From contig NZ_JAMXAY010000016.1 of the NCBI RefSeq assembly GCF_025460835.1, forward strand, positions 2,616-66,615: a stretch of 64,000 nucleotides of DNA. Direction: 5' to 3'. A program made the position numbers and the translations under genes. The notes below the pieces were generated by a model. The model searched no databases and had not been told where the DNA came from. It saw nothing but the letters and a program-made list of their open reading frames with translations. This DNA is from Parapedobacter soli. Lineage in GTDB: Bacteria > Bacteroidota > Bacteroidia > Sphingobacteriales > Sphingobacteriaceae. The stretch's first letter is position 1, and every line of letters starts with the position of its first letter. Shown piece by piece: positions 1-64,000 of this stretch.

Positions 1-125
1 ACATCCAATGGTGGATGTTTGCCTTGTCGGGATTGGTAGCCGTAGTGATTGCATTGCTTACCGTAGGCTGGCAGGCGATAAGGGCAGCGGTGGCCAATCC
101 GGTGGAGTCGCTTAGGGATGAGTAA
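1..125 (+). CDS. ABC transporter permease (FtsX/MacB family), C-terminal end only
   Basis: This is the last 40 codons of a permease whose start lies left of the window; the reading frame begins at base 3. It encodes part of the final membrane helix and the closing residues ANPVESLRDE, which match the end of the complete permease at 2555-4951 (ANPVDSLRDE) almost residue for residue. Proteins of this family are inner-membrane permeases with a MacB-like periplasmic domain. The tail is followed within 50 bp by a toxin-antitoxin pair. Confidence 0.85.
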   Translation, partial: IQWWMFALSGLVAVVIALLTVGWQAIRAAVANPVESLRDE

Positions 126-132
126 CTGCGCT

Positions 133-166
133 CTTGTATATTCTTGACAAGAAAACATTATCTTTG
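133..166 (+). promoter_or_regulatory. Promoter and inverted repeat of the Phd/PIN pair
   Basis: A Bacteroidota -7 box, TATCTTTG, lies at 159-166, only 5 bp before the ATG at 172, so the transcript may be leaderless or nearly so. Just upstream, CTTGT (133-137) and ACAAG (147-151) form an inverted repeat with a 9-bp spacer, a plausible operator for autorepression by the antitoxin. Only the -7 box fits the consensus well; no clean -33 TTTG is visible. Confidence 0.5.
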
Positions 167-171
167 TCTAT

Positions 172-405
172 ATGAAAACGATGACAGTTGGTGAATTCAA
201 GACACGCTTTGCTGAGGTACTTGAGCAAGTTAAGTCCGGGGTCGGGTTTGCAGTTACTTACGGCCGTAAGAAAGAAGTTGTTGGTTACTTCCTCCCCGAA
301 TCACATGTCGCCAAACCTACACGTAAACTTGGCTTACTGGAAGGAAAAGCTAAAGTCCGCTTTAAGACCAATTTTAAAATGACCGAAGAAGACTTGTTGG
401 GATGA
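172..405 (+). CDS. Antitoxin, Phd/YefM family
   Basis: This 77-residue protein starts MKTMTVGEFKTRF, the usual N-terminus of Phd/YefM antitoxins, which bind DNA as dimers through the N-terminal half and neutralise the partner toxin with the C-terminal tail. The middle (residues 24-40, FAVTYGRKKEVVGYF) matches the family's second strand region. The stop codon overlaps the start of the PIN-domain toxin in an ATGA junction (402-405), the standard coupled arrangement of type II toxin-antitoxin operons. The start follows a good -7 promoter box by 5 bp. It lies between two degraded permease ends, which suggests the pair was inserted into or retained within a permease array. Confidence 0.85.
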   Translation: MKTMTVGEFKTRFAEVLEQVKSGVGFAVTYGRKKEVVGYFLPESHVAKPTRKLGLLEGKAKVRFKTNFKMTEEDLLG

Positions 406-800
406 AATACCTCTTGGATTCGCATACATTTCTTTGGGCATTATTGGATCGCAAAAAGCTATCGGCCAAGGTATCCATCTTGTTGGAAGACGCCACCAAT
501 ACGGTATTCGTGAGTTCTGTGAGCTTTTGGGAACTTTCATTGAAGTACCGGTTGGGTAAACTCGACTTAATAGGGGTCTCTCCCGAAGAGCTTCCCGCTC
601 TCGCGCAAGAAAGTGGCCTCGATGTTCTTCCACTCCTACCACCTGAAGCCGCAGGTTATCACCTGTTAAAAGCCGATTGGCACCGTGACCCTTTCGATCG
701 GATGCTTATCTGGCAGGCCATCCTCCACAATTTAACGCTATTGAGCAAAGGCAAAACCATCAGCAAATACCAGTCTGTGGGATTAAAGCATTTGTGGTAG
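402..800 (+). CDS. PIN-domain toxin (VapC-like), possibly lacking one catalytic acid
   Basis: This 132-residue protein has the PIN ribonuclease layout: DSHTFLW with Asp6 near the start, WELSLK with Glu44, and DPFDRMLIWQA with Asp96/Asp99. PIN toxins cleave RNA using a cluster of three or four acidic residues and Mg or Mn. In most relatives the fourth acid sits in a TxD or SxD motif after the DPFDR helix; here that place reads LLSKGKTISKY, with Gly117 (GGC) where Asp (GAC) would be expected. A single base change would explain it. The toxin could be weakened or inactive. It is translationally coupled to the Phd/YefM antitoxin through a 4-bp overlap. Confidence 0.85.
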   Translation: MKYLLDSHTFLWALLDRKKLSAKVSILLEDATNTVFVSSVSFWELSLKYRLGKLDLIGVSPEELPALAQESGLDVLPLLPPEAAGYHLLKADWHRDPFDRMLIWQAILHNLTLLSKGKTISKYQSVGLKHLW

Positions 801-835
801 TCCTACTGCTTTTTCTAAACACTGTCCCCTAATGG

Positions 836-925
836 GTAGCCGTAGTCATTGCATCGCTTACCGTAAGTTGGCAGGCGATACGGGCGGCAGTGGCCAATCC
901 GGTGGATAGTTTGAGAGATGAGTAA
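836..925 (+). pseudogene. Fragment of an FtsX permease C-terminus
   Basis: Thirty codons including the stop read VAVVIASLTVSWQAIRAAVA followed by NPVDSLRDE, in frame. This is the same tail as those of the permeases ending at 125 and 4951. Nothing of the permease lies upstream: the 20 bp before it (about 815-834, AACACTGTCCCC) instead resemble the untranslated region found 5' of the intact permease (AACACTGTCCGC at 2309-2320). This looks like a permease gene whose body was deleted between leader and tail. Confidence 0.8.
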
Positions 926-945
926 AATCCGAAGGTGATCGATAG

Positions 946-1014
946 TATCGAACAACCTTTGCCATTAGTATCGAACAAAAGTTTTCGATATTATCGATCA
1001 AATGGGTACTTTTG
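946..1014 (+). promoter_or_regulatory. Promoter with repeated TATCGAACA half-sites upstream of the AAA ATPase
   Basis: TATCGAACA occurs twice in the same orientation, at 946-954 and 969-977 (starts 23 bp apart), and a third, inverted and imperfect copy TTTTCGATA is at 982-990. A -7 box TACTTTTG follows at 1007-1014, giving a leader of about 10-18 nt before the ATG at 1033. The same half-site forms a perfect palindrome at 2333-2350. The clustering around a promoter suggests binding sites for a dimeric regulator; the regulator is unknown. Confidence 0.5.
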
Positions 1015-1032
1015 TAGTCTTAACCGGTTTGT

Positions 1033-2250
1033 ATGATACTGGAAACAACATTGACTGAAATCGTCAAATCTCAAAAATTAGGGATGAAAGCGTGGGATGC
1101 CGGCCTACGTCGGACAGCATTAAACGAACTGCCTAACCTTGCCGCACACGCCTTGATCGTAACAGGCATCCGAAGAAGCGGGAAAAGCACGCTGTTGTTT
1201 CAGTTGTTGCGGGATAAGTATAAAGACGCCCTATATCTTAATTTTGAAGATCCACGGTTGTATGAATTTGAACCTGCAGACTTCGTACGGCTGGATACGG
1301 TGATTAAGCAATCAGGCAGTGAGGTCTTGATGTTTGATGAAATACAGATTATACCCCGATGGGAAAGCTACGTCAGGCAGAAGCTGGATGAGCGTTATAA
1401 ATTGGTTATTACTGGCTCGAACGCTTCGCTGCTGAGTAGGGAACTCGGCACCAAACTTACCGGACGGCATATCAGCACCGAACTTTTCCCATTTTCGTAT
1501 CTGGAATTCATCACTTTTAAAGAGTTAAAGGCCGACAAACAAAGCATCGTACAGTACTTACAAAAAGGTGGGTTTCCGGAATATGTTAAAGAGGATGAGG
1601 CCAGGGTGCTAGCGCAACTTTTTGATGATATTATCCTGCGGGACATCGTTGTGAGATACGGCGTGCGCGACGTCAGGGGCATGCAGCGGTTGGCACAATA
1701 TTTAGTTACTCACATTGGAAATCGGATAACTGCAAACCGGCTTAAAAGCCTGTTTGATTTTGGCTCTACAAGCACGATCAATGAATACCTTTCCCATTTG
1801 GAGCATGCCTACCTGTTACACTTTGTTCCCAAATTCAGCTATTCTCAACGCGCTCAATTGGTCAACCCGCGAAAGGTATATGCGATTGACACAGGGATCG
1901 TTAACACCATTTCTACGGCCTTTACGGAAGATCAAGGGCGAAAATTCGAAAACCTGATTTACCTGCACTTACGGAGAAGCTATAAAGAAATATACTATTT
2001 CTCGGAAAAGGGCGAATGCGATTTTACGGTTTTTAGCCGTGGAACATTTCAACGCGCCATCCAAGTATGCTATTCACTTAATCAGGACAACTTGGACAGG
2101 GAGTTAAACGGACTTGTTGAAGCACTTGAGTACTTTAAATCAGATAACGGATGCATCATTACCCTAGATCAGACAGATCGCTTTGAAAAAAATGGGAAAA
2201 CGATTGATGTCCTTCCGGCTTATGTTTTTTGTAATTCCTCATTGAATTAA
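1033..2250 (+). CDS. AAA-family ATPase with DUF4143 domain
   Basis: This 405-residue protein combines an N-terminal AAA_14 ATPase with a C-terminal DUF4143 domain. Visible motifs are Walker A GIRRSGKST at residues 45-53, Walker B VLMFDE at 98-103, and ITGSNASLL at 126-134 (sensor region). The C-terminal half contains the winged-helix-like segment around ITANRLKSLFDF and, near residue 330, the KGECDFTVF strand resembling the degenerate nuclease-like core of DUF4143. The family is common and widespread in bacteria, often near mobile or toxin-antitoxin genes, but its function is not settled. The gene is visibly more AT-rich than the permeases beside it, consistent with transfer. It is monocistronic, with its own promoter at 1007-1014. 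Confidence 0.85.
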   Translation: MILETTLTEIVKSQKLGMKAWDAGLRRTALNELPNLAAHALIVTGIRRSGKSTLLFQLLRDKYKDALYLNFEDPRLYEFEPADFVRLDTVIKQSGSEVLMFDEIQIIPRWESYVRQKLDERYKLVITGSNASLLSRELGTKLTGRHISTELFPFSYLEFITFKELKADKQSIVQYLQKGGFPEYVKEDEARVLAQLFDDIILRDIVVRYGVRDVRGMQRLAQYLVTHIGNRITANRLKSLFDFGSTSTINEYLSHLEHAYLLHFVPKFSYSQRAQLVNPRKVYAIDTGIVNTISTAFTEDQGRKFENLIYLHLRRSYKEIYYFSEKGECDFTVFSRGTFQRAIQVCYSLNQDNLDRELNGLVEALEYFKSDNGCIITLDQTDRFEKNGKTIDVLPAYVFCNSSLN

Positions 2251-2332
2251 AGGTTCAGGGTATAAAAATTGGGTTTTGGCGTAGTTAAACAAGCTCCCCG
2301 CCGCCTCAACACTGTCCGCAAGTGAACAATCG

Positions 2333-2350
2333 GTGTTCGATATCGAACAC
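2333..2350. promoter_or_regulatory. Perfect 18-bp palindrome, operator candidate
   Basis: GTGTTCGAT followed by ATCGAACAC is a perfect inverted repeat without spacer. Its half-site shares ATCGAACA with the repeats at 946-954 and 969-977 upstream of the AAA ATPase. It lies 205 bp before the permease start. Binding by a dimeric transcription factor is inference. Confidence 0.5.
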
Positions 2351-2463
2351 TGTCACCCAACAAAACAAAACCAACTAGCTAACTAACAACTCGTTACATT
2401 TTTGGCTCAAAAAATGAACGAGGAATACGGATGAAAAGAGCGTGGAGCAAGGACGAACGCGTC

Positions 2464-2491
2464 TCATATCTCATGTCTCATGTCTCATATC
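2464..2491 (+). repeat. Four tandem TCATRTC heptamers
   Basis: The units read TCATATC, TCATGTC, TCATGTC, TCATATC, without spacing. They sit 63 bp upstream of the permease start codon in the presumed leader. Function unknown; a slippage-prone tract or a leader element are both possible. Confidence 0.7.
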
Positions 2492-2554
2492 TAAAATAAT
2501 CAAACCATCCGACCAGAGGGGAGGATAGCTGAAGCACCAATAAAAATAAGCAAT

Positions 2555-4951
2555 ATGCTGAAAAACTATTTCAAAACCGCATGGCGGAATCTGCTACGAG
2601 GTAAGATCTTTTCGGTCATCAACATTACCGGACTGGCCATCGGGCTTACCGCTTTCCTGTTGTTGGCGCTATACATCCAAGACGAGTTAGGCTATGATAG
2701 ATTCCAAGAAAACGCCGACCGGATTTACCGGGTCTCACGGGAATTCCTCTCCGAAGATGGTGCAACGGACTTGCATCTCGCACGTGTAGCGCCCCCCTAC
2801 GGACCACTCATCGCCCAGGATTTTCCGGAAGTGGAACAGATGGTGCGCATGTTGGAAACCAACCTGACCATCCAATATGGCGATGCCCTGTTCAATGAAG
2901 AGCGGGTGTTTTTCGCCGAAGATGGCTTTTTGGACATGTTTACGGTCAATGTGGTGCAGGGCGATACCCATACAGCGCTAAAAGATCCATTTACGCTGAT
3001 GCTTTCGACCACCTTGGCCGAAAAATACTTTGGCAATGAAAACCCCATTGGCAAGATGGTGCGGGTGGACAACCAGTCGGAGATGATGGTCTCCGGTGTG
3101 TTTAAGCCTTTTCCCAGCCAATCCACCATGCATCCCGAACTATTGATTTCTTTTGCTACACTGAACGATGAAAACATATACGGCACCGAAAACTTGCAGA
3201 CAAACTGGGGAAACAATGCTTTTAACACCTTCCTCTTGCTGCCGGCAGGTTATGATGCGCAAAAAATAGTGGATGCCTTCCCCGCGTTTCAAAACAAACA
3301 CATGGGCGAGAACACGTCCGACTGGTCCGTGCTCCACCTGATGAAGCTCACGGACATCCACTTACACTCACATACCGATTCGGAAATCGAGCCCACATCA
3401 GACATCCGATACGTATACTTTTTCTCGGCTATCGCACTGTTTATTTTGGTCATTGCCTGTATCAACTATATGAACCTGACCACGGCACGGTCGGCCAAGC
3501 GCGCCAAGGAGGTGGGCATGCGTAAAGTGGTGGGTGCACAACGTGGACAACTCATCAGGCAATTCCTTACCGAGTCGTTGCTCTACACCTTCATCGCCTT
3601 ATTGGTGTCTTTCGCTTTTACACTGGCTACCCTGCCCCTGTTGAATAACCTGTCGGGTAAGGACCTGCTGTTCGGTGACCTGTTCAGTCCAGCATTTCTT
3701 GGTATCATCGTAGGCATCATATTATTTACCGCATTGGTCTCTGGCAGCTACCCCGCTTTCTTTCTCACCGCCTTCCAGCCCATAAAAGTGTTCAAAGGCA
3801 AGGTAGCATCCGATTTGAAACGGGGCATCCTTCAACAGCTCCTGGTTACGGTACAGTTTGCCATTGCCGTGTTGCTAATCATCTGCACAACGGTGGTGTA
3901 CAACCAAATGCGGCATATCCAGGATTTCAAATTGGGGTACAATAAGGAGCAGGTTATCCTTTTGCCCGCCGCGGGCGATTCCTCCGAATTTGAGTCGGTG
4001 CGGCAACAGCTGATCCGGCATACGGGCATCGCCGACGTGGCCCGTTCGTCACGCATCCCTACGGGTAGACTTTTAGACGGACAAGGGGCTTCTGTAATGC
4101 GGGGCAGTGAGTTGGCACCAACGGGTGCGATGATCAAGGGGCTAGCCATAGACGAGCAGTTTATCCCGACCTATCAGATCGAGATGGCTGCCGGCAGGAA
4201 TCTATCGCGTGCGCATCCAACAGATCGCACGGAAGGATATATTCTCAATGAGTCGGCTGTTACCGCGCTGGGGCTGGGTAGCCCCGAAAAAGCCATCGGC
4301 AAGGCTTTCGCTTATGGCGACCGGAAAGGACAGATAATCGGCGTTACCAAAGATTTCCATTTTGAATCATTGCACCAAAACATCGTTCCGATGGCGATGT
4401 CGATGAATCTCGCCGGCTACTCATGGTGGTCCGTACGGTCTTCGGGCGACGTCCGCGCGACGTTGAACCAGCTGGAATCGGTATGGAAAGCCCGTTTTCC
4501 CGACATCCCCTTCCGGTATGATTTCTTGGATAATCGGTTTGCCGAATTGTATGAACGTGAGCAGACCCAGCAGCTGCTGTTCGGCGTCTTCGCGGGCATC
4601 GCTATTTTCATTTCCTGCTTGGGTCTTCTGGGGCTATCCATGTACATGGCCGAACTGCGGATGAAAGAAATCGGTATCAGGAAAGTACTGGGCGCATCGG
4701 TGGCCGGCATCGTGCAGCTGCTCTCCCGGGATTTCTTGAAATTGGTACTCATCGCCATCGTTATCGCGGCACCGGTTGCCTGGTGGCTGATGAGCAAATG
4801 GTTGGAAGATTTCGCTTACCGCATCGATATACAGTGGTGGGTGTTTGCCGTAGCGGGATTGGTAGCCGTGGTCATCGCCTTGCTTACCGTAAGCTGGCAG
4901 GCGATACGGGCGGCGGTGGCTAATCCGGTCGACTCGTTGCGGGATGAGTGA
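2555..4951 (+). CDS. ABC transporter permease, FtsX/MacB family (798 aa)
   Basis: This is a complete double-module permease. Residues 1-20 (MLKNYFKTAWRNLLRGKIFS) and the first helix (about 20-43) are typical of the Bacteroidota MacB-like family. A MacB_PCD periplasmic domain follows (about 45-270), then an FtsX domain with three helices from about residue 285, a short linker helix near 430, a second periplasmic domain, and a second FtsX domain from about 680 to the C-terminus. The FtsX signature after the helix reads ARSAKRAKEVGMRKVVGAQR in the first module and RMKEIGIRKVLGAS in the second. Such permeases pair with a separate ATPase and move peptides, lipids or drugs, or act mechanically; no ATPase gene is beside it here. 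Related tails at 1-125 and 836-925 show it belonged to a tandem array. Confidence 0.92.
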   Translation: MLKNYFKTAWRNLLRGKIFSVINITGLAIGLTAFLLLALYIQDELGYDRFQENADRIYRVSREFLSEDGATDLHLARVAPPYGPLIAQDFPEVEQMVRMLETNLTIQYGDALFNEERVFFAEDGFLDMFTVNVVQGDTHTALKDPFTLMLSTTLAEKYFGNENPIGKMVRVDNQSEMMVSGVFKPFPSQSTMHPELLISFATLNDENIYGTENLQTNWGNNAFNTFLLLPAGYDAQKIVDAFPAFQNKHMGENTSDWSVLHLMKLTDIHLHSHTDSEIEPTSDIRYVYFFSAIALFILVIACINYMNLTTARSAKRAKEVGMRKVVGAQRGQLIRQFLTESLLYTFIALLVSFAFTLATLPLLNNLSGKDLLFGDLFSPAFLGIIVGIILFTALVSGSYPAFFLTAFQPIKVFKGKVASDLKRGILQQLLVTVQFAIAVLLIICTTVVYNQMRHIQDFKLGYNKEQVILLPAAGDSSEFESVRQQLIRHTGIADVARSSRIPTGRLLDGQGASVMRGSELAPTGAMIKGLAIDEQFIPTYQIEMAAGRNLSRAHPTDRTEGYILNESAVTALGLGSPEKAIGKAFAYGDRKGQIIGVTKDFHFESLHQNIVPMAMSMNLAGYSWWSVRSSGDVRATLNQLESVWKARFPDIPFRYDFLDNRFAELYEREQTQQLLFGVFAGIAIFISCLGLLGLSMYMAELRMKEIGIRKVLGASVAGIVQLLSRDFLKLVLIAIVIAAPVAWWLMSKWLEDFAYRIDIQWWVFAVAGLVAVVIALLTVSWQAIRAAVANPVDSLRDE

Positions 4952-4968
4952 TGCGTAGCCAATGCACA

Positions 4969-5006
4969 ACACACTTTGTGTGTCACGTATCTTTTTCTTA
5001 TTTTTG
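4969..5006 (+). promoter_or_regulatory. Promoter and overlapping palindrome of the second toxin-antitoxin pair
   Basis: A -33 element TTTG at 4975-4978 is separated by 20 bp from a -7 box TATTTTTG at 4999-5006, a nearly ideal Bacteroidota promoter. The palindrome ACACAC-TTT-GTGTGT (4969-4983) covers the -33 element, so a bound protein would block it. Autorepression by the antitoxin is a reasonable inference. The ATG is at 5032. Confidence 0.65.
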
Positions 5007-5031
5007 CACGTAAAGACGGAAGGGTTATATT

Positions 5032-5283
5032 ATGCCGAGTACAAAACTAACGTTGAATATCAAAACGCATGTCATTGATCAGGCCAAAGCGTATGCCAAT
5101 CGACAACATGTAAGTTTATCTAAGATTGTGGAGAACTATCTCAGTAGCCTTACTGACCGAGAAGAGAAGACTACCGAAGTTTCGCCTTGGACGAAAGAAC
5201 TGACAGCCGTAAAGAAACCAACACCGGATTTCGACCATAAATCGGATTATCGGGACGCGATTTTAGATAAATACAACCCCTGA
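5032..5283 (+). CDS. Antitoxin, DUF6364 / ribbon-helix-helix type
   Basis: This 83-residue protein begins with a strand-helix-helix pattern (KLTLNIKTHVIDQAKAYANR, then VSLSKIVENYLSSL), the DNA-binding fold of ribbon-helix-helix antitoxins and of the DUF6364 family. The C-terminal part from residue 45 is charged and proline-rich, as expected of the toxin-wrapping tail. Its stop codon overlaps the start of the PIN toxin by one base (TGATG, 5281-5285). The promoter at 4969-5006 carries a palindrome that could be its operator. Confidence 0.8.
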   Translation: MPSTKLTLNIKTHVIDQAKAYANRQHVSLSKIVENYLSSLTDREEKTTEVSPWTKELTAVKKPTPDFDHKSDYRDAILDKYNP

Positions 5284-5696
5284 TGACGCTATTTATCGAC
5301 TCGGATATCCTTCTCGATGCCGTGTTGCGTAGGGAGCCGTATTATCAACCTGCCGTTCAGATACTGTCGTTTGTTGACAGGGGAGATCATTCGCTGTGCA
5401 TCTCTGCCCATAATCTTCTAAATGTCTATTATTTTACGCGCAAGCACGCCGGCAAACCAGCAGCCATCAAATCGGTCGGCCTACTGGAAAACAAGCTACG
5501 TGTTTTACCCACCGACAGTATAGCCATTCGAACCGCAATGGCTACCGCATTCAACGACATCGAAGACGCCGTTCAATACTCGATAGCACTGGCTAATCGC
5601 TGCGATATGATCATTACCCGAAACCTGAAAGATTACAAAAAGTCACAACTCCCGGTGATGACCGCCGAGCAATACCTCAAGACAACACGAAAATAG
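5283..5696 (+). CDS. PIN-domain toxin
   Basis: This 137-residue protein has the PIN layout: LFIDSDILLDAVL with Asp6 and Asp8 near the start, an Asn-rich helix (SAHNLLNVYYFTRK) in place of the usual Glu region, DIEDAVQYSIA with Asp92 and Asp95, and ITRNLKDYKKS, the Bacteroidota form of the last motif. PIN toxins are Mg-dependent ribonucleases held inactive by the cognate antitoxin. Unlike the first PIN gene of the window, the last motif still carries an acid (Asp in NLKDY). Cotranslated with the DUF6364 antitoxin. A permease fragment follows directly. Confidence 0.82.
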   Translation: MTLFIDSDILLDAVLRREPYYQPAVQILSFVDRGDHSLCISAHNLLNVYYFTRKHAGKPAAIKSVGLLENKLRVLPTDSIAIRTAMATAFNDIEDAVQYSIALANRCDMIITRNLKDYKKSQLPVMTAEQYLKTTRK

Positions 5697-5700
5697 CGCG

Positions 5701-5773
5701 TGTCCGTTACTGAACGGCTTTCACCAACCTGAGCACCGCCCGCAGTGAAAAGCAGGCCAAGGAAGTTGGGCTG
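5701..5773 (+). pseudogene. Fragment of an FtsX permease, leader joined to internal coding sequence
   Basis: From base 5720 the plus strand reads FTNLSTARSEKQAKEVGL, matching the first FtsX-domain signature of the intact permease (MNLTTARSAKRAKEVGM). Directly upstream, TGTCCGTTACTGAAC (5701-5715) resembles the motif of the permease leader at 2313-2327 (12 of 15 bases). The fragment has no start, loses homology after about 5773 and ends by the serpin gene. It is best explained by a deletion within a former permease copy. Confidence 0.7.
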
Positions 5774-5789
5774 CTGGCACTAATTTTAC

Positions 5790-7046
5790 TCACCCCCTCG
5801 TCGCTTCCACCGATGGGTCATTCACCTGCCCGATGAACAAAATCAAACCGGTAGTCATTTCCCGGATGGCAAACAGGAACGGGCGGTCGGCGGTGAACGT
5901 ATACACCTGGGGTAACGAGGTCGTAACCATACCGACCGACGTCACCGCCGCCGCTTCCGTACCCTCCTCGTTTACCTCGATAAACGACTTGTGCTTCACC
6001 TCGCTGATGGCGAGGGGGGCGGCACTGATACCCGAGAAGTCCACAGCCGGCGTGAACGCGATGCCCATCCCCATGCGGGTCAACTCATCATTCAGCCCAT
6101 TTTCGTAGCTGAACTTGAACTTCGGCAAGGCCAGCTGGGTTTCCCGCGAATAGAAAGACGACGCAAGCGTGGCCCAGAAGCCCGCTTCTGCCAGCTTTTC
6201 CGAGAGTTGCGCAAGGTCCGCATCCCCACGGGGCTTCAATACCACCATGCTGAACTTCTTGTCGCCATAAGGTAGCTCAATCGCTTCCACCGCCTCGGTC
6301 GCGGCTACGTTGAACGTGTGTTTCACGTGCATGAAGTCTGTTTGCAGCGTTGTGCCATCAGCACGGGTAAATGTCCCTTTCTCGGTCTGCTTCTTATCAA
6401 ACCGCTGCTCCCATGCCCCTTTGAAATATACCGCATTGATGAGGTACATCACCATATCGCCGGGAATACCCCCCTCGATAATCGTCGGGATTTTCTTTTT
6501 GGTTTTGTTGCTGACCCAGTCGTTGATCACACCCGGAGCGCCCGGGTCGGCAAAATCCAACGCGTTTACTTCCGCCTTGTAGAACTCCTGGTTTACGTCC
6601 AAAAAGTCGGGCAAGACATCGAATCCCTTCCGGTACCAGATGGAATTTGCAATATCCAGCGTGGTGCGCGGATCGAGCTGCGGCAGGTCGGCCGCCAGCT
6701 TCTGGTAGTAGGCATTAATGTCATCCGTATCGAAACCATCGAACTTTAGTGTCTTTTCAATCGCATTACGGGTTTCACCGGCTGCCCCGTTGTTGGTCAT
6801 CGCCAATGCCATACCCACACTCAAAGGCGATAGCATGGCGTTTTCGTTGGGTCCGAGATTATCCGTGGCTACTCGGAACAGTTCGAAGGCAAACCGGTTG
6901 TCACTTTCGGCCTTCTCCTGTTCCACGGCCGTGAGGATCAAATCTTTGCCCGGCCCCAGCTTTTCCGGATTGGCTTTTTCACAAGCCGCCAGACTCATCG
7001 CCGCCGCACCTGCCAGCAGCATTCCATAAATTACAAATCGTTTCAT
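5790..7046 (-). CDS. Serpin family serine protease inhibitor, lipoprotein
   Basis: This 418-residue protein has a lipoprotein signal (LAAC, Cys22), so it is probably anchored in the outer membrane or surface. The body is serpin fold: ENAMLSPLSVGMALAMTNNG near residue 70, the WVSNKTKKKIPTII shutter-side motif, the hinge EEGTEAAAVTS, and the C-terminal signature DRPFLFAIREMTTGLILFIG. Serpins trap serine or cysteine proteases as covalent acyl-enzymes after cleavage of the reactive loop. Aligning the hinge by the usual P17-P1 count puts Thr-Ser at P1-P1' (VTT-SLP), which does not suggest trypsin-like targets. Bacterial serpins are uncommon; defence against foreign or self proteases is the usual proposal. 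An orphan antitoxin gene lies 47 bp upstream. Confidence 0.93.
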   Translation of the reverse strand: MKRFVIYGMLLAGAAAMSLAACEKANPEKLGPGKDLILTAVEQEKAESDNRFAFELFRVATDNLGPNENAMLSPLSVGMALAMTNNGAAGETRNAIEKTLKFDGFDTDDINAYYQKLAADLPQLDPRTTLDIANSIWYRKGFDVLPDFLDVNQEFYKAEVNALDFADPGAPGVINDWVSNKTKKKIPTIIEGGIPGDMVMYLINAVYFKGAWEQRFDKKQTEKGTFTRADGTTLQTDFMHVKHTFNVAATEAVEAIELPYGDKKFSMVVLKPRGDADLAQLSEKLAEAGFWATLASSFYSRETQLALPKFKFSYENGLNDELTRMGMGIAFTPAVDFSGISAAPLAISEVKHKSFIEVNEEGTEAAAVTSVGMVTTSLPQVYTFTADRPFLFAIREMTTGLILFIGQVNDPSVEATRG

Positions 7047-7093
7047 CTTGGTTCTTTTTCAGGTAAGACGGTACCGAGAGGTTAAATGCTACA

Positions 7094-7300
7094 TTATACC
7101 TTGACATCTTCCCTTCCAGGGAGCGTATCCAAATCGATGTCGAAATCAAGTGTGCCTTTCAACGCAACTAAACGCTTCCGCCTGATTCGCTTAATATGCG
7201 CTTCCAATACTTCCTTGATTAATTGATTTTTAGTTTTCGAGCCGGTCAGCACCATTGCTTCAGCGATCAGCTCGGGAATATCCAGTGTTGTTCTCGTCAT
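7094..7300 (-). CDS. VapB-like antitoxin, no toxin partner
   Basis: This 68-residue protein starts MTRTTLDIPELIAEAM and continues GSKTKNQLIKEVLEAHIKRI, the strand-helix-helix of VapB-type ribbon-helix-helix antitoxins. The tail ends FDIDLDTLPGREDVKV, acidic as in antitoxins that wrap a PIN toxin. No PIN or other toxin gene follows: the next gene on this strand, 47 bp downstream, is the serpin. It is therefore an orphan, either left after toxin loss or acting on a distant toxin. Confidence 0.75.
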   Translation of the reverse strand: MTRTTLDIPELIAEAMVLTGSKTKNQLIKEVLEAHIKRIRRKRLVALKGTLDFDIDLDTLPGREDVKV

Positions 7301-7477
7301 TATCTGTGCTTATCCGCACCATTATTTACGCAAAAAAACTTGAAATTCGGGAAACATCAAAATATCGCCCGCATTTCGGCCTGTGTTAAGTCGCGGAAAT
7401 TCGTACCTTCGTGTTGTTATCGACGACCTTATGTTCGTTGGTTTACAATACGATTCATAACCAAAATTTCGCTTGCC

Positions 7478-8587
7478 ATGAAAACTGCACTGATGACCAT
7501 CGCGATAGTCTGCGCAACACTGTCAGCTTTTGCGCAGCAGCCGGGCCTCACGATTCGCGCAACCATCCAGGACCTTCCTGCCGGAAAGTGGGTATTTTAC
7601 CGTGAACAGGGCGGCGATGACAAACGGGATTCCGTAAAAACACATTCCGGTGGCTTTTCACTCCACATACCTATCCGCGCCGGAGAAGGCAATAATTACG
7701 CGATCAGTATCGAGCGAAACTTCGAAGATGCCAACTCCTTACTGTTCCTCTACCTCGATGAAGGGGTCTTAGAAATCGAAGGAAAAGGGCCTCTTTTTAA
7801 GGGTGCAACGTTTTCTGGCAGCCCCTGGGTACACGATTACAATGATTTTCTTGATGCCGTGGGGAATGAAAAAATTGTGGCGCTTCGAGAAAAACAAGCG
7901 GATCTTTATCGCCGAAAAGACACGGCGGCCCTAGACACCATCATGCAGGAGCTCATGCACATCCTTATGGATCGCCGGGAAAAAACCAAGCAGTGGGTCA
8001 AAGATCATCCCGCTTCGCCCATAAGTGCCTTAGCCATCTACCAGGACCTCAGGGACATCGAGCTCGATGAGCGGGAAGTGCTACTGAATGGGTTGACAGT
8101 AGGTGCGAGGAACAATATACCGGCAAGGGATGTGGCACAACGCATCGAGGCAGGCAGGGCAACGGCCATCGGCCAGCAAGCGCCCTTCTTTACACAGAAT
8201 GACCCCAATGGCAACCCGGTTTCGCTAACCGACTTCAGGGGACAATACGTACTTGTAGATTTCTGGGCCAGCTGGTGTGTGCCCTGCCGTGAAGAGAATC
8301 CCAACTTAGTGGCGGCCTACGAGCGGTTCAAAGGCAAAAATTTTACCGTGTTAGGCATTTCACTCGACAACCCCGGGAAAAAATCAGACTGGTTGGAAGC
8401 GATTGAAAAAGACGGCTTGCCGTGGACACAGGTATCTGACCTCAACGGTTGGAACAACGTAGTGGCCAAGCAATATAACGTGCATGGCATTCCAGATAAT
8501 TTCTTGATCGACCCCGAAGGGAAAATAGTAGCGAAAAAGCTGCGGGGAGAACAACTGGAGCAGACTTTAGAGGCTTTATTAAAATAA
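7478..8587 (+). CDS. TlpA-like thioredoxin-family protein with DUF4369-like N-terminal domain
   Basis: I chose the ATG at 7478 because it gives a clean signal peptide (MKTALMTIAIVCATLSAFAQ) and a 369-residue protein; an upstream in-frame extension lacks support. Residues about 24-115 match the beta-rich DUF4369 domain found before thioredoxins in this phylum, and the C-terminal part (about 232-369) is a thioredoxin/TlpA domain with the active site WASWCVPC, Cys267 and Cys270, followed by the cis-Pro region GIPDNFLID. Such proteins work as periplasmic thiol-disulfide reductases. A possible -7 box TACCTTCG lies at 7404-7411. The beta-lactamase-fold gene starts 40 bp downstream on the same strand. 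Confidence 0.88.
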   Translation: MKTALMTIAIVCATLSAFAQQPGLTIRATIQDLPAGKWVFYREQGGDDKRDSVKTHSGGFSLHIPIRAGEGNNYAISIERNFEDANSLLFLYLDEGVLEIEGKGPLFKGATFSGSPWVHDYNDFLDAVGNEKIVALREKQADLYRRKDTAALDTIMQELMHILMDRREKTKQWVKDHPASPISALAIYQDLRDIELDEREVLLNGLTVGARNNIPARDVAQRIEAGRATAIGQQAPFFTQNDPNGNPVSLTDFRGQYVLVDFWASWCVPCREENPNLVAAYERFKGKNFTVLGISLDNPGKKSDWLEAIEKDGLPWTQVSDLNGWNNVVAKQYNVHGIPDNFLIDPEGKIVAKKLRGEQLEQTLEALLK

Positions 8588-8627
8588 CAATGCCTTATCC
8601 GCATAACATATCCTTACATTACGACTC

Positions 8628-9779
8628 ATGAAAAGTTTCCAACTGAAAAGCAGGTTACTGGCCCTGCTCGCGCTGCTTGCTGCAACACTGGCCACTACTG
8701 CACAGCCGGCCGCTAACGTTGCGGAAGAAATCGCCGCCATCATGGCCAAATACGACGCCGTGGGTACATCCGTTGCTGTAGTGAAGGATAATGAGTTGGT
8801 ATATAACCATTCGTTTGGCTTCAAGAACTTGGCCACACAGGAGCCATTGGAAAATAACGACGTCTTCCGCATTGCCTCCATTTCCAAATCGTTTGTGGCC
8901 ACCAGCCTCATGCAGCTGGTCGAAGGCGGAAAGCTATCCCTCGATGACGATGTGGGTGAGCTGATTGGCTTTCCCATACGAAACCCAAATTACCCCGACT
9001 CGATCATCACCCTGCGCATGGTCATGTCGCACACGTCCAGCATCAGCGATAAAAACGGTTACTTTACGTTGGATGCCTTCAACCCGGGGAAGAATCCCGA
9101 TTGGGCAACCGCCTACAACGATTATGCGCCGGGCACCGACTACCAATATTGCAACCTCAATTTCAACCTGGCCGGCGCGATACTCGAAAAGCATAGCGGC
9201 GAACGTTTCGACCGGTATGTCCGCAAGCATATACTCGAACCCCTGGGCCTTTACGCAAGTTATAACGTGGACGAGCTGGATAGCGTACGGTTTGCCAAGC
9301 TGTATTCGTATGATCCCGACAGCAACCGGTTTATTGCATCGCCCGCAGCCTACCGGTCGCCAGCCGCATCATTGAAAGACTACCAATTGGGATATGACGC
9401 TCCCATCTTTTCGCCGACCGGTGGCATGAAAATCTCCGCTGCCAACCTCGCCCGATACATGACCTTGCACATGAACTATGGCATACTCGGCAACACTCGT
9501 ATCTTATCAGAAGCCAGTGCACGCACCATGCAAACCTCGGTACCTGCAGGAAATGGATACGGGCTGGCCATTACAACCGAAGACAACCTGGTTTCGGGCA
9601 AGATAATGAAGGGCCACACCGGTTCAGCCTATGGCCTCAACAGCGCGATGTTCTTCCAGCCACAGGAGAAATTCGGTTTCGTAGTCATCATCAATGGCTG
9701 CCGCACATCGTACACGGACGACTTCCCCGACATCCACCGCGATCTCATCAATTGCTTGTACCGGCATTTCGTCTTATAG
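8628..9779 (+). CDS. Serine hydrolase, beta-lactamase/penicillin-binding (class C-like) family
   Basis: This 383-residue exported protein (signal peptide ending near ATTAQ) has the serine hydrolase motif S84-I-S-K87 (RIASISKSF), the YCN motif in DYQYCNLNFNLAG, and HTGSAYG near the C-terminus in place of KTG. The family includes D-aminopeptidases, esterases and class C beta-lactamases; the substrate cannot be read from sequence. It is one of three genes of this fold in the window (also 18115-20022 and 22850-24247), of different length and architecture. It may be cotranscribed with the TlpA-like gene upstream. Confidence 0.88.
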   Translation: MKSFQLKSRLLALLALLAATLATTAQPAANVAEEIAAIMAKYDAVGTSVAVVKDNELVYNHSFGFKNLATQEPLENNDVFRIASISKSFVATSLMQLVEGGKLSLDDDVGELIGFPIRNPNYPDSIITLRMVMSHTSSISDKNGYFTLDAFNPGKNPDWATAYNDYAPGTDYQYCNLNFNLAGAILEKHSGERFDRYVRKHILEPLGLYASYNVDELDSVRFAKLYSYDPDSNRFIASPAAYRSPAASLKDYQLGYDAPIFSPTGGMKISAANLARYMTLHMNYGILGNTRILSEASARTMQTSVPAGNGYGLAITTEDNLVSGKIMKGHTGSAYGLNSAMFFQPQEKFGFVVIINGCRTSYTDDFPDIHRDLINCLYRHFVL

Positions 9780-9791
9780 CGATTTATTCGC

Positions 9792-9799
9792 TAACTTTG
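9792..9799 (+). promoter_or_regulatory. -7 box of ispH, leaderless or nearly so
   Basis: TAACTTTG matches TAnnTTTG exactly and ends 7 bp before the ATG at 9807. With the usual spacing, transcription would start at or next to the start codon. Confidence 0.55.
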
Positions 9800-9806
9800 C
9801 CCCTGC

Positions 9807-10655
9807 ATGGGACTTAACCTACAGGCAACCATCGACAAGGACTCCGGATTCTGCTTCGGGGTGGTTTATGCCATTGATATGGCTGAGGAAATCCTCGAAG
9901 AGGATGGCTACCTCTACTGCCTGGGCGACATCGTTCACAACGATGAGGAGGTGGCCAGGCTCAAAGCGAAAGGACTCCGCATCATCGGCCACGACGACCT
10001 CCATACGCTGAAGAACGAAAAAGTACTGATCCGTGCGCATGGTGAAGCGCCCGAGACCTACCGGATTGCGCTGGAGAACAACATCACCCTTATCGATGCT
10101 TCTTGCCCCGTGGTACTCAAGTTGCAAAACCGGGTAAAGACATCTTTCGACAAGAAAGAGAAAGTCCTCATTTACGGGAAACACGGCCACGCCGAGGTCA
10201 TCGGCCTGCAGGGACAGACCGGCGGCGACGCCCTCGTTTTCCAGGATATCGCCGAATTGGACGATGTGGAACTCCCCGACAGTTTTACGCTATATAGCCA
10301 AACGACCAAGAGCGTGGATAAATTCTATGCCATCAAAGATGAACTGCTCCGCCGGGGATACGATGTGAAGGCCAACGACACGATTTGCCGACAGGTTTCC
10401 AACCGGTACGAAGATTTGGGCGATTTTGCCCGCCAATACGATAAGGTCGTTTTTGTTTCCGGTAAGAAATCATCCAACGGCCGGGTGCTTTATGAGGTCT
10501 GCCTCAAACATAACCCGAACAGCTACTTCGTGTCGGACCCTTCCGAGTTGAATCCCGAGAATTTCAACCCCGGCGACACCATAGGTATCTGCGGCGCCAC
10601 CTCAACCCCCATGTGGCTGATGGAGCAGGTGAAGACGGCGGTGGAAAGCTACTGA
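9807..10655 (+). CDS. ispH: 4-hydroxy-3-methylbut-2-enyl diphosphate reductase
   Basis: This 282-residue cytoplasmic enzyme converts HMBPP to IPP and DMAPP in the last step of the methylerythritol phosphate pathway of isoprenoid synthesis, using a [4Fe-4S] cluster. The three cluster cysteines are present: Cys16 in GFCFGV, Cys100 in DASCPVV and Cys194 in DTICRQV. The substrate-binding HG motifs (RAHGE near 77-80, GKHGHAE near 124-130) and the C-terminal GICGATSTPMWLMEQV are also in place. Length and order fit the family. hemH follows on the same strand after 79 bp with its own -7 box. Confidence 0.96.
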   Translation: MGLNLQATIDKDSGFCFGVVYAIDMAEEILEEDGYLYCLGDIVHNDEEVARLKAKGLRIIGHDDLHTLKNEKVLIRAHGEAPETYRIALENNITLIDASCPVVLKLQNRVKTSFDKKEKVLIYGKHGHAEVIGLQGQTGGDALVFQDIAELDDVELPDSFTLYSQTTKSVDKFYAIKDELLRRGYDVKANDTICRQVSNRYEDLGDFARQYDKVVFVSGKKSSNGRVLYEVCLKHNPNSYFVSDPSELNPENFNPGDTIGICGATSTPMWLMEQVKTAVESY

Positions 10656-10720
10656 CCGTCCTTAACCGTCATCTAAGCATCAAATTATAACCGGCGAGGG
10701 CACATCGCACTACTAATTCG

Positions 10721-10728
10721 TACTTTTG
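10721..10728 (+). promoter_or_regulatory. -7 box of hemH, leaderless or nearly so
   Basis: TACTTTTG matches TAnnTTTG exactly and ends 6 bp before the ATG at 10735. The box overlaps a possible in-frame TTG start at 10726, which argues that the ATG is the real start. Confidence 0.55.
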
Positions 10729-10734
10729 CGGTCG

Positions 10735-11760
10735 ATGAGTACACCAAAAAAGGGAATCTTGTTGATCAACCTGGGTACCCCGGATAGTCCTTCCGTACCC
10801 GATGTAAGGCGCTACCTCAATGAGTTTTTGATGGACGGCCGCGTAATCGATATTCCGGCATGGCGCCGCTTTTTCGTGGTGCGAGGATTTATTGTGCCAT
10901 TCCGGGCACCTAATTCTGCCAAGCTCTACCAAGAAATCTGGGACGAAGATACGGGTTCACCCTTGCTACACTATAGCGTGCTCCAACAGCAGTTGCTGCA
11001 GGAACGCCTGGGCGAGGAATACCACGTGGAGCTGGCCATGCGCTATCAGAACCCGTCGATCGCATCAGCATTGGCAAAGTTGAAACAGATGAATCTGGAG
11101 TCTCTCCGCATCATACCGCTCTTTCCGCAATATGCCTCGGCGAGCACGGGGTCGGTGATTGATAAAGTGATGGAGCTTATGCGCTCTTGGCCCACCTTTC
11201 CCGAAATGTCGATCGTCAATGACTTTTACAGCAATGAGTTGATGGTCGATGTGTTTGTCGAAAACGCACGGAAGCATCGTCCGGAAACCTACGACCACCT
11301 CTTATTCAGTTACCATGGCTTACCTGTGCGGCAACTGACGGACATCGACCCATCGGGTCCGCATCATTGCGAAACGGCCGGCTGCCGGGAACGCATCGAT
11401 GGGCACAATCGGTATTGTTACGTGGCACAATGTTATGCGACGACCCGGTTACTGGCCGAAAAAATCGGCATCAGGGCAGACCAATATACCGTATGTTTCC
11501 AATCTCGGCTGGGTAAAACACCCTGGGTGCAACCCTACACAACCGATGTATTGAAAACCGTGGCGGCCAAAGGCGCTAAACGCCTGCTCGTGCTGTGCCC
11601 GGCATTCGTGGCAGATTGCCTAGAAACCATCTACGAGATTGGCACAGAATATGCAACAGAATTCAAGGCATTGGGAGGAGAGCACGTGCAGTTGGTAGAG
11701 AGCCTCAACGACCACCCCCTCTGGATTTCGGCTTTGGAAAACCTGGCAATAGGTAAATGA
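10735..11760 (+). CDS. hemH: Ferrochelatase
   Basis: This 341-residue enzyme inserts ferrous iron into protoporphyrin IX to form protoheme. The start at ATG 10735 gives MSTPKKGILLINLGTPDSP, with the typical N-terminal strand. Further motifs are LLFSYHGLPVRQL with the conserved metal-site His, and CFQSRLGKTPWVQPYT, the family signature, followed by LVLCPAFVADCLETIYEI. The protein ends in an ATGA overlap (11757-11760) with the metallophosphoesterase, so the two are translationally coupled. Confidence 0.96.
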   Translation: MSTPKKGILLINLGTPDSPSVPDVRRYLNEFLMDGRVIDIPAWRRFFVVRGFIVPFRAPNSAKLYQEIWDEDTGSPLLHYSVLQQQLLQERLGEEYHVELAMRYQNPSIASALAKLKQMNLESLRIIPLFPQYASASTGSVIDKVMELMRSWPTFPEMSIVNDFYSNELMVDVFVENARKHRPETYDHLLFSYHGLPVRQLTDIDPSGPHHCETAGCRERIDGHNRYCYVAQCYATTRLLAEKIGIRADQYTVCFQSRLGKTPWVQPYTTDVLKTVAAKGAKRLLVLCPAFVADCLETIYEIGTEYATEFKALGGEHVQLVESLNDHPLWISALENLAIGK

Positions 11761-13034
11761 TAGTTTTTAACACCATAGTCTTACTTTTAATAGATTTTTA
11801 TATCTACAAGGCCCTGCGTGCTACGCGGATACGGTGGGTCGCGTCTCCACTGTTTCCGAAAATCTGGTGGGGCTACAGCTTATTACTCACCGTTTGCATT
11901 TTTGTCAGCATCTATGTTAGCATACCCTTGATGTTCCGTTCCATCATCTTGGTGGCCTTTTTCCTGACGTTCATCAGTAAGTTTACGTTTATCTTGATCT
12001 TATTGGCGGACGATATCCGAAGGGGTGGCTTATGGTTAAAGCGGCTGCTTATACCGAAGAAGAAACAGATCGCCCCCGCGGAGGACAGTGACGCATCGTT
12101 ACCAGAAAAGCCGGTAAAGGGCATCAGTCGTTCCCAATTTCTGACGAAGGCCGGTATATTAGTGGCTGCAGCCCCGTTGGCACCGCTTGGCTGGGGCGTC
12201 ATCTCGGGCGCCTACGATTACCGTGTCCGCCGCGAGAAACTATATCTCCCCAATTTGCCGAGCGCATTCCACGGGATGAAAATCGGCCAGCTTTCTGATG
12301 TCCACTCCGGAAGCTTCTACAACAAAACCGCCGTGCAGGGTGGTGTGGACTTGCTTCTGGCTGAAAAACCGGATGTCGTTTTCTTTACCGGCGACCTGGT
12401 CAACTACCTCGCCAGCGAAATGCGGGATTACCAGGACATCTTTACGAAAGTACGAGCGCCGCTGGGTGTTTTTTCCACATTGGGAAACCACGACTACGGT
12501 GATTACCACTTTGGACCCGAGCCATCTGCGGCGAAGGCGAAAAACCTTCAGGACGTGAAAGACACCCACAAGGTGATGGGCTGGGACCTGTTGCTCAACG
12601 AAAACCGCAAATTAAAGGTCGGCAATGACGAAATCGGTATCATCGGTGTGGAAAACTGGGGTACGGGCCGCTTCCCGAAACATGGCCGCTTGGAGCAAGC
12701 ACTGCAAGGCACGGCCGAGATGCCGGTAAAATTACTGCTCTCGCACGACCCGTCACACTGGCGCGCCGAGGTGCTGGCCCGGCCGGATGTGGATGTCATG
12801 TTTGCAGGCCACACCCATGGCATGCAGTTCGGCGTACGCGTGGGAAACGTCAAATGGAGCCCGGCGCAATACATTTACAAGGAGTGGGCGGGACTCTATC
12901 GGCAGGGGCAGCAGCAACTCTATGTGAATACCGGATTCGGCTTCCTCGGCTATCCCGGCCGGGTGGGCATCCTGCCGGAAATCACCGTCTTTGAATTAAT
13001 CAGGGGCGAAAAACCGAGCCGGAAAAACGCATAG
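11757..13034 (+). CDS. Membrane-bound metallophosphoesterase
   Basis: This 425-residue protein begins with hydrophobic helices (about 1-20, 38-58, 60-84), then a charged loop and another hydrophobic segment around 130-150, which place the catalytic part outside the membrane. The calcineurin-like metal site is complete: QLSDVHSG with Asp181 and His183, FTGDLVN at 210-216, LGNHDYGDY at 242-250, LSHDPSHW and AGHTHGMQFG. Related YkuE-type enzymes are phosphodiesterases or lipid/UDP-sugar phosphoesterases; the substrate here is not known. Its start overlaps the hemH stop. The convergent FG-GAP gene ends only 16 bp away. Confidence 0.88.
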   Translation: MIVFNTIVLLLIDFYIYKALRATRIRWVASPLFPKIWWGYSLLLTVCIFVSIYVSIPLMFRSIILVAFFLTFISKFTFILILLADDIRRGGLWLKRLLIPKKKQIAPAEDSDASLPEKPVKGISRSQFLTKAGILVAAAPLAPLGWGVISGAYDYRVRREKLYLPNLPSAFHGMKIGQLSDVHSGSFYNKTAVQGGVDLLLAEKPDVVFFTGDLVNYLASEMRDYQDIFTKVRAPLGVFSTLGNHDYGDYHFGPEPSAAKAKNLQDVKDTHKVMGWDLLLNENRKLKVGNDEIGIIGVENWGTGRFPKHGRLEQALQGTAEMPVKLLLSHDPSHWRAEVLARPDVDVMFAGHTHGMQFGVRVGNVKWSPAQYIYKEWAGLYRQGQQQLYVNTGFGFLGYPGRVGILPEITVFELIRGEKPSRKNA

Positions 13035-13050
13035 CTCATCGTCGCTTTCT

Positions 13051-14211
13051 TTATTCACTCCGATTCCAATAGATAACGAGGTTGTGCGTCGACCTCCCCG
13101 TTGCAACGATATCCAGTTTCCCGTCGCCATTGAGATCGGCCACAGCCAAGTCTTCACAAGCTATGCCGCCGATATCGATACCACGAACGGTCCATGCTTC
13201 CCACAGCGCGTTGAAAGGGATGTATATCTTGATGCCCACGCGCCCGGCTTTATCGGGGTGTCGCCATCCAGCCACAACCTGATCCTTTCCCTGGCCGAAA
13301 AAGTCGGCCACCGCCAACGCATGGCCCTCGCTAAGCGTTTTGTCCAGCACGATACGTTCCGCCCGGTCAAGTCGCGGCGCACCTCCGCGCGGCACATAGG
13401 TAGTTACGACATTTCCATGCAAGGGTTCGATACCCGCTATGATCGGGATAGTACCGGCATTGCCAACGCGGATCTCACTGAAACGTTGGCCTTTAATTAC
13501 CCATTCCTTACCATGGCGTCGCCATTTCCCATTGGAATACGAGAAGGCCTTCACCCCCTCGTTACCGCCGATGTAAACTTGCTCGCCCTCGCTATCACCG
13601 TGTACATCCAGGTTATGGGTAAGGTGCATGGATTCATCAATGACCCAATGCTGCCACGGCCAACGGGGGTCATCGGGTCTTTCGTAAGCAATTACTTTAG
13701 CGCCTTTGCCCTCGCTTTTCGTGTTGCCCCTCCCGTGGAGCGGGAGCACGATGAGATGGTACTTGCCGTCCGAAATCCTCGCCCAACGCATCCGGTGCAC
13801 GGTAGGTTCATGGTGCAGCTTTACCGGCGTCCAAAGCTGCGTCGGGTTATCAGGCCGAATGAGGTAATGAACGGATCCCGACTGGGTCGTATCGGATGTT
13901 TCTCCCGGGTTCCATTGTGCACCCACCGCAACTTCCACTTTCCCGTCACCGTCGATATCACGGGCTGCAATGCATACATTGTCGTGCTCAGTGAGATTTT
14001 CAACCATGACAAACCTCTTCCAATCGCCGTTGCGGTACCAGACAAAGGCGTGCTTGTCGGCCAATAGGATGTCGGGCTTGCCATCGCCATCCACGTCGCC
14101 GATGGCAAGCCCATACCCGATGGATAGCTGGTCATCTATCAGTTGCCGTTCAAAAGAGGGGTATTGCGGAGCCATACACAATAACGCAAGCGGCAAAACT
14201 AAATTGCTCAT
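13051..14211 (-). CDS. FG-GAP/VCBS-repeat protein, exported
   Basis: This 386-residue protein has a short hydrophobic signal (MSNLVLPLALLCM) and three calcium-binding loops typical of FG-GAP/VCBS beta-propellers: DVDGDGKPD at 39-47, DIDGDGKVE at 85-93 and a C-terminal DLNGDGKLD. The intervening blades carry WYRNGDWKRFVM-like strands, consistent with a seven-bladed propeller. Proteins of this kind bind ligands or carbohydrates, or assist lyases. No catalytic motif is visible. It is a single gene, with the operon terminator at 14310-14359 upstream of it. Confidence 0.8.
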   Translation of the reverse strand: MSNLVLPLALLCMAPQYPSFERQLIDDQLSIGYGLAIGDVDGDGKPDILLADKHAFVWYRNGDWKRFVMVENLTEHDNVCIAARDIDGDGKVEVAVGAQWNPGETSDTTQSGSVHYLIRPDNPTQLWTPVKLHHEPTVHRMRWARISDGKYHLIVLPLHGRGNTKSEGKGAKVIAYERPDDPRWPWQHWVIDESMHLTHNLDVHGDSEGEQVYIGGNEGVKAFSYSNGKWRRHGKEWVIKGQRFSEIRVGNAGTIPIIAGIEPLHGNVVTTYVPRGGAPRLDRAERIVLDKTLSEGHALAVADFFGQGKDQVVAGWRHPDKAGRVGIKIYIPFNALWEAWTVRGIDIGGIACEDLAVADLNGDGKLDIVATGRSTHNLVIYWNRSE

Positions 14212-14309
14212 GGTCTTCCGGTTTTCTTTACAACAAAGAGACCCCCCAAATGGTTTGCAGGCTGCCGTATTTACTCCTGATCTAATCGTGCCCTTAACCG
14301 GTGCAATCG

Positions 14310-14359
14310 AAAAGCACAGTCCGGAAGTCGGCTTTCAAGCAACTGCGGACTGTTGTTTT
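14310..14359 (-). terminator. Rho-independent terminator of the GntP operon
   Basis: ACAGTCCG (14316-14323) pairs perfectly with CGGACTGT (14346-14353). The stem extends outward to AAAA (14310-14313) and TTTT (14356-14359) with two mismatched pairs, around a 22-nt loop. On the minus strand the hairpin is followed by a T run, and it lies 80 bp past the GntP stop codon. The flanking A and T runs could let it work in both directions. The rest of the 14212-14440 gap holds no gene I can support. Confidence 0.65.
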
Positions 14360-14440
14360 ACTGAAAACTTGGTGGACATCTCTCTAATCCGAAACACGAA
14401 AGTTCAAGGAGTAACCTAAGGGTGCGCACGCCCTACGGAT

Positions 14441-15778
14441 TCAAAACAATAGGGAAAGCAGGTATACCGTACCGATCGCAACCGACCCCATGATGAACGT
14501 GGCGACCGTATATACCCGCAGCATGGCGCCCATGCCCACGTCCGAAAATTTCGAAATCACCCAGAAATAGGAGTCGTTGGCGTGCGATACCATCATGGAC
14601 CCCGCACCCATGGCCAGCACGGCGAACACCTTGCCCATCTCGTTGTCAAGCCCCAATGCCGGGAGCACGGGCAGCACCATAGTGGCCGCCGTGATGATGG
14701 CCACCGAGGAGGAACCCTGCGCCGTCTTGAGCACGGCCGCCACCAGGAACGGGAAGAATATGCCCATGCCACTGACCATGCCGCTGCCAGCAAAGTGCCG
14801 ACCGATGTCCGTCTGGGCGATCAGTGCCCCGAACGCCCCCCCGGCACCGATGATCAGCAGGATGTCACCCGCCTTTTCGACCGCACCGCGTAACAGTGAA
14901 TTGAGGTCTTCCCGCTTCCACTGCCGCTTGCCGAGCATGGCCAACAGGATGCCGATGGCCAAAGCGGCTTCCGGGATACCGGCAGCCTGCACGAGGCGTA
15001 CCGCAAGCGACAGGCCGTCCGCCGGGGTGAACGAGCGGAGGCCAATAAGCAGGATGGGCACCGCAATGGGGAGCACGGACAGCAGCACCGAGGGGAGCCG
15101 TTGGGGTGCCCCTTGCGTGTCGGGCTCTTCGGCCTGCTTATCGGAGGCCGGCAACCGACGCGCGGCATACCGCGCCCACAGCAACCCGCATAACGCGGCG
15201 GGGATGGCCACCAGCATACCGTACAGCATGACACGGCCGAAATCGGCGCCCAGCGTACCTGTCGCCGCCGCGGCGCCCGGGTGCGGCGGGATGAGGCAAT
15301 GCACCGCATACAGCCCCGCGGCAAGCGACGTGGCCATCAGCACCATCGGCGTTCCGGTCTGGCGGGCCAAGCCGCGGTTCAGGCCGCTCATCACGATGTA
15401 GCCCGAATCGCAGAAAATCGGCAACCCCACCACGTAGCCGACCGCATTCATCGCCCCGGCCGCACGGTGTCTTCCCGTAATCCGCAGGATGGCATTGGCC
15501 AGTACCAGCGTGGCCCCAGTATGTTCCAGGATGGCGCCCAGGGTGGTACCGAAAACGATAATCAGGCCCAGCGAACCGATGATGTTGCCGAAGCCGTCCT
15601 TGCCCGTAGACAAGACTTCCCCGAAAGGCATGCCTACGCCGAGACCGACCACCAGACAGGCGATCAATAAAGCGAAGAACGCATGCACCTTGAACCGGGT
15701 GGTCAGCAAAACGATGGCCGCAACGCCCGCCAACAACGCCAAAAGGCTATGGATAAAGGATACCTCAATCATCGACAT
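14441..15778 (-). CDS. GntP-family permease
   Basis: This 445-residue inner-membrane protein is almost entirely hydrophobic, with about 12-14 helices. It carries GntP-family features: LGLIIVFGTTLGAILEHTGA near residue 70, GLPIFCDSGYIVM near 135, and AQGSSSVAIITAATM followed by MVSHANDSYFWVISKF near the C-terminus. The family imports gluconate and related hydroxy acids with protons, and some members (DsdX) import D-serine. As the last gene of an operon with D-amino-acid enzymes, uptake of a D-amino acid or D-dipeptide product is the likelier role here. That is inference from context. It starts 25 bp after the dipeptidase gene and has a terminator downstream. Confidence 0.9.
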   Translation of the reverse strand: MSMIEVSFIHSLLALLAGVAAIVLLTTRFKVHAFFALLIACLVVGLGVGMPFGEVLSTGKDGFGNIIGSLGLIIVFGTTLGAILEHTGATLVLANAILRITGRHRAAGAMNAVGYVVGLPIFCDSGYIVMSGLNRGLARQTGTPMVLMATSLAAGLYAVHCLIPPHPGAAAATGTLGADFGRVMLYGMLVAIPAALCGLLWARYAARRLPASDKQAEEPDTQGAPQRLPSVLLSVLPIAVPILLIGLRSFTPADGLSLAVRLVQAAGIPEAALAIGILLAMLGKRQWKREDLNSLLRGAVEKAGDILLIIGAGGAFGALIAQTDIGRHFAGSGMVSGMGIFFPFLVAAVLKTAQGSSSVAIITAATMVLPVLPALGLDNEMGKVFAVLAMGAGSMMVSHANDSYFWVISKFSDVGMGAMLRVYTVATFIMGSVAIGTVYLLSLLF

Positions 15779-15803
15779 GTAGTTTCGATCGTTCCGCCGA
15801 CGG

Positions 15804-16535
15804 TTAAAAACCGGCCGATTCCAATTCCTCGAATTCGAGGTCCATCAAACTGTATTGCTCCCAATCGTGGAAATCAAAATGCCACCATTCGTCCGCGTAT
15901 ACGGCAAAACCGTGTTTGGCCATGGCCTGGATGAGCAGTTCCCGGTTCCGCAGCACTTCCTCCGGTAGGTCGTTATACTCCACATGGGCCTTGGGCGTAA
16001 ATTCGTCGAACGGCGTAGGCATGGCCAACTCCTCACCGGTAGCCTTGTCGATAAGCGTAAGGTCCACCGCACAACCCCGGTTGTGCTTGGAACCCGTGTA
16101 GGGCGAGGCGGCGAACGTGGAGTCCAGCACGTGCTCATAAAATTCCACCGTTACCCGGTAAGGCCGGTAGGCGTCCCAAATCTTTAACCCGTAACCCATC
16201 GTGGCCAATTCAGCCCCGACCGCCTGCAACGCTTCCGCGGCCGGTTTGCGCAGGTAGGCGCCCGGCTTGGTATAAACGGGCTTACCCATGAAATTGTCGG
16301 CCGTGGCGTACACCACGTCGAAAACCGCATCCGGCAGGTACGAACGCAGGTCCACCAGCTCCCGGTTGGGGTCCTGCTCCACATGCTCGCGGTACTCGGC
16401 GACGGTCGAGACGGTTGGCGCACCGTATTTCTCCTGGTAAACCTGCTTGGGCGATTGGGGGGCGCAGGCCGCCCCCATCAGGAAAATGGATGCAACCAGC
16501 GGTTGCAACACTTGGGATTTCAGGTTAAACTTCAT
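15804..16535 (-). CDS. D-alanyl-D-alanine dipeptidase (VanX/DdpX-type, M15), lipoprotein
   Basis: This 243-residue protein begins with a lipoprotein signal (GAAC, Cys24) and is therefore periplasmic or membrane-anchored. The zinc site of the VanX family is intact: SKHNRGCAVDLTL with His151 and Asp158, and EWWHFDF with catalytic Glu216 and zinc ligand His219. Arg124 in DAYRPYR corresponds to the substrate-orienting arginine. VanX-type enzymes cleave D-Ala-D-Ala and related dipeptides. In this operon, next to a GntP permease and a D-amino-acid PLP enzyme and without vanH/vanA genes, a nutrient-scavenging or peptidoglycan-turnover role is likelier than vancomycin resistance. Confidence 0.92.
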   Translation of the reverse strand: MKFNLKSQVLQPLVASIFLMGAACAPQSPKQVYQEKYGAPTVSTVAEYREHVEQDPNRELVDLRSYLPDAVFDVVYATADNFMGKPVYTKPGAYLRKPAAEALQAVGAELATMGYGLKIWDAYRPYRVTVEFYEHVLDSTFAASPYTGSKHNRGCAVDLTLIDKATGEELAMPTPFDEFTPKAHVEYNDLPEEVLRNRELLIQAMAKHGFAVYADEWWHFDFHDWEQYSLMDLEFEELESAGF

Positions 16536-16581
16536 ATCGAAACGTTATGGGTTAATAAAATGGTTAAGCGAATCTGCCGCG

Positions 16582-17733
16582 TCACTGATCTATACCTACG
16601 GGAAAACGGAACCGTTGCCGGGCATCGATATCCCAGCTGCCGGTGGCCGTTCCGTTTTCGACGACATTATAGGCATCATACAGGTTCACCGTTGGACAGA
16701 TGTGGTAGGGAATGCCGTAGAGTACGTCTCCCAGTTTGTACCCGTGCCCCCGGGGTGCCTGCAGCACGAGGTGTTCCTCGCTCTGGCGGAGCGCCTTGAG
16801 CGATGGCGCATCCGGGAAATGTACCCGCTTGTCGATCGGGTTTTCCGCACCGACCGCCTTGTGCCCGAGGTCCACGCAGATGGTCTCCGGCGTGGGCATG
16901 GATATGATCCGAGTCATCAAGACCGCCGCGGGCAGGAAGCCCTGGTTCGGGCAATCGGTGGCGTAGCCGTGGTCCCACAGGATGAACGTGCCGGGACTGC
17001 ACTGCACCCCCTCAATGCCCGCATAAAAAGGGAACGAGGGCGAGCCACCGACGATGACCTCGGGCTTCGGGAATCCCTGCGCAACCAGGCGATCCACGAG
17101 GGCTGCCAGCGGCCGGTAGTTCTCCCGGCACTGCCGCCATAGTTCCGCGGCCTCCGGTTCGCGCACCTGGCCATCATAAGCGTGCAAGCCCAGCACCCGC
17201 AGGCCAACCAGCGAACGGCAATAGGCATACAGCCCCTCGGCCGATGCATCGATGGGCGCACCCGTCCGCCCCATGCCGATGTCTAGGTCAATGTAAACGT
17301 CTGCGACAACGCCCCGCGACACGGCGGCTTCCGAAAGCTGCCCGGCAGCGGAGCGATCGTCCACGAGGGTGGAAAACCGGCTCGTAGGATACTGGCCGGC
17401 CAGCGCCAAAAAGGCCTGTACCCGCGGCCCGAAGAGCGGGTAGGCCACCAACACATCAGGTGCTCCGCACCGGCCGAGCATCTCGGCTTCGGCGAGCGTG
17501 GCGCACTTGTAACGGGTAATCCCGGCGGCCAGCTGCAGCTTCGTAATGGCCGACGACTTGTGCGTTTTCACGTGTGGCCTCAAACGGCTCGCATCGCCAA
17601 CCATCGACTTCGCCAGGTTGATATTATGCTTAACCCGCTCGGGGTATACCAAGAGCGCGGGCGAATCGATTTCATGCGCGTTGCCCACGCGGTACCACAC
17701 CTCTTTTGTAGGGGCTTCTGTCGTCATATCCAT
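16582..17733 (-). CDS. Fold-III PLP enzyme, D-threonine aldolase / D-serine dehydratase-like
   Basis: The start ATG at 17733 lies one base after the RidA stop and gives 383 residues. The N-terminal alanine-racemase-type barrel contains RPHVKTHK, where Lys56 is the expected PLP lysine. The C-terminal domain has IPYHICPTVNLYD, whose His344-x-Cys346 pair is the zinc site of eukaryotic-type D-serine dehydratase and metal site of D-threonine aldolase. The family either splits D-threonine to glycine and acetaldehyde or dehydrates D-serine to pyruvate and ammonia. The coupled RidA gene favours a reaction that releases an enamine, as D-serine dehydration does. Sequence alone does not settle it. Confidence 0.88.
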   Translation of the reverse strand: MDMTTEAPTKEVWYRVGNAHEIDSPALLVYPERVKHNINLAKSMVGDASRLRPHVKTHKSSAITKLQLAAGITRYKCATLAEAEMLGRCGAPDVLVAYPLFGPRVQAFLALAGQYPTSRFSTLVDDRSAAGQLSEAAVSRGVVADVYIDLDIGMGRTGAPIDASAEGLYAYCRSLVGLRVLGLHAYDGQVREPEAAELWRQCRENYRPLAALVDRLVAQGFPKPEVIVGGSPSFPFYAGIEGVQCSPGTFILWDHGYATDCPNQGFLPAAVLMTRIISMPTPETICVDLGHKAVGAENPIDKRVHFPDAPSLKALRQSEEHLVLQAPRGHGYKLGDVLYGIPYHICPTVNLYDAYNVVENGTATGSWDIDARQRFRFPVGIDQ

Positions 17734-17734
17734 G

Positions 17735-18118
17735 TTATTCGTCGGTGTGAACGGCCATGCAATCGATTTCCACCAACACGCCGCGCGGCAGCCCTTTGGC
17801 AGCAATGGTTGTCCGCGCCGGGGGGGCGCTACCGAAGAATGACCGGTATACTTCGTTCATTTCCTGGAACAGCTCCATGTCGGCCAGGTAACACGTGGTC
17901 TTCACCACGTCGTCCATCGTACAGCCGGTGGCGGCCAGCACGTGGCGCATGTTCTCCAGCGACTGTCGCGTCTGCGCCTGGATGTCGTCGGGAACCGAGC
18001 CGTCGGTGGCGTCGATCGGCAACTGGCCGGAAAGGAAAACGAGGTTGCCGTGCCGGATGGCCTGGCTGTAGGGCCCGATCGCGGCGGGCGCATCGTTGCT
18101 TGCGATAACTTGCTTCAT
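17735..18118 (-). CDS. RidA family reactive intermediate deaminase
   Basis: This 127-residue protein matches RidA/YjgF throughout: AIGPYSQAIRHGNLVFLSGQLP at residues 13-34, QSLENMRHVLAATGC in the middle, and PARTTIAAKGLPRGVLVEIDC at the end, including the conserved Arg that holds the substrate carboxylate. RidA trimers hydrolyse 2-aminoacrylate and other imines made by PLP-dependent dehydratases. It is coupled to the upstream serine hydrolase by an ATGA overlap (18115-18118), and the PLP enzyme starts one base after its stop. Confidence 0.94.
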   Translation of the reverse strand: MKQVIASNDAPAAIGPYSQAIRHGNLVFLSGQLPIDATDGSVPDDIQAQTRQSLENMRHVLAATGCTMDDVVKTTCYLADMELFQEMNEVYRSFFGSAPPARTTIAAKGLPRGVLVEIDCMAVHTDE

Positions 18119-20022
18119 CGTGTCTTTGTATTTTCTTCTGTAAGTTTCGTAAATTCCATACGGGTTACCCCGCGGTTCGAGACAGTAAAACCGGTGACCT
18201 CTCCCCGCCGGTTACGGCTGAATTCCATGTCGTCGAAGATCCAGTAGGTACCCTTGAGCCGGTCTGCGGCCGTAGGCAGCAGCCGGACATCGGAAAACCG
18301 CTTGTGGCTGAGATACAGCTGGCCCTCCCGCTCGCTAATGCGGTATTCGGTCTGGATCTCGGGACAGTAATACACGCCGGTGTAATCCGAGGCCAGTGCC
18401 GTCGGCTCGTAGGCCATTGTGCCGTAGGGCTGTGCCGGGGCTTGGGGTTTCAGGGCCTCCGGTTTCCGCTCGGTGGGCAGATCCAGCAGGATGTCGGCCG
18501 TGCGCCTTGCCAAGTCGACCGTGTTGCATGATGCGAGGTTACTCAGCACAATGATGCCGACATCCTGCTCGGGGAAATACAGCATGAACGACCGGTAACC
18601 GGCATCCACCCCCGAGTGGTCGATGGTGGGCAGGCCCTTGTACTGGCCAACGGCTACCCCCAAAGCGTAACTTAGCCGGGTACCGTCATTGAGTTTACCC
18701 CGTGTGGTCATCAGTTCGAATATCCGGGCGTTGCCGACGGACGGATGCCGGAAATTGGGCATCCATTTCACGAAATCGTGGACGGTGGTGAACAGGCTCG
18801 TGGCACCATAATTGGCGAAACTGAGAACGCTTTTCTTCACCGTTCCCGAGCGGTCGTCGTAGGAATACGCCCGCTGCGGGAGGATTTCTTCATGGTCATC
18901 GTAGAAGAACGTGTTCCGCATACCCAACGGCTCGAAGACTTCTGCCGTGGTCCATTCGCGCAGTGTCCTGCCCGTGACCCGCCGGACGATCTCGGCGGCC
19001 AGCGTGTAGTTGGAATTGGAATATTGGTACGCCGTGCCCGGCGGAAAGTTCAGCGCCTCCTGGCTGAAGATCAATCCCAGTAACTGCTCCTGGGTGATCA
19101 CATCGTCCATGCGCCAGCCGGCCAGTGCCGCGACCACCCATTGGTCGCGGATGCCGCTGGTGTGGTTCAGCAGCTGCCGGATGGTGGTCCGCTCCGGGGT
19201 TTTCAACTCGGGCAGGTATTGGTGGATATCGTCATCCAGCGACAGCTTTCCGGCATCGTGCAGTGCCGCTATGGCGTAGCCTGCGAACTGCTTCGACACC
19301 GAGGCGATATGGAATGGCGTATGGGGCGACACCGGAATCCCATACTCCAGGTTGGCTAACCCGTAACCCCGCGAGAAAAGCATGGCCCCGTCCTTGACGA
19401 TCCCTACGGCGACCCCGGCGGACCCGGCGGTGGCGTAGGGGCGGAAAAGCCGGTCGATTTGACCCAGCTTGCTGCTGTCGCTTGTTGAAGGTCGGCTCAC
19501 CGTCAGCGTGTATTCCCCGCCGTCGTTGGCCATCTCATACGGCACGCGCCGCTCCCCGTCCCAGATGAACGCGTTGGCATCAAGCCCCGTTTGGATGGAA
19601 AAGCCGGGCTGCGGGGACAGCTTGATCCGGTAGGTGCCGCCCTGGCCCGCCTCGAACGAGAGCCGCTCGACGGCATGGACGTGTTTCTGGACGTCTTCCG
19701 CGGCCACCACCGTGCCGTCGGGCGCGAATACGGTAACCCCGATGTTGGTGCCCCGTTGCACGACCTCGATATCGACATATTGGCCGGCATTGGCCTCGAG
19801 CGTGTAAGCGTGTTCATCATTGTACTGGATGGACTCGGAAACCTCTTTCCCGAAACTAAGGGCCGAATCTAGGTTTTGAGCCAAGCTCGTGTTACTACCT
19901 ATGGAGGTTACCCGTTCATGGTGCCTATCTGAATAAACGTGTGGAAATGGGAAAGCGAAATGATTGAAACAGAAAATTACAATCAATAAAGCTATCCCAA
20001 AAAACCGTGTTTTCCTTTTCAT
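18115..20022 (-). CDS. Serine hydrolase (beta-lactamase family) with N-terminal PPC-like domain
   Basis: I set the start at ATG 20022 because it begins a good signal peptide (MKRKTRFFGIALLIVIFCFN); a longer frame to 20094 adds a poor N-terminus. Of the 635 residues, about 55-180 form a beta-rich domain like the bacterial pre-peptidase C-terminal (PPC) domain (AYTLEANAGQYVDIEVVQRG). Residues about 186-520 form the hydrolase domain, with S241-V-S-K244 and Y334-S-N336. A beta-rich C-terminal extension follows, as in D-aminopeptidases and related PBP-type enzymes. It opens an operon of D-amino-acid genes, so hydrolysis of D-amino-acid peptides or esters outside the cytoplasm is a reasonable inference. 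The substrate is not shown. Confidence 0.87.
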   Translation of the reverse strand: MKRKTRFFGIALLIVIFCFNHFAFPFPHVYSDRHHERVTSIGSNTSLAQNLDSALSFGKEVSESIQYNDEHAYTLEANAGQYVDIEVVQRGTNIGVTVFAPDGTVVAAEDVQKHVHAVERLSFEAGQGGTYRIKLSPQPGFSIQTGLDANAFIWDGERRVPYEMANDGGEYTLTVSRPSTSDSSKLGQIDRLFRPYATAGSAGVAVGIVKDGAMLFSRGYGLANLEYGIPVSPHTPFHIASVSKQFAGYAIAALHDAGKLSLDDDIHQYLPELKTPERTTIRQLLNHTSGIRDQWVVAALAGWRMDDVITQEQLLGLIFSQEALNFPPGTAYQYSNSNYTLAAEIVRRVTGRTLREWTTAEVFEPLGMRNTFFYDDHEEILPQRAYSYDDRSGTVKKSVLSFANYGATSLFTTVHDFVKWMPNFRHPSVGNARIFELMTTRGKLNDGTRLSYALGVAVGQYKGLPTIDHSGVDAGYRSFMLYFPEQDVGIIVLSNLASCNTVDLARRTADILLDLPTERKPEALKPQAPAQPYGTMAYEPTALASDYTGVYYCPEIQTEYRISEREGQLYLSHKRFSDVRLLPTAADRLKGTYWIFDDMEFSRNRRGEVTGFTVSNRGVTRMEFTKLTEENTKTR

Positions 20023-20128
20023 TATATACGTTTTTAGATTTCGCCACATGGGGTGATGTTTCCGAGACATCAAACCCGACAGACCAAGGTACATAATTAA
20101 CGCATTCCGGCTCTATATTTGGCCGAAA

Positions 20129-20170
20129 TTGTTAAAATAGTGTTATATTTCAACGGTTTTGTTAAATTTG
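20129..20170 (+). promoter_or_regulatory. Promoter region with two TTGTTAAA repeats
   Basis: TTGTTAAA occurs at 20129-20136 and 20159-20166, 30 bp apart, and the second overlaps a -7 box TAAATTTG at 20163-20170. They lie between the divergent serine hydrolase operon and the AraC-family gene at 20251. Same-face repeats about three helical turns apart suit an AraC-type dimer. Evidence is positional only. Confidence 0.35.
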
Positions 20171-20250
20171 CATACGTCCTGACAGCGTTCAATCATTGCC
20201 GTGTTGCATACTTGCCAAGTTAACATAGCAGCTATCTTCAGTATTGGGTT

Positions 20251-21135
20251 ATGAGAATTTCAAGTTTTAATGTACCGAAAACAAACAGTGAATCTTTTTG
20301 GGTTGATGACTACAAAGGAAGAACATTCTTCTCCAAACTCCATGTCCATCCCGAAATACAAATAACGCTCATTAAAAAAGCAACAGGCGACGTACTATCG
20401 GGGGGGCATTATGGCCGTTTCTATACGGGGGAGGTATATGTAATAGGATCTAATATACCGCATGTTTTTAGAAGTGACGGCGATGTAGAGCCGACAGGGG
20501 AAAACGCGTTATCAATTATTTTTAAACCCGACTTTCTTGGCGAACATTTTTTAGCGCTGCCCGAGTGTGAGGTATTGAGAGAATGGCTTGGAAATACACA
20601 GCATTGCATGAAGATCAAACCGGCAGATTCAATTGAAATTAGCGCAGCGATTGAGCGAGCTGCCGAAAGTTGGGGCTTCGACAAAATTCTGCACTTCACG
20701 AAACTTTTGCACTTATGTGTGAATACAGCGTATACAGTATTGGCACCAAACGCAAAAAAGGTCTATAACGAAAGTGAGACAAAAACATTGGACAAAATAC
20801 TCCAGTTTACATTTTCCAATTTCAAAGAAGAAGTGACAATTGACAAGGTCGCTGACCTGGCATGTATGTCACCGGCATCATTTTGCCGATATTTTAAATC
20901 CAAAACGCAGAAAACCTATATTCAATTTTTAAATGAAGTTAGAATTGCCAATGCGTGTAAACTATTGATGGATCGTGATGTGACGATTGCAGAAAGTGCC
21001 CACCAGTCCGGCTACAACAACCTAACCTATTTTAACAGGAAGTTTAAATATGTAATGAATCTCACACCTTCCAGTTATATTAAGGTCATAGAAAAGAGGG
21101 TTTGCGAGCATAATAATCGCACGGATCATGCATAG
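20251..21135 (+). CDS. AraC-family transcriptional regulator
   Basis: This 294-residue protein has an N-terminal cupin-like sensing half (about 20-150: LHVHPEIQITLIKKATGDV and IGSNIPHVFRSDG) and a C-terminal pair of helix-turn-helix motifs (about 190-285: VTIDKVADLACMSPASFCRY and VTIAESAHQSGYNNLTYFNR). The second motif is followed by the AraC signature NLTPSSYIK. It is transcribed away from the D-amino-acid operon and towards the fructan PUL; the divergent arrangement makes the former its likelier target. The gene is clearly more AT-rich than the operon beside it. Confidence 0.93.
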   Translation: MRISSFNVPKTNSESFWVDDYKGRTFFSKLHVHPEIQITLIKKATGDVLSGGHYGRFYTGEVYVIGSNIPHVFRSDGDVEPTGENALSIIFKPDFLGEHFLALPECEVLREWLGNTQHCMKIKPADSIEISAAIERAAESWGFDKILHFTKLLHLCVNTAYTVLAPNAKKVYNESETKTLDKILQFTFSNFKEEVTIDKVADLACMSPASFCRYFKSKTQKTYIQFLNEVRIANACKLLMDRDVTIAESAHQSGYNNLTYFNRKFKYVMNLTPSSYIKVIEKRVCEHNNRTDHA

Positions 21136-21209
21136 TACGGCGGACGAATCGATCTGGTGCGCATTGCGAACTGTTCCCCGCGTAACGATGCTATTGCCTT
21201 AATTCTGCA

Positions 21210-22823
21210 TCAGTCCCGTACTTCGTTTGACCAAATGGCTTTCAAACCCCATATTTCGGCGCCTTTCATCTCCACTTCCCCCTGGACGGTAAAAATCCGC
21301 AAGCGGTCGAAAGGCTCATTAGGAAACACCAAAGACGTCATTGCCAATGCTCCATCGTTGACAAAAACTTCGATGGATGACCAATCCATGAAAACATGTA
21401 CTTTTAAATCGCCCCGATTATTAAGCGGCGCATGCTGCACCACGGGGAATTCGTCTGAAAAGCCTACCGCGCCCGCACGGGCCCGGTTGATGTAGAATTG
21501 GTTGTTGACAATCGAGTATCCCAGTTCCAATTTCTCCCCTAACCGGTTTGACCATTCGATAACTAGCGAATCCGCTGTCAAAGCTCCCTGATTTGCTTGG
21601 CCATCAAATTCAAAGATGTACTCAGCCTGACTTAGACCTTGGTCTTCAACAAGCACATCATGCCCTGTTGCAATAATTTGGGAGGGTATTTTGCGCGAAT
21701 CACCCCTTAGGTTTTTGAGTTCCGCTATGGGGGCCGACACCAGTTTATACTGGTTGTTTGAATATTGTAAGCGCAGTTGCCGGGGAATGGTCATGGCACT
21801 ACGCCAAGGGTGCGTAGGCACTACATTTGCGTATTGCCAATTGCTCATCCACCCAACATAAACCCGTAGGTTATCCGGATGGTTATACCACGTAACCCCA
21901 GCGTAATTATCCTTGCCGTAGTCAAGCCAGTTGATACCGCTTTCAACCGGTATAAACGAAGTGCCATCGAAATCACCAACAAAGTACTGGGTGGCCGAGC
22001 CACCGTTTGGTCCACCGCTGCCGATACTGACCAGCATGACCCATTTCGTTTCATCCGAACCTTCGACGACCAGCTCGAAAAGATCCGGGCATTCCCAAAC
22101 CCCTCCATGTGCACCCAAGTTTCGTCCGAACTCGCTTTCCAACGTCCAATCGATGAGGTTTTCCGAAGAGAACAGTTTAACCTGATCTTCCGCCGATATA
22201 ACCATGACCCATTTTTTTGTCTCTTCGTGCCAAAACACTTTCGGGTCCCTAAACCCGAGGCTATTTTCGTCAACCAAAACAGGGTTGCCTTCATACTTCA
22301 CCCAACTTCTTCCTTTGTCGATACTATAAGCCAGTGATTGGCTTTCGAAGCCACGTTTCTTGTTACCGAGGTGGCGATGGGTAAAAATCGCCACCAGCGG
22401 AGGGGCATCCGCGGAGCCGAAACCAGAGGTATTGTCCCAATCTACCACGGCACTGCCTGAAAAAATATAACCCAAACTATCGGGATATAGGGCTATAGGG
22501 TAATACTCCCAGTGCACGAGGTCCTTGCTGATCGCATGCCCCCAATGCATCGGGCCCCATACCGTGCTGTCTGGATAATGTTGATAAAACAGGTGATACT
22601 CTCCCTGGTAATAGACCATTCCGTTGGGATCGTTCATCCACATGGCTTGCGGTGTGAAGTGGTATTGGGGCCTATGCTGTTCTTGGTGGGTAAGGCTAAC
22701 CTCCTGATGGGCGATATTTTTCTCCTTTTGCGCGCAGCTTGGAAATACAAATGCGAATAGTGAGAACACAATCCAGCCCCCCATCCAATTTCCGCCGGCG
22801 ATATTCTTTTTTTGGTTTCTCAT
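21210..22823 (-). CDS. GH32 fructan hydrolase (levanase/inulinase type), lipoprotein
   Basis: This 537-residue protein has a lipoprotein-like signal (FPSC, Cys30). The five-bladed GH32 propeller contains WMNDPNG with nucleophile Asp65, FRDPKVFW with transition-state Asp193, and WECPDLF with acid/base Glu244. The C-terminal beta-sandwich ends with DWSSIEVFVNDG, typical of GH32. The family hydrolyses beta-2,1 or beta-2,6 fructosyl linkages of inulin, levan or sucrose; exo or endo action cannot be told from sequence alone. It is the last gene of the fructan PUL, 26 bp after a serine hydrolase, and its paralogue at 24240-25823 is in the same operon. Confidence 0.95.
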   Translation of the reverse strand: MRNQKKNIAGGNWMGGWIVFSLFAFVFPSCAQKEKNIAHQEVSLTHQEQHRPQYHFTPQAMWMNDPNGMVYYQGEYHLFYQHYPDSTVWGPMHWGHAISKDLVHWEYYPIALYPDSLGYIFSGSAVVDWDNTSGFGSADAPPLVAIFTHRHLGNKKRGFESQSLAYSIDKGRSWVKYEGNPVLVDENSLGFRDPKVFWHEETKKWVMVISAEDQVKLFSSENLIDWTLESEFGRNLGAHGGVWECPDLFELVVEGSDETKWVMLVSIGSGGPNGGSATQYFVGDFDGTSFIPVESGINWLDYGKDNYAGVTWYNHPDNLRVYVGWMSNWQYANVVPTHPWRSAMTIPRQLRLQYSNNQYKLVSAPIAELKNLRGDSRKIPSQIIATGHDVLVEDQGLSQAEYIFEFDGQANQGALTADSLVIEWSNRLGEKLELGYSIVNNQFYINRARAGAVGFSDEFPVVQHAPLNNRGDLKVHVFMDWSSIEVFVNDGALAMTSLVFPNEPFDRLRIFTVQGEVEMKGAEIWGLKAIWSNEVRD

Positions 22824-22849
22824 TCTATGTTTGTTAGGTATTAATTCTT

Positions 22850-24247
22850 TTAATCCCCCAAAAGGTCATAAGCCGGCCATCGGCTTATCAGGCTAACTCG
22901 GTTGGTCAGGAGGTTGTTGATGTCATTCAACATATCCCCATCCGGTATCGGTCTGGTATTTACCACGATCGCCCCACCCAAATCATCGTTGATCCTGACC
23001 AGCGATGCCGCAGTGCCGGACATTGAACCATTGGACACCCAGGTATGAAACGCTAGATACAGGTAGTTCAGGGCGTTCCCGGGGAGAATGTCTGGCTTTA
23101 GGCTATTCCGATTTATTCGGACCAGTAACCGCGCAAGATCCGCGGCGCTGGCCACCCAACCTCCGCCCGCGTCCATGCGGGTCACGTCAATCAGATAGGG
23201 GCTATAATTCTCCTGGTCATAATAGGTCACCTCGTTTTCGTACCGCTGATCAATCGAATTCCTACCCACTTTCATGCCCATGATACCGAATGGCTCAAAC
23301 AGCGTCTGGCGAACATACGTCTCGTAAGGAAGTCCCGTTACTTTTTCAATGATCCTTGCAAGCACAAAATACCCGAAATTCAAATAGTTCTCCACTGACC
23401 CCGGCAGATTTACAGGGGGGCGGTTGTCCAGCATTTCCGTCAGCAAATCTTCATTTGAATACCCGGGGTAACCGAACATCGGGTCAAACGGATAGTTCGT
23501 CCACCCAGATTTATGTTCAATCAAGTGTTTAACGGTAATCGCTTCCTCATATTGGCTATAAGGCTTGGTTCCGAAATCGAACCCTAAGACACCGTTTTGT
23601 CCAAATACCTTATCATCGAAACGCAATCGCTTTTCGTCGATTAGCTTCAATATCGCGACCAGTGTGATAACTTTGGATACGCTTGCGATTCTGAATAACG
23701 ACTCATTCGTCACCGGCTCACCGGTCTCTTTGTTGCCCACACCATATGATTTCAGGTAGACCAATCGATCTTTGTACGTAATGGCCAACTGCAACCCCGG
23801 GATGTTATATTTGTTCATGATACGGCTCACTTCACTGTCGATGGAGGCATCATCGGTTTTTAGATTAATCTCATAGCTCTTGGACGGGCCGCCACCTGAC
23901 GATACCAAGAACTGGACGGTGTGACGAAAATCAATGGCGGTCTTCCCGCTGATTACCTCCTCACCACCTACAACCGCCTTGGCATTGTCCGATAGCGTAA
24001 AGTCAGGCACCAATGCGGAAACATCTGTTCCAGTTGGCAGGAATAACGTGATCCGTTCGCCGTCAATGGTTCCTTCTGAACTTACCGGTATGTCATTCTT
24101 CTCGACGCCCAATCTAAACGAGAGCACCTTGGCATCTCCGTCCGGGGCCTTCGGAGATGGGCCACCTTTGGAACACCCCATCATGAGCAATATTGAAAAT
24201 CCGGCTAGATAAGACCATAAGTATTTTGAAATAGCTGCGTTAGTCAT
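22850..24247 (-). CDS. Serine hydrolase lipoprotein with N-terminal Ig-like (DUF5018-like) domain, in the fructan PUL
   Basis: The start at ATG 24247 gives 465 residues with a lipoprotein signal (LMMGCSKGG, Cys25) and overlaps the upstream GH32 gene by 8 bp. Residues about 35-125 form a beta domain with a FLPTGTDVSALVPDFTLS strand set, like the domains repeated at the start of the DUF4960 protein of this PUL. The hydrolase domain has RIASVSKVITL (SxxK) and ENYLNFGYFVLARI (YxN). Such hydrolases are usually linked to peptidoglycan or esters, not fructans. Surface anchoring and cotranscription suggest a role at the glycan surface, for example as an esterase, but this is inference. Confidence 0.85.
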   Translation of the reverse strand: MTNAAISKYLWSYLAGFSILLMMGCSKGGPSPKAPDGDAKVLSFRLGVEKNDIPVSSEGTIDGERITLFLPTGTDVSALVPDFTLSDNAKAVVGGEEVISGKTAIDFRHTVQFLVSSGGGPSKSYEINLKTDDASIDSEVSRIMNKYNIPGLQLAITYKDRLVYLKSYGVGNKETGEPVTNESLFRIASVSKVITLVAILKLIDEKRLRFDDKVFGQNGVLGFDFGTKPYSQYEEAITVKHLIEHKSGWTNYPFDPMFGYPGYSNEDLLTEMLDNRPPVNLPGSVENYLNFGYFVLARIIEKVTGLPYETYVRQTLFEPFGIMGMKVGRNSIDQRYENEVTYYDQENYSPYLIDVTRMDAGGGWVASAADLARLLVRINRNSLKPDILPGNALNYLYLAFHTWVSNGSMSGTAASLVRINDDLGGAIVVNTRPIPDGDMLNDINNLLTNRVSLISRWPAYDLLGD

Positions 24248-25823
24248 AACTAATAGTTTTATGAATAGAAGATAACTCCAGATGCTGGACAAGCGCACCT
24301 GTACCATTTCCGGCAATTTCCATATCGGTAAAGTTATACCTCGGAAAAATCAAAGCAGTCATTACCTTTTCACCATTATTGATAAACACTTCGATGGAAG
24401 ATTGGTCCAGAAGTATCTCTATCGGAAGAACGTTTCCCCCGAACGGAAATTCGCAACGTATTTGTTTGCTGAAGAGGCGATGAAAACTGGCACTTCCGGA
24501 TTGACTTCTGTCCAGTACAAATGTTGCATTGCTCTTTTCGTACGTTAGTCGGACGACTTCCCTTTTATTTCGGATGCTAAAATCGAAAGCCGAGTGATGC
24601 GTCAAGTCAATGTCGGCACGAATGCGGAAGCTGCCGCTTTCGATGATCGGACTACTTTTCAGCAACACAGACGGGGATGAATCTTTATAAGTCTCCGTAC
24701 TGCCCATTATTTGGTCAAGTTCGTCCACGGGTTCGAAAGTAAGAAAATAACCATTGCCATGACCTGTTCTTTTCTTCAATCCGACTTGCCTGGGAGCAGT
24801 CATTGCCCCTCTCCAGTCCGTGGCAGGAATTAATCCGGCATAATGCCAGTTATTCATCCACGCAATAAAAATTCGCCTGCCATCCGCTTTGGGTATATCT
24901 GACCAAGTTATTCCAGCGTAATTATCGATGCCATAATCCACCCAGAGCACCTCCTGATTCTCGTGTGTAAATTTTCTCCCGTCGAAACGCCCCACAAAGT
25001 ATTGCGTTGCACTTCCGCCGTTTATACCGCTGTATTCCGACTCGCCACCGACACTAACAATCATGATCCATTTCTCCGTGCCATCATCTGCTTTTAAGGG
25101 GAAAAAATCCGGACACTCCCATACGCCGTTGGTATAACCAATGCGTGGACCGAAGTCGCTTTCCCACTTCCATTCTATTAAATTGATGGAAGAATAGATT
25201 TGGATTCGATCACCCGCGGCTACTACTTGGATCCATTTTTGCGTAGCTTCGTGGAAAATCACTTTCGGATCCCTGAAATCTCCGGTCTTCGACAAAATCG
25301 GATTATGTTCATACTTCACCCATGTCCGGCCCTTGTCGTTACTATAGGCGAGGCTTTGGGTTTGCAGATTGCCTGCGTTCGTGAACATGGCAACAAGCAC
25401 ATTTTCCTCACCGACCTGAAAACCGCTGGAATTGCTCCAATCGACTACCGCACTTCCGGTAAATATCGTACCCAACTGATCGGGCGCCAGTTTTATCCCC
25501 TGGTCTTTCCAGTGGAAGAGTTCCGTGCTTATCGCGTGCCTCCAATGCATAGGCCCCCACACGACGTCGTTAGGGTTATGCTGGTAAAAAATATGGTATT
25601 CACCTTTATAATATACCATGCCCGCCGGGTCATTCATCCACGCCGTAGGCGGTGTCAAATGATAAAAAGGACGAGTTGCCCGGCGTTGGAGTTCCTCGGA
25701 CTCTTTCTTGTCCGGCCCCGCTGGGTCAGATTTACAAGCACCCAACAATAACACCATGATTAGCGTCCCAAACACCGATCGCCACCCTGATCGCTTCACC
25801 ATACCTGTTTTCATAATCATCAT
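24240..25823 (-). CDS. GH32 fructan hydrolase, lipoprotein, with WMNDPAG variant
   Basis: This 527-residue protein has a lipoprotein signal ending LLLGAC (Cys30) and the GH32 fold. The catalytic triad is complete: Asp65 in WMNDPAG, Asp185 in FRDPKVIF and Glu236 in WECPDFF. The usual Asn after the Pro of WMNDPNG is Ala67, and the paralogue at 21210 keeps Asn. The C-terminal beta-sandwich has LDQSSIEVFINNG. With two divergent paralogues the operon may cover different linkages (inulin and levan) or exo and endo modes. Met4 (25814) is an equally possible start. The stop overlaps the serine hydrolase start by 8 bp. Confidence 0.94.
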   Translation of the reverse strand: MMIMKTGMVKRSGWRSVFGTLIMVLLLGACKSDPAGPDKKESEELQRRATRPFYHLTPPTAWMNDPAGMVYYKGEYHIFYQHNPNDVVWGPMHWRHAISTELFHWKDQGIKLAPDQLGTIFTGSAVVDWSNSSGFQVGEENVLVAMFTNAGNLQTQSLAYSNDKGRTWVKYEHNPILSKTGDFRDPKVIFHEATQKWIQVVAAGDRIQIYSSINLIEWKWESDFGPRIGYTNGVWECPDFFPLKADDGTEKWIMIVSVGGESEYSGINGGSATQYFVGRFDGRKFTHENQEVLWVDYGIDNYAGITWSDIPKADGRRIFIAWMNNWHYAGLIPATDWRGAMTAPRQVGLKKRTGHGNGYFLTFEPVDELDQIMGSTETYKDSSPSVLLKSSPIIESGSFRIRADIDLTHHSAFDFSIRNKREVVRLTYEKSNATFVLDRSQSGSASFHRLFSKQIRCEFPFGGNVLPIEILLDQSSIEVFINNGEKVMTALIFPRYNFTDMEIAGNGTGALVQHLELSSIHKTISYD

Positions 25824-25861
25824 TTAATTGGGGCATTTGAAAGCCAAATGCCCAAAAACCG

Positions 25862-27280
25862 CTAATTGGTTAATAAATACCGAATGGCGTTCTTTGTAAA
25901 CCGTTCAACATTCGATTGGTATAGGTTTACGCCTTCAGGACTCAAATTTCCTTTTGCTTCCCTATTGAACTCAAAAGCCCCCAAGCCCTGAGCGATGGCT
26001 CTCCCTTGGAATAGGTCAGTTGGCAGCAGTTCCATTACACCTGCCATATAAAAATCACGGTTCCCTGCCCAGACTCCCAACCATTCAACCTGGTTCGCTT
26101 GCTGGAAAGCGTTATAGGCACCTGCATTCCCATAGTCATACCCATGAAACGGTGCTATTTCTATAATGACATGGTTATGGTCCTCTGCCCAACCCGGAGA
26201 AATGAGCGGTATCCATTTGTCACCGTTGGGTTGGATTACAACCGACAGCCCCTCATATACGGGGTGGGTGCTTTTATCGTGGGGTTGCAGATTTCCGCCC
26301 ACGGTTACCCCTACATACCACGTGTCGTTCAGGTCAAAGCCCCCTCCTGTTCCCACGGCCTTTGCGTAGTTATTGGTTATGCGACCCATTGGCCAAAGGT
26401 AACCAACGGCATGCGTATTTAACAGGAGGTTACCTCCGTTTTTATAATAGGAGGTAATAGCGTTCAAAACAAGCGGGTCTATCGCAATCCCGGGCAGATG
26501 TCCATACGCATCATGATACCACCACAACAGGCGATATGAACTCAGGTTCTCCTCACCGTTTTTGATTTCATCGAAACTGATGTATCGTGCATTCTCATAG
26601 TTTTCGAACAGCCATTTAGCGGCAGCCTTTTCATCGTCGTCGGTTATCGAAAGGGAGTCCGCATAGGTACCTAAAAAGCCAATGAGCGTTTCCTGTATTT
26701 TAACGATTACCGAGTATGTCCGAGAAGCGCCTTGGTTGGTGATTTTAAGGCTTACCGGCGCGGAGAAATCGAGCGCCGGACTTATTTCCGGTGAAATCGA
26801 AGCGCCCGCCGGGAGTTCAACATTGATTGACAAACCGGTTATATCCGTTCCGTCGGGAAGTACGACCGTCACGGTGCGTTCGGCGTCATTTACGATACCT
26901 CTTACCCCGTTAACGTAAAAAGCGTTAAAGGAAACATCAATATAAGATACCTGGATGGTATATTCACTGTACAAATCCCCGTTGATAACCTTTACGGACA
27001 CTGGGTTTGAAAAATCATAACCTGCCGTGATATCAGGCAACAATACCGCCCCGGCATCTAAACTGACGGCCGGGTAAAGGTTTGTTAAATCGGTACCTTC
27101 GGGTACTTCCACAACAATGACCTTATCCCCCTCGTTGATCCGTCCTTCCCGGTCAGCTATCGAGAGACCGTGAATGGTAACATCTGCATTGATCTGCAGC
27201 CCAACTTCATGTCGTTCGCAGGAATAGTGAAGCAACAACAAAGTGATAAAAAGAGGAAATATGTTCTTGAAACTTTTCAT
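25862..27280 (-). CDS. DUF4960 lipoprotein, probable surface fructan-binding protein
   Basis: The start at ATG 27280 gives 472 residues and a lipoprotein signal (LHYSC, Cys21). Two Ig-like domains follow (about 30-110 and 112-195), each with the VEVPEGTDLTNLYP-type strand, then the DUF4960 domain to the end. This domain contains LGTYADSLSITDDDEKAAAK and LLWWYHDAYGHLPG. DUF4960 proteins are found in Bacteroidota fructan PULs next to SusD and GH32 genes, in the SusE/F-like position of surface glycan binders. No catalytic motif is evident. It lies 20 bp after susD and 38 bp before GH32. Confidence 0.85.
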   Translation of the reverse strand: MKSFKNIFPLFITLLLLHYSCERHEVGLQINADVTIHGLSIADREGRINEGDKVIVVEVPEGTDLTNLYPAVSLDAGAVLLPDITAGYDFSNPVSVKVINGDLYSEYTIQVSYIDVSFNAFYVNGVRGIVNDAERTVTVVLPDGTDITGLSINVELPAGASISPEISPALDFSAPVSLKITNQGASRTYSVIVKIQETLIGFLGTYADSLSITDDDEKAAAKWLFENYENARYISFDEIKNGEENLSSYRLLWWYHDAYGHLPGIAIDPLVLNAITSYYKNGGNLLLNTHAVGYLWPMGRITNNYAKAVGTGGGFDLNDTWYVGVTVGGNLQPHDKSTHPVYEGLSVVIQPNGDKWIPLISPGWAEDHNHVIIEIAPFHGYDYGNAGAYNAFQQANQVEWLGVWAGNRDFYMAGVMELLPTDLFQGRAIAQGLGAFEFNREAKGNLSPEGVNLYQSNVERFTKNAIRYLLTN

Positions 27281-27300
27281 ATTTTTTCGTTTTCGGTTTA

Positions 27301-29010
27301 TTACCAACCCGTATTTTGTTTATAAAGGTTTTTACTCCAGTTCATCTGTTGCTGGGGAATAGGAAGATACTCATCCTTACTTTTCTGGAATCTCGCTTCC
27401 CTCAAATACTCCCGCTTGCCTTTCTCTACCTCGAAATATGCATTGAGATATTCAGCGGCCACCCCCCATCTTACCAAATCAAAGAATCGGTGTCCCTCCA
27501 TTGCCAACTCTAACCGACGTTCCATACGAAGAGCTTGTCTTGCGAAATCCTGCGTCCACACCCCGGCATCGTAACCGGAAACATGGTAATTGCCAATCAG
27601 GGATCCCGACGGCTGCGTAAGCCTTGCCGTACTTTGCGCAGCTCTGTTACGAATTTGATTGATGATCGGCCGTGCTTCCTGATGCCGTCCCAATTCAATT
27701 AACGCTTCTGCCTTCCACAAGAGCACATCCGCATATCGGATAAGAATGGTGTTTTTGGAACTCGACATAAACGGTGGAAGCTTTACGAAACAATCACAAT
27801 CAGGAGACACATTTTCCTTCAGTGAAGAGAAATATCCGTAAATATTGGGCGCCCGGGTCCAGTTGTTCTGATAAATATATTTATGGTCGTATTTCCATGG
27901 GGTACCCGGAAACGCCACCGTATGGTTTAGGCGAGGATCTATATACCTGCTTCGCAACTCCTGCACGTTCGTCAAATCATTGTTATTGAGTGCATTGAGC
28001 AACGGCAGTCCCGCTGCATCGGTTTGGAAAGCATTGACCAGATTTTGCGATGGAATGTGGAACCAACAGCATCCGAATTCAGGGTTCATCGGGTTGTTCA
28101 GCATAGCAGAGAAGTCAACCTTTCCTCCTTGGGGAGAATTATCGTCCCTTGACCGCTGTATCTCGAATACCGATTCCGGCCCATTCTCATACTCCCATAA
28201 AAACGGTTCGGCAAAGTCATCGGCTAAGGCATACTTCTTAGACGCAATCACATCGTCAACCAGTTGAACCACTTCGTTCAATCTATTTTGATTAATATGG
28301 ACGACCCGGTGTTGATCGTCTTGCTCGTAGGCTTGGTATAAGCGCACTTTGGCTAAATAGGCTTTCGCTTGGACTTTGTTTGCCCGCCCCACCTGAAGCT
28401 GTGTTTCCGGAAGGTGTGCCGCGGCAAACTGGAAATCTTCAGCAATCGCATTCCAGAGTTCGTCGTTTGGCATGTCGTTACTGATTCCGTTAATGTCTTC
28501 AACAGTTGCTGTTTCGTCAAAGTAGGGAATATGTTTGAACAAAATTTTCAGGTCAAAGAAAAAGTGTCCCCTGAGAAACCTCAACTCGGCTTGCCTGATC
28601 TGCTTAAGCGGAAATTCAGCCTCCCTCATGGCATTAAGCCGCCTCAGCGCATTATTTACCCGAGATATGGCCACGTATTGCACAAACCATTTCCTATCCG
28701 CTAACCCGTTGGCTGGCAGGTTATAAACAAACGTCTCAAAAAAATGGAAATCACCTATATCTGATGGCCCGGCACCTCCTTTATACGCGTCGCCGCTTCT
28801 CAGATCCCCGTACGGCCATAGCGCGTTTGGCACGGTATAATGGTCGTTGCCGAGACTTGAATAGGCCGCTATGATGAGTTTTTCAACATTTTCGGGTGTG
28901 TTTAGCTGTGCATCGGAAATGGTACCAAGAGGCGGCAAATCCAAGAAATTACTGTTGCAGGACATTTGCAGCATCGCCGCGGTTAATATGACATATGCTA
29001 TTTTTTTCAT
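27301..29010 (-). CDS. SusD/RagB family outer-membrane lipoprotein (fructan PUL)
   Basis: This 569-residue protein has a lipoprotein signal (LQMSC, Cys18), then the SusD TPR-like helical scaffold: residues about 25-60 (PPLGTISDAQLNTPENVEKL) and the C-terminal RNRAAQS and LAMEGHRFFDLVRWG motifs that recur in the family. SusD proteins form the hinged lid over the SusC channel and bind oligosaccharides. It is 12 bp downstream of susC and upstream of the DUF4960 and GH32 genes, so the substrate is most likely a fructooligosaccharide. Confidence 0.95.
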   Translation of the reverse strand: MKKIAYVILTAAMLQMSCNSNFLDLPPLGTISDAQLNTPENVEKLIIAAYSSLGNDHYTVPNALWPYGDLRSGDAYKGGAGPSDIGDFHFFETFVYNLPANGLADRKWFVQYVAISRVNNALRRLNAMREAEFPLKQIRQAELRFLRGHFFFDLKILFKHIPYFDETATVEDINGISNDMPNDELWNAIAEDFQFAAAHLPETQLQVGRANKVQAKAYLAKVRLYQAYEQDDQHRVVHINQNRLNEVVQLVDDVIASKKYALADDFAEPFLWEYENGPESVFEIQRSRDDNSPQGGKVDFSAMLNNPMNPEFGCCWFHIPSQNLVNAFQTDAAGLPLLNALNNNDLTNVQELRSRYIDPRLNHTVAFPGTPWKYDHKYIYQNNWTRAPNIYGYFSSLKENVSPDCDCFVKLPPFMSSSKNTILIRYADVLLWKAEALIELGRHQEARPIINQIRNRAAQSTARLTQPSGSLIGNYHVSGYDAGVWTQDFARQALRMERRLELAMEGHRFFDLVRWGVAAEYLNAYFEVEKGKREYLREARFQKSKDEYLPIPQQQMNWSKNLYKQNTGW

Positions 29011-29022
29011 TTTGTCTGTTAT

Positions 29023-32000
29023 TTAGAGTGAAACACTGACCCCTACTGTATACATGGAAGGGATCGGATAACCATTGCCCGGATTTTCCGGGTCCGGGCC
29101 AGTAAACCGCTTGTTTTTTAATGTCCAGAGATTCTGGCCCTGCAAAAAAACGCGGAGATTCCGAATCGAGTGCTTATTCAATACCGTCGGCGGAAAGGAA
29201 TAGCTCAATTGAATATTCCGCAATTTAACGTACGATCCGTTTTCCATAAAATAGGTCGACGTCCTCGCCTCAAAGTTGTTATCCGCCAATGAAAGCGCAG
29301 GAATGGTCGACGTCGGGTTGGCAGGTGACCAAGCGTCCAACGTCCTCCTACCGTAATTTGTGCCTTGTACCAACATAAAATCCGTATATATCTTTGTATC
29401 GTTGAAAACGTCAATTCCGGTAATACCTTGTACAAACAGTTGTAGATTAAACTGCTTCCAGGTTATGTTGGCATTCAATCCATAGGATAGTTTTGGGTCT
29501 CGGAGCCCGATCCAATCCCGGTCATCGTCATCAATTATCCCGTCTCCATTCACGTCAACATACCGAATCCGGCCTAGTCCCTTTCCTGGTTGATCGGCGT
29601 GCGCAAGGACTTCTTCGCCGCTTGTGAAGAGTCCGTCGTGTACATAGCCGAATAAGGAATTGATGGATCTACCCAGGATATTCTTGTCTTTCCCATTCCC
29701 TCCGTAAGCATTGACTACTGCGTCAGGCAAATGAACAACTTTGTTCCGATAGTTAAACGCGTTTGCAGAGATGTCAACTTTCAGGTCACCAACGGTTTCC
29801 ATAAAGCCCAACGCTACCTCGACACCCTTATTTTCGATCGATGCGCCATTTACCCAGCGGCTGCCCCCCTCACCTATAGCACCCAGGTAAGGGGGCCGTA
29901 TCAGGATGTCGTCCGTTTGCTTGATGAAATAGTCCACCGATCCATACAACTTATCGTCTGCCAATGAAAAATCCAGTCCGAAGTTGGCTTGTGTGGTGGT
30001 TTCCCACCTTAGATCCGGGTTTGCCTGTTGCGTCAGCCGGAAACCGGAAAGCAGTTCCCCACGATCGGCACCCTCAATGTCATACGCCGTTCCCGCATCG
30101 GGATCCCAGGTGGCATTGGTGGCATATTGTGCGATGTACAAATTGTAGACGGCTGTATTTGAAATTTCTTGGTTGCCATTTTGACCCCAACCGACCCTTA
30201 TCTTCAGATCCGAAATGAAATCCACGTTGCTTAGGAAGCTTTCCTCTGACAAGCGCCAACCGGCTGAAACGGCCGGAAAATTGCCGTAGCGATTGTTCTG
30301 GCCAAACCGTGAAGAACCGTCTCGCCTCATCGTAAGGGAAAGAAGATAACGATCGTCGTAGATGTAGTTCAGTTTGCTGAAAAACGACTGCAACGCATGG
30401 TGCGACCCAGAACCCCCGGTTACAGGAAGTTCAGTGGCCGCGTTTAAAAAGGCATAGTCGATGGTTTCGATGGCCAAGCCGCGTTGCGATGCAGAAAATT
30501 GCTCCCCATTGTATTTAATCTGTTCAACTCCCCCTAAAAAACTAAACTGATGGCTGTTTATTGAGAAATCATAGGTCAGTGTGTTTTGGAAAACCCAGCT
30601 GCCGTCAAACCATGCCCCGTTGGTCACCCGATTATTAGGTTCACTTAAGAACCCAGATCGGTAGCTCTTTTGCAAATGCCTGCTGTAGTGCAAACCATAG
30701 TCGATTCCTAGGCTACTCCGCAGCGTTAGCCCGGCGATGGGTTCTGCTTCTACATAAAAATTACCAAACGGCCGTATATACGTGCTTTTATTCTGTTTAT
30801 TATCAGCTATCAAACGGACCGGATTATGTCTATCCGACATTCCGGGTGCAGGTCCGCCCCAGCCACCATCAACGGTGTGAACTGGAACAATTGGTTGCTG
30901 TACCAATGCCAGAAACATGATATCGTTGGAGGGTATGGCCACTTCACTTTGCTTCGAAAGCTGAAAATTTTCCCCAATCCGAAACCTGTTGCCTAAAAAC
31001 CGGTATTCCGAGTTCAACCGTAGGTTAGTCCGCACTACCCTTGATTCTTTTATAATTCCTCGGTTGTCCATATGCCCCAACGACACCAAAAAATCACCCC
31101 TTTCATTCCCGTTGGACACCGTCATGTTATACGATTGCAGAAAAGAAGGCTTGCTTACCTCGTCAAACCAATTTGTATTGCTCGGCCGCATCGTCCTCTG
31201 AGGGTCTATGAACTCAGCGAACAAAACGCGATTTAGTACCGGGTTTCCTTCGTTGTCGGTACCGGTATCAAATAGATAAAGCGGGTTTGCCGGCGAAATC
31301 CCGTCATTTACGGCAGCCCTCCAGGCGACCTGTGCGCGCTCTTCGGTGTTTAGCATGTCTAAGTGGTGCGCGTAGTGCTGCAAGGTGGATGCGGCATCGA
31401 AATCTACCTGCACACGATTGGTCTTAGCCCGCTTCGTGGTAATGATAATCACGCCATTGGCCGCCCGTGACCCATATATACTGGCGGAGGATGCGTCTTT
31501 CAGTACCTGGATAGACGCGATCTCATTGGGATTTAATTCGTGCATTCCCTTTTTCGTGGGAACGCCGTCAATCACATAGAGGGGGTCGTTGTTATTGAGG
31601 GTGCCTATCCCTCGTATCCGGATAGTTGCAGGCGAACCGGGATGGCCGTTGGTTGTGATAAAAACACCGGGAATCCGTCCTTGCAGATTTTTCATGATAT
31701 TTCCGGGAGGCAGGTCTTCGACCGCTTCAACATCTACCACCGATACGGCACCGGTCAAATCTTTCTTCTTCTCTTTCTGGTATCCCGTTACCACCACCTC
31801 GTTCAAATGAAGGGTTTCTTCCAGCTGGACTACGATGGGCTGGATACTTATTATGGTAACCAGCTTCGTTTCAGCACCCACAAAAGAGAACCTTAGGGTT
31901 TGTCCAACTGTAGCTTTAATAGAAAATGCCCCATTGGCATCTGTCGTGGTGGCTAGGTTGGCTTCAACGAGCGCCACCGTCACACCATCCAGGGGAGTCC

Positions 32001-32100
32001 CCTCCGTATCGGTCACTTTGCCGCTGAAAAGCGGATCTTGGGCAAATAGGGTACTAACCAGTATCCCTATGCAACATATCGTCAGTGCTCCTTTTCTCAT
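29023..32100 (-). CDS. SusC/RagA family TonB-linked outer-membrane protein (fructan PUL)
   Basis: This 1025-residue protein begins with a signal peptide (about 1-21), a carboxypeptidase-regulatory-like beta domain (about 22-98) and the TonB box EVVVTGYQ at 101-108. The plug domain follows (about 113-230, with NPNEIASIQVLKDASSASIY then GSRAANGVIIITTKR), then the beta-barrel with DVNGDGIIDDDDRDWIGLRDP and an aromatic C-terminal strand (MYTVGVSVSL). SusC proteins import oligosaccharides across the outer membrane with energy from TonB. The gene is 64 bp downstream of fructokinase and 12 bp upstream of susD. Confidence 0.96.
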   Translation of the reverse strand: MRKGALTICCIGILVSTLFAQDPLFSGKVTDTEGTPLDGVTVALVEANLATTTDANGAFSIKATVGQTLRFSFVGAETKLVTIISIQPIVVQLEETLHLNEVVVTGYQKEKKKDLTGAVSVVDVEAVEDLPPGNIMKNLQGRIPGVFITTNGHPGSPATIRIRGIGTLNNNDPLYVIDGVPTKKGMHELNPNEIASIQVLKDASSASIYGSRAANGVIIITTKRAKTNRVQVDFDAASTLQHYAHHLDMLNTEERAQVAWRAAVNDGISPANPLYLFDTGTDNEGNPVLNRVLFAEFIDPQRTMRPSNTNWFDEVSKPSFLQSYNMTVSNGNERGDFLVSLGHMDNRGIIKESRVVRTNLRLNSEYRFLGNRFRIGENFQLSKQSEVAIPSNDIMFLALVQQPIVPVHTVDGGWGGPAPGMSDRHNPVRLIADNKQNKSTYIRPFGNFYVEAEPIAGLTLRSSLGIDYGLHYSRHLQKSYRSGFLSEPNNRVTNGAWFDGSWVFQNTLTYDFSINSHQFSFLGGVEQIKYNGEQFSASQRGLAIETIDYAFLNAATELPVTGGSGSHHALQSFFSKLNYIYDDRYLLSLTMRRDGSSRFGQNNRYGNFPAVSAGWRLSEESFLSNVDFISDLKIRVGWGQNGNQEISNTAVYNLYIAQYATNATWDPDAGTAYDIEGADRGELLSGFRLTQQANPDLRWETTTQANFGLDFSLADDKLYGSVDYFIKQTDDILIRPPYLGAIGEGGSRWVNGASIENKGVEVALGFMETVGDLKVDISANAFNYRNKVVHLPDAVVNAYGGNGKDKNILGRSINSLFGYVHDGLFTSGEEVLAHADQPGKGLGRIRYVDVNGDGIIDDDDRDWIGLRDPKLSYGLNANITWKQFNLQLFVQGITGIDVFNDTKIYTDFMLVQGTNYGRRTLDAWSPANPTSTIPALSLADNNFEARTSTYFMENGSYVKLRNIQLSYSFPPTVLNKHSIRNLRVFLQGQNLWTLKNKRFTGPDPENPGNGYPIPSMYTVGVSVSL

Positions 32101-32164
32101 TTAATTGGTTTTTTGGTGAAACATTTATTTTATAATTGATAGTCCATATGATTTTTCGTTTCCA

Positions 32165-33079
32165 CTATGTCGCTTCGAATGACTTCTCCCATATAAACCG
32201 GTCCAAATCCGCTCGCGAATAAGGTGGGCAAGCGCCAACTTGTGTGGCGACATAGGCACCAAGCCCCGTTGCGAAACCCAACATGTTTTCACTGTTTTCT
32301 CCACGCAGCTTTTGTGCAAGAAAGCCGGCGAGGAACGAATCGCCGCTTCCCACCGTGTCTTTTACCAGCACCCGTATCCCCGAGCAATCATGCCGTGCCT
32401 GCGGCGTATAATACGAAGCGCCCTGAGCACCTTTCGTGACGATGATTTCCTCCAGGCCGTATCGATCCTGCAATAGGCGGATACCCATGGATTCATTACC
32501 CGGCCGATTAACCAACAAGCCCGACAGTTCGTGGAGTTCGTGGATGTTCAGTTTGACGGCATCCGCCTGGTGCAACAGGAGGTCGATGGTATCCGGCGCA
32601 TAGTGTGGTGCACGCAAGTTAACATCAAACAGCCGATACCGCGCCTTGTCCAGCAGTTGCAACAAGGTATCGCAACTGGTGGCATTGCGCGCTACCAAGC
32701 TACCATAGACCAATACATCGGCGTCTTCGATCAACCGGGCGAATCCATGTTCATACCGGATGAAATCCCAAGCCACGGGTGCCACGATGTCGTACGTAAC
32801 CTCATCGTCAGCACCGATGTGGGCGAGCACCTTACTAGTTGGATACCGCTCGTCTGTCTGTATAAATTCCGTGGGCATGCCAATGTTGGCTAAAAAACCT
32901 TTCAATTCCTCCCCCTCGCGATCCATACCAATTCTGCTGATGATGGTGCTATGGATGCCGAGGCGGTTGAGGTGGTACGCCACGTTCATGGGGGCTCCAC
33001 CGGGCTTTTTGCCTGTTGGGAGCATATCCCAGAGGACTTCACCAAAACATACTACCTTTTTGTTTCCCGTGTACACCAT
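32165..33079 (-). CDS. PfkB-family sugar kinase, probable fructokinase
   Basis: This 304-residue ribokinase-like enzyme has the N-terminal GGAPMNVA motif (27-34) and the C-terminal anion-hole motif DTVGSGDSFLAGF with catalytic Asp247. GEVLWDMLPTGKKPGG at residues 13-28 is typical of fructokinases of this phylum. It would phosphorylate cytoplasmic fructose after uptake by the MFS porter, giving fructose 6-phosphate. The operon context (MFS porter, GH32, SusCD) supports fructose; fructokinase and other sugars of the family cannot be separated by motif alone. It lies 34 bp downstream of the MFS gene. Confidence 0.92.
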   Translation of the reverse strand: MVYTGNKKVVCFGEVLWDMLPTGKKPGGAPMNVAYHLNRLGIHSTIISRIGMDREGEELKGFLANIGMPTEFIQTDERYPTSKVLAHIGADDEVTYDIVAPVAWDFIRYEHGFARLIEDADVLVYGSLVARNATSCDTLLQLLDKARYRLFDVNLRAPHYAPDTIDLLLHQADAVKLNIHELHELSGLLVNRPGNESMGIRLLQDRYGLEEIIVTKGAQGASYYTPQARHDCSGIRVLVKDTVGSGDSFLAGFLAQKLRGENSENMLGFATGLGAYVATQVGACPPYSRADLDRFIWEKSFEAT

Positions 33080-33113
33080 TTTTGCTCCTTTACTTATAAC
33101 TATTATTCACCCG

Positions 33114-34445
33114 CTATTTTGGCATCATTGTTCCGCCAATCAATTCCAATGACTTGCCCTTGGTTTCGGGCATCAACTTCCATACGAACAGCAGCTGCAA
33201 CGCCATAAAGCCCGCGAATATGAGAAACGTGGTGCCTCCCCCGGTCCATTCGCTGAGTATAGGAAAGAAAAACGTGATAATGGCGGCCATCACCCAATGG
33301 GTGAGACTACCCAGTGTCTGCCCTTTGGCGCGTACTTCGTTGGGAAAGATCTCCGAAATGAACACCCAGATAACCGCGCCTTGCGAAAAGGCAAAAAAAG
33401 CAATGAAAACCATGAGGTAAGCCGTGACCATAAGGCCATCGGGGTTTTCGGTATAAAACGAGTAGGACACCATGGCAAGCGAGGCTATCATCCCGAATGA
33501 ACCAACCAGCATCAATTTGCGCCGCCCCACCTTATCAATGATATTAATAGCGATTAACGTGAACGTGAAATTGACCAACCCAATCCCCACCGTTGACAAC
33601 AGGGAACTTTGGGCGCCGAGGCCCGCCATCTCAAACACGCGCGGGGCGTAGTAAATAATGGCATTAATGCCCGATACCTGATTGAACACGGCAAAAAGAA
33701 TCGCTAAAAGTACCGGGAAGCGGTATTTTCTGCTAAATAGCGATGTGCGAGTGCCATTGCCGTTTGTCGCCTTTGCCGATGCAAGGATGGTTTCCAGTTC
33801 ATCGGCATAATGCAAAGGGTTGATCTTCTTAAGTATTTGCAAGGCCCCAGCCTGGTTTTTCCGATACAAGAGCAGCCACCGCGGACTTTCAGGTACAAAA
33901 TGGATGAGTATATAAAACACTGCCGCTGGAAACGCTTGTACCCCCAGCATCCATCGCCATGAATTTTCCCCACCTTGCCCAATCAGGTAGTTGGAAAGAT
34001 AGGATACGAGGATCCCCAATACAATATTGAACTGAAACAGGCCGACCAAACGTCCACGTTTGTCGGCGGGAGAAATCTCCGAAATATAGATGGGGGCTGT
34101 TACTGAAGATACGCCTACGCCGATACCCCCGAGAAACCTGAATAGGATAAACAAATACCAATCGTGCGCGAGGGCCGTGCCGAGAGCGGAAAAAAAGTAT
34201 AGCGCCGCAATCATGAAAAGCGTACGCCTGCGTCCGAACCTGTCGGACGGATAGGCACCCAGCAGCGCCCCAGCTACTGTCCCTAATAATGCGATGGCCA
34301 TGGTAACCCCATGTTCCACTTCACTCAAATGCCAATACACTTGCACCAATTTCTCGGCTCCGGATATCACGGCGGTATCAAAGCCAAAAAGAAAGCCGCC
34401 TAAAGCCACCACGAACGACCACGCTACTACAGTATTTTTTGTCAT
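33114..34445 (-). CDS. MFS sugar porter, probable fructose importer
   Basis: This 443-residue protein has about 12 helices and sugar-porter family motifs: SDRFGRRRT (67-75), FLGGIGVGVSSVTAPIYISE, ISPADKRGRLVGLFQ, PESPRWLLL and DKVGRRKLML. The ISEIFPNEVRAKGQ motif near the C-terminal half is also present. It would import the monosaccharide across the inner membrane by proton symport. It heads the fructan operon, and a -7 box on this strand lies 38 bp upstream. The hybrid regulator is divergent across a 360-bp region. Confidence 0.92.
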   Translation of the reverse strand: MTKNTVVAWSFVVALGGFLFGFDTAVISGAEKLVQVYWHLSEVEHGVTMAIALLGTVAGALLGAYPSDRFGRRRTLFMIAALYFFSALGTALAHDWYLFILFRFLGGIGVGVSSVTAPIYISEISPADKRGRLVGLFQFNIVLGILVSYLSNYLIGQGGENSWRWMLGVQAFPAAVFYILIHFVPESPRWLLLYRKNQAGALQILKKINPLHYADELETILASAKATNGNGTRTSLFSRKYRFPVLLAILFAVFNQVSGINAIIYYAPRVFEMAGLGAQSSLLSTVGIGLVNFTFTLIAINIIDKVGRRKLMLVGSFGMIASLAMVSYSFYTENPDGLMVTAYLMVFIAFFAFSQGAVIWVFISEIFPNEVRAKGQTLGSLTHWVMAAIITFFFPILSEWTGGGTTFLIFAGFMALQLLFVWKLMPETKGKSLELIGGTMMPK

Positions 34446-34805
34446 AAGATTCTTTTGTTCTATAATCTGGTGTTGTCTGTAGCAAATGTAATAGCCACCG
34501 GATTCGAGCGGGTTTGGGATTATTCCAAAATCATTCGTTTTTAGTTTACGCTGACAACTGATTATTAATCAGACGATTTCTTTTTGAAAGAATGTGCTGA
34601 TTTTCGTTATTGTATCTCCGTCTTTCAATATTTGAACATCTACAACACGAAAGGATACACAAATTTACAGTAGCACGGATCAGCATACGTATTTTTTTGC
34701 TAACTTCACGGTAAATTATAAATCAATCGGTAGCGATATTCCCTTGGAGCCACTTTGGCTTTGCGCCGGGTTAACGGAAATATCGCAATTGGGTTATTGG
34801 GCGTG
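34446..34805. promoter_or_regulatory. Divergent control region between the fructan operon and its regulator
   Basis: No gene is supported in this 360-bp AT-rich gap. On the minus strand a -7 box TACATTTG lies at 34483-34490, 38 bp before the MFS start; no matching -33 TTTG is seen, as is common for activator-dependent promoters. Two perfect palindromes lie further up: CTGATTA-T-TAATCAG at 34558-34572 and TTCAA-TAT-TTGAA at 34624-34636, 66 bp apart. On the plus strand an imperfect T-rich box (TATTTTTTTG, from 34690) precedes the regulator. The palindromes are candidate binding sites for the hybrid regulator. Confidence 0.5.
34558..34572. promoter_or_regulatory. Perfect 15-bp palindrome CTGATTATTAATCAG
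   Basis: Seven-base arms around one central T. Located 68-82 bp upstream of the minus-strand -7 box, a usual distance for an activator site. Not tested against other sites. Confidence 0.4.
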
Positions 34806-37589
34806 ATGAAAATACATTGGATTATCCTGTTTTTAGCATTGTGTATGCAAACATGTGGGTTGGTAGAAAAAGAACCGACTTATCGCATTGCGTTTTCGCA
34901 ATGTGTGGGGTCTGATGCCTGGCGGCAGACGATGCTCGAGGAAATGAAAAGAGAGCTTTCCTTTTATCCCGATATCGAGTTCGTCTACCGCGATGCCGAC
35001 AATAGCAACAAACGGCAAATCGATCAGCTCCGGGAATTGCTTGCGATGCGCCCGGACCTGATCATTGTTTCACCCAATGAAGCCGAGCCGCTCACTCCGG
35101 TGGTCGATGAAATTTTCCGGAACGGTATTCCGGTGATTGTGACAGACCGAAAGACCTCCTCCGGCCTGTACCACGCGTATGTAGGCGCCGACAATTACGA
35201 AATCGGCTTCATGGCGGGCCAGTACCTCGCCCGCCAATTAGGTGGTCAAGGCGCAATCAGCGAAGTAATGGGGCTGCCTGGATCATCGGCGGCTATCGAA
35301 CGCCAGAAGGGGTTCCATGACGCCCTCAAACCCCATCCTGGCATCCGGCTCGTCGCGCAAATAAACGGCCGGTGGTTGATCGACGAGGCCAAGTTGCAGG
35401 TGGCGCAGCGAACGGATGACCTCGCCGCTTCGGATGCCATATTTGCCTACAACGACCAAATGGCCCTGGGGACGTATGGGGCACTACAGCAAGCACTGCC
35501 AGGTAACGGAATTAAGATAGTCGGCGTAGATGCGCTGCCGGGCGACGGCAACGGCCTGCACTCCGTGGCCGAAAAGGTACTGGACGCGACCATGCTTTAC
35601 CCGACAGGCGGCAAGGAGTGTATCCAAACAGCCGTGGCCATACTCAACAATCAGCCCTATCAACGGGAAAACATCCTAGGCACATTGGTCATTGACTCGG
35701 CCAATGTACACCTCATGAAGCTCCAAACCGACAAAGTCATTAGCCAACAACGAGATATCGACAAGCAACAACGGCTTCTGGCCGAACAAGAACAGCTATT
35801 CAGCAATCAGCAACGCGTACTAAATATCTTGGTGGTCAGTCTGGTGTTTGCGGTGGTATTTGCAGGCGTCTCGTTTTACTCGTTGAAAGCCAATTGGGAA
35901 AAAAACAAGCAACTGGAACAGCAGAACCATGAAATCCTTGCCCAGCAACAGCGGATCCTCGAGATGACCAGCGAGGTGGAACAGGCCACTGAGGCAAAAA
36001 TCAATTTCTTCACCAATATTTCACACGAGTTCAAGACACCGCTATCACTGATGCTGATTCCGCTCGAAAATATCGTTAAGAACGAGAAGCTCCCCGAAAG
36101 CGCCCTCCGATCGTTATCCTTGGTAAAAAAGAACGCCTTAATTTTGCAGCACCTCGTGTCGCAATTGATCGATTTGCGGCGGATGGGATACGAAAACTTA
36201 CGGATAAAGGCTAAAAAAGGAAATATACTCTTATTTTGCAATCAGGTCGTCCAATCATTCCGTCCCCTTGCACAGCAAAGATCCATCAGTTTCAGGCTGG
36301 AGAACAAATCGGCGGATACGACCCTGTGGTTTGATGAAGTCCTTATGGAGAAGCTACTGTACAATCTCCTGTCAAACGCATTCAAGTTCACCCCGCCGCA
36401 GGGAGAGATCGTGCTGCGGATAGCCTCAACCGCTTACGACGCAAAAGAACTTGAAATCCAGGTAACCGATACGGGCAAGGGTATCGCCGAAGCCGACATT
36501 TCACGCCTATTCGAGCCGTTCTACCAAGCCGAAAATCACACAAACGGAACCGGTCTCGGATTGTCGTTGTGCAAGGAAATCGCCTCGCTTCACCACGGTA
36601 GTATCACCGTACGCAGCGAACTGGGAAAGGGAACCGAATTCACTGTCAGGCTCCCCATGGGTGATGCGCACCTTACCGAAGAAGATAAAGCACAGTCGCC
36701 AGCCCCCCATGCGTCTGGCGAAGCGAATGAGACCGCGTCTCTTTTGTCGGTGTTGGAGCATGAGCATGAGAGCGATGCGCATGGAAATGGCACCGCAACG
36801 GAAATATCGAATCCTGACGTCGTAAAAGACCATTCGATATTGGTCGTCGAAGACCATCCGGAAATGCGACGGTTCCTTTCGGAAAAATTGGCTGCACATT
36901 TTACCGTCTTTACAGCGGCTGATGCAAGAGAAGGGATCAACCAAGCGCAGGCACAATTGCCAGACCTGATTATTTCCGATGTGTTGATGCCGGGACTGCT
37001 GGGTACCGAATTTGCCAAAAAGCTCAAAGCCGACGTGCGAACGGCCACCATTCCAATTATTCTGTTGACAGCCCGGGGGTCGGATGAACAGATGCTGACC
37101 GGCCTAGATACTTTAGCCGACGCGTACCTCACGAAGCCTTTCAATTTCGACCACCTTATCGCCGTTGCCAACAACTTGATTCAGAACCGAAAGTTATTGC
37201 GCCATCATTTCAGCAGCGATGCCGTCGAACTCCAACCGGTTTCAAAACTCGCTTCGGCCGACCGGCAATTCCTCAACGAACTTGCCGCTGTAGTGGAAGA
37301 AAACATTGCCAACAGTGAGCTGAATGTGGATTACCTCTGTGAGCATCTTGCCGTATCCCGCATCCAGCTGTACCGGAGGGTAAAGTCGCTGCTCAATTGC
37401 AGTATTAATGACTATATATCGGCCAGGCGTCTCCGCAAAGCCAAGGTGTTGCTGCAACAGGGAATGCCGGTCAACATTGTGGCCTATCAAACCGGCTTCT
37501 CTTCTCCCGCATACTTCTCCACGGCTTTCAAAAGCAAATATGGTATGCCGCCCTCTTCATTCAAAAAGAACGCCAGTGCGACCACCTAA
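34806..37589 (+). CDS. Hybrid two-component sensor/regulator (HTCS) with periplasmic sugar-binding domain
   Basis: The ATG at 34806 starts a signal/anchor (MKIHWIILFLALCMQTCG) and gives 927 residues; an upstream frame lacks one. In order: a periplasmic binding-protein sensor of the LacI/ribose type (about 25-305), a coiled coil (305-340), one membrane helix (340-361), a HisKA domain with phospho-acceptor His407 in NISHEFKTP, an HATPase with NLLSNAFKFTP, DTGKGIAEA and GTGLGLSLCKE, a receiver with Asp725 and Lys777, and an AraC-type helix-turn-helix (about 840-920). All signalling steps are therefore in one protein. In Bacteroides thetaiotaomicron the HTCS BT1754 of the fructan locus senses fructose through a domain of this type. 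The divergent GH32 operon here suggests the same job. Confidence 0.95.
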   Translation: MKIHWIILFLALCMQTCGLVEKEPTYRIAFSQCVGSDAWRQTMLEEMKRELSFYPDIEFVYRDADNSNKRQIDQLRELLAMRPDLIIVSPNEAEPLTPVVDEIFRNGIPVIVTDRKTSSGLYHAYVGADNYEIGFMAGQYLARQLGGQGAISEVMGLPGSSAAIERQKGFHDALKPHPGIRLVAQINGRWLIDEAKLQVAQRTDDLAASDAIFAYNDQMALGTYGALQQALPGNGIKIVGVDALPGDGNGLHSVAEKVLDATMLYPTGGKECIQTAVAILNNQPYQRENILGTLVIDSANVHLMKLQTDKVISQQRDIDKQQRLLAEQEQLFSNQQRVLNILVVSLVFAVVFAGVSFYSLKANWEKNKQLEQQNHEILAQQQRILEMTSEVEQATEAKINFFTNISHEFKTPLSLMLIPLENIVKNEKLPESALRSLSLVKKNALILQHLVSQLIDLRRMGYENLRIKAKKGNILLFCNQVVQSFRPLAQQRSISFRLENKSADTTLWFDEVLMEKLLYNLLSNAFKFTPPQGEIVLRIASTAYDAKELEIQVTDTGKGIAEADISRLFEPFYQAENHTNGTGLGLSLCKEIASLHHGSITVRSELGKGTEFTVRLPMGDAHLTEEDKAQSPAPHASGEANETASLLSVLEHEHESDAHGNGTATEISNPDVVKDHSILVVEDHPEMRRFLSEKLAAHFTVFTAADAREGINQAQAQLPDLIISDVLMPGLLGTEFAKKLKADVRTATIPIILLTARGSDEQMLTGLDTLADAYLTKPFNFDHLIAVANNLIQNRKLLRHHFSSDAVELQPVSKLASADRQFLNELAAVVEENIANSELNVDYLCEHLAVSRIQLYRRVKSLLNCSINDYISARRLRKAKVLLQQGMPVNIVAYQTGFSSPAYFSTAFKSKYGMPPSSFKKNASATT

Positions 37590-37614
37590 TAAATTCGCGG
37601 ATATTCCACTTTTA

Positions 37615-37652
37615 TTTGCAAGAAAGGAATAAAGTAGTACTTTTATGTTTTG
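37615..37652 (+). promoter_or_regulatory. Promoter of the alpha/beta hydrolase
   Basis: A -33 TTTG (37615-37618) and a -7-like TACTTTTA (37638-37645) are 19 bp apart, as in the Bacteroidota consensus. A second, offset match TATGTTTTG (37644-37652) overlaps. The ATG is at 37679. Confidence 0.45.
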
Positions 37653-37678
37653 GTGAAACAAACTAACCTTATTGTCGT

Positions 37679-38461
37679 ATGAAGCAAACGTTATTGATTG
37701 CCATTGGTTGTTTTTTTATGTCTATAGCGGTGCAAGCACAAGACTTTTCTGCTTTCCAATCCAAACAACTCATCCATCGGGGCGACACGTTGCCCTACCG
37801 GATTTTGTATCCGGAGGGATATGACCCAGCGGGAAGCTACCCCGTATTGTTTTTTCTGCACGGCTCCGGCGAGCGGGGTAATGACAACCAAAAGCAACTG
37901 GTGCATGGGGGCAAGCTGTTTCTTGAAGACAGTATACGCAGCGCGTTCCCGGCGATCGTGATCTTTCCGCAATGTCCGACCGATTCGTATTGGAGCAATG
38001 TGGATATCCAATCGACCCCCGAAGGTGGGCGGGAGTTTTATTTCCGAACCAAAGGAAAACCATCTGACGCCATGTCACTGCTCTTGCGGCTTGTAAAAAA
38101 CATCCGTAAAGAAGAAGCGGTAGACAAGCAACGTCTTTATATTGGGGGGCTATCCATGGGGGCCATGGGAACCTTCGAGGCACTACGCCGAGCGCCAAAG
38201 TTTTTTGCGGCTGCTTTTGCTATCTGTGGGGGAGATAACACAGCCAACGTAAAGAAATATCGGCGTATCCCACTTTGGATATTCCATGGCGAACAAGATA
38301 ATGTCGTGCCATCCACGCATTCGCATGCGCTTATAGCTGAACTGAAGCGCTTGGGAGCCAACCCAAAAGCCACATTCTACCCGGCCGCCAACCACAACAG
38401 TTGGGATGATGCTTTTGCGGAACCCGAATTGCTACCATGGCTGTTCGGCCACACCAAATAA
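37679..38461 (+). CDS. Exported alpha/beta hydrolase (esterase/phospholipase type)
   Basis: This 260-residue protein has a signal peptide (MKQTLLIAIGCFFMSIAVQA) and a compact alpha/beta hydrolase fold. The oxyanion region is FFLHGSGERGNDN; the nucleophile elbow is GLSMG with Ser159; Asp207 (GEQDNVV) and His239 (AANHNSW) complete a likely triad. It resembles the peptidase/esterase proteins common near PULs, which often act on acyl groups or short substrates. The target cannot be read from the sequence. It has its own promoter, and the MacB-like permease begins 60 bp downstream. Confidence 0.88.
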   Translation: MKQTLLIAIGCFFMSIAVQAQDFSAFQSKQLIHRGDTLPYRILYPEGYDPAGSYPVLFFLHGSGERGNDNQKQLVHGGKLFLEDSIRSAFPAIVIFPQCPTDSYWSNVDIQSTPEGGREFYFRTKGKPSDAMSLLLRLVKNIRKEEAVDKQRLYIGGLSMGAMGTFEALRRAPKFFAAAFAICGGDNTANVKKYRRIPLWIFHGEQDNVVPSTHSHALIAELKRLGANPKATFYPAANHNSWDDAFAEPELLPWLFGHTK

Positions 38462-38521
38462 TAACCGCCGTGTAACACATAGCGGAGACTGCGGTCTAAT
38501 CGTTTATAAACATGGAGTGAG

Positions 38522-39769
38522 ATGTCGGTTAAAATGTCCAATAAGGAAAATGTCAAGTTGTCGCTACAGTCGATTAGTAGCAACAAGCTACGCACGTTCC
38601 TCACGGCGCTGATCATCGCCATCGGCATTACGGCATTGGTGGGTATCCTTACCTCCATAGACGCAATCAAGAATTCCCTGACCGACTCCTTTTCAGCCAT
38701 GGGGTCCAATTCGTTCAACATACGTAACCGGGGGTTGAACGTACAGATTGGTGGCGGTGGTACACGGCCCAAGCAATTTCCGCAGATTACCTACTACGAA
38801 GCGAAGGCGTTTAAGGAGCGGTTCAACTACCCTGCGGTTGTATCATTGAGCGCCTATGCATCTACTGGGGCAACAGTGAAGTACAAAAGTGAAGAGACAA
38901 ATCCAAATATAAATGTGCTCGGTGCCGACGAAAACTACCTGCAAACCGCCGGATACAACCTATCGGCCGGCCGGAATTTTTCCCTTCGCGAAATCGAGTT
39001 TGGGAACAACGTGGTCATCGTGGGATCTGAAATCGTAAAACGGCTCTTCAAGAAAAACGAGGATCCATTGAACCAAGTTATACGAATCGGAAACTCCCAA
39101 TATACGATCATTGGCGTGCTTGAAGACAAAGGTTCAAGCGCCGGCTTTGGCGGCGACCGCGCCTGTATCATCCCGTTGGCCAAAGCACGTGCCGTAATGT
39201 CCATGGGCCGGCCATCCTATACCATAACGGTAATGGCCGGAAACCCGCAACAAATCGAAATGGCTATCGGCGAGGCGACGGCGCTCTTCCGGAACGTCCG
39301 CGGGGTCAGGGTAGGGCAGGAAACCAATTTCGAGATTACCAAAAGCGACGCCGTGGCACAGATGCTTATCGAAAGCCTTACCTACGTGACCATCGGCGCG
39401 GTTGTCATCGCGTTGATTACGCTTATAGGTGCATCTATCGGATTGATGAACATCATGTTGGTCTCGGTCACCGAGCGTACCCGCGAAATTGGCATACGCA
39501 AAGCGATAGGCGCAACACCCACCGTTATTCGCCGACAGTTCCTTACCGAAGCCGTAGTGATTTGCCTAATGGGCGGATTTGCGGGTATCTTCCTGGGCAT
39601 ACTTATCGGCAACATCCTCGCGGTGGTGATGGGTGCCAGCTTCATCGTCCCATGGAACTGGATTATCCTGGGGGTTGCCGTCTGTGTAGGTGTGGGAATG
39701 GTTTCCGGATATTATCCGGCGTCCAAGGCTTCTCGGCTCGACCCGGTGGAGGCGTTACGCTACGAATAA
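38522..39769 (+). CDS. ABC transporter permease, MacB type
   Basis: This 415-residue protein has the single-module MacB layout: first helix about 24-46 ([20 protein letters not shown]), a periplasmic domain (about 50-280) and three C-terminal helices forming the FtsX domain ([20 protein letters not shown], then [14 protein letters not shown]), ending [12 protein letters not shown]. MacB-type permeases dimerise with an ATPase and couple to an outer-membrane TolC-like duct; neither partner is adjacent, so they must be encoded elsewhere. Its stop is 15 bp from the stop of the convergent sulfatase. Confidence 0.92.
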
Positions 39770-39784
39770 TGTATAACCGGCACC

Positions 39785-41350
39785 TCACGGCAAGGTCGCT
39801 TCCAATTTCCCCGTTAAAATAGCCTTCAGCTCTTGTACCTTACCTGCGTGAGGCCCGCTTAAATCCACGGACTCCCCTGGATCATCTGCCAGATTGTATA
39901 ATGCCCACAACGGGTCCTCCTTATCCTTTACAAGCTTCCAGTCTCCCGCACGGAGAGCCACGTTTCCCTCGTGTTCCCAATAGATAATCCGCTCATGCGC
40001 CCCACGTGGCTCCTTGCCTTGCAGCAAGGGTACTAAGCTCGTTCCCGGGGAGTTTCCGTCTTCATTTACCCCTGCCGCTTCCAACAAAGTAGGCATCAGA
40101 TCAATGATATGGCCCACTCTATTGGTGAATCGCCCGGGCTGCTCAATACCCTTCGGCCAGTGCCAGATAGATGGGGTCACAATGCCTCCTTCGTGCATAT
40201 ATTTCTTGTATTTCCTAAACGGCGTATTCGATGCGTAAGCCCATGGAGCTTCATACGCAGTGTATGAGCCCGGCTCACCGATCTGCTTGGTTGTGTCATT
40301 CAGTCCCCTTCGCTCTACACTCTCCGCACAGGCACCGTTGTCCGAAAGGAATATGATTAGCGTATTGTCCAACGCTCCTTCTTCCTCAAGTTGGCGAATA
40401 AGCTTCCCGATGTTCTCGTCCATAACCTCAACCATTGCCGCATATACTGCCATTTTCCTAGCCCACTGCTTTTTATCGTCTACTGAATCCCATTCGGGTA
40501 TAGTGGTTGGCCGCTGTGGGAGCACGTAGCGCCTGTCAATCACTTCCATTGCTTCCATCCGGTCAAATCTCGACCTGTGGATGGCATCCCACCCTTGCAG
40601 ATAAAGTGTCTCATACTTGGTTACCACGGAGTCTGGCGCATGCAGCGGCCAGTGGGGCGCGGTGTAGGCAAGGTAAAGTAGAAACGGTCGCCCTGCCGTA
40701 TTACGATCGGTATAATGCTGGTTGATAAACGAGCGGGCCGAATCTGTAAATGCGTTGGTCATGTAAAACCCATCTGCCGGGGGAGTCCATGGATCATCAT
40801 CGCTCACCATCACCCGGCGCCGCTTTTCGTCAACAATCTCGTAATAGCTACTGGCGCCCGAAATCAGCCCGAAGTACCGATCAAACCCCCGTTTCCGGGG
40901 CCAGTGCTGGGGCCGCTCGCCGACGTGCCATTTCCCGGCCATATAGGTGCTGTATCCCGCTTCGCGCAGCATTTCAGCAATCGTCGGCTGGTCCGTGCGC
41001 AGAAACCCCTGATAGGGGCCGGGCGTGATGGGCTCGTCGGCGTAAGTGACCATGTGCCCCATACCCGCGTCGTGCGGGTATTGCCCCGTTAGCAACGATG
41101 CACGTGTGGGGCAGCACCTTCCGGCATTATAAAAGCTCCGGAAGCGTAATCCCTCTTCAGCAAGTTTATCGATATTCGGTGTATGTATTTCTCCACCATA
41201 ACAACCCACATCCGAGTACCCCATATCATCAGCGAGGATAATTACGATGTTGGGGCGATCTGCTGGGCCCTGCTGGGCGAAACTTGGGTTGCAGCAATAG
41301 GCAAGTAGCTGCATCAAAAGCGGGAAAATGGTCGTCTTCATCGGTTTCAA
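39785..41350 (-). CDS. Sulfatase (S1 family), CCPTR active site
   Basis: This 521-residue exported enzyme has a signal peptide (to about residue 25), ILADDMGYSDVGCYGGE with the calcium-site aspartates (Asp41, Asp42), and the sulfatase signature CCPTRASLLTG, in which Cys79 is the expected formylglycine precursor (C-x-P-x-R, with Cys80 at x). It would hydrolyse a sulfate ester outside the cytoplasm. The formylglycine-generating enzyme is not in the window. The start overlaps the stop of the next sulfatase gene by 4 bp. Met4 (41341) is an alternative start. It is the last gene of the sulfatase PUL. Confidence 0.94.
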   Translation of the reverse strand: MKPMKTTIFPLLMQLLAYCCNPSFAQQGPADRPNIVIILADDMGYSDVGCYGGEIHTPNIDKLAEEGLRFRSFYNAGRCCPTRASLLTGQYPHDAGMGHMVTYADEPITPGPYQGFLRTDQPTIAEMLREAGYSTYMAGKWHVGERPQHWPRKRGFDRYFGLISGASSYYEIVDEKRRRVMVSDDDPWTPPADGFYMTNAFTDSARSFINQHYTDRNTAGRPFLLYLAYTAPHWPLHAPDSVVTKYETLYLQGWDAIHRSRFDRMEAMEVIDRRYVLPQRPTTIPEWDSVDDKKQWARKMAVYAAMVEVMDENIGKLIRQLEEEGALDNTLIIFLSDNGACAESVERRGLNDTTKQIGEPGSYTAYEAPWAYASNTPFRKYKKYMHEGGIVTPSIWHWPKGIEQPGRFTNRVGHIIDLMPTLLEAAGVNEDGNSPGTSLVPLLQGKEPRGAHERIIYWEHEGNVALRAGDWKLVKDKEDPLWALYNLADDPGESVDLSGPHAGKVQELKAILTGKLEATLP

Positions 41351-42882
41351 TCGGTTTGGTGCATTCCTTTTATTTCGGCGAGCAGCGCCTGCAATTCCGT
41401 TACTTTAGCTGGAAATTGCTGATATAGATTGGTGGTTTCTTGCGGATCCTTTTCAAGGTTGTACAGCTGCCCGGCGGGTCCACCGGGAACGGCTTCTGCA
41501 CGTTGAGGTTCGGAAAAGCCGCCGGACCCCAGGCCGTCTATCAATTTCCAGGCACCTTTGCGGATGGCAAGATAACCGTTTGAAGCCTGATGGATCACGG
41601 CGCGCTGATCGGGAATGTCGGCTGTCTCTCCCTTCAATACGGGCAAGATACTGTAACTGTCGAGAGCAGCATCTGCCGGCACTCCGGTTTGCAGGATGGC
41701 AGCACAGGTAGCCGAAAGGTTGGTCAACGTCGTCAACGCATCACTCGTTGTACCCGGCTTCACCGCAGCGGGCCAGCGCACGATAAAGGGGATGCGGTGG
41801 CCGCCTTCCCAGGCATCGCCCTTCATTCCGCGATAGGGACCGGTTGCGCGGTGGTGAAAACGTTCGGCAAATTGCGGACGCCAGTAGGGACCGTTGTCGC
41901 TGGTGAAGACGACCACTGTATGCTGTGTCATGCCGAGACTGTCGATTGCCCGTAATACGCGACCTACGGCATCGTCTACCATTTGTACGTAATCACCATA
42001 ATCCCCGGCGTTGGAGGCCCCACGCTGGTCACCGGTAGGCAACCACGGTGTATGGGGGGCGGGAAGGGGAAGGTACAGAAAAAACGGCTGCGGCTGCTTT
42101 GCTTGCTGTTCGACGTATTGCACGGCTTTGTCGGTAAACGTCGGCAATACGCGGTCAAAATTAAATGAAGGTGCCATTTTCCCCGCGCGCCAGAAGGCAC
42201 CGGTGTACCCCGTATTCAGGTCGTTACCCGGTGTGTAGGCGGAGGGAAGCTCAATCAGCGTATCCCGCTCAAGGTAACAGTAAGGCTCCATGTCGAGCGA
42301 GGCCGGGAGTATAAAGGAATAGTCGAATCCATGGCTCAACGGTCCTCCCGTCGGCGGTTTAGTAAAGTCGATGTATTCGGGATTCATGTCTTTCAATAGC
42401 CCATATTCGTTCATTTCCGGATTGCTGGAATCAAGCACGTCACGATGCGCTTCCTTGACCGCCCAATCCAACCCAAGATGCCATTTGCCGATGACGGCGG
42501 TGTGATAGCCTTGTTGTTGGAGCAAGGTACCTATCGTAAAACTACCCTGTGGAATAAGCGTGCGACCATATCCCCGGAGTACGCCGACAGGTAAACGGCT
42601 TCTCCAGGCATACGTACCTGTCATGATCGCGTAGCGGGTGGGCGTACAGACCGACGTTGGGGCATGGGCATCCGTAAACCGCATTCCTTGCTTAGCTAGG
42701 GCGTCGATGTGGGGCGTATTAATCCGGCCGTCGGGATTGTAGATGCTTACATCGCCGTAACCCAGGTCGTCAGCAAGGATGTACACAATATTGGGTTGGG
42801 CTGGCTGTGCCCTGATCGGTTGGACGACGGAGCCAAGCCCAATTAGGCATAGCAGTATATTCTTAAAAAGGGAGTTATTCAT
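41347..42882 (-). CDS. Sulfatase (S1 family, arylsulfatase-like), CTPTR active site
   Basis: This 511-residue enzyme has a signal peptide (about 1-25), NIVYILADDLGYGD with metal-binding Asp38 and Asp39, and SVCTPTRYAIMTG with Cys79 as the formylglycine residue. Further motifs are IGKWHLGLDW and FTSDNGPYW, both part of the active site. It resembles arylsulfatase-A/GALNS-like subfamilies, but the sulfate position cannot be inferred. It is 15 bp downstream of the previous sulfatase and overlaps the next one. Confidence 0.94.
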   Translation of the reverse strand: MNNSLFKNILLCLIGLGSVVQPIRAQPAQPNIVYILADDLGYGDVSIYNPDGRINTPHIDALAKQGMRFTDAHAPTSVCTPTRYAIMTGTYAWRSRLPVGVLRGYGRTLIPQGSFTIGTLLQQQGYHTAVIGKWHLGLDWAVKEAHRDVLDSSNPEMNEYGLLKDMNPEYIDFTKPPTGGPLSHGFDYSFILPASLDMEPYCYLERDTLIELPSAYTPGNDLNTGYTGAFWRAGKMAPSFNFDRVLPTFTDKAVQYVEQQAKQPQPFFLYLPLPAPHTPWLPTGDQRGASNAGDYGDYVQMVDDAVGRVLRAIDSLGMTQHTVVVFTSDNGPYWRPQFAERFHHRATGPYRGMKGDAWEGGHRIPFIVRWPAAVKPGTTSDALTTLTNLSATCAAILQTGVPADAALDSYSILPVLKGETADIPDQRAVIHQASNGYLAIRKGAWKLIDGLGSGGFSEPQRAEAVPGGPAGQLYNLEKDPQETTNLYQQFPAKVTELQALLAEIKGMHQTD

Positions 42883-42897
42883 GAGAGCTATTCATCA

Positions 42898-44421
42898 TTA
42901 GTTCAAACGGCTGTAATGGCTTGTAAATTGTGCGTACACATTTTCCGGAATTGAGAGGTGATCGTCCGTCTGTTCCATATGTGCCCGGAGGCAAGTCAAC
43001 AGTTCGCGCACCCTGCGTTCGTTTTCCCGTTGGAAAGCGAGGTTCATTTTTTCCTGGGGGTCTTCGGTTACCTGGTATAATTCGAGGAATACCTCGTCAC
43101 CAAATAGATCGACGATCAATTTATACCCATCCTTTACGACTGCCCGCTGGAAGTTTCCCAGGGAACCGTTGCCGTCGTATTGCAGGAATATCGGTCGTGC
43201 CTTGTTTGGCTGCTCGTTACGCACCAACGGGAGTAACGACTGGCCATCAAGGTCCTCCGGAACGGGCACACCCGTATAGTCCAATAAGGTAGGCAATACG
43301 TCTACCAGGCTCACCGGCTCAACAATGGCTGTACGGTCAACCGGAAAACCAACCGGAAACCGGATATACAACGGTACGCGGACGGACTCTTCATACATGC
43401 AGTTTTTCTGCCAGAGCGAATGGCTGCCGAGCATTTCGCCGTGGTCGGCAGTGAAAACAATGATAGCCTCATCGTACAGGCCTTCGTCTTTCAGTGCTTG
43501 GACGATCCGGCCCACTTCATCGTCCAGGAGTTTGACCAGTCCGAGGTATCTTGCCCAGGTATCCCGCCATTCATCGCGGGTATACCGGGTGCCCAGAAAC
43601 CCGGTGATGTTATACAATTGCAGGGGAGACTGGCCGGGGTACCACTGGCCCACATTGTCCGGCAGGTCAACCTGTTGGCTGGCGATGGCGGAAAAATAAG
43701 GTTCGGGGATATGGAAGGGTGGATGCGGAGCCAGAAACATGCAGTTGAGCAGCAAAGGCTTGGTTTTGTCGCGCTGTCGGATGGCCCGCTGTGCCTCGTT
43801 GCTGAAATACCGGTCTGTAAAGTAGTCGACGCCCGGGGCGTAAGGTGCCGCAAAAGGAGTTGAATAATACCGGGCACCGGTATAGCGTCCGGATATCTGT
43901 TCTGGAACCAATGCCTTGAAAATGCGTCCTCCGGGCTTGTCCACACCTTCCGATTTCATCCACTGCGCATACGTCTGCTGGGTAATCCATTTGGTTTTAC
44001 TTTCCGGATCCTTTTCAAGCGGATCCTCGGTAAAAAGGTGTTGCTTGCCCACATGCCAGCTGTCCCAACTATCCTCCATGAGGGTATATAGGTTGGGAAT
44101 GCCCGCACTTACATACCCATAATGGGCATCCTGTGGCGCCCACGGGTTAATCAGCGAATGCGTGCGATTGGGATAAAGCCCGGTGAAGAAAGAGGCCCTC
44201 GAAGGCGCACAAAGCGGTGAGGCCGCATACGCGGAAGTAAACGAGACCCCGGCCTCCGCAAGTGCCGAAATATTCGGTGTCATTTCGCCGATGACATCGG
44301 CCCGCAACTGGTCGGCCATGATGACAATAATCGGCGGGGAAGCTTTCTGCTGTCCGGATGACCGGGCAGCGAAAAGCAGCAGGTACCCTACGAGCAAAAA
44401 GGATAAAGAACCGTACTTCAT
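42898..44421 (-). CDS. Sulfatase (S1 family), CAPSR active site
   Basis: This 507-residue exported enzyme starts MKYGSLSFLLVGYLLLF and has IIVIMADQLRADVIG, then SPLCAPSRASFFTG with formylglycine precursor Cys71. VFTADHGEMLGSHSLWQK is the second metal-site motif, found in choline-sulfatase and iduronate-2-sulfatase-like subfamilies. A single LADQ-type N-terminus (MADQ in place of ADD) also fits these. The substrate remains unknown. It is 7 bp downstream of the next sulfatase gene in transcription order. Confidence 0.93.
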   Translation of the reverse strand: MKYGSLSFLLVGYLLLFAARSSGQQKASPPIIVIMADQLRADVIGEMTPNISALAEAGVSFTSAYAASPLCAPSRASFFTGLYPNRTHSLINPWAPQDAHYGYVSAGIPNLYTLMEDSWDSWHVGKQHLFTEDPLEKDPESKTKWITQQTYAQWMKSEGVDKPGGRIFKALVPEQISGRYTGARYYSTPFAAPYAPGVDYFTDRYFSNEAQRAIRQRDKTKPLLLNCMFLAPHPPFHIPEPYFSAIASQQVDLPDNVGQWYPGQSPLQLYNITGFLGTRYTRDEWRDTWARYLGLVKLLDDEVGRIVQALKDEGLYDEAIIVFTADHGEMLGSHSLWQKNCMYEESVRVPLYIRFPVGFPVDRTAIVEPVSLVDVLPTLLDYTGVPVPEDLDGQSLLPLVRNEQPNKARPIFLQYDGNGSLGNFQRAVVKDGYKLIVDLFGDEVFLELYQVTEDPQEKMNLAFQRENERRVRELLTCLRAHMEQTDDHLSIPENVYAQFTSHYSRLN

Positions 44422-44428
44422 GGTTTTG

Positions 44429-45823
44429 CTATTGATAACGCGTTAATAATTCGGGATTCACTTTTCGGAAATAGGCAGTCATTTCGGCTTCTAATTCCTC
44501 GACTTTTCCGGGATTTTTATGGGCAATGTTATGCGTTTCACCCCGGTCTTCCTTGAGGTTGTACAATTCCACCTTGCCGGATTTCCAGAATTTCAACAGT
44601 TTGTAGTCGCCATTGATCACCGCTGAGTGGGGATACCCGTCGTTGTAGCGGTGGAAAATGAGTGCGTTGTTTGTGCGCGCAACGGGTTTGCCCGTTTCGC
44701 CCCGGAGCATGTTCACGAAGCTGCCGCCATCGGTGTCCAGGTTACTGGAAGCGGGGGTTCCACCGGCCAGCTCGGCAAACGTAGCCAGCAGGTCCCAACC
44801 GACAATTGGGGCGTCACATTGGCTACCGGCCTCAATACCGGGACCCCTGACCAGGAACGGCACCCGTATGCCCCCTTCGTAAAGTGTCCATTTTCCGCCG
44901 CGAAGGGGATAATTCCGCATCGGCTTGGGAAACTTCGATGGGTGATCCAGCCGGTTCCGCACTGCAGGCATGAATTCGGTGGCGCCATTGTCGGCCATGA
45001 AAAAGACATACGTGTTTTGTGCAATGCCCAGCCGTTCGAGGGTATCCAACACGGCCCCGATGCTGCGGTCGAGATCTTCCAGCATACCTGCGAACGCAGG
45101 GTCGTCATGCTTCTTTCCCCCAGGTTTCTTCTGGTATTTCTCATACGACCCGGCAGTCGTCTGCTTCTCTATATGCGTGGCATAGTGCGAGATTTGTAGG
45201 AAAAAGGGAGTTCCGGCTTTCGCGTGGCGTGTCATGAAATTGCCCGCCCGTGCCGCGAGTGTATTCACCCGTTTCGGATCGCCCGTGATGAAATAATCGG
45301 TCCACTTGTCCGTTCCCTCGATGGCAAAGTTGCCGTTTTTGTTGCCGGTATCGCCGTCGCTTTCGTCATAGCCTGCATCTTCCGGCGAAAACCCGGCACG
45401 CATATCCCACTTGCCGAAATGAGCCGTCTGATAGCGACTGTTGATGCCTTTGAGTACTTGGGGCAAGGTTGGGTAGTTCCCTGCAGTTGGCTGGTAATTT
45501 GCTCCAAACGACTCATCTCCCTGCCGGGCGGGTGTATGGCCAAAGAGGATGCTTCGCCTGGAGGGCGAACAGATGGACGCGGAGGCATAAGTCCGGGAAA
45601 AACGAATGCCTCCGGTAGCTAGCCGATCCAAGTTGGGGGTTTCGTGGTAATCACTGGACGAACGCGGGTCGGTTTTGTCCATCGGCATGGAGAGCGACGA
45701 CCAACCGAGGTCATCGGCCAAAATGAATATAATGTTTGGCGTTTCGGGTTGCTGCGCGAGTACATGCGTGGAAAACCCTGCTAACACTATCGAAACAAGT
45801 AAAAACGATTTTCTTGGGATCAT
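44429..45823 (-). CDS. Sulfatase (S1 family), CSPSR active site
   Basis: The ATG at 45823 begins the signal peptide MIPRKSFLLVSIVLAGFSTH and gives 464 residues; upstream in-frame codons have no such start. The active site reads ICSPSRRSILFG with Cys85, and IIFILADDLGW supplies metal-binding aspartates. VFFMADNGATEFMP and GKWDMRAGFSPED are the other motif regions. It starts 10 bp after the PhoD-like gene, in the middle of the four-sulfatase run. Confidence 0.93.
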   Translation of the reverse strand: MIPRKSFLLVSIVLAGFSTHVLAQQPETPNIIFILADDLGWSSLSMPMDKTDPRSSSDYHETPNLDRLATGGIRFSRTYASASICSPSRRSILFGHTPARQGDESFGANYQPTAGNYPTLPQVLKGINSRYQTAHFGKWDMRAGFSPEDAGYDESDGDTGNKNGNFAIEGTDKWTDYFITGDPKRVNTLAARAGNFMTRHAKAGTPFFLQISHYATHIEKQTTAGSYEKYQKKPGGKKHDDPAFAGMLEDLDRSIGAVLDTLERLGIAQNTYVFFMADNGATEFMPAVRNRLDHPSKFPKPMRNYPLRGGKWTLYEGGIRVPFLVRGPGIEAGSQCDAPIVGWDLLATFAELAGGTPASSNLDTDGGSFVNMLRGETGKPVARTNNALIFHRYNDGYPHSAVINGDYKLLKFWKSGKVELYNLKEDRGETHNIAHKNPGKVEELEAEMTAYFRKVNPELLTRYQ

Positions 45824-45833
45824 AATTTGTGGT

Positions 45834-47276
45834 TTATGAGTGAGCATATTGCGAGTAGGTGTTGACAATTTTGCCATCCACATCGCAGTGATCGAATTGG
45901 ATATAGGGGTTGCCGTCTTTCCGGTATACGCGGACCTGCAGAAATCCGCCCTTAACCCGCAGGAAACGGTGTTCCGGCCGTATATCATCCGGCTTCCACC
46001 CTTGCGCATGGAAATCGCTGACCGGGCCCGAACCGAATTCCATCAAGCCCGTTCCGGGATCTTCAGAAACATATTGCCAGTGCCTGTCGCCGCTGACGAT
46101 GAACAACCGGTCTATGGTTGACAGGTACTGCCGCAGCCATGTCCCCTCGGTTTGGAAATTTCTATTGGCGTGGTTATCCTTTTTGGTATCCCGGTCGGGG
46201 CCGACAATCGGTGTCGGTGAAATCAGCAGTTTGAATGTGGCGTTAGAGGCCCCTATGGTCTCCTTGAACCATGCTATCTGCTCTCCACCCCAGATGGTTT
46301 TGCCGGGTCCGTCGGGCATATCATTGTTTGACCGGTATTCGCGCGATTCGATCAACCATATTTGCAGGTCCTTACCCCACCGATAGGTCCGGTAGGGTTT
46401 ATCCCGGAGCTGAACTTGCTCCTGCCACACCTTCAGGCCATCCGTATAAGAAAGCTCACCATAGGGTTGCGCCGTGGGATCGACATCGTTTTTCAGCAGG
46501 TCATGGTCGTCCTTCAGCATGTAGATAGGGACCTCACGGCAGAAATCCCGTATCGACGGTCTTGAGTTCATCGCATGCCACTTATGCCTTGCCTTTTCCC
46601 TCGTGGTAGCCAATGGCCCGGGTTTATCATAATAGACATAATCACCTGTATGGGCGTAAAAATCCGGCCGCAGTTGGCGCATGCTGTCATACACCCTAAA
46701 TCCGCGTTCCTCGTCGTCATAACTCCAGAAGTATTGGCAAGTGCAGGCCACCAAGCATACCGCAGCAGCTGTTTGCGGGTCCGGTGCCGTTCGGAAGGAG
46801 CCCTTGGCATAGTTGGAAGTCCCATTCATCGATGCGCGCGCTTCGACCTCGATATGGTAACTGGTATTGCTTTCCAGGTTGTCTATGGTGATCCTGACCG
46901 TGTAATCGTCGTCAGCTATGGCTGCATGCCAATCCGAGCGGAAAGTTTGTATACCGTCGCCGAGGAGTGTAACCCGTACAAACCCAGCCGCACCGGCAAC
47001 GGCCCCGTCCATTTCCTCCACGGGTTGGTTTTCATCGAAACCAATGGGGTGCCTGAATACCTCTTCCCTCCGTTTGTGCCGGATGGGAACGGGTGCTTCT
47101 TGACGGCATAATCGAGTCCAGAAAATAGCCGACCGGTCAGTCACTTCCGAAATTTTAAATCCGGTTGTCAAATAAACCACCGGGGAAATGGCTGCGGCGA
47201 GTTCATGGAAGGAGGGGAGCGCCATCATGCCGAGCCCGGTTTTCTTCAGGAAGTTTCTTCTACTCTGTTTACTCAT
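45834..47276 (-). CDS. PhoD-like metallophosphoesterase, Tat-exported
   Basis: The start at ATG 47276 gives 480 residues with a Tat signal, SRRNFLKKTG (5-14). A beta-rich PhoD N-terminal domain (about 33-165) precedes the metallophosphatase domain: HTGDYVYYD at 209-217, KDDHDLLKNDVDP at 255-267 and VSGDRHWQY further on. PhoD enzymes cleave phosphomonoesters and diesters in the periplasm or outside, using calcium and iron. Its place between sulfatases suggests a phosphorylated substituent on the target, but PhoD homologues are also recruited for other esters. It is 52 bp from the upstream sulfatase stop. Confidence 0.85.
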   Translation of the reverse strand: MSKQSRRNFLKKTGLGMMALPSFHELAAAISPVVYLTTGFKISEVTDRSAIFWTRLCRQEAPVPIRHKRREEVFRHPIGFDENQPVEEMDGAVAGAAGFVRVTLLGDGIQTFRSDWHAAIADDDYTVRITIDNLESNTSYHIEVEARASMNGTSNYAKGSFRTAPDPQTAAAVCLVACTCQYFWSYDDEERGFRVYDSMRQLRPDFYAHTGDYVYYDKPGPLATTREKARHKWHAMNSRPSIRDFCREVPIYMLKDDHDLLKNDVDPTAQPYGELSYTDGLKVWQEQVQLRDKPYRTYRWGKDLQIWLIESREYRSNNDMPDGPGKTIWGGEQIAWFKETIGASNATFKLLISPTPIVGPDRDTKKDNHANRNFQTEGTWLRQYLSTIDRLFIVSGDRHWQYVSEDPGTGLMEFGSGPVSDFHAQGWKPDDIRPEHRFLRVKGGFLQVRVYRKDGNPYIQFDHCDVDGKIVNTYSQYAHS

Positions 47277-47328
47277 TTCACTCAAAAATCATTGTCCATA
47301 ATTGTCTTCCTTCAATTTCATCCAAGTT

Positions 47329-48903
47329 TCACTCCTTATCCTGGTAAGCCGGGTTATAGACGCCCTGTTCACGGAACCCAGGGAATGGGCGCATCCTGCC
47401 GAACCGGGGGTAGCTATCAAACACTTCACCTCCCGACACGACCCGAGGGTCGCCCTGCTCAGCCAGCACCCGCCAGAGTTCTGTACGGAGCCCGGCCAGC
47501 ACGTCGGCATAGCGGCTATCGGATGCCAGGTTCGTTAAGCAGGCGGGATCTTCGCGGATGGCGTACAACTCTTCAGCACCCCGTTTGGCGGTAGCCAAGC
47601 CGAACTGTTCCGGCCAGCGGTACCGATTGGTGAGCAGGAGCTCTTTAGTGGGCGAATCGTCGATGTCTTCAAACCCCCACACAATTGGCTTCATTCCGGT
47701 GCCGGAGGCAACATCCACCGGGATAACTGGCGGCGGGTCGCCCATCGGCCACCGATCGGGTTTGAGGTTACATATATACAGGTAATCCGTTGTCCGGATA
47801 GCACGCGCCGGATAACCTAGATTATCCGGCCGGGCATGTGTATGCCGCTCCCTCCCGCTCAATACGTAGCGGCGACTGGTATCAGACACCCCATCATTTA
47901 ATAACGGAACAAGGCTTTCCCCGGCAGTGGCGGGCAGTGGGGCGGCATCAGCCCAGCCGAGGATGGTAGGGGCCAAATCGATGAGACCTACGGGCACGTC
48001 GATTGTGCGCGGCCCCCTGATTCCGGGGCCGCAGATGGCCAGAGGCACATGGATGCCATACTCGTGCAAGCCCGCTTTCGCATGCGGGAATGCCATGCCA
48101 TTGTCGGCTGTTACGACGATGATGGTATTTTCCAGCTCCCCAATGCGTTCCAATAGGTCGAGCATCTCTTTGAGGTGCCGATCAAACCAACTGACTTCAA
48201 AAGCATAATCCAATAAATCGGTCCTCACCGTATCATGGCTGGGCAAAAAGGGCGGGACACGCATTCCCACGGAGTCCAGCCCTTGGCGAAGGCCCGACCC
48301 GTATTCATATACCCGATGTGGCTCATGGCAGCCAAACCAAAAAAAGAACGGCTTCCCTTCCGGCCTTTCAGCAAGGAAACGCTCAAAATTGGCGGCATAG
48401 TTTGTGCGATTGATCCCACTTGTAGGTACACCCGTGTATTTTTCGCTGTTGTATTCCGGTCCCACCGGATTTTGCTGCCATCCGGCATCACGCCAATTGC
48501 CCGGTCCCCACGCCTTGCCGGTATACCCGGTAAAATAGCCGGCCGATGCCAACGCATCGGTGAATACGGGGAATTTCTTGGGGAAATAGCTGCTATGTGT
48601 GCCTGCTTCTTCCAGCTGCCAGATGTTGCGCCCCGTAAGAATTGCCGCCCTGGAAGGGCTGCATTGCGGTGCGGCAACAAATGCGTTATTGAACAGGACA
48701 CCATGCCTCGCCACGCTATCAAATGCAGGGGTCACGAACTGTGGCATACCGTAAATCGAGGTGTATGGGTACGATTGGTCATCGGCAATAGCAAACAGGA
48801 TGTTGGGCGCGCGTTGCGGCTTCGTTTTATGGGATTGCTGCGTACAGGCGCTCCAACTCATGATGGAGCCAATCAATATGTTGCAGATCAGTAACTTGTT
48901 CAT
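47329..48903 (-). CDS. Sulfatase, N-sulfoglucosamine sulfohydrolase-like, lipoprotein
   Basis: This 524-residue protein has a lipoprotein signal (SWSAC, Cys20). The active site reads PQCSPSRAAILTG with Cys81 as formylglycine. VTADNGMAFPHAKAGLHEYG and GYPARAIRTTDYLYICNLKP (then DRWPMGDPP) match N-sulfoglucosamine sulfohydrolase (heparan N-sulfatase) relatives, a subfamily that also includes other sulfatases. The start overlaps the stop of the heparinase-like gene by 4 bp. N-sulfate hydrolysis would fit a glycosaminoglycan-like substrate, but the subfamily link is from motifs only. Confidence 0.9.
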   Translation of the reverse strand: MNKLLICNILIGSIMSWSACTQQSHKTKPQRAPNILFAIADDQSYPYTSIYGMPQFVTPAFDSVARHGVLFNNAFVAAPQCSPSRAAILTGRNIWQLEEAGTHSSYFPKKFPVFTDALASAGYFTGYTGKAWGPGNWRDAGWQQNPVGPEYNSEKYTGVPTSGINRTNYAANFERFLAERPEGKPFFFWFGCHEPHRVYEYGSGLRQGLDSVGMRVPPFLPSHDTVRTDLLDYAFEVSWFDRHLKEMLDLLERIGELENTIIVVTADNGMAFPHAKAGLHEYGIHVPLAICGPGIRGPRTIDVPVGLIDLAPTILGWADAAPLPATAGESLVPLLNDGVSDTSRRYVLSGRERHTHARPDNLGYPARAIRTTDYLYICNLKPDRWPMGDPPPVIPVDVASGTGMKPIVWGFEDIDDSPTKELLLTNRYRWPEQFGLATAKRGAEELYAIREDPACLTNLASDSRYADVLAGLRTELWRVLAEQGDPRVVSGGEVFDSYPRFGRMRPFPGFREQGVYNPAYQDKE

Positions 48904-51467
48904 TTTCTATCGTTTTTGCCGTCGACTAACAACCGTTGCCGGATAGCATGGGGCAACTCATCCGGGGCTTCCACATACCGGATATGGCTGTTAAGCTTTT
49001 CGGCGAGCTTTGCGTGCCCCTCATGTTGGCCAAAGTTTTTCCCGGCTAGCGAAATCTGTTTCGCGTGTGTAGAGAACACTGTTGTCCCCGAATGGTTCAT
49101 TACAGATACATTGGGCGACAGCGCCGTGTCTAATTGCGCTTGGATATCCCAATCGCCCAGGGAAACTGTCACCACGCCATCGCGGTATACTTCTTCTGCC
49201 GATTCGATCGCCGCTGCGGGGCCAATCTGGAAAACGGCGAGGAAGCGTGTGGTACGGGTTTTGGAACGATTGATTGCTTTAAGGTGCCACTGTTCGTCAT
49301 CGTAACGCTTCAACTCCCCCGACTCATTGCGGCTACCCCGCCAATTTTCTGCCCGCACTTCAAATGTGTCGGCCAAGCTCCACGATACGGCATCAGGGGT
49401 CCACAGTTTACCTACTCCGTTAAACCCATCGAAGTGGGATGAAAAGCGGTTGCTCGTAGTATCGATATGGATTCTGGCCATACTGTGGAGCAGCCAAGAC
49501 CAACTAGCCGGATGGTCGGATTCCAACTCATCGTATACCACTATGATATCCGGTTTAAGCAAGAGCAGATGCCGGTAAAATTTCTTCACCCCGTGGTCTT
49601 CATTGGTTTCGTTGCTACTGTACGCGGCAGACGCGTCCCCCATCACGTAGGCCATGTCTTCACCTTGCAGGAACCGGGGTATCCAGCCATAGGCTTCTAC
49701 ACTGTATGGCTGGCCGGCACCGTCAATCAGCACGCTGTTATTACTTTTTGTGTGCTGGTACCATCCTGTACGGTGTGGGTCTTTCATCGTTACTTTATAG
49801 CCGGTACGGAAGAAAGCACGCTTTCCGCCGTATAAGATATTAAACGAGTTTTGGTCGGAAAGGAAATGCCCATACGACCCGAAGGGGCTCGAACGCATGG
49901 CCACCATGAGGTTTTCATCGGTATTGGCCGGATTGGAATGTAGTGCTGCTAAGCCGATTTCCCGGAAAACCTTCCCCATTTCCATGTCGTTTTCCGTAGC
50001 CAAATCTGCCGTATCCGTCTCTTCGGTCCGGGAAAGCCTGATCCATCTCAAGGACTTATCAGCAGAGATATCAGGGTTTTCGTATTGCCGGCACCTTTTC
50101 ACATATTCGGCGGCCCTGGGGTCGCGCGTCAGCCTTGCAAGTATATCGGCATAGGCAATATAGGCTACCCCGGGTGAAAATACCTCTTCCGTGTTATCTC
50201 CAAACCCGTCTGCGGAAGACCCGGGCGGCACATGGTATAAAAGCCAGTCGATAGTGTTCGTATACCACGGATGCGTGCTAATAAAATCAAATCCGGTATA
50301 CTGTTTGATTGTGAGCGGGATGTCGATGAGTGTCGCCATATTCATCCGGAAATAGGAGGCCCCCTCAATCCAGCCGCCATCCACCCCCCCCAATATGGGT
50401 GCACGGGCGAGGAACAATTCATAGGCATATGCCAGCCATTGGGCGGCCTCGGGCACCTTTCCATATACGGCTATCCCGGTTTGGAAGAAATAATGCAGTA
50501 TGTGCTGCCACACGTGGCCGCTCAATATTTTTGCTTCCACATCGTTCCGCCAGCTTATATAAAAACCGGTGGCCCGCTCAACGATCGGCCCGACCAGTGC
50601 GACGCGGTCTGCACTGTCGAGAGACGTATGGAAGGTATCATATACGGTAGCGAGCGCCAGCATACAGCGTGCATCACTGAAATCACTTATCTTGGATACC
50701 CCTTGTGTATCCCATGTCGCAACTTCCCTGGCAATGCGTATGGCGTGGAGCCGATACCGGCTGTCGCCGGTAAGGAGGTATGCCTGGCAGAGCGGCATTG
50801 TGGTTCCATAGGCAAAGTCACCCAACCTCTTACTAGCATCCTGCTCTAGCTTACGGTTTTGCTCCGCATCGTTGAGCCGGTTTTTTGGCAAGCCTTCACG
50901 CTCCGTCATGATCGGTTGTTTAAGGGCCTTTTCCGCTTCGCGGATGATGGCCTCCGCATCACCATTGGCAACGAGCGTCCTGATACGTGGTATATCCGCC
51001 GCCCCATCGGCGAGTAGCCGCGGGTGGTCTGGAGGTATGCCTTTGAAGAACCGGTCAATGGGTGGAGATACCAACGGGATTGCCTCCGGTGTAATTTGGA
51101 AAGTCTGCAAAGCAGACCAGGTTTTGCCGGACACCCGATATTGCCAATACCATTGTCCATCCGAAAGGCGTTGATGTGGATTGAACATTGCCCATGGAAT
51201 TTGTTCCCGGTATATCGTATGTCCTCTAAATAGTGAATCTTGCGACAAGCGGACGTCATAATACGTCGTCTTTTCTTTTTCTGCCGGCCAGCGGAGGACA
51301 GGCACATTGAACTGCGCTGCAATACCTGCGGTCGGCTGGGCCACTGCGAGATACCGTGAATATACCGTGCCGGGATAGGGTGGCGGCGTGGTGTGTGGTG
51401 TGCTGCATTGCATAACAACAGCCGCGGCTATACCCAAGACAAAACAAGTTGGCTGCTTACGTACCAT
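48900..51467 (-). CDS. Heparinase II/III-type polysaccharide lyase with DUF4962 domain, lipoprotein
   Basis: This 855-residue protein has a lipoprotein signal (VVMQC, Cys21), an Ig-like N-terminal part (about 45-150), a long helical toroid of DUF4962/heparinase II-III N type (about 155-500, with EGASYFRMNMATLIDIPLTI), and a C-terminal beta-sandwich (about 530-840, with SYGHFLSDQNSFNILYGGKR and KSNNSVLIDG). Lyases of this fold split uronic-acid polymers by beta-elimination, leaving a 4,5-unsaturated uronyl end. The GH105-type hydrolase next to it is the expected partner. Its substrate is not shown by sequence. It overlaps the GH105 gene by 11 bp and the sulfatase by 4 bp. Confidence 0.9.
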   Translation of the reverse strand: MVRKQPTCFVLGIAAAVVMQCSTPHTTPPPYPGTVYSRYLAVAQPTAGIAAQFNVPVLRWPAEKEKTTYYDVRLSQDSLFRGHTIYREQIPWAMFNPHQRLSDGQWYWQYRVSGKTWSALQTFQITPEAIPLVSPPIDRFFKGIPPDHPRLLADGAADIPRIRTLVANGDAEAIIREAEKALKQPIMTEREGLPKNRLNDAEQNRKLEQDASKRLGDFAYGTTMPLCQAYLLTGDSRYRLHAIRIAREVATWDTQGVSKISDFSDARCMLALATVYDTFHTSLDSADRVALVGPIVERATGFYISWRNDVEAKILSGHVWQHILHYFFQTGIAVYGKVPEAAQWLAYAYELFLARAPILGGVDGGWIEGASYFRMNMATLIDIPLTIKQYTGFDFISTHPWYTNTIDWLLYHVPPGSSADGFGDNTEEVFSPGVAYIAYADILARLTRDPRAAEYVKRCRQYENPDISADKSLRWIRLSRTEETDTADLATENDMEMGKVFREIGLAALHSNPANTDENLMVAMRSSPFGSYGHFLSDQNSFNILYGGKRAFFRTGYKVTMKDPHRTGWYQHTKSNNSVLIDGAGQPYSVEAYGWIPRFLQGEDMAYVMGDASAAYSSNETNEDHGVKKFYRHLLLLKPDIIVVYDELESDHPASWSWLLHSMARIHIDTTSNRFSSHFDGFNGVGKLWTPDAVSWSLADTFEVRAENWRGSRNESGELKRYDDEQWHLKAINRSKTRTTRFLAVFQIGPAAAIESAEEVYRDGVVTVSLGDWDIQAQLDTALSPNVSVMNHSGTTVFSTHAKQISLAGKNFGQHEGHAKLAEKLNSHIRYVEAPDELPHAIRQRLLVDGKNDRK

Positions 51468-53238
51468 GCTGTGTACGGTTTTGGTGGACCAGGCTCCAAA
51501 CCCTGAAATTCCGGTATCGGAAATGGGACCATTGCATCTGTCGGAAGCCTATCTTGCCTCCACCGAGTGCCGGCCCCCCGGTAGTTCCCGCATCTGTCCA
51601 ATCAATGATTTTCCGGTCATCGATAAAGAAGTAAATACGGCTTTGGTCTTTCACCAGCTTTATCCGGTGAACAGCGGGGGACTGCTTTGGAATACCTTCA
51701 GCTCCCGTTTGTACCAATGCGAAGCCACTGTTCTTACGGAGATGGGCGAACTCCCGTGCAGGGTTCTTGGGATTATTGGCGTAGTAAGATATGTGGTAGC
51801 TGTTAATCTGATCTTTTGTATAGTACTTGAACGTACCTTCGCGGGGAGGGAGGCTGGAGTCGAACAGGTCCTCGCCCGCTCTTCCGGCAGCGGCAAAGAA
51901 TGCAATCAATAAGCCGGCTTCGCGGTAGAGGTTTTGTACCTCCCATTCGGCGATAAAACTGTCGGGGAATGTCTTAGGGCACCACAGTACATGGTGCCAT
52001 TGCTGCTGCTCGGCATACATTTCCATCCAGTCATTTTTGAAGCTCAGTTTACCCGGTCCTTCCATCACCCATCCACGCACATCGGTGGTGTCTGCCAGCT
52101 TATTCTCATAAAGCAGTACTCCTTTTCCGTATGTCTCCCGGAGCTCCGGCCCGTCAAGCAGCCGAAGGATTTCACATCCCGCCAGCAAGAACGCACCGGT
52201 TCCGTACGACTCCCAGTTTTCTTCCGAAAAAGCCTTGGGCTCGATGCCGGGTGGCTGTACAAAGCCCAGCCGGCCTTCTGCATTGACGTGGCTGCTTAGC
52301 CCGGCCCAAGCCTTCTTGACGACGGGTAGATAGGTGTCCGCGTCGAGTAAGCCGGTACGGACCCCCCAAGCAAAGGCATAGCAGAAAAGTGCCGTGCTAC
52401 TGCATTCCGGTTCGGGGAAAGCATCGTAATCGAGCAGACTAGCCCGCCAAAGCCCGTCGGCCCCCTGACACGCACGGATGGATGCGGCCATCTCTACAAA
52501 TTGCTTTTCGAACCGGGGGCGGCCTTTAAAATCGGTGGGCAATTCGCTACAGATGCGCGCAATAGCCGCTAACACCCATCCATTGCCGCGGCTCCAGAAC
52601 ACTTTCGCACCATTGGGGCTTCTGGCATCCAAGAATCGGTCATCGCGGTAAAAGAGGTTCTCCGGTTGGGCATAGAGGTATTCCGATGTTTTCCTCCAGT
52701 GTTCGGTTAGGTAATCGAGGTATTTCTCATCCCCCGTCAACCGGTAGTATTTCGCAAATGCGGGGGGTGCCATGAATAGTGCATCGCACCACGACCACCA
52801 TTCCCTACGGTAGGGGTTGTCGATAAAGCGCACATCGGCTTTAGGCCGCCGGCCTACATGGGCATCCAACACCCATTTGCTATACAACATGCGTTGGCTG
52901 TCTGGTTCGAGCTGGAATAAATCCAGATATGTCTGTACAACCATCAAACGGTCCGCATCATATATGTCTGGCATTCCTTGCCAATCATGCGTCGACGCCA
53001 TATTGCACAGGTAACGGTAGTAGCGTGAGTCGCGGGTAGTTTCATAAAGTGCCGTTAAGCCGGCGTACCAAGTCCCTTCGTGCCAGTCAAGAACCGGATA
53101 TTTGCTTGGCTGTTGCATCTGCCATTGTGCTGACTTATTCATCAAATGGAGTATATCACGTTTCTGCCAAGCCCCCTGTGCGCTAACGGTGCACGGGGTA
53201 ATAATTAAAAACAATAAAACAATAGTCAATCTAATCAT
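51457..53238 (-). CDS. GH105-type unsaturated uronyl hydrolase fused to a C-terminal DUF1961/DUF6250-like domain
   Basis: This 593-residue exported protein (signal about 1-21) has an alpha/alpha-barrel of GH88/GH105 type (about 22-375): HEGTWYAGLTALYE, DADRLMVVQTYLD, WCDALFMAPPAFAKYY (Asp152 is the likely catalytic acid) and WSRGNGWVLAAIARI (215-229). Residues about 390-590 are a separate beta-sandwich with AEWEVQNLYREAGLLIAFFA and IYFFIDDRKIIDWTD, like the DUF1961/DUF6250 concanavalin-type domains. GH105 removes the unsaturated uronic acid left by lyases; the extra domain may bind glycan. Natural fusions of this pair are less usual than the stand-alone enzyme. Confidence 0.87.
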   Translation of the reverse strand: MIRLTIVLLFLIITPCTVSAQGAWQKRDILHLMNKSAQWQMQQPSKYPVLDWHEGTWYAGLTALYETTRDSRYYRYLCNMASTHDWQGMPDIYDADRLMVVQTYLDLFQLEPDSQRMLYSKWVLDAHVGRRPKADVRFIDNPYRREWWSWCDALFMAPPAFAKYYRLTGDEKYLDYLTEHWRKTSEYLYAQPENLFYRDDRFLDARSPNGAKVFWSRGNGWVLAAIARICSELPTDFKGRPRFEKQFVEMAASIRACQGADGLWRASLLDYDAFPEPECSSTALFCYAFAWGVRTGLLDADTYLPVVKKAWAGLSSHVNAEGRLGFVQPPGIEPKAFSEENWESYGTGAFLLAGCEILRLLDGPELRETYGKGVLLYENKLADTTDVRGWVMEGPGKLSFKNDWMEMYAEQQQWHHVLWCPKTFPDSFIAEWEVQNLYREAGLLIAFFAAAGRAGEDLFDSSLPPREGTFKYYTKDQINSYHISYYANNPKNPAREFAHLRKNSGFALVQTGAEGIPKQSPAVHRIKLVKDQSRIYFFIDDRKIIDWTDAGTTGGPALGGGKIGFRQMQWSHFRYRNFRVWSLVHQNRTQHGT

Positions 53239-54626
53239 GATATTAACGCATTGATATCAGCAATGAACACTTGTCTCTGCCCTCCCGGTGCGCCATTGAA
53301 GCAGACTTGAGTATAGTTTCTACTCCAAGCCGGGTGGGGGTCCAACTTGTGGTGGCTGCCACCCGTTATCCTATCTTCGGGCAAATATTGGTTGCTACCA
53401 CCACCTACATCGGTCGGCATGGTACAGACGGTAACCTCCTTATCGTATTTCAAATCAATCAACCGGATTGGTATTTCCCCGCTCTCGGGGACCACATATG
53501 TTTGCTTAGGGTAAGCGTCGGTAAGCAGGTACCGCGAGTCCGGGTGCATCGTTGGATGGCCACTGCCGAGGTGTTTCTCGGAGAGCACTGTAAATTGATT
53601 GCCCCGGTAGTCAAAAGAACAAAACAGCATATCAGTATAACCCAGCCACGTAGGTATGCAGTTCATAATCACCCGCTCTCCGTCGGGATGCCAGTTGGGG
53701 TGATTTCCCGACCCGCCCAACCGCGCACGCTGGTTCCACTTTTCGGCGGTCAGGCATTGGGTTAGTGCCTGCCCATCTGCATCCAACGTAAATAATGAAG
53801 CGTTGCGGCCCTTGCTATCGACTTGTGCACGGAATACCTGTAGTATCCGGGTGCCCTGTCTATTGAACTTGGAATGGAAGAGGTACCCGATACTATCGCG
53901 GTACCGTTTACGGTCACTTTCTGCCACCGCATCAAAAAACTGGTCTATCGTTACCAGCAGTGTCGTCTTGTCTCTTTCCAAATCTGTTTTCCACAATCCC
54001 TCATGAACCCTATCTTCCGGCATGAACGGTTTGGGCTTACCGGGCGGCGGGTCGGGTACGCCATACCCATATTGATGGATATTCATATTGAGCAGGTTTG
54101 GGCTTACAACGGATCTGCCATCCGGCGACACATCATACTTGGCGCCGGAAAAGGCAATGGCCTCACCCGAGTTGACGTCGATACGTACACACACGGGTTT
54201 CCCATTGATGATGTCATTAGTATAGAGGTACCGGTCAGCAACATGATTCCATTGCACATTTGCCCCGACCTGGAAAGACCATGCCTTGGTTCTGTACACT
54301 GTGCGGATTGCTTGGTTTTCCAGATCGACCACGCAAATTTCTGCGATATCACCCCAGACTGGTTTCCGTTGCTGATAGGGTAATTTCGTCAACGCCAAAT
54401 ACCGCCCCGAGGGGCTCCAAGGGCATATGTCATAAAATGTATGCAGGTAATATCCATCGTTTGGCGTTACCTGGATTATCGGTGCGGCCGTTTCACCCTT
54501 TCTGAACGGGCGGAAATCAAATGATTTCCAGCCCTCTTCTATCGTTCGGAATGCCCAAAGGCTGGGCGCCACCATTAAAGCGGTGAACCCGGCGGTTGTC
54601 TTATATAAAAATTCTTTTCTGTTCAT
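53235..54626 (-). CDS. TolB/PL22-like beta-propeller protein (oligogalacturonate lyase-like)
   Basis: This 463-residue protein starts MNRKEFLYKTTAGFTALMVA, a hydrophobic export signal of the kind seen in substrate-processing proteins. It then has repeated propeller blades with His-Pro motifs: GGSGNHPNWHPDGERVIMN, LGSGHPTMHPDSRYLLTD and HKLDPHPAWSRNYTQVCFNG. This pattern matches PL22 oligogalacturonate lyases, where histidines hold a Mn ion. It is longer than typical PL22 and may be a distinct family. Processing of uronic-acid oligomers fits the neighbours (lyase, GH105). It overlaps GH105 and the following sulfatase by 4 bp each. Confidence 0.75.
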   Translation of the reverse strand: MNRKEFLYKTTAGFTALMVAPSLWAFRTIEEGWKSFDFRPFRKGETAAPIIQVTPNDGYYLHTFYDICPWSPSGRYLALTKLPYQQRKPVWGDIAEICVVDLENQAIRTVYRTKAWSFQVGANVQWNHVADRYLYTNDIINGKPVCVRIDVNSGEAIAFSGAKYDVSPDGRSVVSPNLLNMNIHQYGYGVPDPPPGKPKPFMPEDRVHEGLWKTDLERDKTTLLVTIDQFFDAVAESDRKRYRDSIGYLFHSKFNRQGTRILQVFRAQVDSKGRNASLFTLDADGQALTQCLTAEKWNQRARLGGSGNHPNWHPDGERVIMNCIPTWLGYTDMLFCSFDYRGNQFTVLSEKHLGSGHPTMHPDSRYLLTDAYPKQTYVVPESGEIPIRLIDLKYDKEVTVCTMPTDVGGGSNQYLPEDRITGGSHHKLDPHPAWSRNYTQVCFNGAPGGQRQVFIADINALIS

Positions 54627-55975
54627 TTGGTGAATAAATCTGTCTCGGTTGCCCGCATTTCATTTGAAAAGGGGTCTTGTTGTTCTTCCATCCACACGGC
54701 CAGGGCCCGGTACATGGTTACTATCGTTTCACGGAGTTTTTTGTCGTCGGCAAGGTTGGTTAACTCGTAAGGGTCCTCCAGTAGGTCATATAACTCAAGT
54801 GCAGGCCGATACCGGTAGTTATTCGCCCGGGCTACGCCAGCGTCCCCACTTAACACCCATGAGTCCAGCACCATCCTAGCGTCGATTATGGCGCGCTCAT
54901 CCGGCTCATCCATCGCCTTCAACGAAAAGCGATTGCCTTGCCGGAGGTTCACAATCAACTTATGGCGTCTGCCCACAATTGTCCGTATGGGGTATTCATT
55001 TGCTCCCTGCACACCCAGATTGGTATAACAGCCATACACATTGTCATTTACTGCAACCTCCTGCTGCTTCAGGATCGGCACAATACTTCTGCCGTCGAGC
55101 GTGTCGGGGAAACCGGCACCTGCCATCTCCATTAGGGTGGGAAGGATATCGACCATGCTCACAAGCGCATCGGACGTGGTGCCCGGCGCTACGACCCCTG
55201 GCCATTTAACGATTAGGGGGATACGTATCCCCTGTTCGTAAAGCGTCCATTTAGCGAACGGGAACGCTGGGCCATGATCACTTAGATACAACTGAATACT
55301 ATTCTTGCCAAACCCGTAATGTTCCAGCCAATAAAGTATTGAACCTATTTCCTGATCGGCCAAGGCCACATGGTCGTAATAAGCAGCGGTGTACTGTGCT
55401 GTTTCGGGTGTCTGTGGCATCCATCGTTTGGCAGCCACGTTACCATGGCCGCCTTTGAGGTTAAAGTAGGGTTGGTGTGGCGCGTTGAGCGATACAACGA
55501 GGCAGAACGGCTGTTCATGCCTACGGCTCAGGTAGCCCGGCACTTCATGGCGTTCCATATAAACAAATGGGAAGGCTGCCTCGGGCTTAACGTGGACCTT
55601 TCCCGCAAGTATCACTTCATAACCCGCAGCTGAAAAATAATGTGGTAACGACCGGATATCAGGGTGTACCGACCCGTGGTTACGGTCGCATCCGTTACGG
55701 TGCGGATACAAACCCGTAAACAGTGCCGACCGAGAAGGTGCACATACCGATACCGGTGTATATGCGCGGGTAAATACCATCCCCTCACGAGCCAGCTGGT
55801 CGATAACCGGTGTTGGTACAACCTCGTTTCCATAACATCCGGCATCTTCCTGTCCGTGGTCGTCCGAAAGGAAGATGACGATATTTGGCTTTTGTTGAGC
55901 ATGTGCCCCGAGGGGAAATGCCAGTAGCAAACCAAGTAGCACCCCTACTATATGACAACCCTTTGGTACAATCAT
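54623..55975 (-). CDS. Sulfatase, heparan N-sulfatase-like (S1 family), CAPSR active site
   Basis: This 450-residue enzyme has a signal peptide (about 1-26), NIVIFLSDDHGQEDAGCYGN with metal-binding aspartates, and SVCAPSRSALFTGLYPHRNG with Cys78 as the formylglycine precursor. The short length and the NGCDRNHGSVHPDIRSLPHY segment after the signature fit the SGSH-like subfamily, in which N-sulfate as well as O-sulfate hydrolases occur. It lies between GH92 (9 bp upstream in transcription) and the PL22-like gene (4-bp overlap). Confidence 0.91.
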   Translation of the reverse strand: MIVPKGCHIVGVLLGLLLAFPLGAHAQQKPNIVIFLSDDHGQEDAGCYGNEVVPTPVIDQLAREGMVFTRAYTPVSVCAPSRSALFTGLYPHRNGCDRNHGSVHPDIRSLPHYFSAAGYEVILAGKVHVKPEAAFPFVYMERHEVPGYLSRRHEQPFCLVVSLNAPHQPYFNLKGGHGNVAAKRWMPQTPETAQYTAAYYDHVALADQEIGSILYWLEHYGFGKNSIQLYLSDHGPAFPFAKWTLYEQGIRIPLIVKWPGVVAPGTTSDALVSMVDILPTLMEMAGAGFPDTLDGRSIVPILKQQEVAVNDNVYGCYTNLGVQGANEYPIRTIVGRRHKLIVNLRQGNRFSLKAMDEPDERAIIDARMVLDSWVLSGDAGVARANNYRYRPALELYDLLEDPYELTNLADDKKLRETIVTMYRALAVWMEEQQDPFSNEMRATETDLFTK

Positions 55976-55984
55976 CCTAATCCA

Positions 55985-58411
55985 TTACCTGATTTCACCC
56001 GTCGACATGGAAGGCGGAGCCCCACCTGCCGACGCCCCCCAATGCATGTTGGGCACGTCTCCCATCTCCAGCCCTAAAACCCCGCCTTTTACCAAGGTAT
56101 CATGCGGTATCCATACCCGATTTAGTTCGTTGTCATTCAACTTAGCCGATTGGATATACCGGTTTGCGGCGCTATTGTTATTGGTTTCGATCACAAAACT
56201 CCCCCCGGGATAATAATCGGGGTTGAGGTGAAGTGTTACTTTATCGAATATGGGACTGCCGATTTCATATACCGGATCGGTTGACACCCCTCCATCGGTC
56301 GCAAAAAGCCCAATCTTGAAAAGTACAGCCAATGCGCCCATCAGTCCCTGGTCTTCGTCGCCACTATAACCGTAATCGGGGGATATACCGCTATATACCT
56401 CACTGATAATCTCTCTGGTCCAATGTTGGGTAAGGTAGGGGGCGCCGGCATAATTGAAAAGGAAAGCGGTGTGTATGCTGGGCTGGTTACCATAATTGAT
56501 GTATACCTCCCTATTTCGGGTTTGTGTTTCTACCGAATGTGATTTGCCCGATGTGAAATGGTGGGTCTGGGCTACACGGAACACACTGTCGAGTTTGTTG
56601 CGAAACTTGCCCGCACCCCCCATCAGGCTGATAAGCCCCGCGACATCATGGGGCACAAACCACGTATATTGTGCAGCATTGCCTTCTACCCATCCGTTTT
56701 CATACGTGAGCACGTTGGCGGGTGACCGCCATTGGCCCGTACTGTCTTTCACCCACATCCACCCGAGCTGCCCGTTCCACAGATTTTTGTAGTTCCCGGC
56801 CCGACGGCGGAACAACTGTTCATCGGTAGCCTTACCAAGTGCATGTGCCAACTGCGACAGGGCAAAGTCCTGGTAAGCATACTCCAGCGTTTGCGCGGCC
56901 CCGTTTTGATGGAACCCGTACCGGGTGTCACTAAGTGGGTAAGGCACGTAGCCTTGTGCAATGTATTGTTCGATCCCGCCACCTTTGAATGTATGGTGCT
57001 CGTAACCCGCTTTGCTCATCAACCCTCCCGGCAGGTGGTTTTTACGCATGCCTTCGTATGCTTTCTCCACGTCGAAATCGCGGATACCTTTCATGTATGC
57101 ACTTACGATAAACGGGGTGGATGAGGCACCAGTCATGACAAATGTGTAATTCCCCCCGGCCGGTCCACGGGGAACCAACCCGCCATCGTCATACATCAGC
57201 AACATGGAGTTGACAAACGAATGGGTGACCTCCGGATAGACCAGATGCCACAAGGTGTTGATGGTCCATTGCGCTCCCCAGAAAGAATCCGAATTGTGGT
57301 GGTTGAATTTGGGTTTGCCATTTTCATCGAGCGGTATCTGGCCTATCCGGGGCTCGTCACCGGTCATGTCACAGTATTTGCCATTTACATCACTGATGAT
57401 CCGCCTGCCCTGCAGGGCATGCCACAAATCGGTATAAAACCGCTGACGCTCGTCGATGGTGCCCCCTTCGATTTCAATCCGGCTCAGCCATTTATTCCAA
57501 TCGTCTCTCGACTCACGGACAACACGGTCAAAATCCCAATGGGGCAGCTCGGCTGTAAGGTTGAGTCGGGCTTGCTCAGTACTGACGTAAGAAATTGCCA
57601 CTTTCATCTTAACAACTTCATTTTCTGCGGTAGCATAGCGGATAAAAACCCCGGTATGCTTACCCTCCACCCGGTCCCTTCCGGTCAGTAATGCTCCGTC
57701 TTTCCATCCTCCAAACTCCTGGAATGGCTTATCAACCTGCGCAACGAAGTACACGGTTACGGGCTTAGGCCTGCGTACGGTGGCCCCCATGATCGCATAG
57801 CCCTCAATTTCATGGTCGCTTACTTTCCGGGTATGGCCCCAGTCGGTTTCCGAAGGGCCTAACGCTGTCGTGAAATCAAACAAGATATGGCTTTCATCCG
57901 CCTCGGGGAATGTATACCGGTGAAAACCCACCCTTGTCGTGGCGGTAAGCTCGGCCGTGACCCCATAATCGTCTAATACGATACTATGATAGCCGGCCTT
58001 AGCAACCTCTTTTTCATGCGTATAGGCAGATCCGTATACATGTGGGCCCAAGTGACCTTTAAACGGCCCAGTGGTAGGAAGTACCGGTATACCCGATAGT
58101 TGCCAGCCATGGACATGGCTGAAGCACCTGATGGTATCCTGATGATACCGATAACCCGTTCCCCAGTCGCCATCAACTTCCATATCCGGACTCAAATTGA
58201 CCATACCAAAAGGCCGTGTTGCCGAGTTGAAGAAGAACCAACGGGAGTTGGCAGCATCTACAACGGGCACGACGAGGTCTACGGGCTCGCTATTCCCGGT
58301 ATAATACGCTGACGGGCTACCATCGCCGGGCCTATCACATGCTAAACACATGGTAAGCCAAAACACGCCGAACCAAAAGGCCACGATCAAGAACACTGGT
58401 TTGGACATCAT
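55985..58411 (-). CDS. GH92 family alpha-mannosidase, lipoprotein
   Basis: This 808-residue protein has a lipoprotein-like signal (MCLAC, Cys25). The GH92 fold is shown by FGMVNLSPDMEVDGDWGTGY, FSHVHGWQLSGIPVLPTTGP, the helical-barrel motif HHNSDSFWGAQWTINTLWHL, then GGLVPRGPAGGNYTFVMTGA, and the C-terminal YGYSGDEDQGLMGALAV. The last motif is the family's Ca-site and catalytic aspartate loop (often GNDDxGQMSAW), here GDEDQGLMGAL. GH92 enzymes are Ca-dependent, inverting exo-alpha-mannosidases of various linkages. Presence in a sulfatase and lyase PUL points to an alpha-mannose-containing sulfated polymer, or to a GH92 relative with another specificity. Confidence 0.92.
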   Translation of the reverse strand: MMSKPVFLIVAFWFGVFWLTMCLACDRPGDGSPSAYYTGNSEPVDLVVPVVDAANSRWFFFNSATRPFGMVNLSPDMEVDGDWGTGYRYHQDTIRCFSHVHGWQLSGIPVLPTTGPFKGHLGPHVYGSAYTHEKEVAKAGYHSIVLDDYGVTAELTATTRVGFHRYTFPEADESHILFDFTTALGPSETDWGHTRKVSDHEIEGYAIMGATVRRPKPVTVYFVAQVDKPFQEFGGWKDGALLTGRDRVEGKHTGVFIRYATAENEVVKMKVAISYVSTEQARLNLTAELPHWDFDRVVRESRDDWNKWLSRIEIEGGTIDERQRFYTDLWHALQGRRIISDVNGKYCDMTGDEPRIGQIPLDENGKPKFNHHNSDSFWGAQWTINTLWHLVYPEVTHSFVNSMLLMYDDGGLVPRGPAGGNYTFVMTGASSTPFIVSAYMKGIRDFDVEKAYEGMRKNHLPGGLMSKAGYEHHTFKGGGIEQYIAQGYVPYPLSDTRYGFHQNGAAQTLEYAYQDFALSQLAHALGKATDEQLFRRRAGNYKNLWNGQLGWMWVKDSTGQWRSPANVLTYENGWVEGNAAQYTWFVPHDVAGLISLMGGAGKFRNKLDSVFRVAQTHHFTSGKSHSVETQTRNREVYINYGNQPSIHTAFLFNYAGAPYLTQHWTREIISEVYSGISPDYGYSGDEDQGLMGALAVLFKIGLFATDGGVSTDPVYEIGSPIFDKVTLHLNPDYYPGGSFVIETNNNSAANRYIQSAKLNDNELNRVWIPHDTLVKGGVLGLEMGDVPNMHWGASAGGAPPSMSTGEIR

Positions 58412-58414
58412 AGT

Positions 58415-59809
58415 CTACAACTCTTTTATTTTGATGCTTCTGAAACAAACTAAATCACCGTGGTCTTGGAGCAGGATATGCCCCGATGGGGCACGGCCAA
58501 AATCAGGCACCTCGTGAAACTTGCTCGATGCGACCAAATCTTTGAATGCTTGCGATCCGCGGTCGTATTCCAGCACTTTGATATGGTTGAGCCAATGCTC
58601 CACGCGGTTTCCCCGTACCACAATTTTAGCCCTGTTCCATTTCCCCGGTGCATTTACACGCTTGTTTTTACCAACCTCGTGCAGATTTCCGGCTGTAATC
58701 AGATCATACAGTGAGCCGATTGTCCGGTTTCCATCCCTACCGTTCTTGGCATCCGGATGGTTCTGGTCGTCCAGGATCTGGTATTCGAGCCCTAACCCGG
58801 TGCCGGGTGTCTGCCGGAGCTCTTCTACCACGAGGTATTTGACCCCACTGTTACCTCCCTTATTCACCAAGAAGTCCCATTCCAGCTCGAAGTTGGAAAA
58901 CTCCCGTTCGGTAATGATATCGCCGCCTTTGTTCGGGTCGCCTTTTGTGGATGGTAGTACGCACAGTACCCCGTTTTCTATTTTCCATCCCGTACGTGGA
59001 AAACTTGCGGCGTTTGCCCCGCGCCATCCTGCCGGGGTTTTACCGTCCCAAAGCAAGCGCCACCCCTCGCTAATCTGGCGCTCGCTAAGTTGATTGACCA
59101 AATAGTTTACCTCTTCTACACCGTCATCCCGCTGCCAAAGGTCAGCGGCAAGATCTTCCGTCTTGATGCGTATATTACGCCATTTGACCGTCAGTCCGTC
59201 CTGGCTCTTCTGCTTGATACCATGCACCTGTAAGGCAATGAATCCTTCGGATGTTAAATCTACCACTAAATCGGCGCATTGGATACCATTAACCCACGTC
59301 CGGATCGCATTGCCCACAGCCTCGATGCGATAGCGGTTCCACTCACCGCTTTTGAATGCTCCCCTTCCTTTTTCATTGATGGATAGCGGATACAACCAGC
59401 CTTGCCGGGCTTCGTCATAAACCCCGCCGCTCCAAGCCCGTTCGGATGGGTCAATCTCCACCTGATAGCCGTGCACACGGCCGTTGTTCACTTCAGGAAG
59501 GCTCAGGCTCCGGATCTGTATTCCGGAGTTGAGGCCCGCTTCGATCATTACCTCCAGCTCAAGGATGAAATCAGAATACGTTTTCTTGGTACAGAGGAAG
59601 GTATTCGGCGTATTTAATTTCGAGATGCCGACAATGGCGTTGTCTTCCACTTCATACGTTGCTGTTCCGTTCTTTACTTCCCATCCATCTAAATTTTCTC
59701 CGTTAAACAATGTATACCATCCCGTTTGTTGTGAAGCGGCGGGAAAGTGGCAGGCAATGAGGATTAACCCTGCCAGGTATAGAGACTGTCGGTAGTTGCC
59801 TATATTCAT
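58415..59809 (-). CDS. Tandem DUF1080 (3-keto-disaccharide hydrolase) protein
   Basis: The ATG at 59809 gives 464 residues with a signal peptide (to about residue 26). Two DUF1080 concanavalin-like domains follow: about 30-215 (GWYTLFNGENLDGWEVKNGT) and about 245-464 (WRLLWDGKTPAGWRGANAAS). The family includes 3-keto-glycoside hydrolases, and many members occur near sugar oxidoreductases. Here no 3-dehydrogenase is seen, so glycan binding or a different hydrolase activity is as likely. It starts 63 bp after susD and the GH92 gene begins 3 bp after its stop. Confidence 0.85.
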   Translation of the reverse strand: MNIGNYRQSLYLAGLILIACHFPAASQQTGWYTLFNGENLDGWEVKNGTATYEVEDNAIVGISKLNTPNTFLCTKKTYSDFILELEVMIEAGLNSGIQIRSLSLPEVNNGRVHGYQVEIDPSERAWSGGVYDEARQGWLYPLSINEKGRGAFKSGEWNRYRIEAVGNAIRTWVNGIQCADLVVDLTSEGFIALQVHGIKQKSQDGLTVKWRNIRIKTEDLAADLWQRDDGVEEVNYLVNQLSERQISEGWRLLWDGKTPAGWRGANAASFPRTGWKIENGVLCVLPSTKGDPNKGGDIITEREFSNFELEWDFLVNKGGNSGVKYLVVEELRQTPGTGLGLEYQILDDQNHPDAKNGRDGNRTIGSLYDLITAGNLHEVGKNKRVNAPGKWNRAKIVVRGNRVEHWLNHIKVLEYDRGSQAFKDLVASSKFHEVPDFGRAPSGHILLQDHGDLVCFRSIKIKEL

Positions 59810-59872
59810 AAGTGGTCTTTCTATGCGCTTTTTATGTCGCGTATTCACTGGGGGTATCCCCAAGTAATACCG

Positions 59873-61498
59873 TCAATATCCGAAATTCTGTGGGAAATTA
59901 TTTGTCGTCCGTTCAATTTGTGACAACGGTATGGGCCGTAGCAGGTGGAAATCCTGGATGGAGTTAGCCACGGAAGCCCGTTCGTTGTGCAGCTTCACGC
60001 GCTCAATCAATGTCCCTGTCCTTTTCAGTTCGGTCCACCGTGGCTCCTCGCCGCAAAGTTCCCTAGCACGTTCATCGAGAATATCATCGATGGTTACCGA
60101 GGAGAGCGCCATTGCGTCTTTCATTCCGGGAGTGCCGGCCCGGCTACGGACGGCATTGATATGTTCAAGGGCTTTGGATTCATTCCCACTCTTAAGGTAT
60201 GCCTCCGCTGCAATGAGATGGGTCTCCGCCAAACGGAATACAAAAAGGTCGCGAGTTCCTTTATCATCACCGTAAGGTAAGCCCGACTCGAAAAATTTCC
60301 ATATCGGAGGGAACTGGGTGAATTTTGACGTATTCATATAATACTCATCGTAATTAACGGCAATATAATCCGCGGCAGATATCCGTTCGGCACTCCATGG
60401 CTGATTCCATTCAGGAAAGAAAAGCACCGTATCCCCCACCTGTTTATCGCCCTGGTTTACGGTAGCATAGAAAATCCGTAGAAACGTAGCATCATACCGG
60501 CTGTCTGCCTCGGTATCATAGAGGCTGGCGAGGTACCTCGAAGGCACATAACGCGGCTGCTGCCGATTATAAGTGCTCGATCTGTCCATACCGATCAGGC
60601 CGTCAACGCCTTGGCCAAAAATCGAATGGGCATCGTTACCATCGCCATTCAACACGGTATTGCTACTATACTGGACTGAAAAGAGGATCTCGTTGTTTTC
60701 CTCGTTACCTTGTTTGAATACATCCCCAAACGTGCCGAGCAATTCATATTGCCCCGAATTGATAACAGCAGTTGCGTTATCTGCTGCTTTTGCGAAATCA
60801 TCCGACGCAGCAAAATCGCGATATCCCCGGGTAAGGTACACCTTGGCCAGTAGATGCTGCGCTGCGCCTTTTGTAACCCGCCCGTAGTCTTCCTGCGTGA
60901 GCGGAAGCTGCGTAACCGCATTCTCCAAGTCTTGGACGATCTGGGCATAAACCTGCTCTTCCGCAACACGTTCGGCACTTGTCACCACTTCTGTAATTTC
61001 GTTGAGCGGTAGGGGAATCTCGCCAAATTGCTGTACGAGATAGAAGTAATAAAGTGCCCGGAGGAATTTGATTTCAGCCACTCGTGCCATCTTAATACCC
61101 TCATTCATAGACACCGTCGGTGCGCGGTCGACAGCGGTATTGGTGCGGGCTATAGCGGTATAAAGCATATTCCACCATGTTTCTACGGCTTCGGCCTGCG
61201 GGTTAATGGCCTGAGCGGAGTACTCATTGAGCCCGTTTAACCCGCCTAGTGCTGGGTCACCTACCTGCGTAAACACATCGGTACCCAGCAACACCAAATC
61301 TCGTTGTTTATGGATATCCCTAAGCGGGGCATAAGCCGATTTAACCAAATCTTCAAAACCCTGTTCATCAACATAGTAGTTATCGGTCGTGCGGTCTGAA
61401 ATGAGGTCCTCATCCAATAAGCTACTACAAGACGCCATGCACAAGACTATCCAGGTTAACAATAGGATGCTGGATATATTTTTTATAATCGTCTTCAT
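59873..61498 (-). CDS. SusD/RagB family outer-membrane lipoprotein (sulfatase PUL)
   Basis: This 541-residue protein has a lipoprotein signal (MASC, Cys24) and the SusD scaffold: DRTTDNYYVDEQGFEDLVKS at about 36-55, the TPR-like helices around 140-230, and the C-terminal motifs HINAVRSRAGTPGM and LCGEEPRWTELKRTG. It would hold oligosaccharides over the SusC channel. It lies 70 bp after susC and 63 bp before the DUF1080 gene. Confidence 0.95.
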   Translation of the reverse strand: MKTIIKNISSILLLTWIVLCMASCSSLLDEDLISDRTTDNYYVDEQGFEDLVKSAYAPLRDIHKQRDLVLLGTDVFTQVGDPALGGLNGLNEYSAQAINPQAEAVETWWNMLYTAIARTNTAVDRAPTVSMNEGIKMARVAEIKFLRALYYFYLVQQFGEIPLPLNEITEVVTSAERVAEEQVYAQIVQDLENAVTQLPLTQEDYGRVTKGAAQHLLAKVYLTRGYRDFAASDDFAKAADNATAVINSGQYELLGTFGDVFKQGNEENNEILFSVQYSSNTVLNGDGNDAHSIFGQGVDGLIGMDRSSTYNRQQPRYVPSRYLASLYDTEADSRYDATFLRIFYATVNQGDKQVGDTVLFFPEWNQPWSAERISAADYIAVNYDEYYMNTSKFTQFPPIWKFFESGLPYGDDKGTRDLFVFRLAETHLIAAEAYLKSGNESKALEHINAVRSRAGTPGMKDAMALSSVTIDDILDERARELCGEEPRWTELKRTGTLIERVKLHNERASVANSIQDFHLLRPIPLSQIERTTNNFPQNFGY

Positions 61499-61568
61499 AT
61501 AAATTCTTTCTTAAAATGACTGTAAATTCAAAAGAACCCGTCGTTAGTTATTCATCTACGTCTGTTGT

Positions 61569-64000
61569 CTAAAACGATATGTTCGCCCCGAACAGATAGG
61601 TGGCAGAGCTTACCCCCATATTGAAGGTGTTTTGCTCGCTCCATTCCGGATCAAACCCGGCATAATCAGTGAATATCAGCGGATTATTCGCCGTCAGGTA
61701 TAGCCGCAGGCCAGACATTTTCAGCCGGGACAATAGGTTCGGTGAAAATGAGTATCCCAGCGTAATATTCTGTACACGCACGAAAGAAGCATCCACATAG
61801 GCCTTCAGTTCTTCACGTGCCCGGCCACCGGTATTATTGGGCGCAGGCCACTCGTTGGATGGATTGGTCTCTGTCCAGTAGTCCACATTCAGTTTGTTAT
61901 ACCGGCCATTCCACTCCCTTGCGAAGTTGGAATGGTGAAACGGACTGTACACCATCGAACCCTGCCGTGAGTATAACATGAAGGAAAAATCAAATCCTTT
62001 ATAAGCAAAGGTATTGGTCATTCCGCCGATCCACTTGGGGAGCGGGCTGCCTATGATCTGTTGGTCGGCTTCGGTAATCCGTCCATCGTTATTGAGGTCC
62101 TTCACCTTTACATGGCCCGGCTCCGCACCATATTTTTCGGCTTCTCCCGCTTCATCCAGCTGCCATATTCCGTCGAAGACCTCGGCATAATGCACTTCTA
62201 TCGGCTGGCCGATGAACCACCTGTTTCCTACATCATCCTGGTTGTCTCCATAGAGCTCCAAAATCTTGTTGTTGTTTTTAGCGAAGGTGATGGTCGTCTT
62301 CCACGAGAAATCCCCGGTATGGACATTCACGGTGTTGAGCGCCACTTCTACCCCTTTGTTGGACGTAGAGCCCACGTTGGCTGTAATAGCGCTAAAACCT
62401 GTATGTTGGGGGAGTGCCCGGTTAAGGATCAGATCTTCGGTTTTCCGATTATAAATATCCACAGAGCCCGAAATCCGGTTCTTGAAGAGTCCGAAGTCTA
62501 TCCCGAGGTTGATCTCCTTGGTTCTTTCCCATCCCAGCGACCTGTTGGCGATGGCCCCCGGCGCAAAACCCAATGCAGCATTCCCACCCCAATCATATAG
62601 CGTTTGGGCGATAGCAGCTTGGGTTGAATAAGGAGCAACCGCATCATTACCGACTACACCATAGCTCAAGCGGAACTTGAGGTTAGAAAGAGGCTTCACA
62701 TCGTTGAGGAAATCCTCCTCACTCGCACGCCATGCCAGCGCAGCGGACGGGAAGAAGGCCCACTTATGACCTACGGCCAACTTGGATGAACCATCGGCAC
62801 GCCCCGTCAACGTCAGCTGGTACCTATCGTTAAAGGAGTAGTTGAACCGGCCCATATAGGAAAGCAACGTCCATTCAGTCAGATAGCTCGACACCCCGTC
62901 AATATTGCCGGCAGAACCGGTATTGTACCAAAAAGAATCAAATGGGAGGTCCAGCACGTCTTGTGAAGCCCCTTCGTTGCGGTTCACCACGATGCTGTTG
63001 GCCAATACTCCACTGAATGAATGGGACTTTACTGTGCGGTTATAAGACAACACATTGTCTAACGTATAAGAAAGGTTGAGCTCATTGCTGTATCCCCCTC
63101 TCCCGTTCCGGGTCCCTGTATTTGCTTTCGAATATTTCCCGGCAAAGGTTCCATTACGTATACTTTCCAGGTATGGCGAAATGGTAGACCGGAACGACAG
63201 CCCATCAAATAAGCTCAGTTCTACAAAGAGATTGCCGAACACCCGGAAATTCCGGAATTCGTCTTTGACGTTCAATGGGTCGAAAAGAGCATTGGGTGTC
63301 TGGCTATCACTGGTAGTTGGCCAAAACAACAGCTCGCCATTCTCATCATAAGCATCACCTGTTGGGCGTAGGCGATAAGCGCTGCGGAGTGCCTCGTTCG
63401 ACCCCTGGTCTTGTACGCTATAGGAAATATAAGTAGATGTGCCCGCATTGATCCAGTTATTTATTTTGCCATCGATATTGGCTTTCAACGTCAGGCGGCT
63501 GAACTCTTCGGCAGGAACATTCCCCTCTTCTTTCAGGTAACCTGCTGAAAAGAAATGTCGCGAATTTTCACCACCTCCCGAAAGTGAAACATTGTGGCTA
63601 GATTGCATGCCATTCTGCAGTAGGAGGTCTATCCAGTCTGTATATGTTCCGTTTGCAATGTTCTGCTGTTCTTTTTCATCAAAATAGCGATTGCCCCCAT
63701 TTTTCAGGACTTCGTTGAAATTAGCAACAAATTGGGGGCCATCCATCATGTCGGGCAAGTTGGTAGGTGTTTTCATGCCCACGTAGCCATCGTATGCGAT
63801 CCGGTTCTTGCCGGGTATCCCCTGCCTGGTGGAAACGATGATCACCCCATTAGACCCCCTCGATCCGTAGATGGCTGTTGCCGAGGCGTCCTTCAGGACA
63901 TCAATTTTCTCGATATCAGCCGGATTTAAGGAATTCAACGATCCACCCATCACGCCATCAATCACTACCAACGGCTCATTACCCTTACCGATGGAGTTCA
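61569..64000 (-). CDS. SusC/RagA TonB-linked outer-membrane protein, 5' end outside the window
   Basis: The gene is open to the right edge; 809 residues and the stop are visible, and the reading frame continues past base 64000 (NSIGKGNEPLVVIDG is read from the edge inward). The visible part starts within the plug domain (LVVIDGVMGGS, LNPADIEKIDVLKDASATAI, then YGSRGSNGVIIVST) and includes the whole barrel, with DLNNDGRITEADQQIIGSPL and the C-terminal aromatic strand YLFGANISF. It is the transporter of the sulfatase PUL. Signal peptide, carboxypeptidase-like domain and TonB box should lie just outside. Confidence 0.94.
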   Translation of the reverse strand, partial: NSIGKGNEPLVVIDGVMGGSLNSLNPADIEKIDVLKDASATAIYGSRGSNGVIIVSTRQGIPGKNRIAYDGYVGMKTPTNLPDMMDGPQFVANFNEVLKNGGNRYFDEKEQQNIANGTYTDWIDLLLQNGMQSSHNVSLSGGGENSRHFFSAGYLKEEGNVPAEEFSRLTLKANIDGKINNWINAGTSTYISYSVQDQGSNEALRSAYRLRPTGDAYDENGELLFWPTTSDSQTPNALFDPLNVKDEFRNFRVFGNLFVELSLFDGLSFRSTISPYLESIRNGTFAGKYSKANTGTRNGRGGYSNELNLSYTLDNVLSYNRTVKSHSFSGVLANSIVVNRNEGASQDVLDLPFDSFWYNTGSAGNIDGVSSYLTEWTLLSYMGRFNYSFNDRYQLTLTGRADGSSKLAVGHKWAFFPSAALAWRASEEDFLNDVKPLSNLKFRLSYGVVGNDAVAPYSTQAAIAQTLYDWGGNAALGFAPGAIANRSLGWERTKEINLGIDFGLFKNRISGSVDIYNRKTEDLILNRALPQHTGFSAITANVGSTSNKGVEVALNTVNVHTGDFSWKTTITFAKNNNKILELYGDNQDDVGNRWFIGQPIEVHYAEVFDGIWQLDEAGEAEKYGAEPGHVKVKDLNNDGRITEADQQIIGSPLPKWIGGMTNTFAYKGFDFSFMLYSRQGSMVYSPFHHSNFAREWNGRYNKLNVDYWTETNPSNEWPAPNNTGGRAREELKAYVDASFVRVQNITLGYSFSPNLLSRLKMSGLRLYLTANNPLIFTDYAGFDPEWSEQNTFNMGVSSATYLFGANISF

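Follow-up and report, generated by a model that had tools for sequence, protein, structure and literature searches.

Positions 39785-64000 of the window, the 64,000-nucleotide stretch of Parapedobacter soli DNA analyzed here, contain most of one Parapedobacter polysaccharide utilization locus (PUL), which is probably dedicated to a uronic-acid-containing, sulfated heteroglycan whose sulfate esters sit on galacto-configured sugars. The locus qualifies as a Bacteroidota SusCD-type PUL, since SusC-like and SusD-like genes lie side by side and the CAZyme genes run in the same direction, and the presence of SusCD, six S1 sulfatases, a PL15 lyase, and a GH105 enzyme in one run bears out the initial annotation, which described a single PUL for a sulfated, uronic-acid glycan.

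Layout of the locus

The features are listed in window numbering. G300, G890, and G784 are three genomes of another bacterial family in which part of the enzyme set recurs, and the core orthologues are discussed below.

39785..41350, minus strand: sulfatase S1-F, S1_4-like, nearest structure 7all (BT4683, 3S-Gal); G300 alone has a specific orthologue
41347..42882, minus strand: sulfatase S1-E, S1_15-like (6S-Gal/GalNAc); core orthologue; within a recombined tract
42898..44421, minus strand: sulfatase S1-D, nearest structure 7oz8 (S1_46, 3S-GlcNAc), a weak match; core orthologue; within a recombined tract
44429..45823, minus strand: sulfatase S1-C, nearest S1_16; core orthologue; the open frame, 44429-46009, overlaps the PhoD gene
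45834..47285, minus strand: PhoD-like phosphoesterase (Pfam), with a Tat-type N terminus judged by eye
47329..48903, minus strand: sulfatase S1-B, nearest structure an S1_8A galactose-2-sulfatase; core orthologue in the three other-family loci
48900..51467, minus strand: PL15 lyase, DUF4962 and heparinase II/III C-terminal domain (Pfam, clade, catalytic residues)
51457..53238, minus strand: unsaturated uronyl hydrolase of GH88/GH105 with a fused DUF1961; 4ce7, an unsaturated 3S-rhamnoglycuronyl hydrolase, is the closest structure
53235..54626, minus strand: Prop, a putative PL22-like β-propeller, with a Tat-like N terminus judged by eye; 57% orthologue in G890
54623..55975, minus strand: sulfatase S1-A, for which human-type SGSH (4mhx) is the closest solved structure; the other family lacks a specific orthologue
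55985..58411, minus strand: GH92 protein (Pfam), catalytic Glu576 and DED 685-687; the His-Glu pair of α-1,2 enzymes appears not to be intact
58415..59863, minus strand: tandem DUF1080 (PF06439) protein (Pfam); 49-52% homologue in G890 and G784
59873..61498, minus strand: SusD-like surface glycan-binding protein (Pfam)
61569..64000, minus strand: SusC-like TonB-dependent receptor with an STN domain (Pfam), cut by the window end and continuing to 64829
64951-66204, beyond the window, after SusC: FecR
66254-66841, beyond the window, after FecR: ECF sigma factor

The Pfam content of the locus proteins comprises PF00884 (six times), DUF4962 with Hepar_II_III_C, Glyco_hydro_88 with DUF1961, PhoD, the N-terminal and catalytic domains of GH92, two stretches of PF06439, and SusD. 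Given an S1-C start at about 45823, as a signal-peptide-like stretch suggests, neighboring genes inside the window, which all lie on the minus strand, share 4-11 bp or are separated by 3-70 bp. Across the compared stretch, from SusD to S1-F, the gene order is the same in P. pyrenivorans and P. indicus, with protein identities of 72-97%, and this retained order indicates that the layout is not due to chance. The closely packed run described initially is thus confirmed and has syntenic counterparts in two named Parapedobacter species; its end at 64000 is not confirmed, since the rest of SusC, FecR, and the ECF sigma factor carry the PUL to 66841. By position only, the sensor kinase at 34755-37589 would belong to an adjacent GH32-type locus.

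In the proposed pathway, SusD and SusC would bind the glycan, and signaling through the STN domain of SusC would cause FecR to free the ECF sigma factor, turning the operon on. The initial extracellular cut may be made by the DUF1080 pair, and oligosaccharides would be imported via SusC. In the periplasm, the sulfatases would strip 2-, 3-, 4-, and 6-sulfates, and PL15 would cleave the chain at uronic acids by β-elimination. GH105 would take off the unsaturated uronate, GH92 would remove a terminal α-linked sugar, probably mannose, and the last steps on short uronates may fall to the PL22-like propeller. A point against this scheme is that no classical endo-hydrolase was recognized among the locus proteins.

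The PL15 lyase and its shared core

The window PL15 has the DUF4962 and Hepar_II_III domains and the catalytic His/Tyr/His triad of its family, a triad retained in eight of eight module proteins. In the PL15 tree, these eight proteins form one 100/99 clade, apart from both the heparin-locus PL15_2 and the alginate-type PL15_1 proteins. The PL15_2 reference, a B. finegoldii protein in a locus with HepC, is a stand-in that may not be the assayed BFexoHep; the window protein shares 27.9% identity with it and falls in a different clade, outside the PL15_2 exo-heparinase subfamily. The PL15_1 references, an Agrobacterium protein annotated as an alginate lyase and a Falsirhodobacter DUF4962 protein, were assigned by annotation, context, and the genus named in PMC11921355; their identities of 21-23% and separate clade likewise place the window protein outside the PL15_1 alginate exo-lyases.

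A comparison with the substrate-contact residues of BIexoHep, as given in the available part of PMC7904915, reveals changes at S226 (to K), R230 (D), R233 (K), R332 (K), N336 (G), S554 (G), R579 (K), and K755 (R), and retention of Q340. D70 and R648 fall in gaps, with the gap columns and the mapping of D70 being unsure, and R757 is not mappable onto the window protein. These contacts vary within the module: R332 and R579 are found in G890a and G911, and N336 is found in G890b and G784.

These comparisons bear on whether the locus could be a variant glycosaminoglycan PUL with a heparin/heparan or chondroitin-type target, in which PL15 would act as an exo-lyase after endo-lyases encoded elsewhere. 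In favor of this are the exo-heparinase BIexoHep (6lja) as the closest solved structure to PL15 and a weak NCBIfam HepB match of the lyase (28 bits versus a cut-off of 600), but the separate clade and the missing contact residues set a heparin reading back. SGSH as the nearest structure to S1-A and the GalNAc-4S/6S activity of relatives of S1-C and S1-E, which act on galactose as well, would suit such a target, whereas PL8, PL12, and PL13, Pfam families of heparin/chondroitin PULs, were not found among the locus proteins, and GH27- and GH28-like genes adjoin the orthologous core. A glycosaminoglycan target is therefore considered unlikely.

The core consists of PL15 and sulfatases S1-B, S1-C, S1-D, and S1-E, which recur as specific orthologues in G300, G890, and G784 with identities of 42-44% for PL15 and 50-57% for the sulfatases. 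In 12 of 12 cases, the window gene was the best of the 13 own sulfatases tested, and the next two listed hits reached no more than 32%. S1-F was dropped as a core member, being closer in G890 and G784 to two other own-genome sulfatases. The core loci differ from one another in the presence of GH92, Prop, PhoD, S1-A, DUF1080, and the GH105 domain. The GH105 domain has a 39% homologue in G300, DUF1961 is a separate gene in G890 and G784 (58-59% identity), and a PhoD homologue (39%) is present in G890 only among the three loci. The core is adjoined by GH27- and GH28-like genes in all three other-family loci, by GH43 in G300, and by GH95-like genes in G300 and G890.

Tentatively, and with less confidence than in the reading of the locus given above, we propose that the PL15 clade and S1-B/C/D/E are a portable core of two families. 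Its target would be a galactose-type glycan that bears sulfate and uronate, is available on land, and has yet to be described, and the PL15 clade would represent a new subfamily acting on a new substrate. If this is correct, assays of the five orthologous enzymes would bring an unknown sulfated glycan to light, and the PL15 subfamily would have a specificity of its own. The core could also be evidence that soil bacteria use sulfated glycans, and the glycan would be another case of sulfation beyond marine and animal polymers.

Sulfatases, GH92, and the candidate substrate

All six sulfatases contain PF00884 and Cys-x-Pro-x-Arg, in agreement with the intact formylglycine cysteines reported initially, and six FGE-domain (PF03781) matches are present in the genome. 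Subfamily calls rest on the nearest solved structure and serve as leads only: the nearest solved sulfatases of S1-B, S1-C, S1-E, and S1-F are of types S1_8A, S1_16, S1_15, and S1_4, described for 2S-, 4S-, 6S-, and 3S-galactose, respectively. Galactose or GalNAc appears to be the common denominator of these four characterized enzymes, a lead that the initial annotation overlooked. Relatives of S1-C and S1-E also act on GalNAc (4S/6S), and S1-E has as its top structure match an enzyme called a GalNAc-6-sulfatase, which leaves a glycosaminoglycan-like target with GalNAc some likelihood. The structures closest to S1-A and S1-D, SGSH and a 3S-GlcNAc enzyme, respectively, give no indication of galactose.

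Galactose-type sulfatases would also fit a sulfated arabinogalactan-protein (AGP) or a related land-plant or green-algal glycan, as would the terrestrial habit of the genus, whose sources include soil, compost, straw, plant stem, and sewage (PMC7500135, available part). The question of sulfated glycans in land plants is raised in PMC8406133, which describes an AGP-induced B. plebeius PUL encoding the sulfatase BpS1-8 and removal of Rha-GlcA caps by GH145 and GH105. GH27- and GH43-like genes adjoin the core in G300, but the backbone enzymes GH43, GH16, GH35, and GH30 were not recognized among the window locus proteins, leaving an AGP target improbable.

The GH92 protein is predicted to be an α-mannosidase from its catalytic Glu and its DED motif with terminal Asp, which are separated by the same acid-base spacing, 111 residues, as Glu533/Asp644 of BT3990. 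The DED motif is said to be typical of α-1,2 GH92 enzymes (PMC12858847). At the His-Glu pair of BT3990 (584-585), the window protein has Val-Glu by spacing or His-Ser by alignment, in a poorly aligned loop; in a paralogue from G890, His-Glu falls precisely at the BT3990 spacing. GH92 and DUF1080 are fused in frame in P. pyrenivorans and P. indicus. Another 14 loci, two of them short contigs, encode GH92 relatives (41-68% identity) but show no PL15 at E <= 1e-15; no GH92 relative was found in viral contigs. Among the three other-family core loci, only G300 has an orthologue (65%); GH92 is absent from 40 kb of G784, and G890 has only a 29% paralogue. As a substrate marker, GH92 was therefore downgraded, being inconstant in the core and common elsewhere without PL15. 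The initial prediction of α-mannose retains an intact acid and base but is weakened in this respect, and GH92 is the one gene that would hint, weakly, at a mannose component.

A sulfated glucuronomannan from diatoms or a similar source, with GH92 trimming α-mannose and PL15/GH105 processing glucuronate, was initially proposed as one possible target, alongside a sulfated bacterial capsule. Consistent with it are the GH92 catalytic residues, the DUF1080 fusion in two species, the G300 orthologue, and a GH92 known to release 6-sulfo-mannose in a diatom sulfated-mannan cascade (PMC13063451, excerpt). The pattern of GH92 in G784, G890, and the PL15-free loci argues against this target, as do the terrestrial genus, the lack of GH76 and GH99 domains among the locus proteins, and the fact that an S1_11 enzyme is the top structure match of none of the six sulfatases. 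Diatom or algal glucuronomannan is thus not supported as the leading target and is a doubtful candidate; the sulfated, uronate-containing glycan with galacto-configured sulfate esters is preferred.

The PL22-like assignment of Prop stands in part. In profile-profile comparison, Prop matches PL22 proteins at 94.6% over 225 columns (E 6.6e-8), with thin underlying alignments of 7 and 2 rows, beyond two other propeller-type proteins compared as single sequences (0.4% and 0.1%). At cut-offs as loose as E <= 10, no Pfam model matches Prop, including the PL22 oligogalacturonate lyase model PF14583, which has no match in the Parapedobacter genome; a Prop paralogue matches generic PD40 repeats. An AlphaFold model of Prop built from three sequences has a mean pLDDT of 34.6.

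Comparison with known systems

No paper on this gene set was found in a limited open-access literature. As stated initially, the gene set does not coincide with those of heparin, chondroitin, or ulvan systems: PL15 has its own clade, and no other polysaccharide-lyase Pfam family was found among the locus proteins. The PL15_2 exo-heparinases, BIexoHep and the B. finegoldii heparin-locus PL15, share with the window enzyme the DUF4962 and heparinase II/III architecture and His/Tyr/His, and differ in clade, in sequence (27.9% to the B. finegoldii copy), and in most heparin contacts, which are absent from the window enzyme. Carrageenan contains no uronic acid. Similar to the window locus, the λ-carrageenan cascade of Pseudoalteromonas distincta employs S1_8 and S1_15 sulfatases on 2S-/6S-galactose; in contrast, it uses GH150, GH110, and GH2 (PMC12549532, available part).

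The remaining systems are compared as described in the accessible portions of their papers. The Polaribacter/Ochrovirga PUL for diatom sulfated α-1,3-mannan also combines GH92 with sulfatases in a Bacteroidota PUL, but has GH195 and an S1_11 sulfatase for a homomannan, rather than PL15, GH105, and other sulfatase types (PMC13063451). The ulvan PUL of Formosa agariphila resembles the window locus in its lyase, GH105, and several S1 sulfatases, and its dehydratase P29_PDnc is counted as a likeness, being an extra uronate enzyme (PMC8511951); the window GH105, nearest to 4ce7, adds to the resemblance. The window lyase is of another family, and a general Pfam scan of the locus proteins detected neither GH78 nor GH39. 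The sulfated-AGP PULs of B. plebeius resemble the window locus in having a sulfatase (BpS1-8), GH105, and a galactose-rich sulfated target of the kind proposed here; their lyase activity comes from GH145, and two sulfatases are encoded in PUL13, whereas the window locus has PL15, six sulfatases, GH92, and DUF1080 (PMC8406133).

Organization of the locus

The sulfatase-rich PUL proposed in the initial annotation of this 5.17 Mb draft genome is real, and its gene order is orderly and conserved. In genome coordinates, the window spans G000:C68:2616-66615.

39785-64000, minus strand: PUL run; in transcription order SusC (part), SusD, tandem DUF1080, GH92, sulfatase A and Prop, a putative PL22-like β-propeller protein
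The same run, continued, minus strand: after Prop, GH105-DUF1961, PL15, sulfatase B, PhoD and sulfatases C, D, E and F
Beyond the window, up to 66841: the rest of SusC with an STN domain, then FecR, then an ECF sigma factor

The small gaps and overlaps between these genes suggest a single operon under trans-envelope sigma control; by eye, the next gene past the ECF sigma factor is an excinuclease-like frame. The adjacent SusCD locus (21210-34445) contains two GH32-like proteins and a β-lactamase-like protein, identified by eye, as well as a PfkB kinase and a sugar transporter, identified by Pfam, and is probably for fructan.

Parapedobacter pyrenivorans and P. indicus were found as named relatives; in their syntenic loci (L031 and L032), the DUF1080 pair and GH92 form a single reading frame.

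L031:1774-5478: fused DUF1080-GH92 frame of P. pyrenivorans, 1234 residues
L032:1778-5479: fused DUF1080-GH92 frame of P. indicus, 1233 residues

In the window, the DUF1080 pair and GH92 are split by a TAG codon and a signal-peptide-like stretch. A 3-keto-trehalose hydrolase and an endo-xanthanase are among the described relatives of DUF1080 (PMC9007349, PMC10881899), and on this basis the tandem DUF1080 protein is, as a guess, a candidate for the first cut of the glycan. In GH92, the catalytic acid (E576) and DED (685-687) are retained and lie 111 residues apart, the spacing seen in BT3990 (reference residues from PMC5930347, PMC12858847 and PMC10167667). The His-Glu pair of α-1,2 enzymes is not intact, reading Val-Glu by spacing and His-Ser by alignment in a loop that aligns poorly; His-Glu is present at precisely the reference spacing in the G890 paralogue.

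For Prop, Pfam yields nothing at E <= 10. In profile-profile comparison, seven aligned relatives of Prop match two aligned PL22 proteins with 94.6% probability (E 6.6e-8, 225 columns); both alignments are shallow (Neff 2.5 and 1.5). The probability is 0.4% and 0.1% for two unrelated proteins of propeller type, each represented by a single sequence. An own-genome paralogue of Prop (28-31% identity; L159, G000:C112:34001-54000) matches generic PD40 propeller repeats; its neighbours include SusD, a BNR protein, an IS110 transposase and a sulfatase close to S1-F.

The PL15 lyase and the shared core

PL15 scores 340 bits against the exo-heparinase structure 6lja and 157 bits against the oligo-alginate lyase 3a0o; against the NCBIfam HepB model, it scores 28 bits (cut-off 600). 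It is 27.9% identical to a B. finegoldii PL15 from a locus with HepC, to which the copy in genome G032 is 79.4% identical. In a 37-row, midpoint-rooted tree, the eight PL15 proteins of the window-type clade are set apart from all other rows by a branch supported at 100/99; the tree has seven open forks and two long branches, both outside this clade. All eight keep the three catalytic residues. Among the mappable non-catalytic contacts listed for the PL15_2 exo-heparinase BIexoHep (PMC7904915), the window protein is identical at Q340 only, with R332 and R579 replaced by Lys and K755 by Arg. Elsewhere in the clade, R332 and R579 are kept in G890a and G911, and N336 in G890b and G784. Clusters of PL15-type genes are observed in G139:C8 (L024/L025; four PL15-type genes, one spanning both stretches) and in B. 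finegoldii L149 (three DUF4962 genes with GH88, a sulfatase and a hybrid sensor).

Within the genus, a PL15 orthologue (80-81% identity) is found in three of nine genomes, own included, the other two of which could belong to the species represented by L031 and L032. Some PL15 match is found in 28 of 399 family genomes, counting these three; the remaining matches, among those listed, are at most 34% identical, except one 81-residue piece at 37%. Ten of 395 class genomes match PL15, the best outside the own genome being G300 (44%). In the family of G300, 10 of 195 genomes match at E <= 0.001, and G300, G890, G784 and G911 do so at 37-45%.

G300, G890 and G784 have PL15 (42-44%) together with sulfatases B, C, D and E (50-57%). 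Among 13 own sulfatases compared (six from the window and seven others), the window gene is the top match in all 12 comparisons made for B, C, D and E, with the next two matches listed at <=32%; for S1-F (sulfatase F), it is the top match in one of three. The order PL15-B-D-E is recognisable in these loci, with C inserted or moved. Tandem DUF1080 (49-52%) and DUF1961 (58-59%) are present in G890 and G784 and were not found in the 80 kb of G300 sequence covered. Among the three genomes, Prop (57%) and PhoD (39%) occur in G890 only; G300 has a GH92 orthologue (65%) and a GH105 domain (39%), the G890 copies of both being weaker. Around the core, G300 contains GH2, GH28, GH3, an esterase, a second GH92, GH43, two GH27-like (Melibiase_2), GH95 and GH88 proteins; G890 and G784 likewise have GH27-like and GH28-like genes, and G890 a GH95-like one. 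The 8.4 kb contig of G911 contains PL15, sulfatase C, and A-like and F-like sulfatases. Two proteins of ~720 residues are possible unclassified glycosidases: L022:10214-12379 (no Pfam match at E <= 10; relatives in the G890 and G784 loci) and L033:15235-17403 (no Pfam match at 0.001).

GH92 relatives are common: at E <= 1e-150, 28 of 395 genomes in the phylum have one, own genome and G300 counted. Of 14 GH92-relative loci outside the G300 family, viewed over 40 kb in 12 cases and over 6 and 18 kb in the other two, none has PL15 at E <= 1e-15; sulfatase genes 24-36% identical to those of the window occur in some of these loci.

The sulfatases and the target glycan

All six locus sulfatases contain the cysteine-type (formylglycine) motif, as initially annotated. 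The genome has six PF03781 matches and 28 sulfatase-model matches, some of which are pieces of one gene. The nearest solved relatives are SGSH for S1-A, S1_8A for S1-B, an S1_16 for S1-C, an enzyme named GalNAc-6-sulfatase and then S1_15 members for S1-E, and the S1_4 enzyme BT4683 for S1-F; S1-D is nearest, weakly, to S1_46. The specificities given are galactose-2-sulfate for S1_8A, 4S-Gal/GalNAc for S1_16, 6S-Gal/GalNAc for S1_15, 3S-Gal for BT4683 and 3S-GlcNAc for S1_46 (PMC12549532; PMC10154620 table). Another S1_4 member, BT3487, is tabulated as 6S-Gal (PMC10154620), and thus the subfamily does not fix the sulfate position.

A tract at ~41000-45600 takes in the whole of S1-E and S1-D together with the beginning of S1-F and the greater part of S1-C. 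In 300-base bins, its DNA identity to P. pyrenivorans and P. indicus is 85-99%; nearly all bins beyond it are at 59-87%, and one at 57000 is at 89-92%. Fourfold-site differences are 0.11-0.20 in S1-E and S1-D versus 0.42-0.66 in the other genes measured. Together, the high identity and low fourfold-site differences suggest that the sulfatase block was recently exchanged by homologous recombination.

The nearest sulfatase relatives, PL15 and GH105 point, by sequence, to a sulfated galacto-type glycan containing uronic acid. An undescribed sulfated heteroglycan ranks first as the target, ahead of the rival readings of a glycosaminoglycan, a glucuronomannan and a sulfated AGP. Reported sources of Parapedobacter species include straw, soils, compost, plant stem and sewage (PMC7500135). 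As far as open-access literature listings show, the locus is undescribed. What makes it unexpected is the lyase clade, the core of sulfatases shared with other genomes and the association of the genus with soil.
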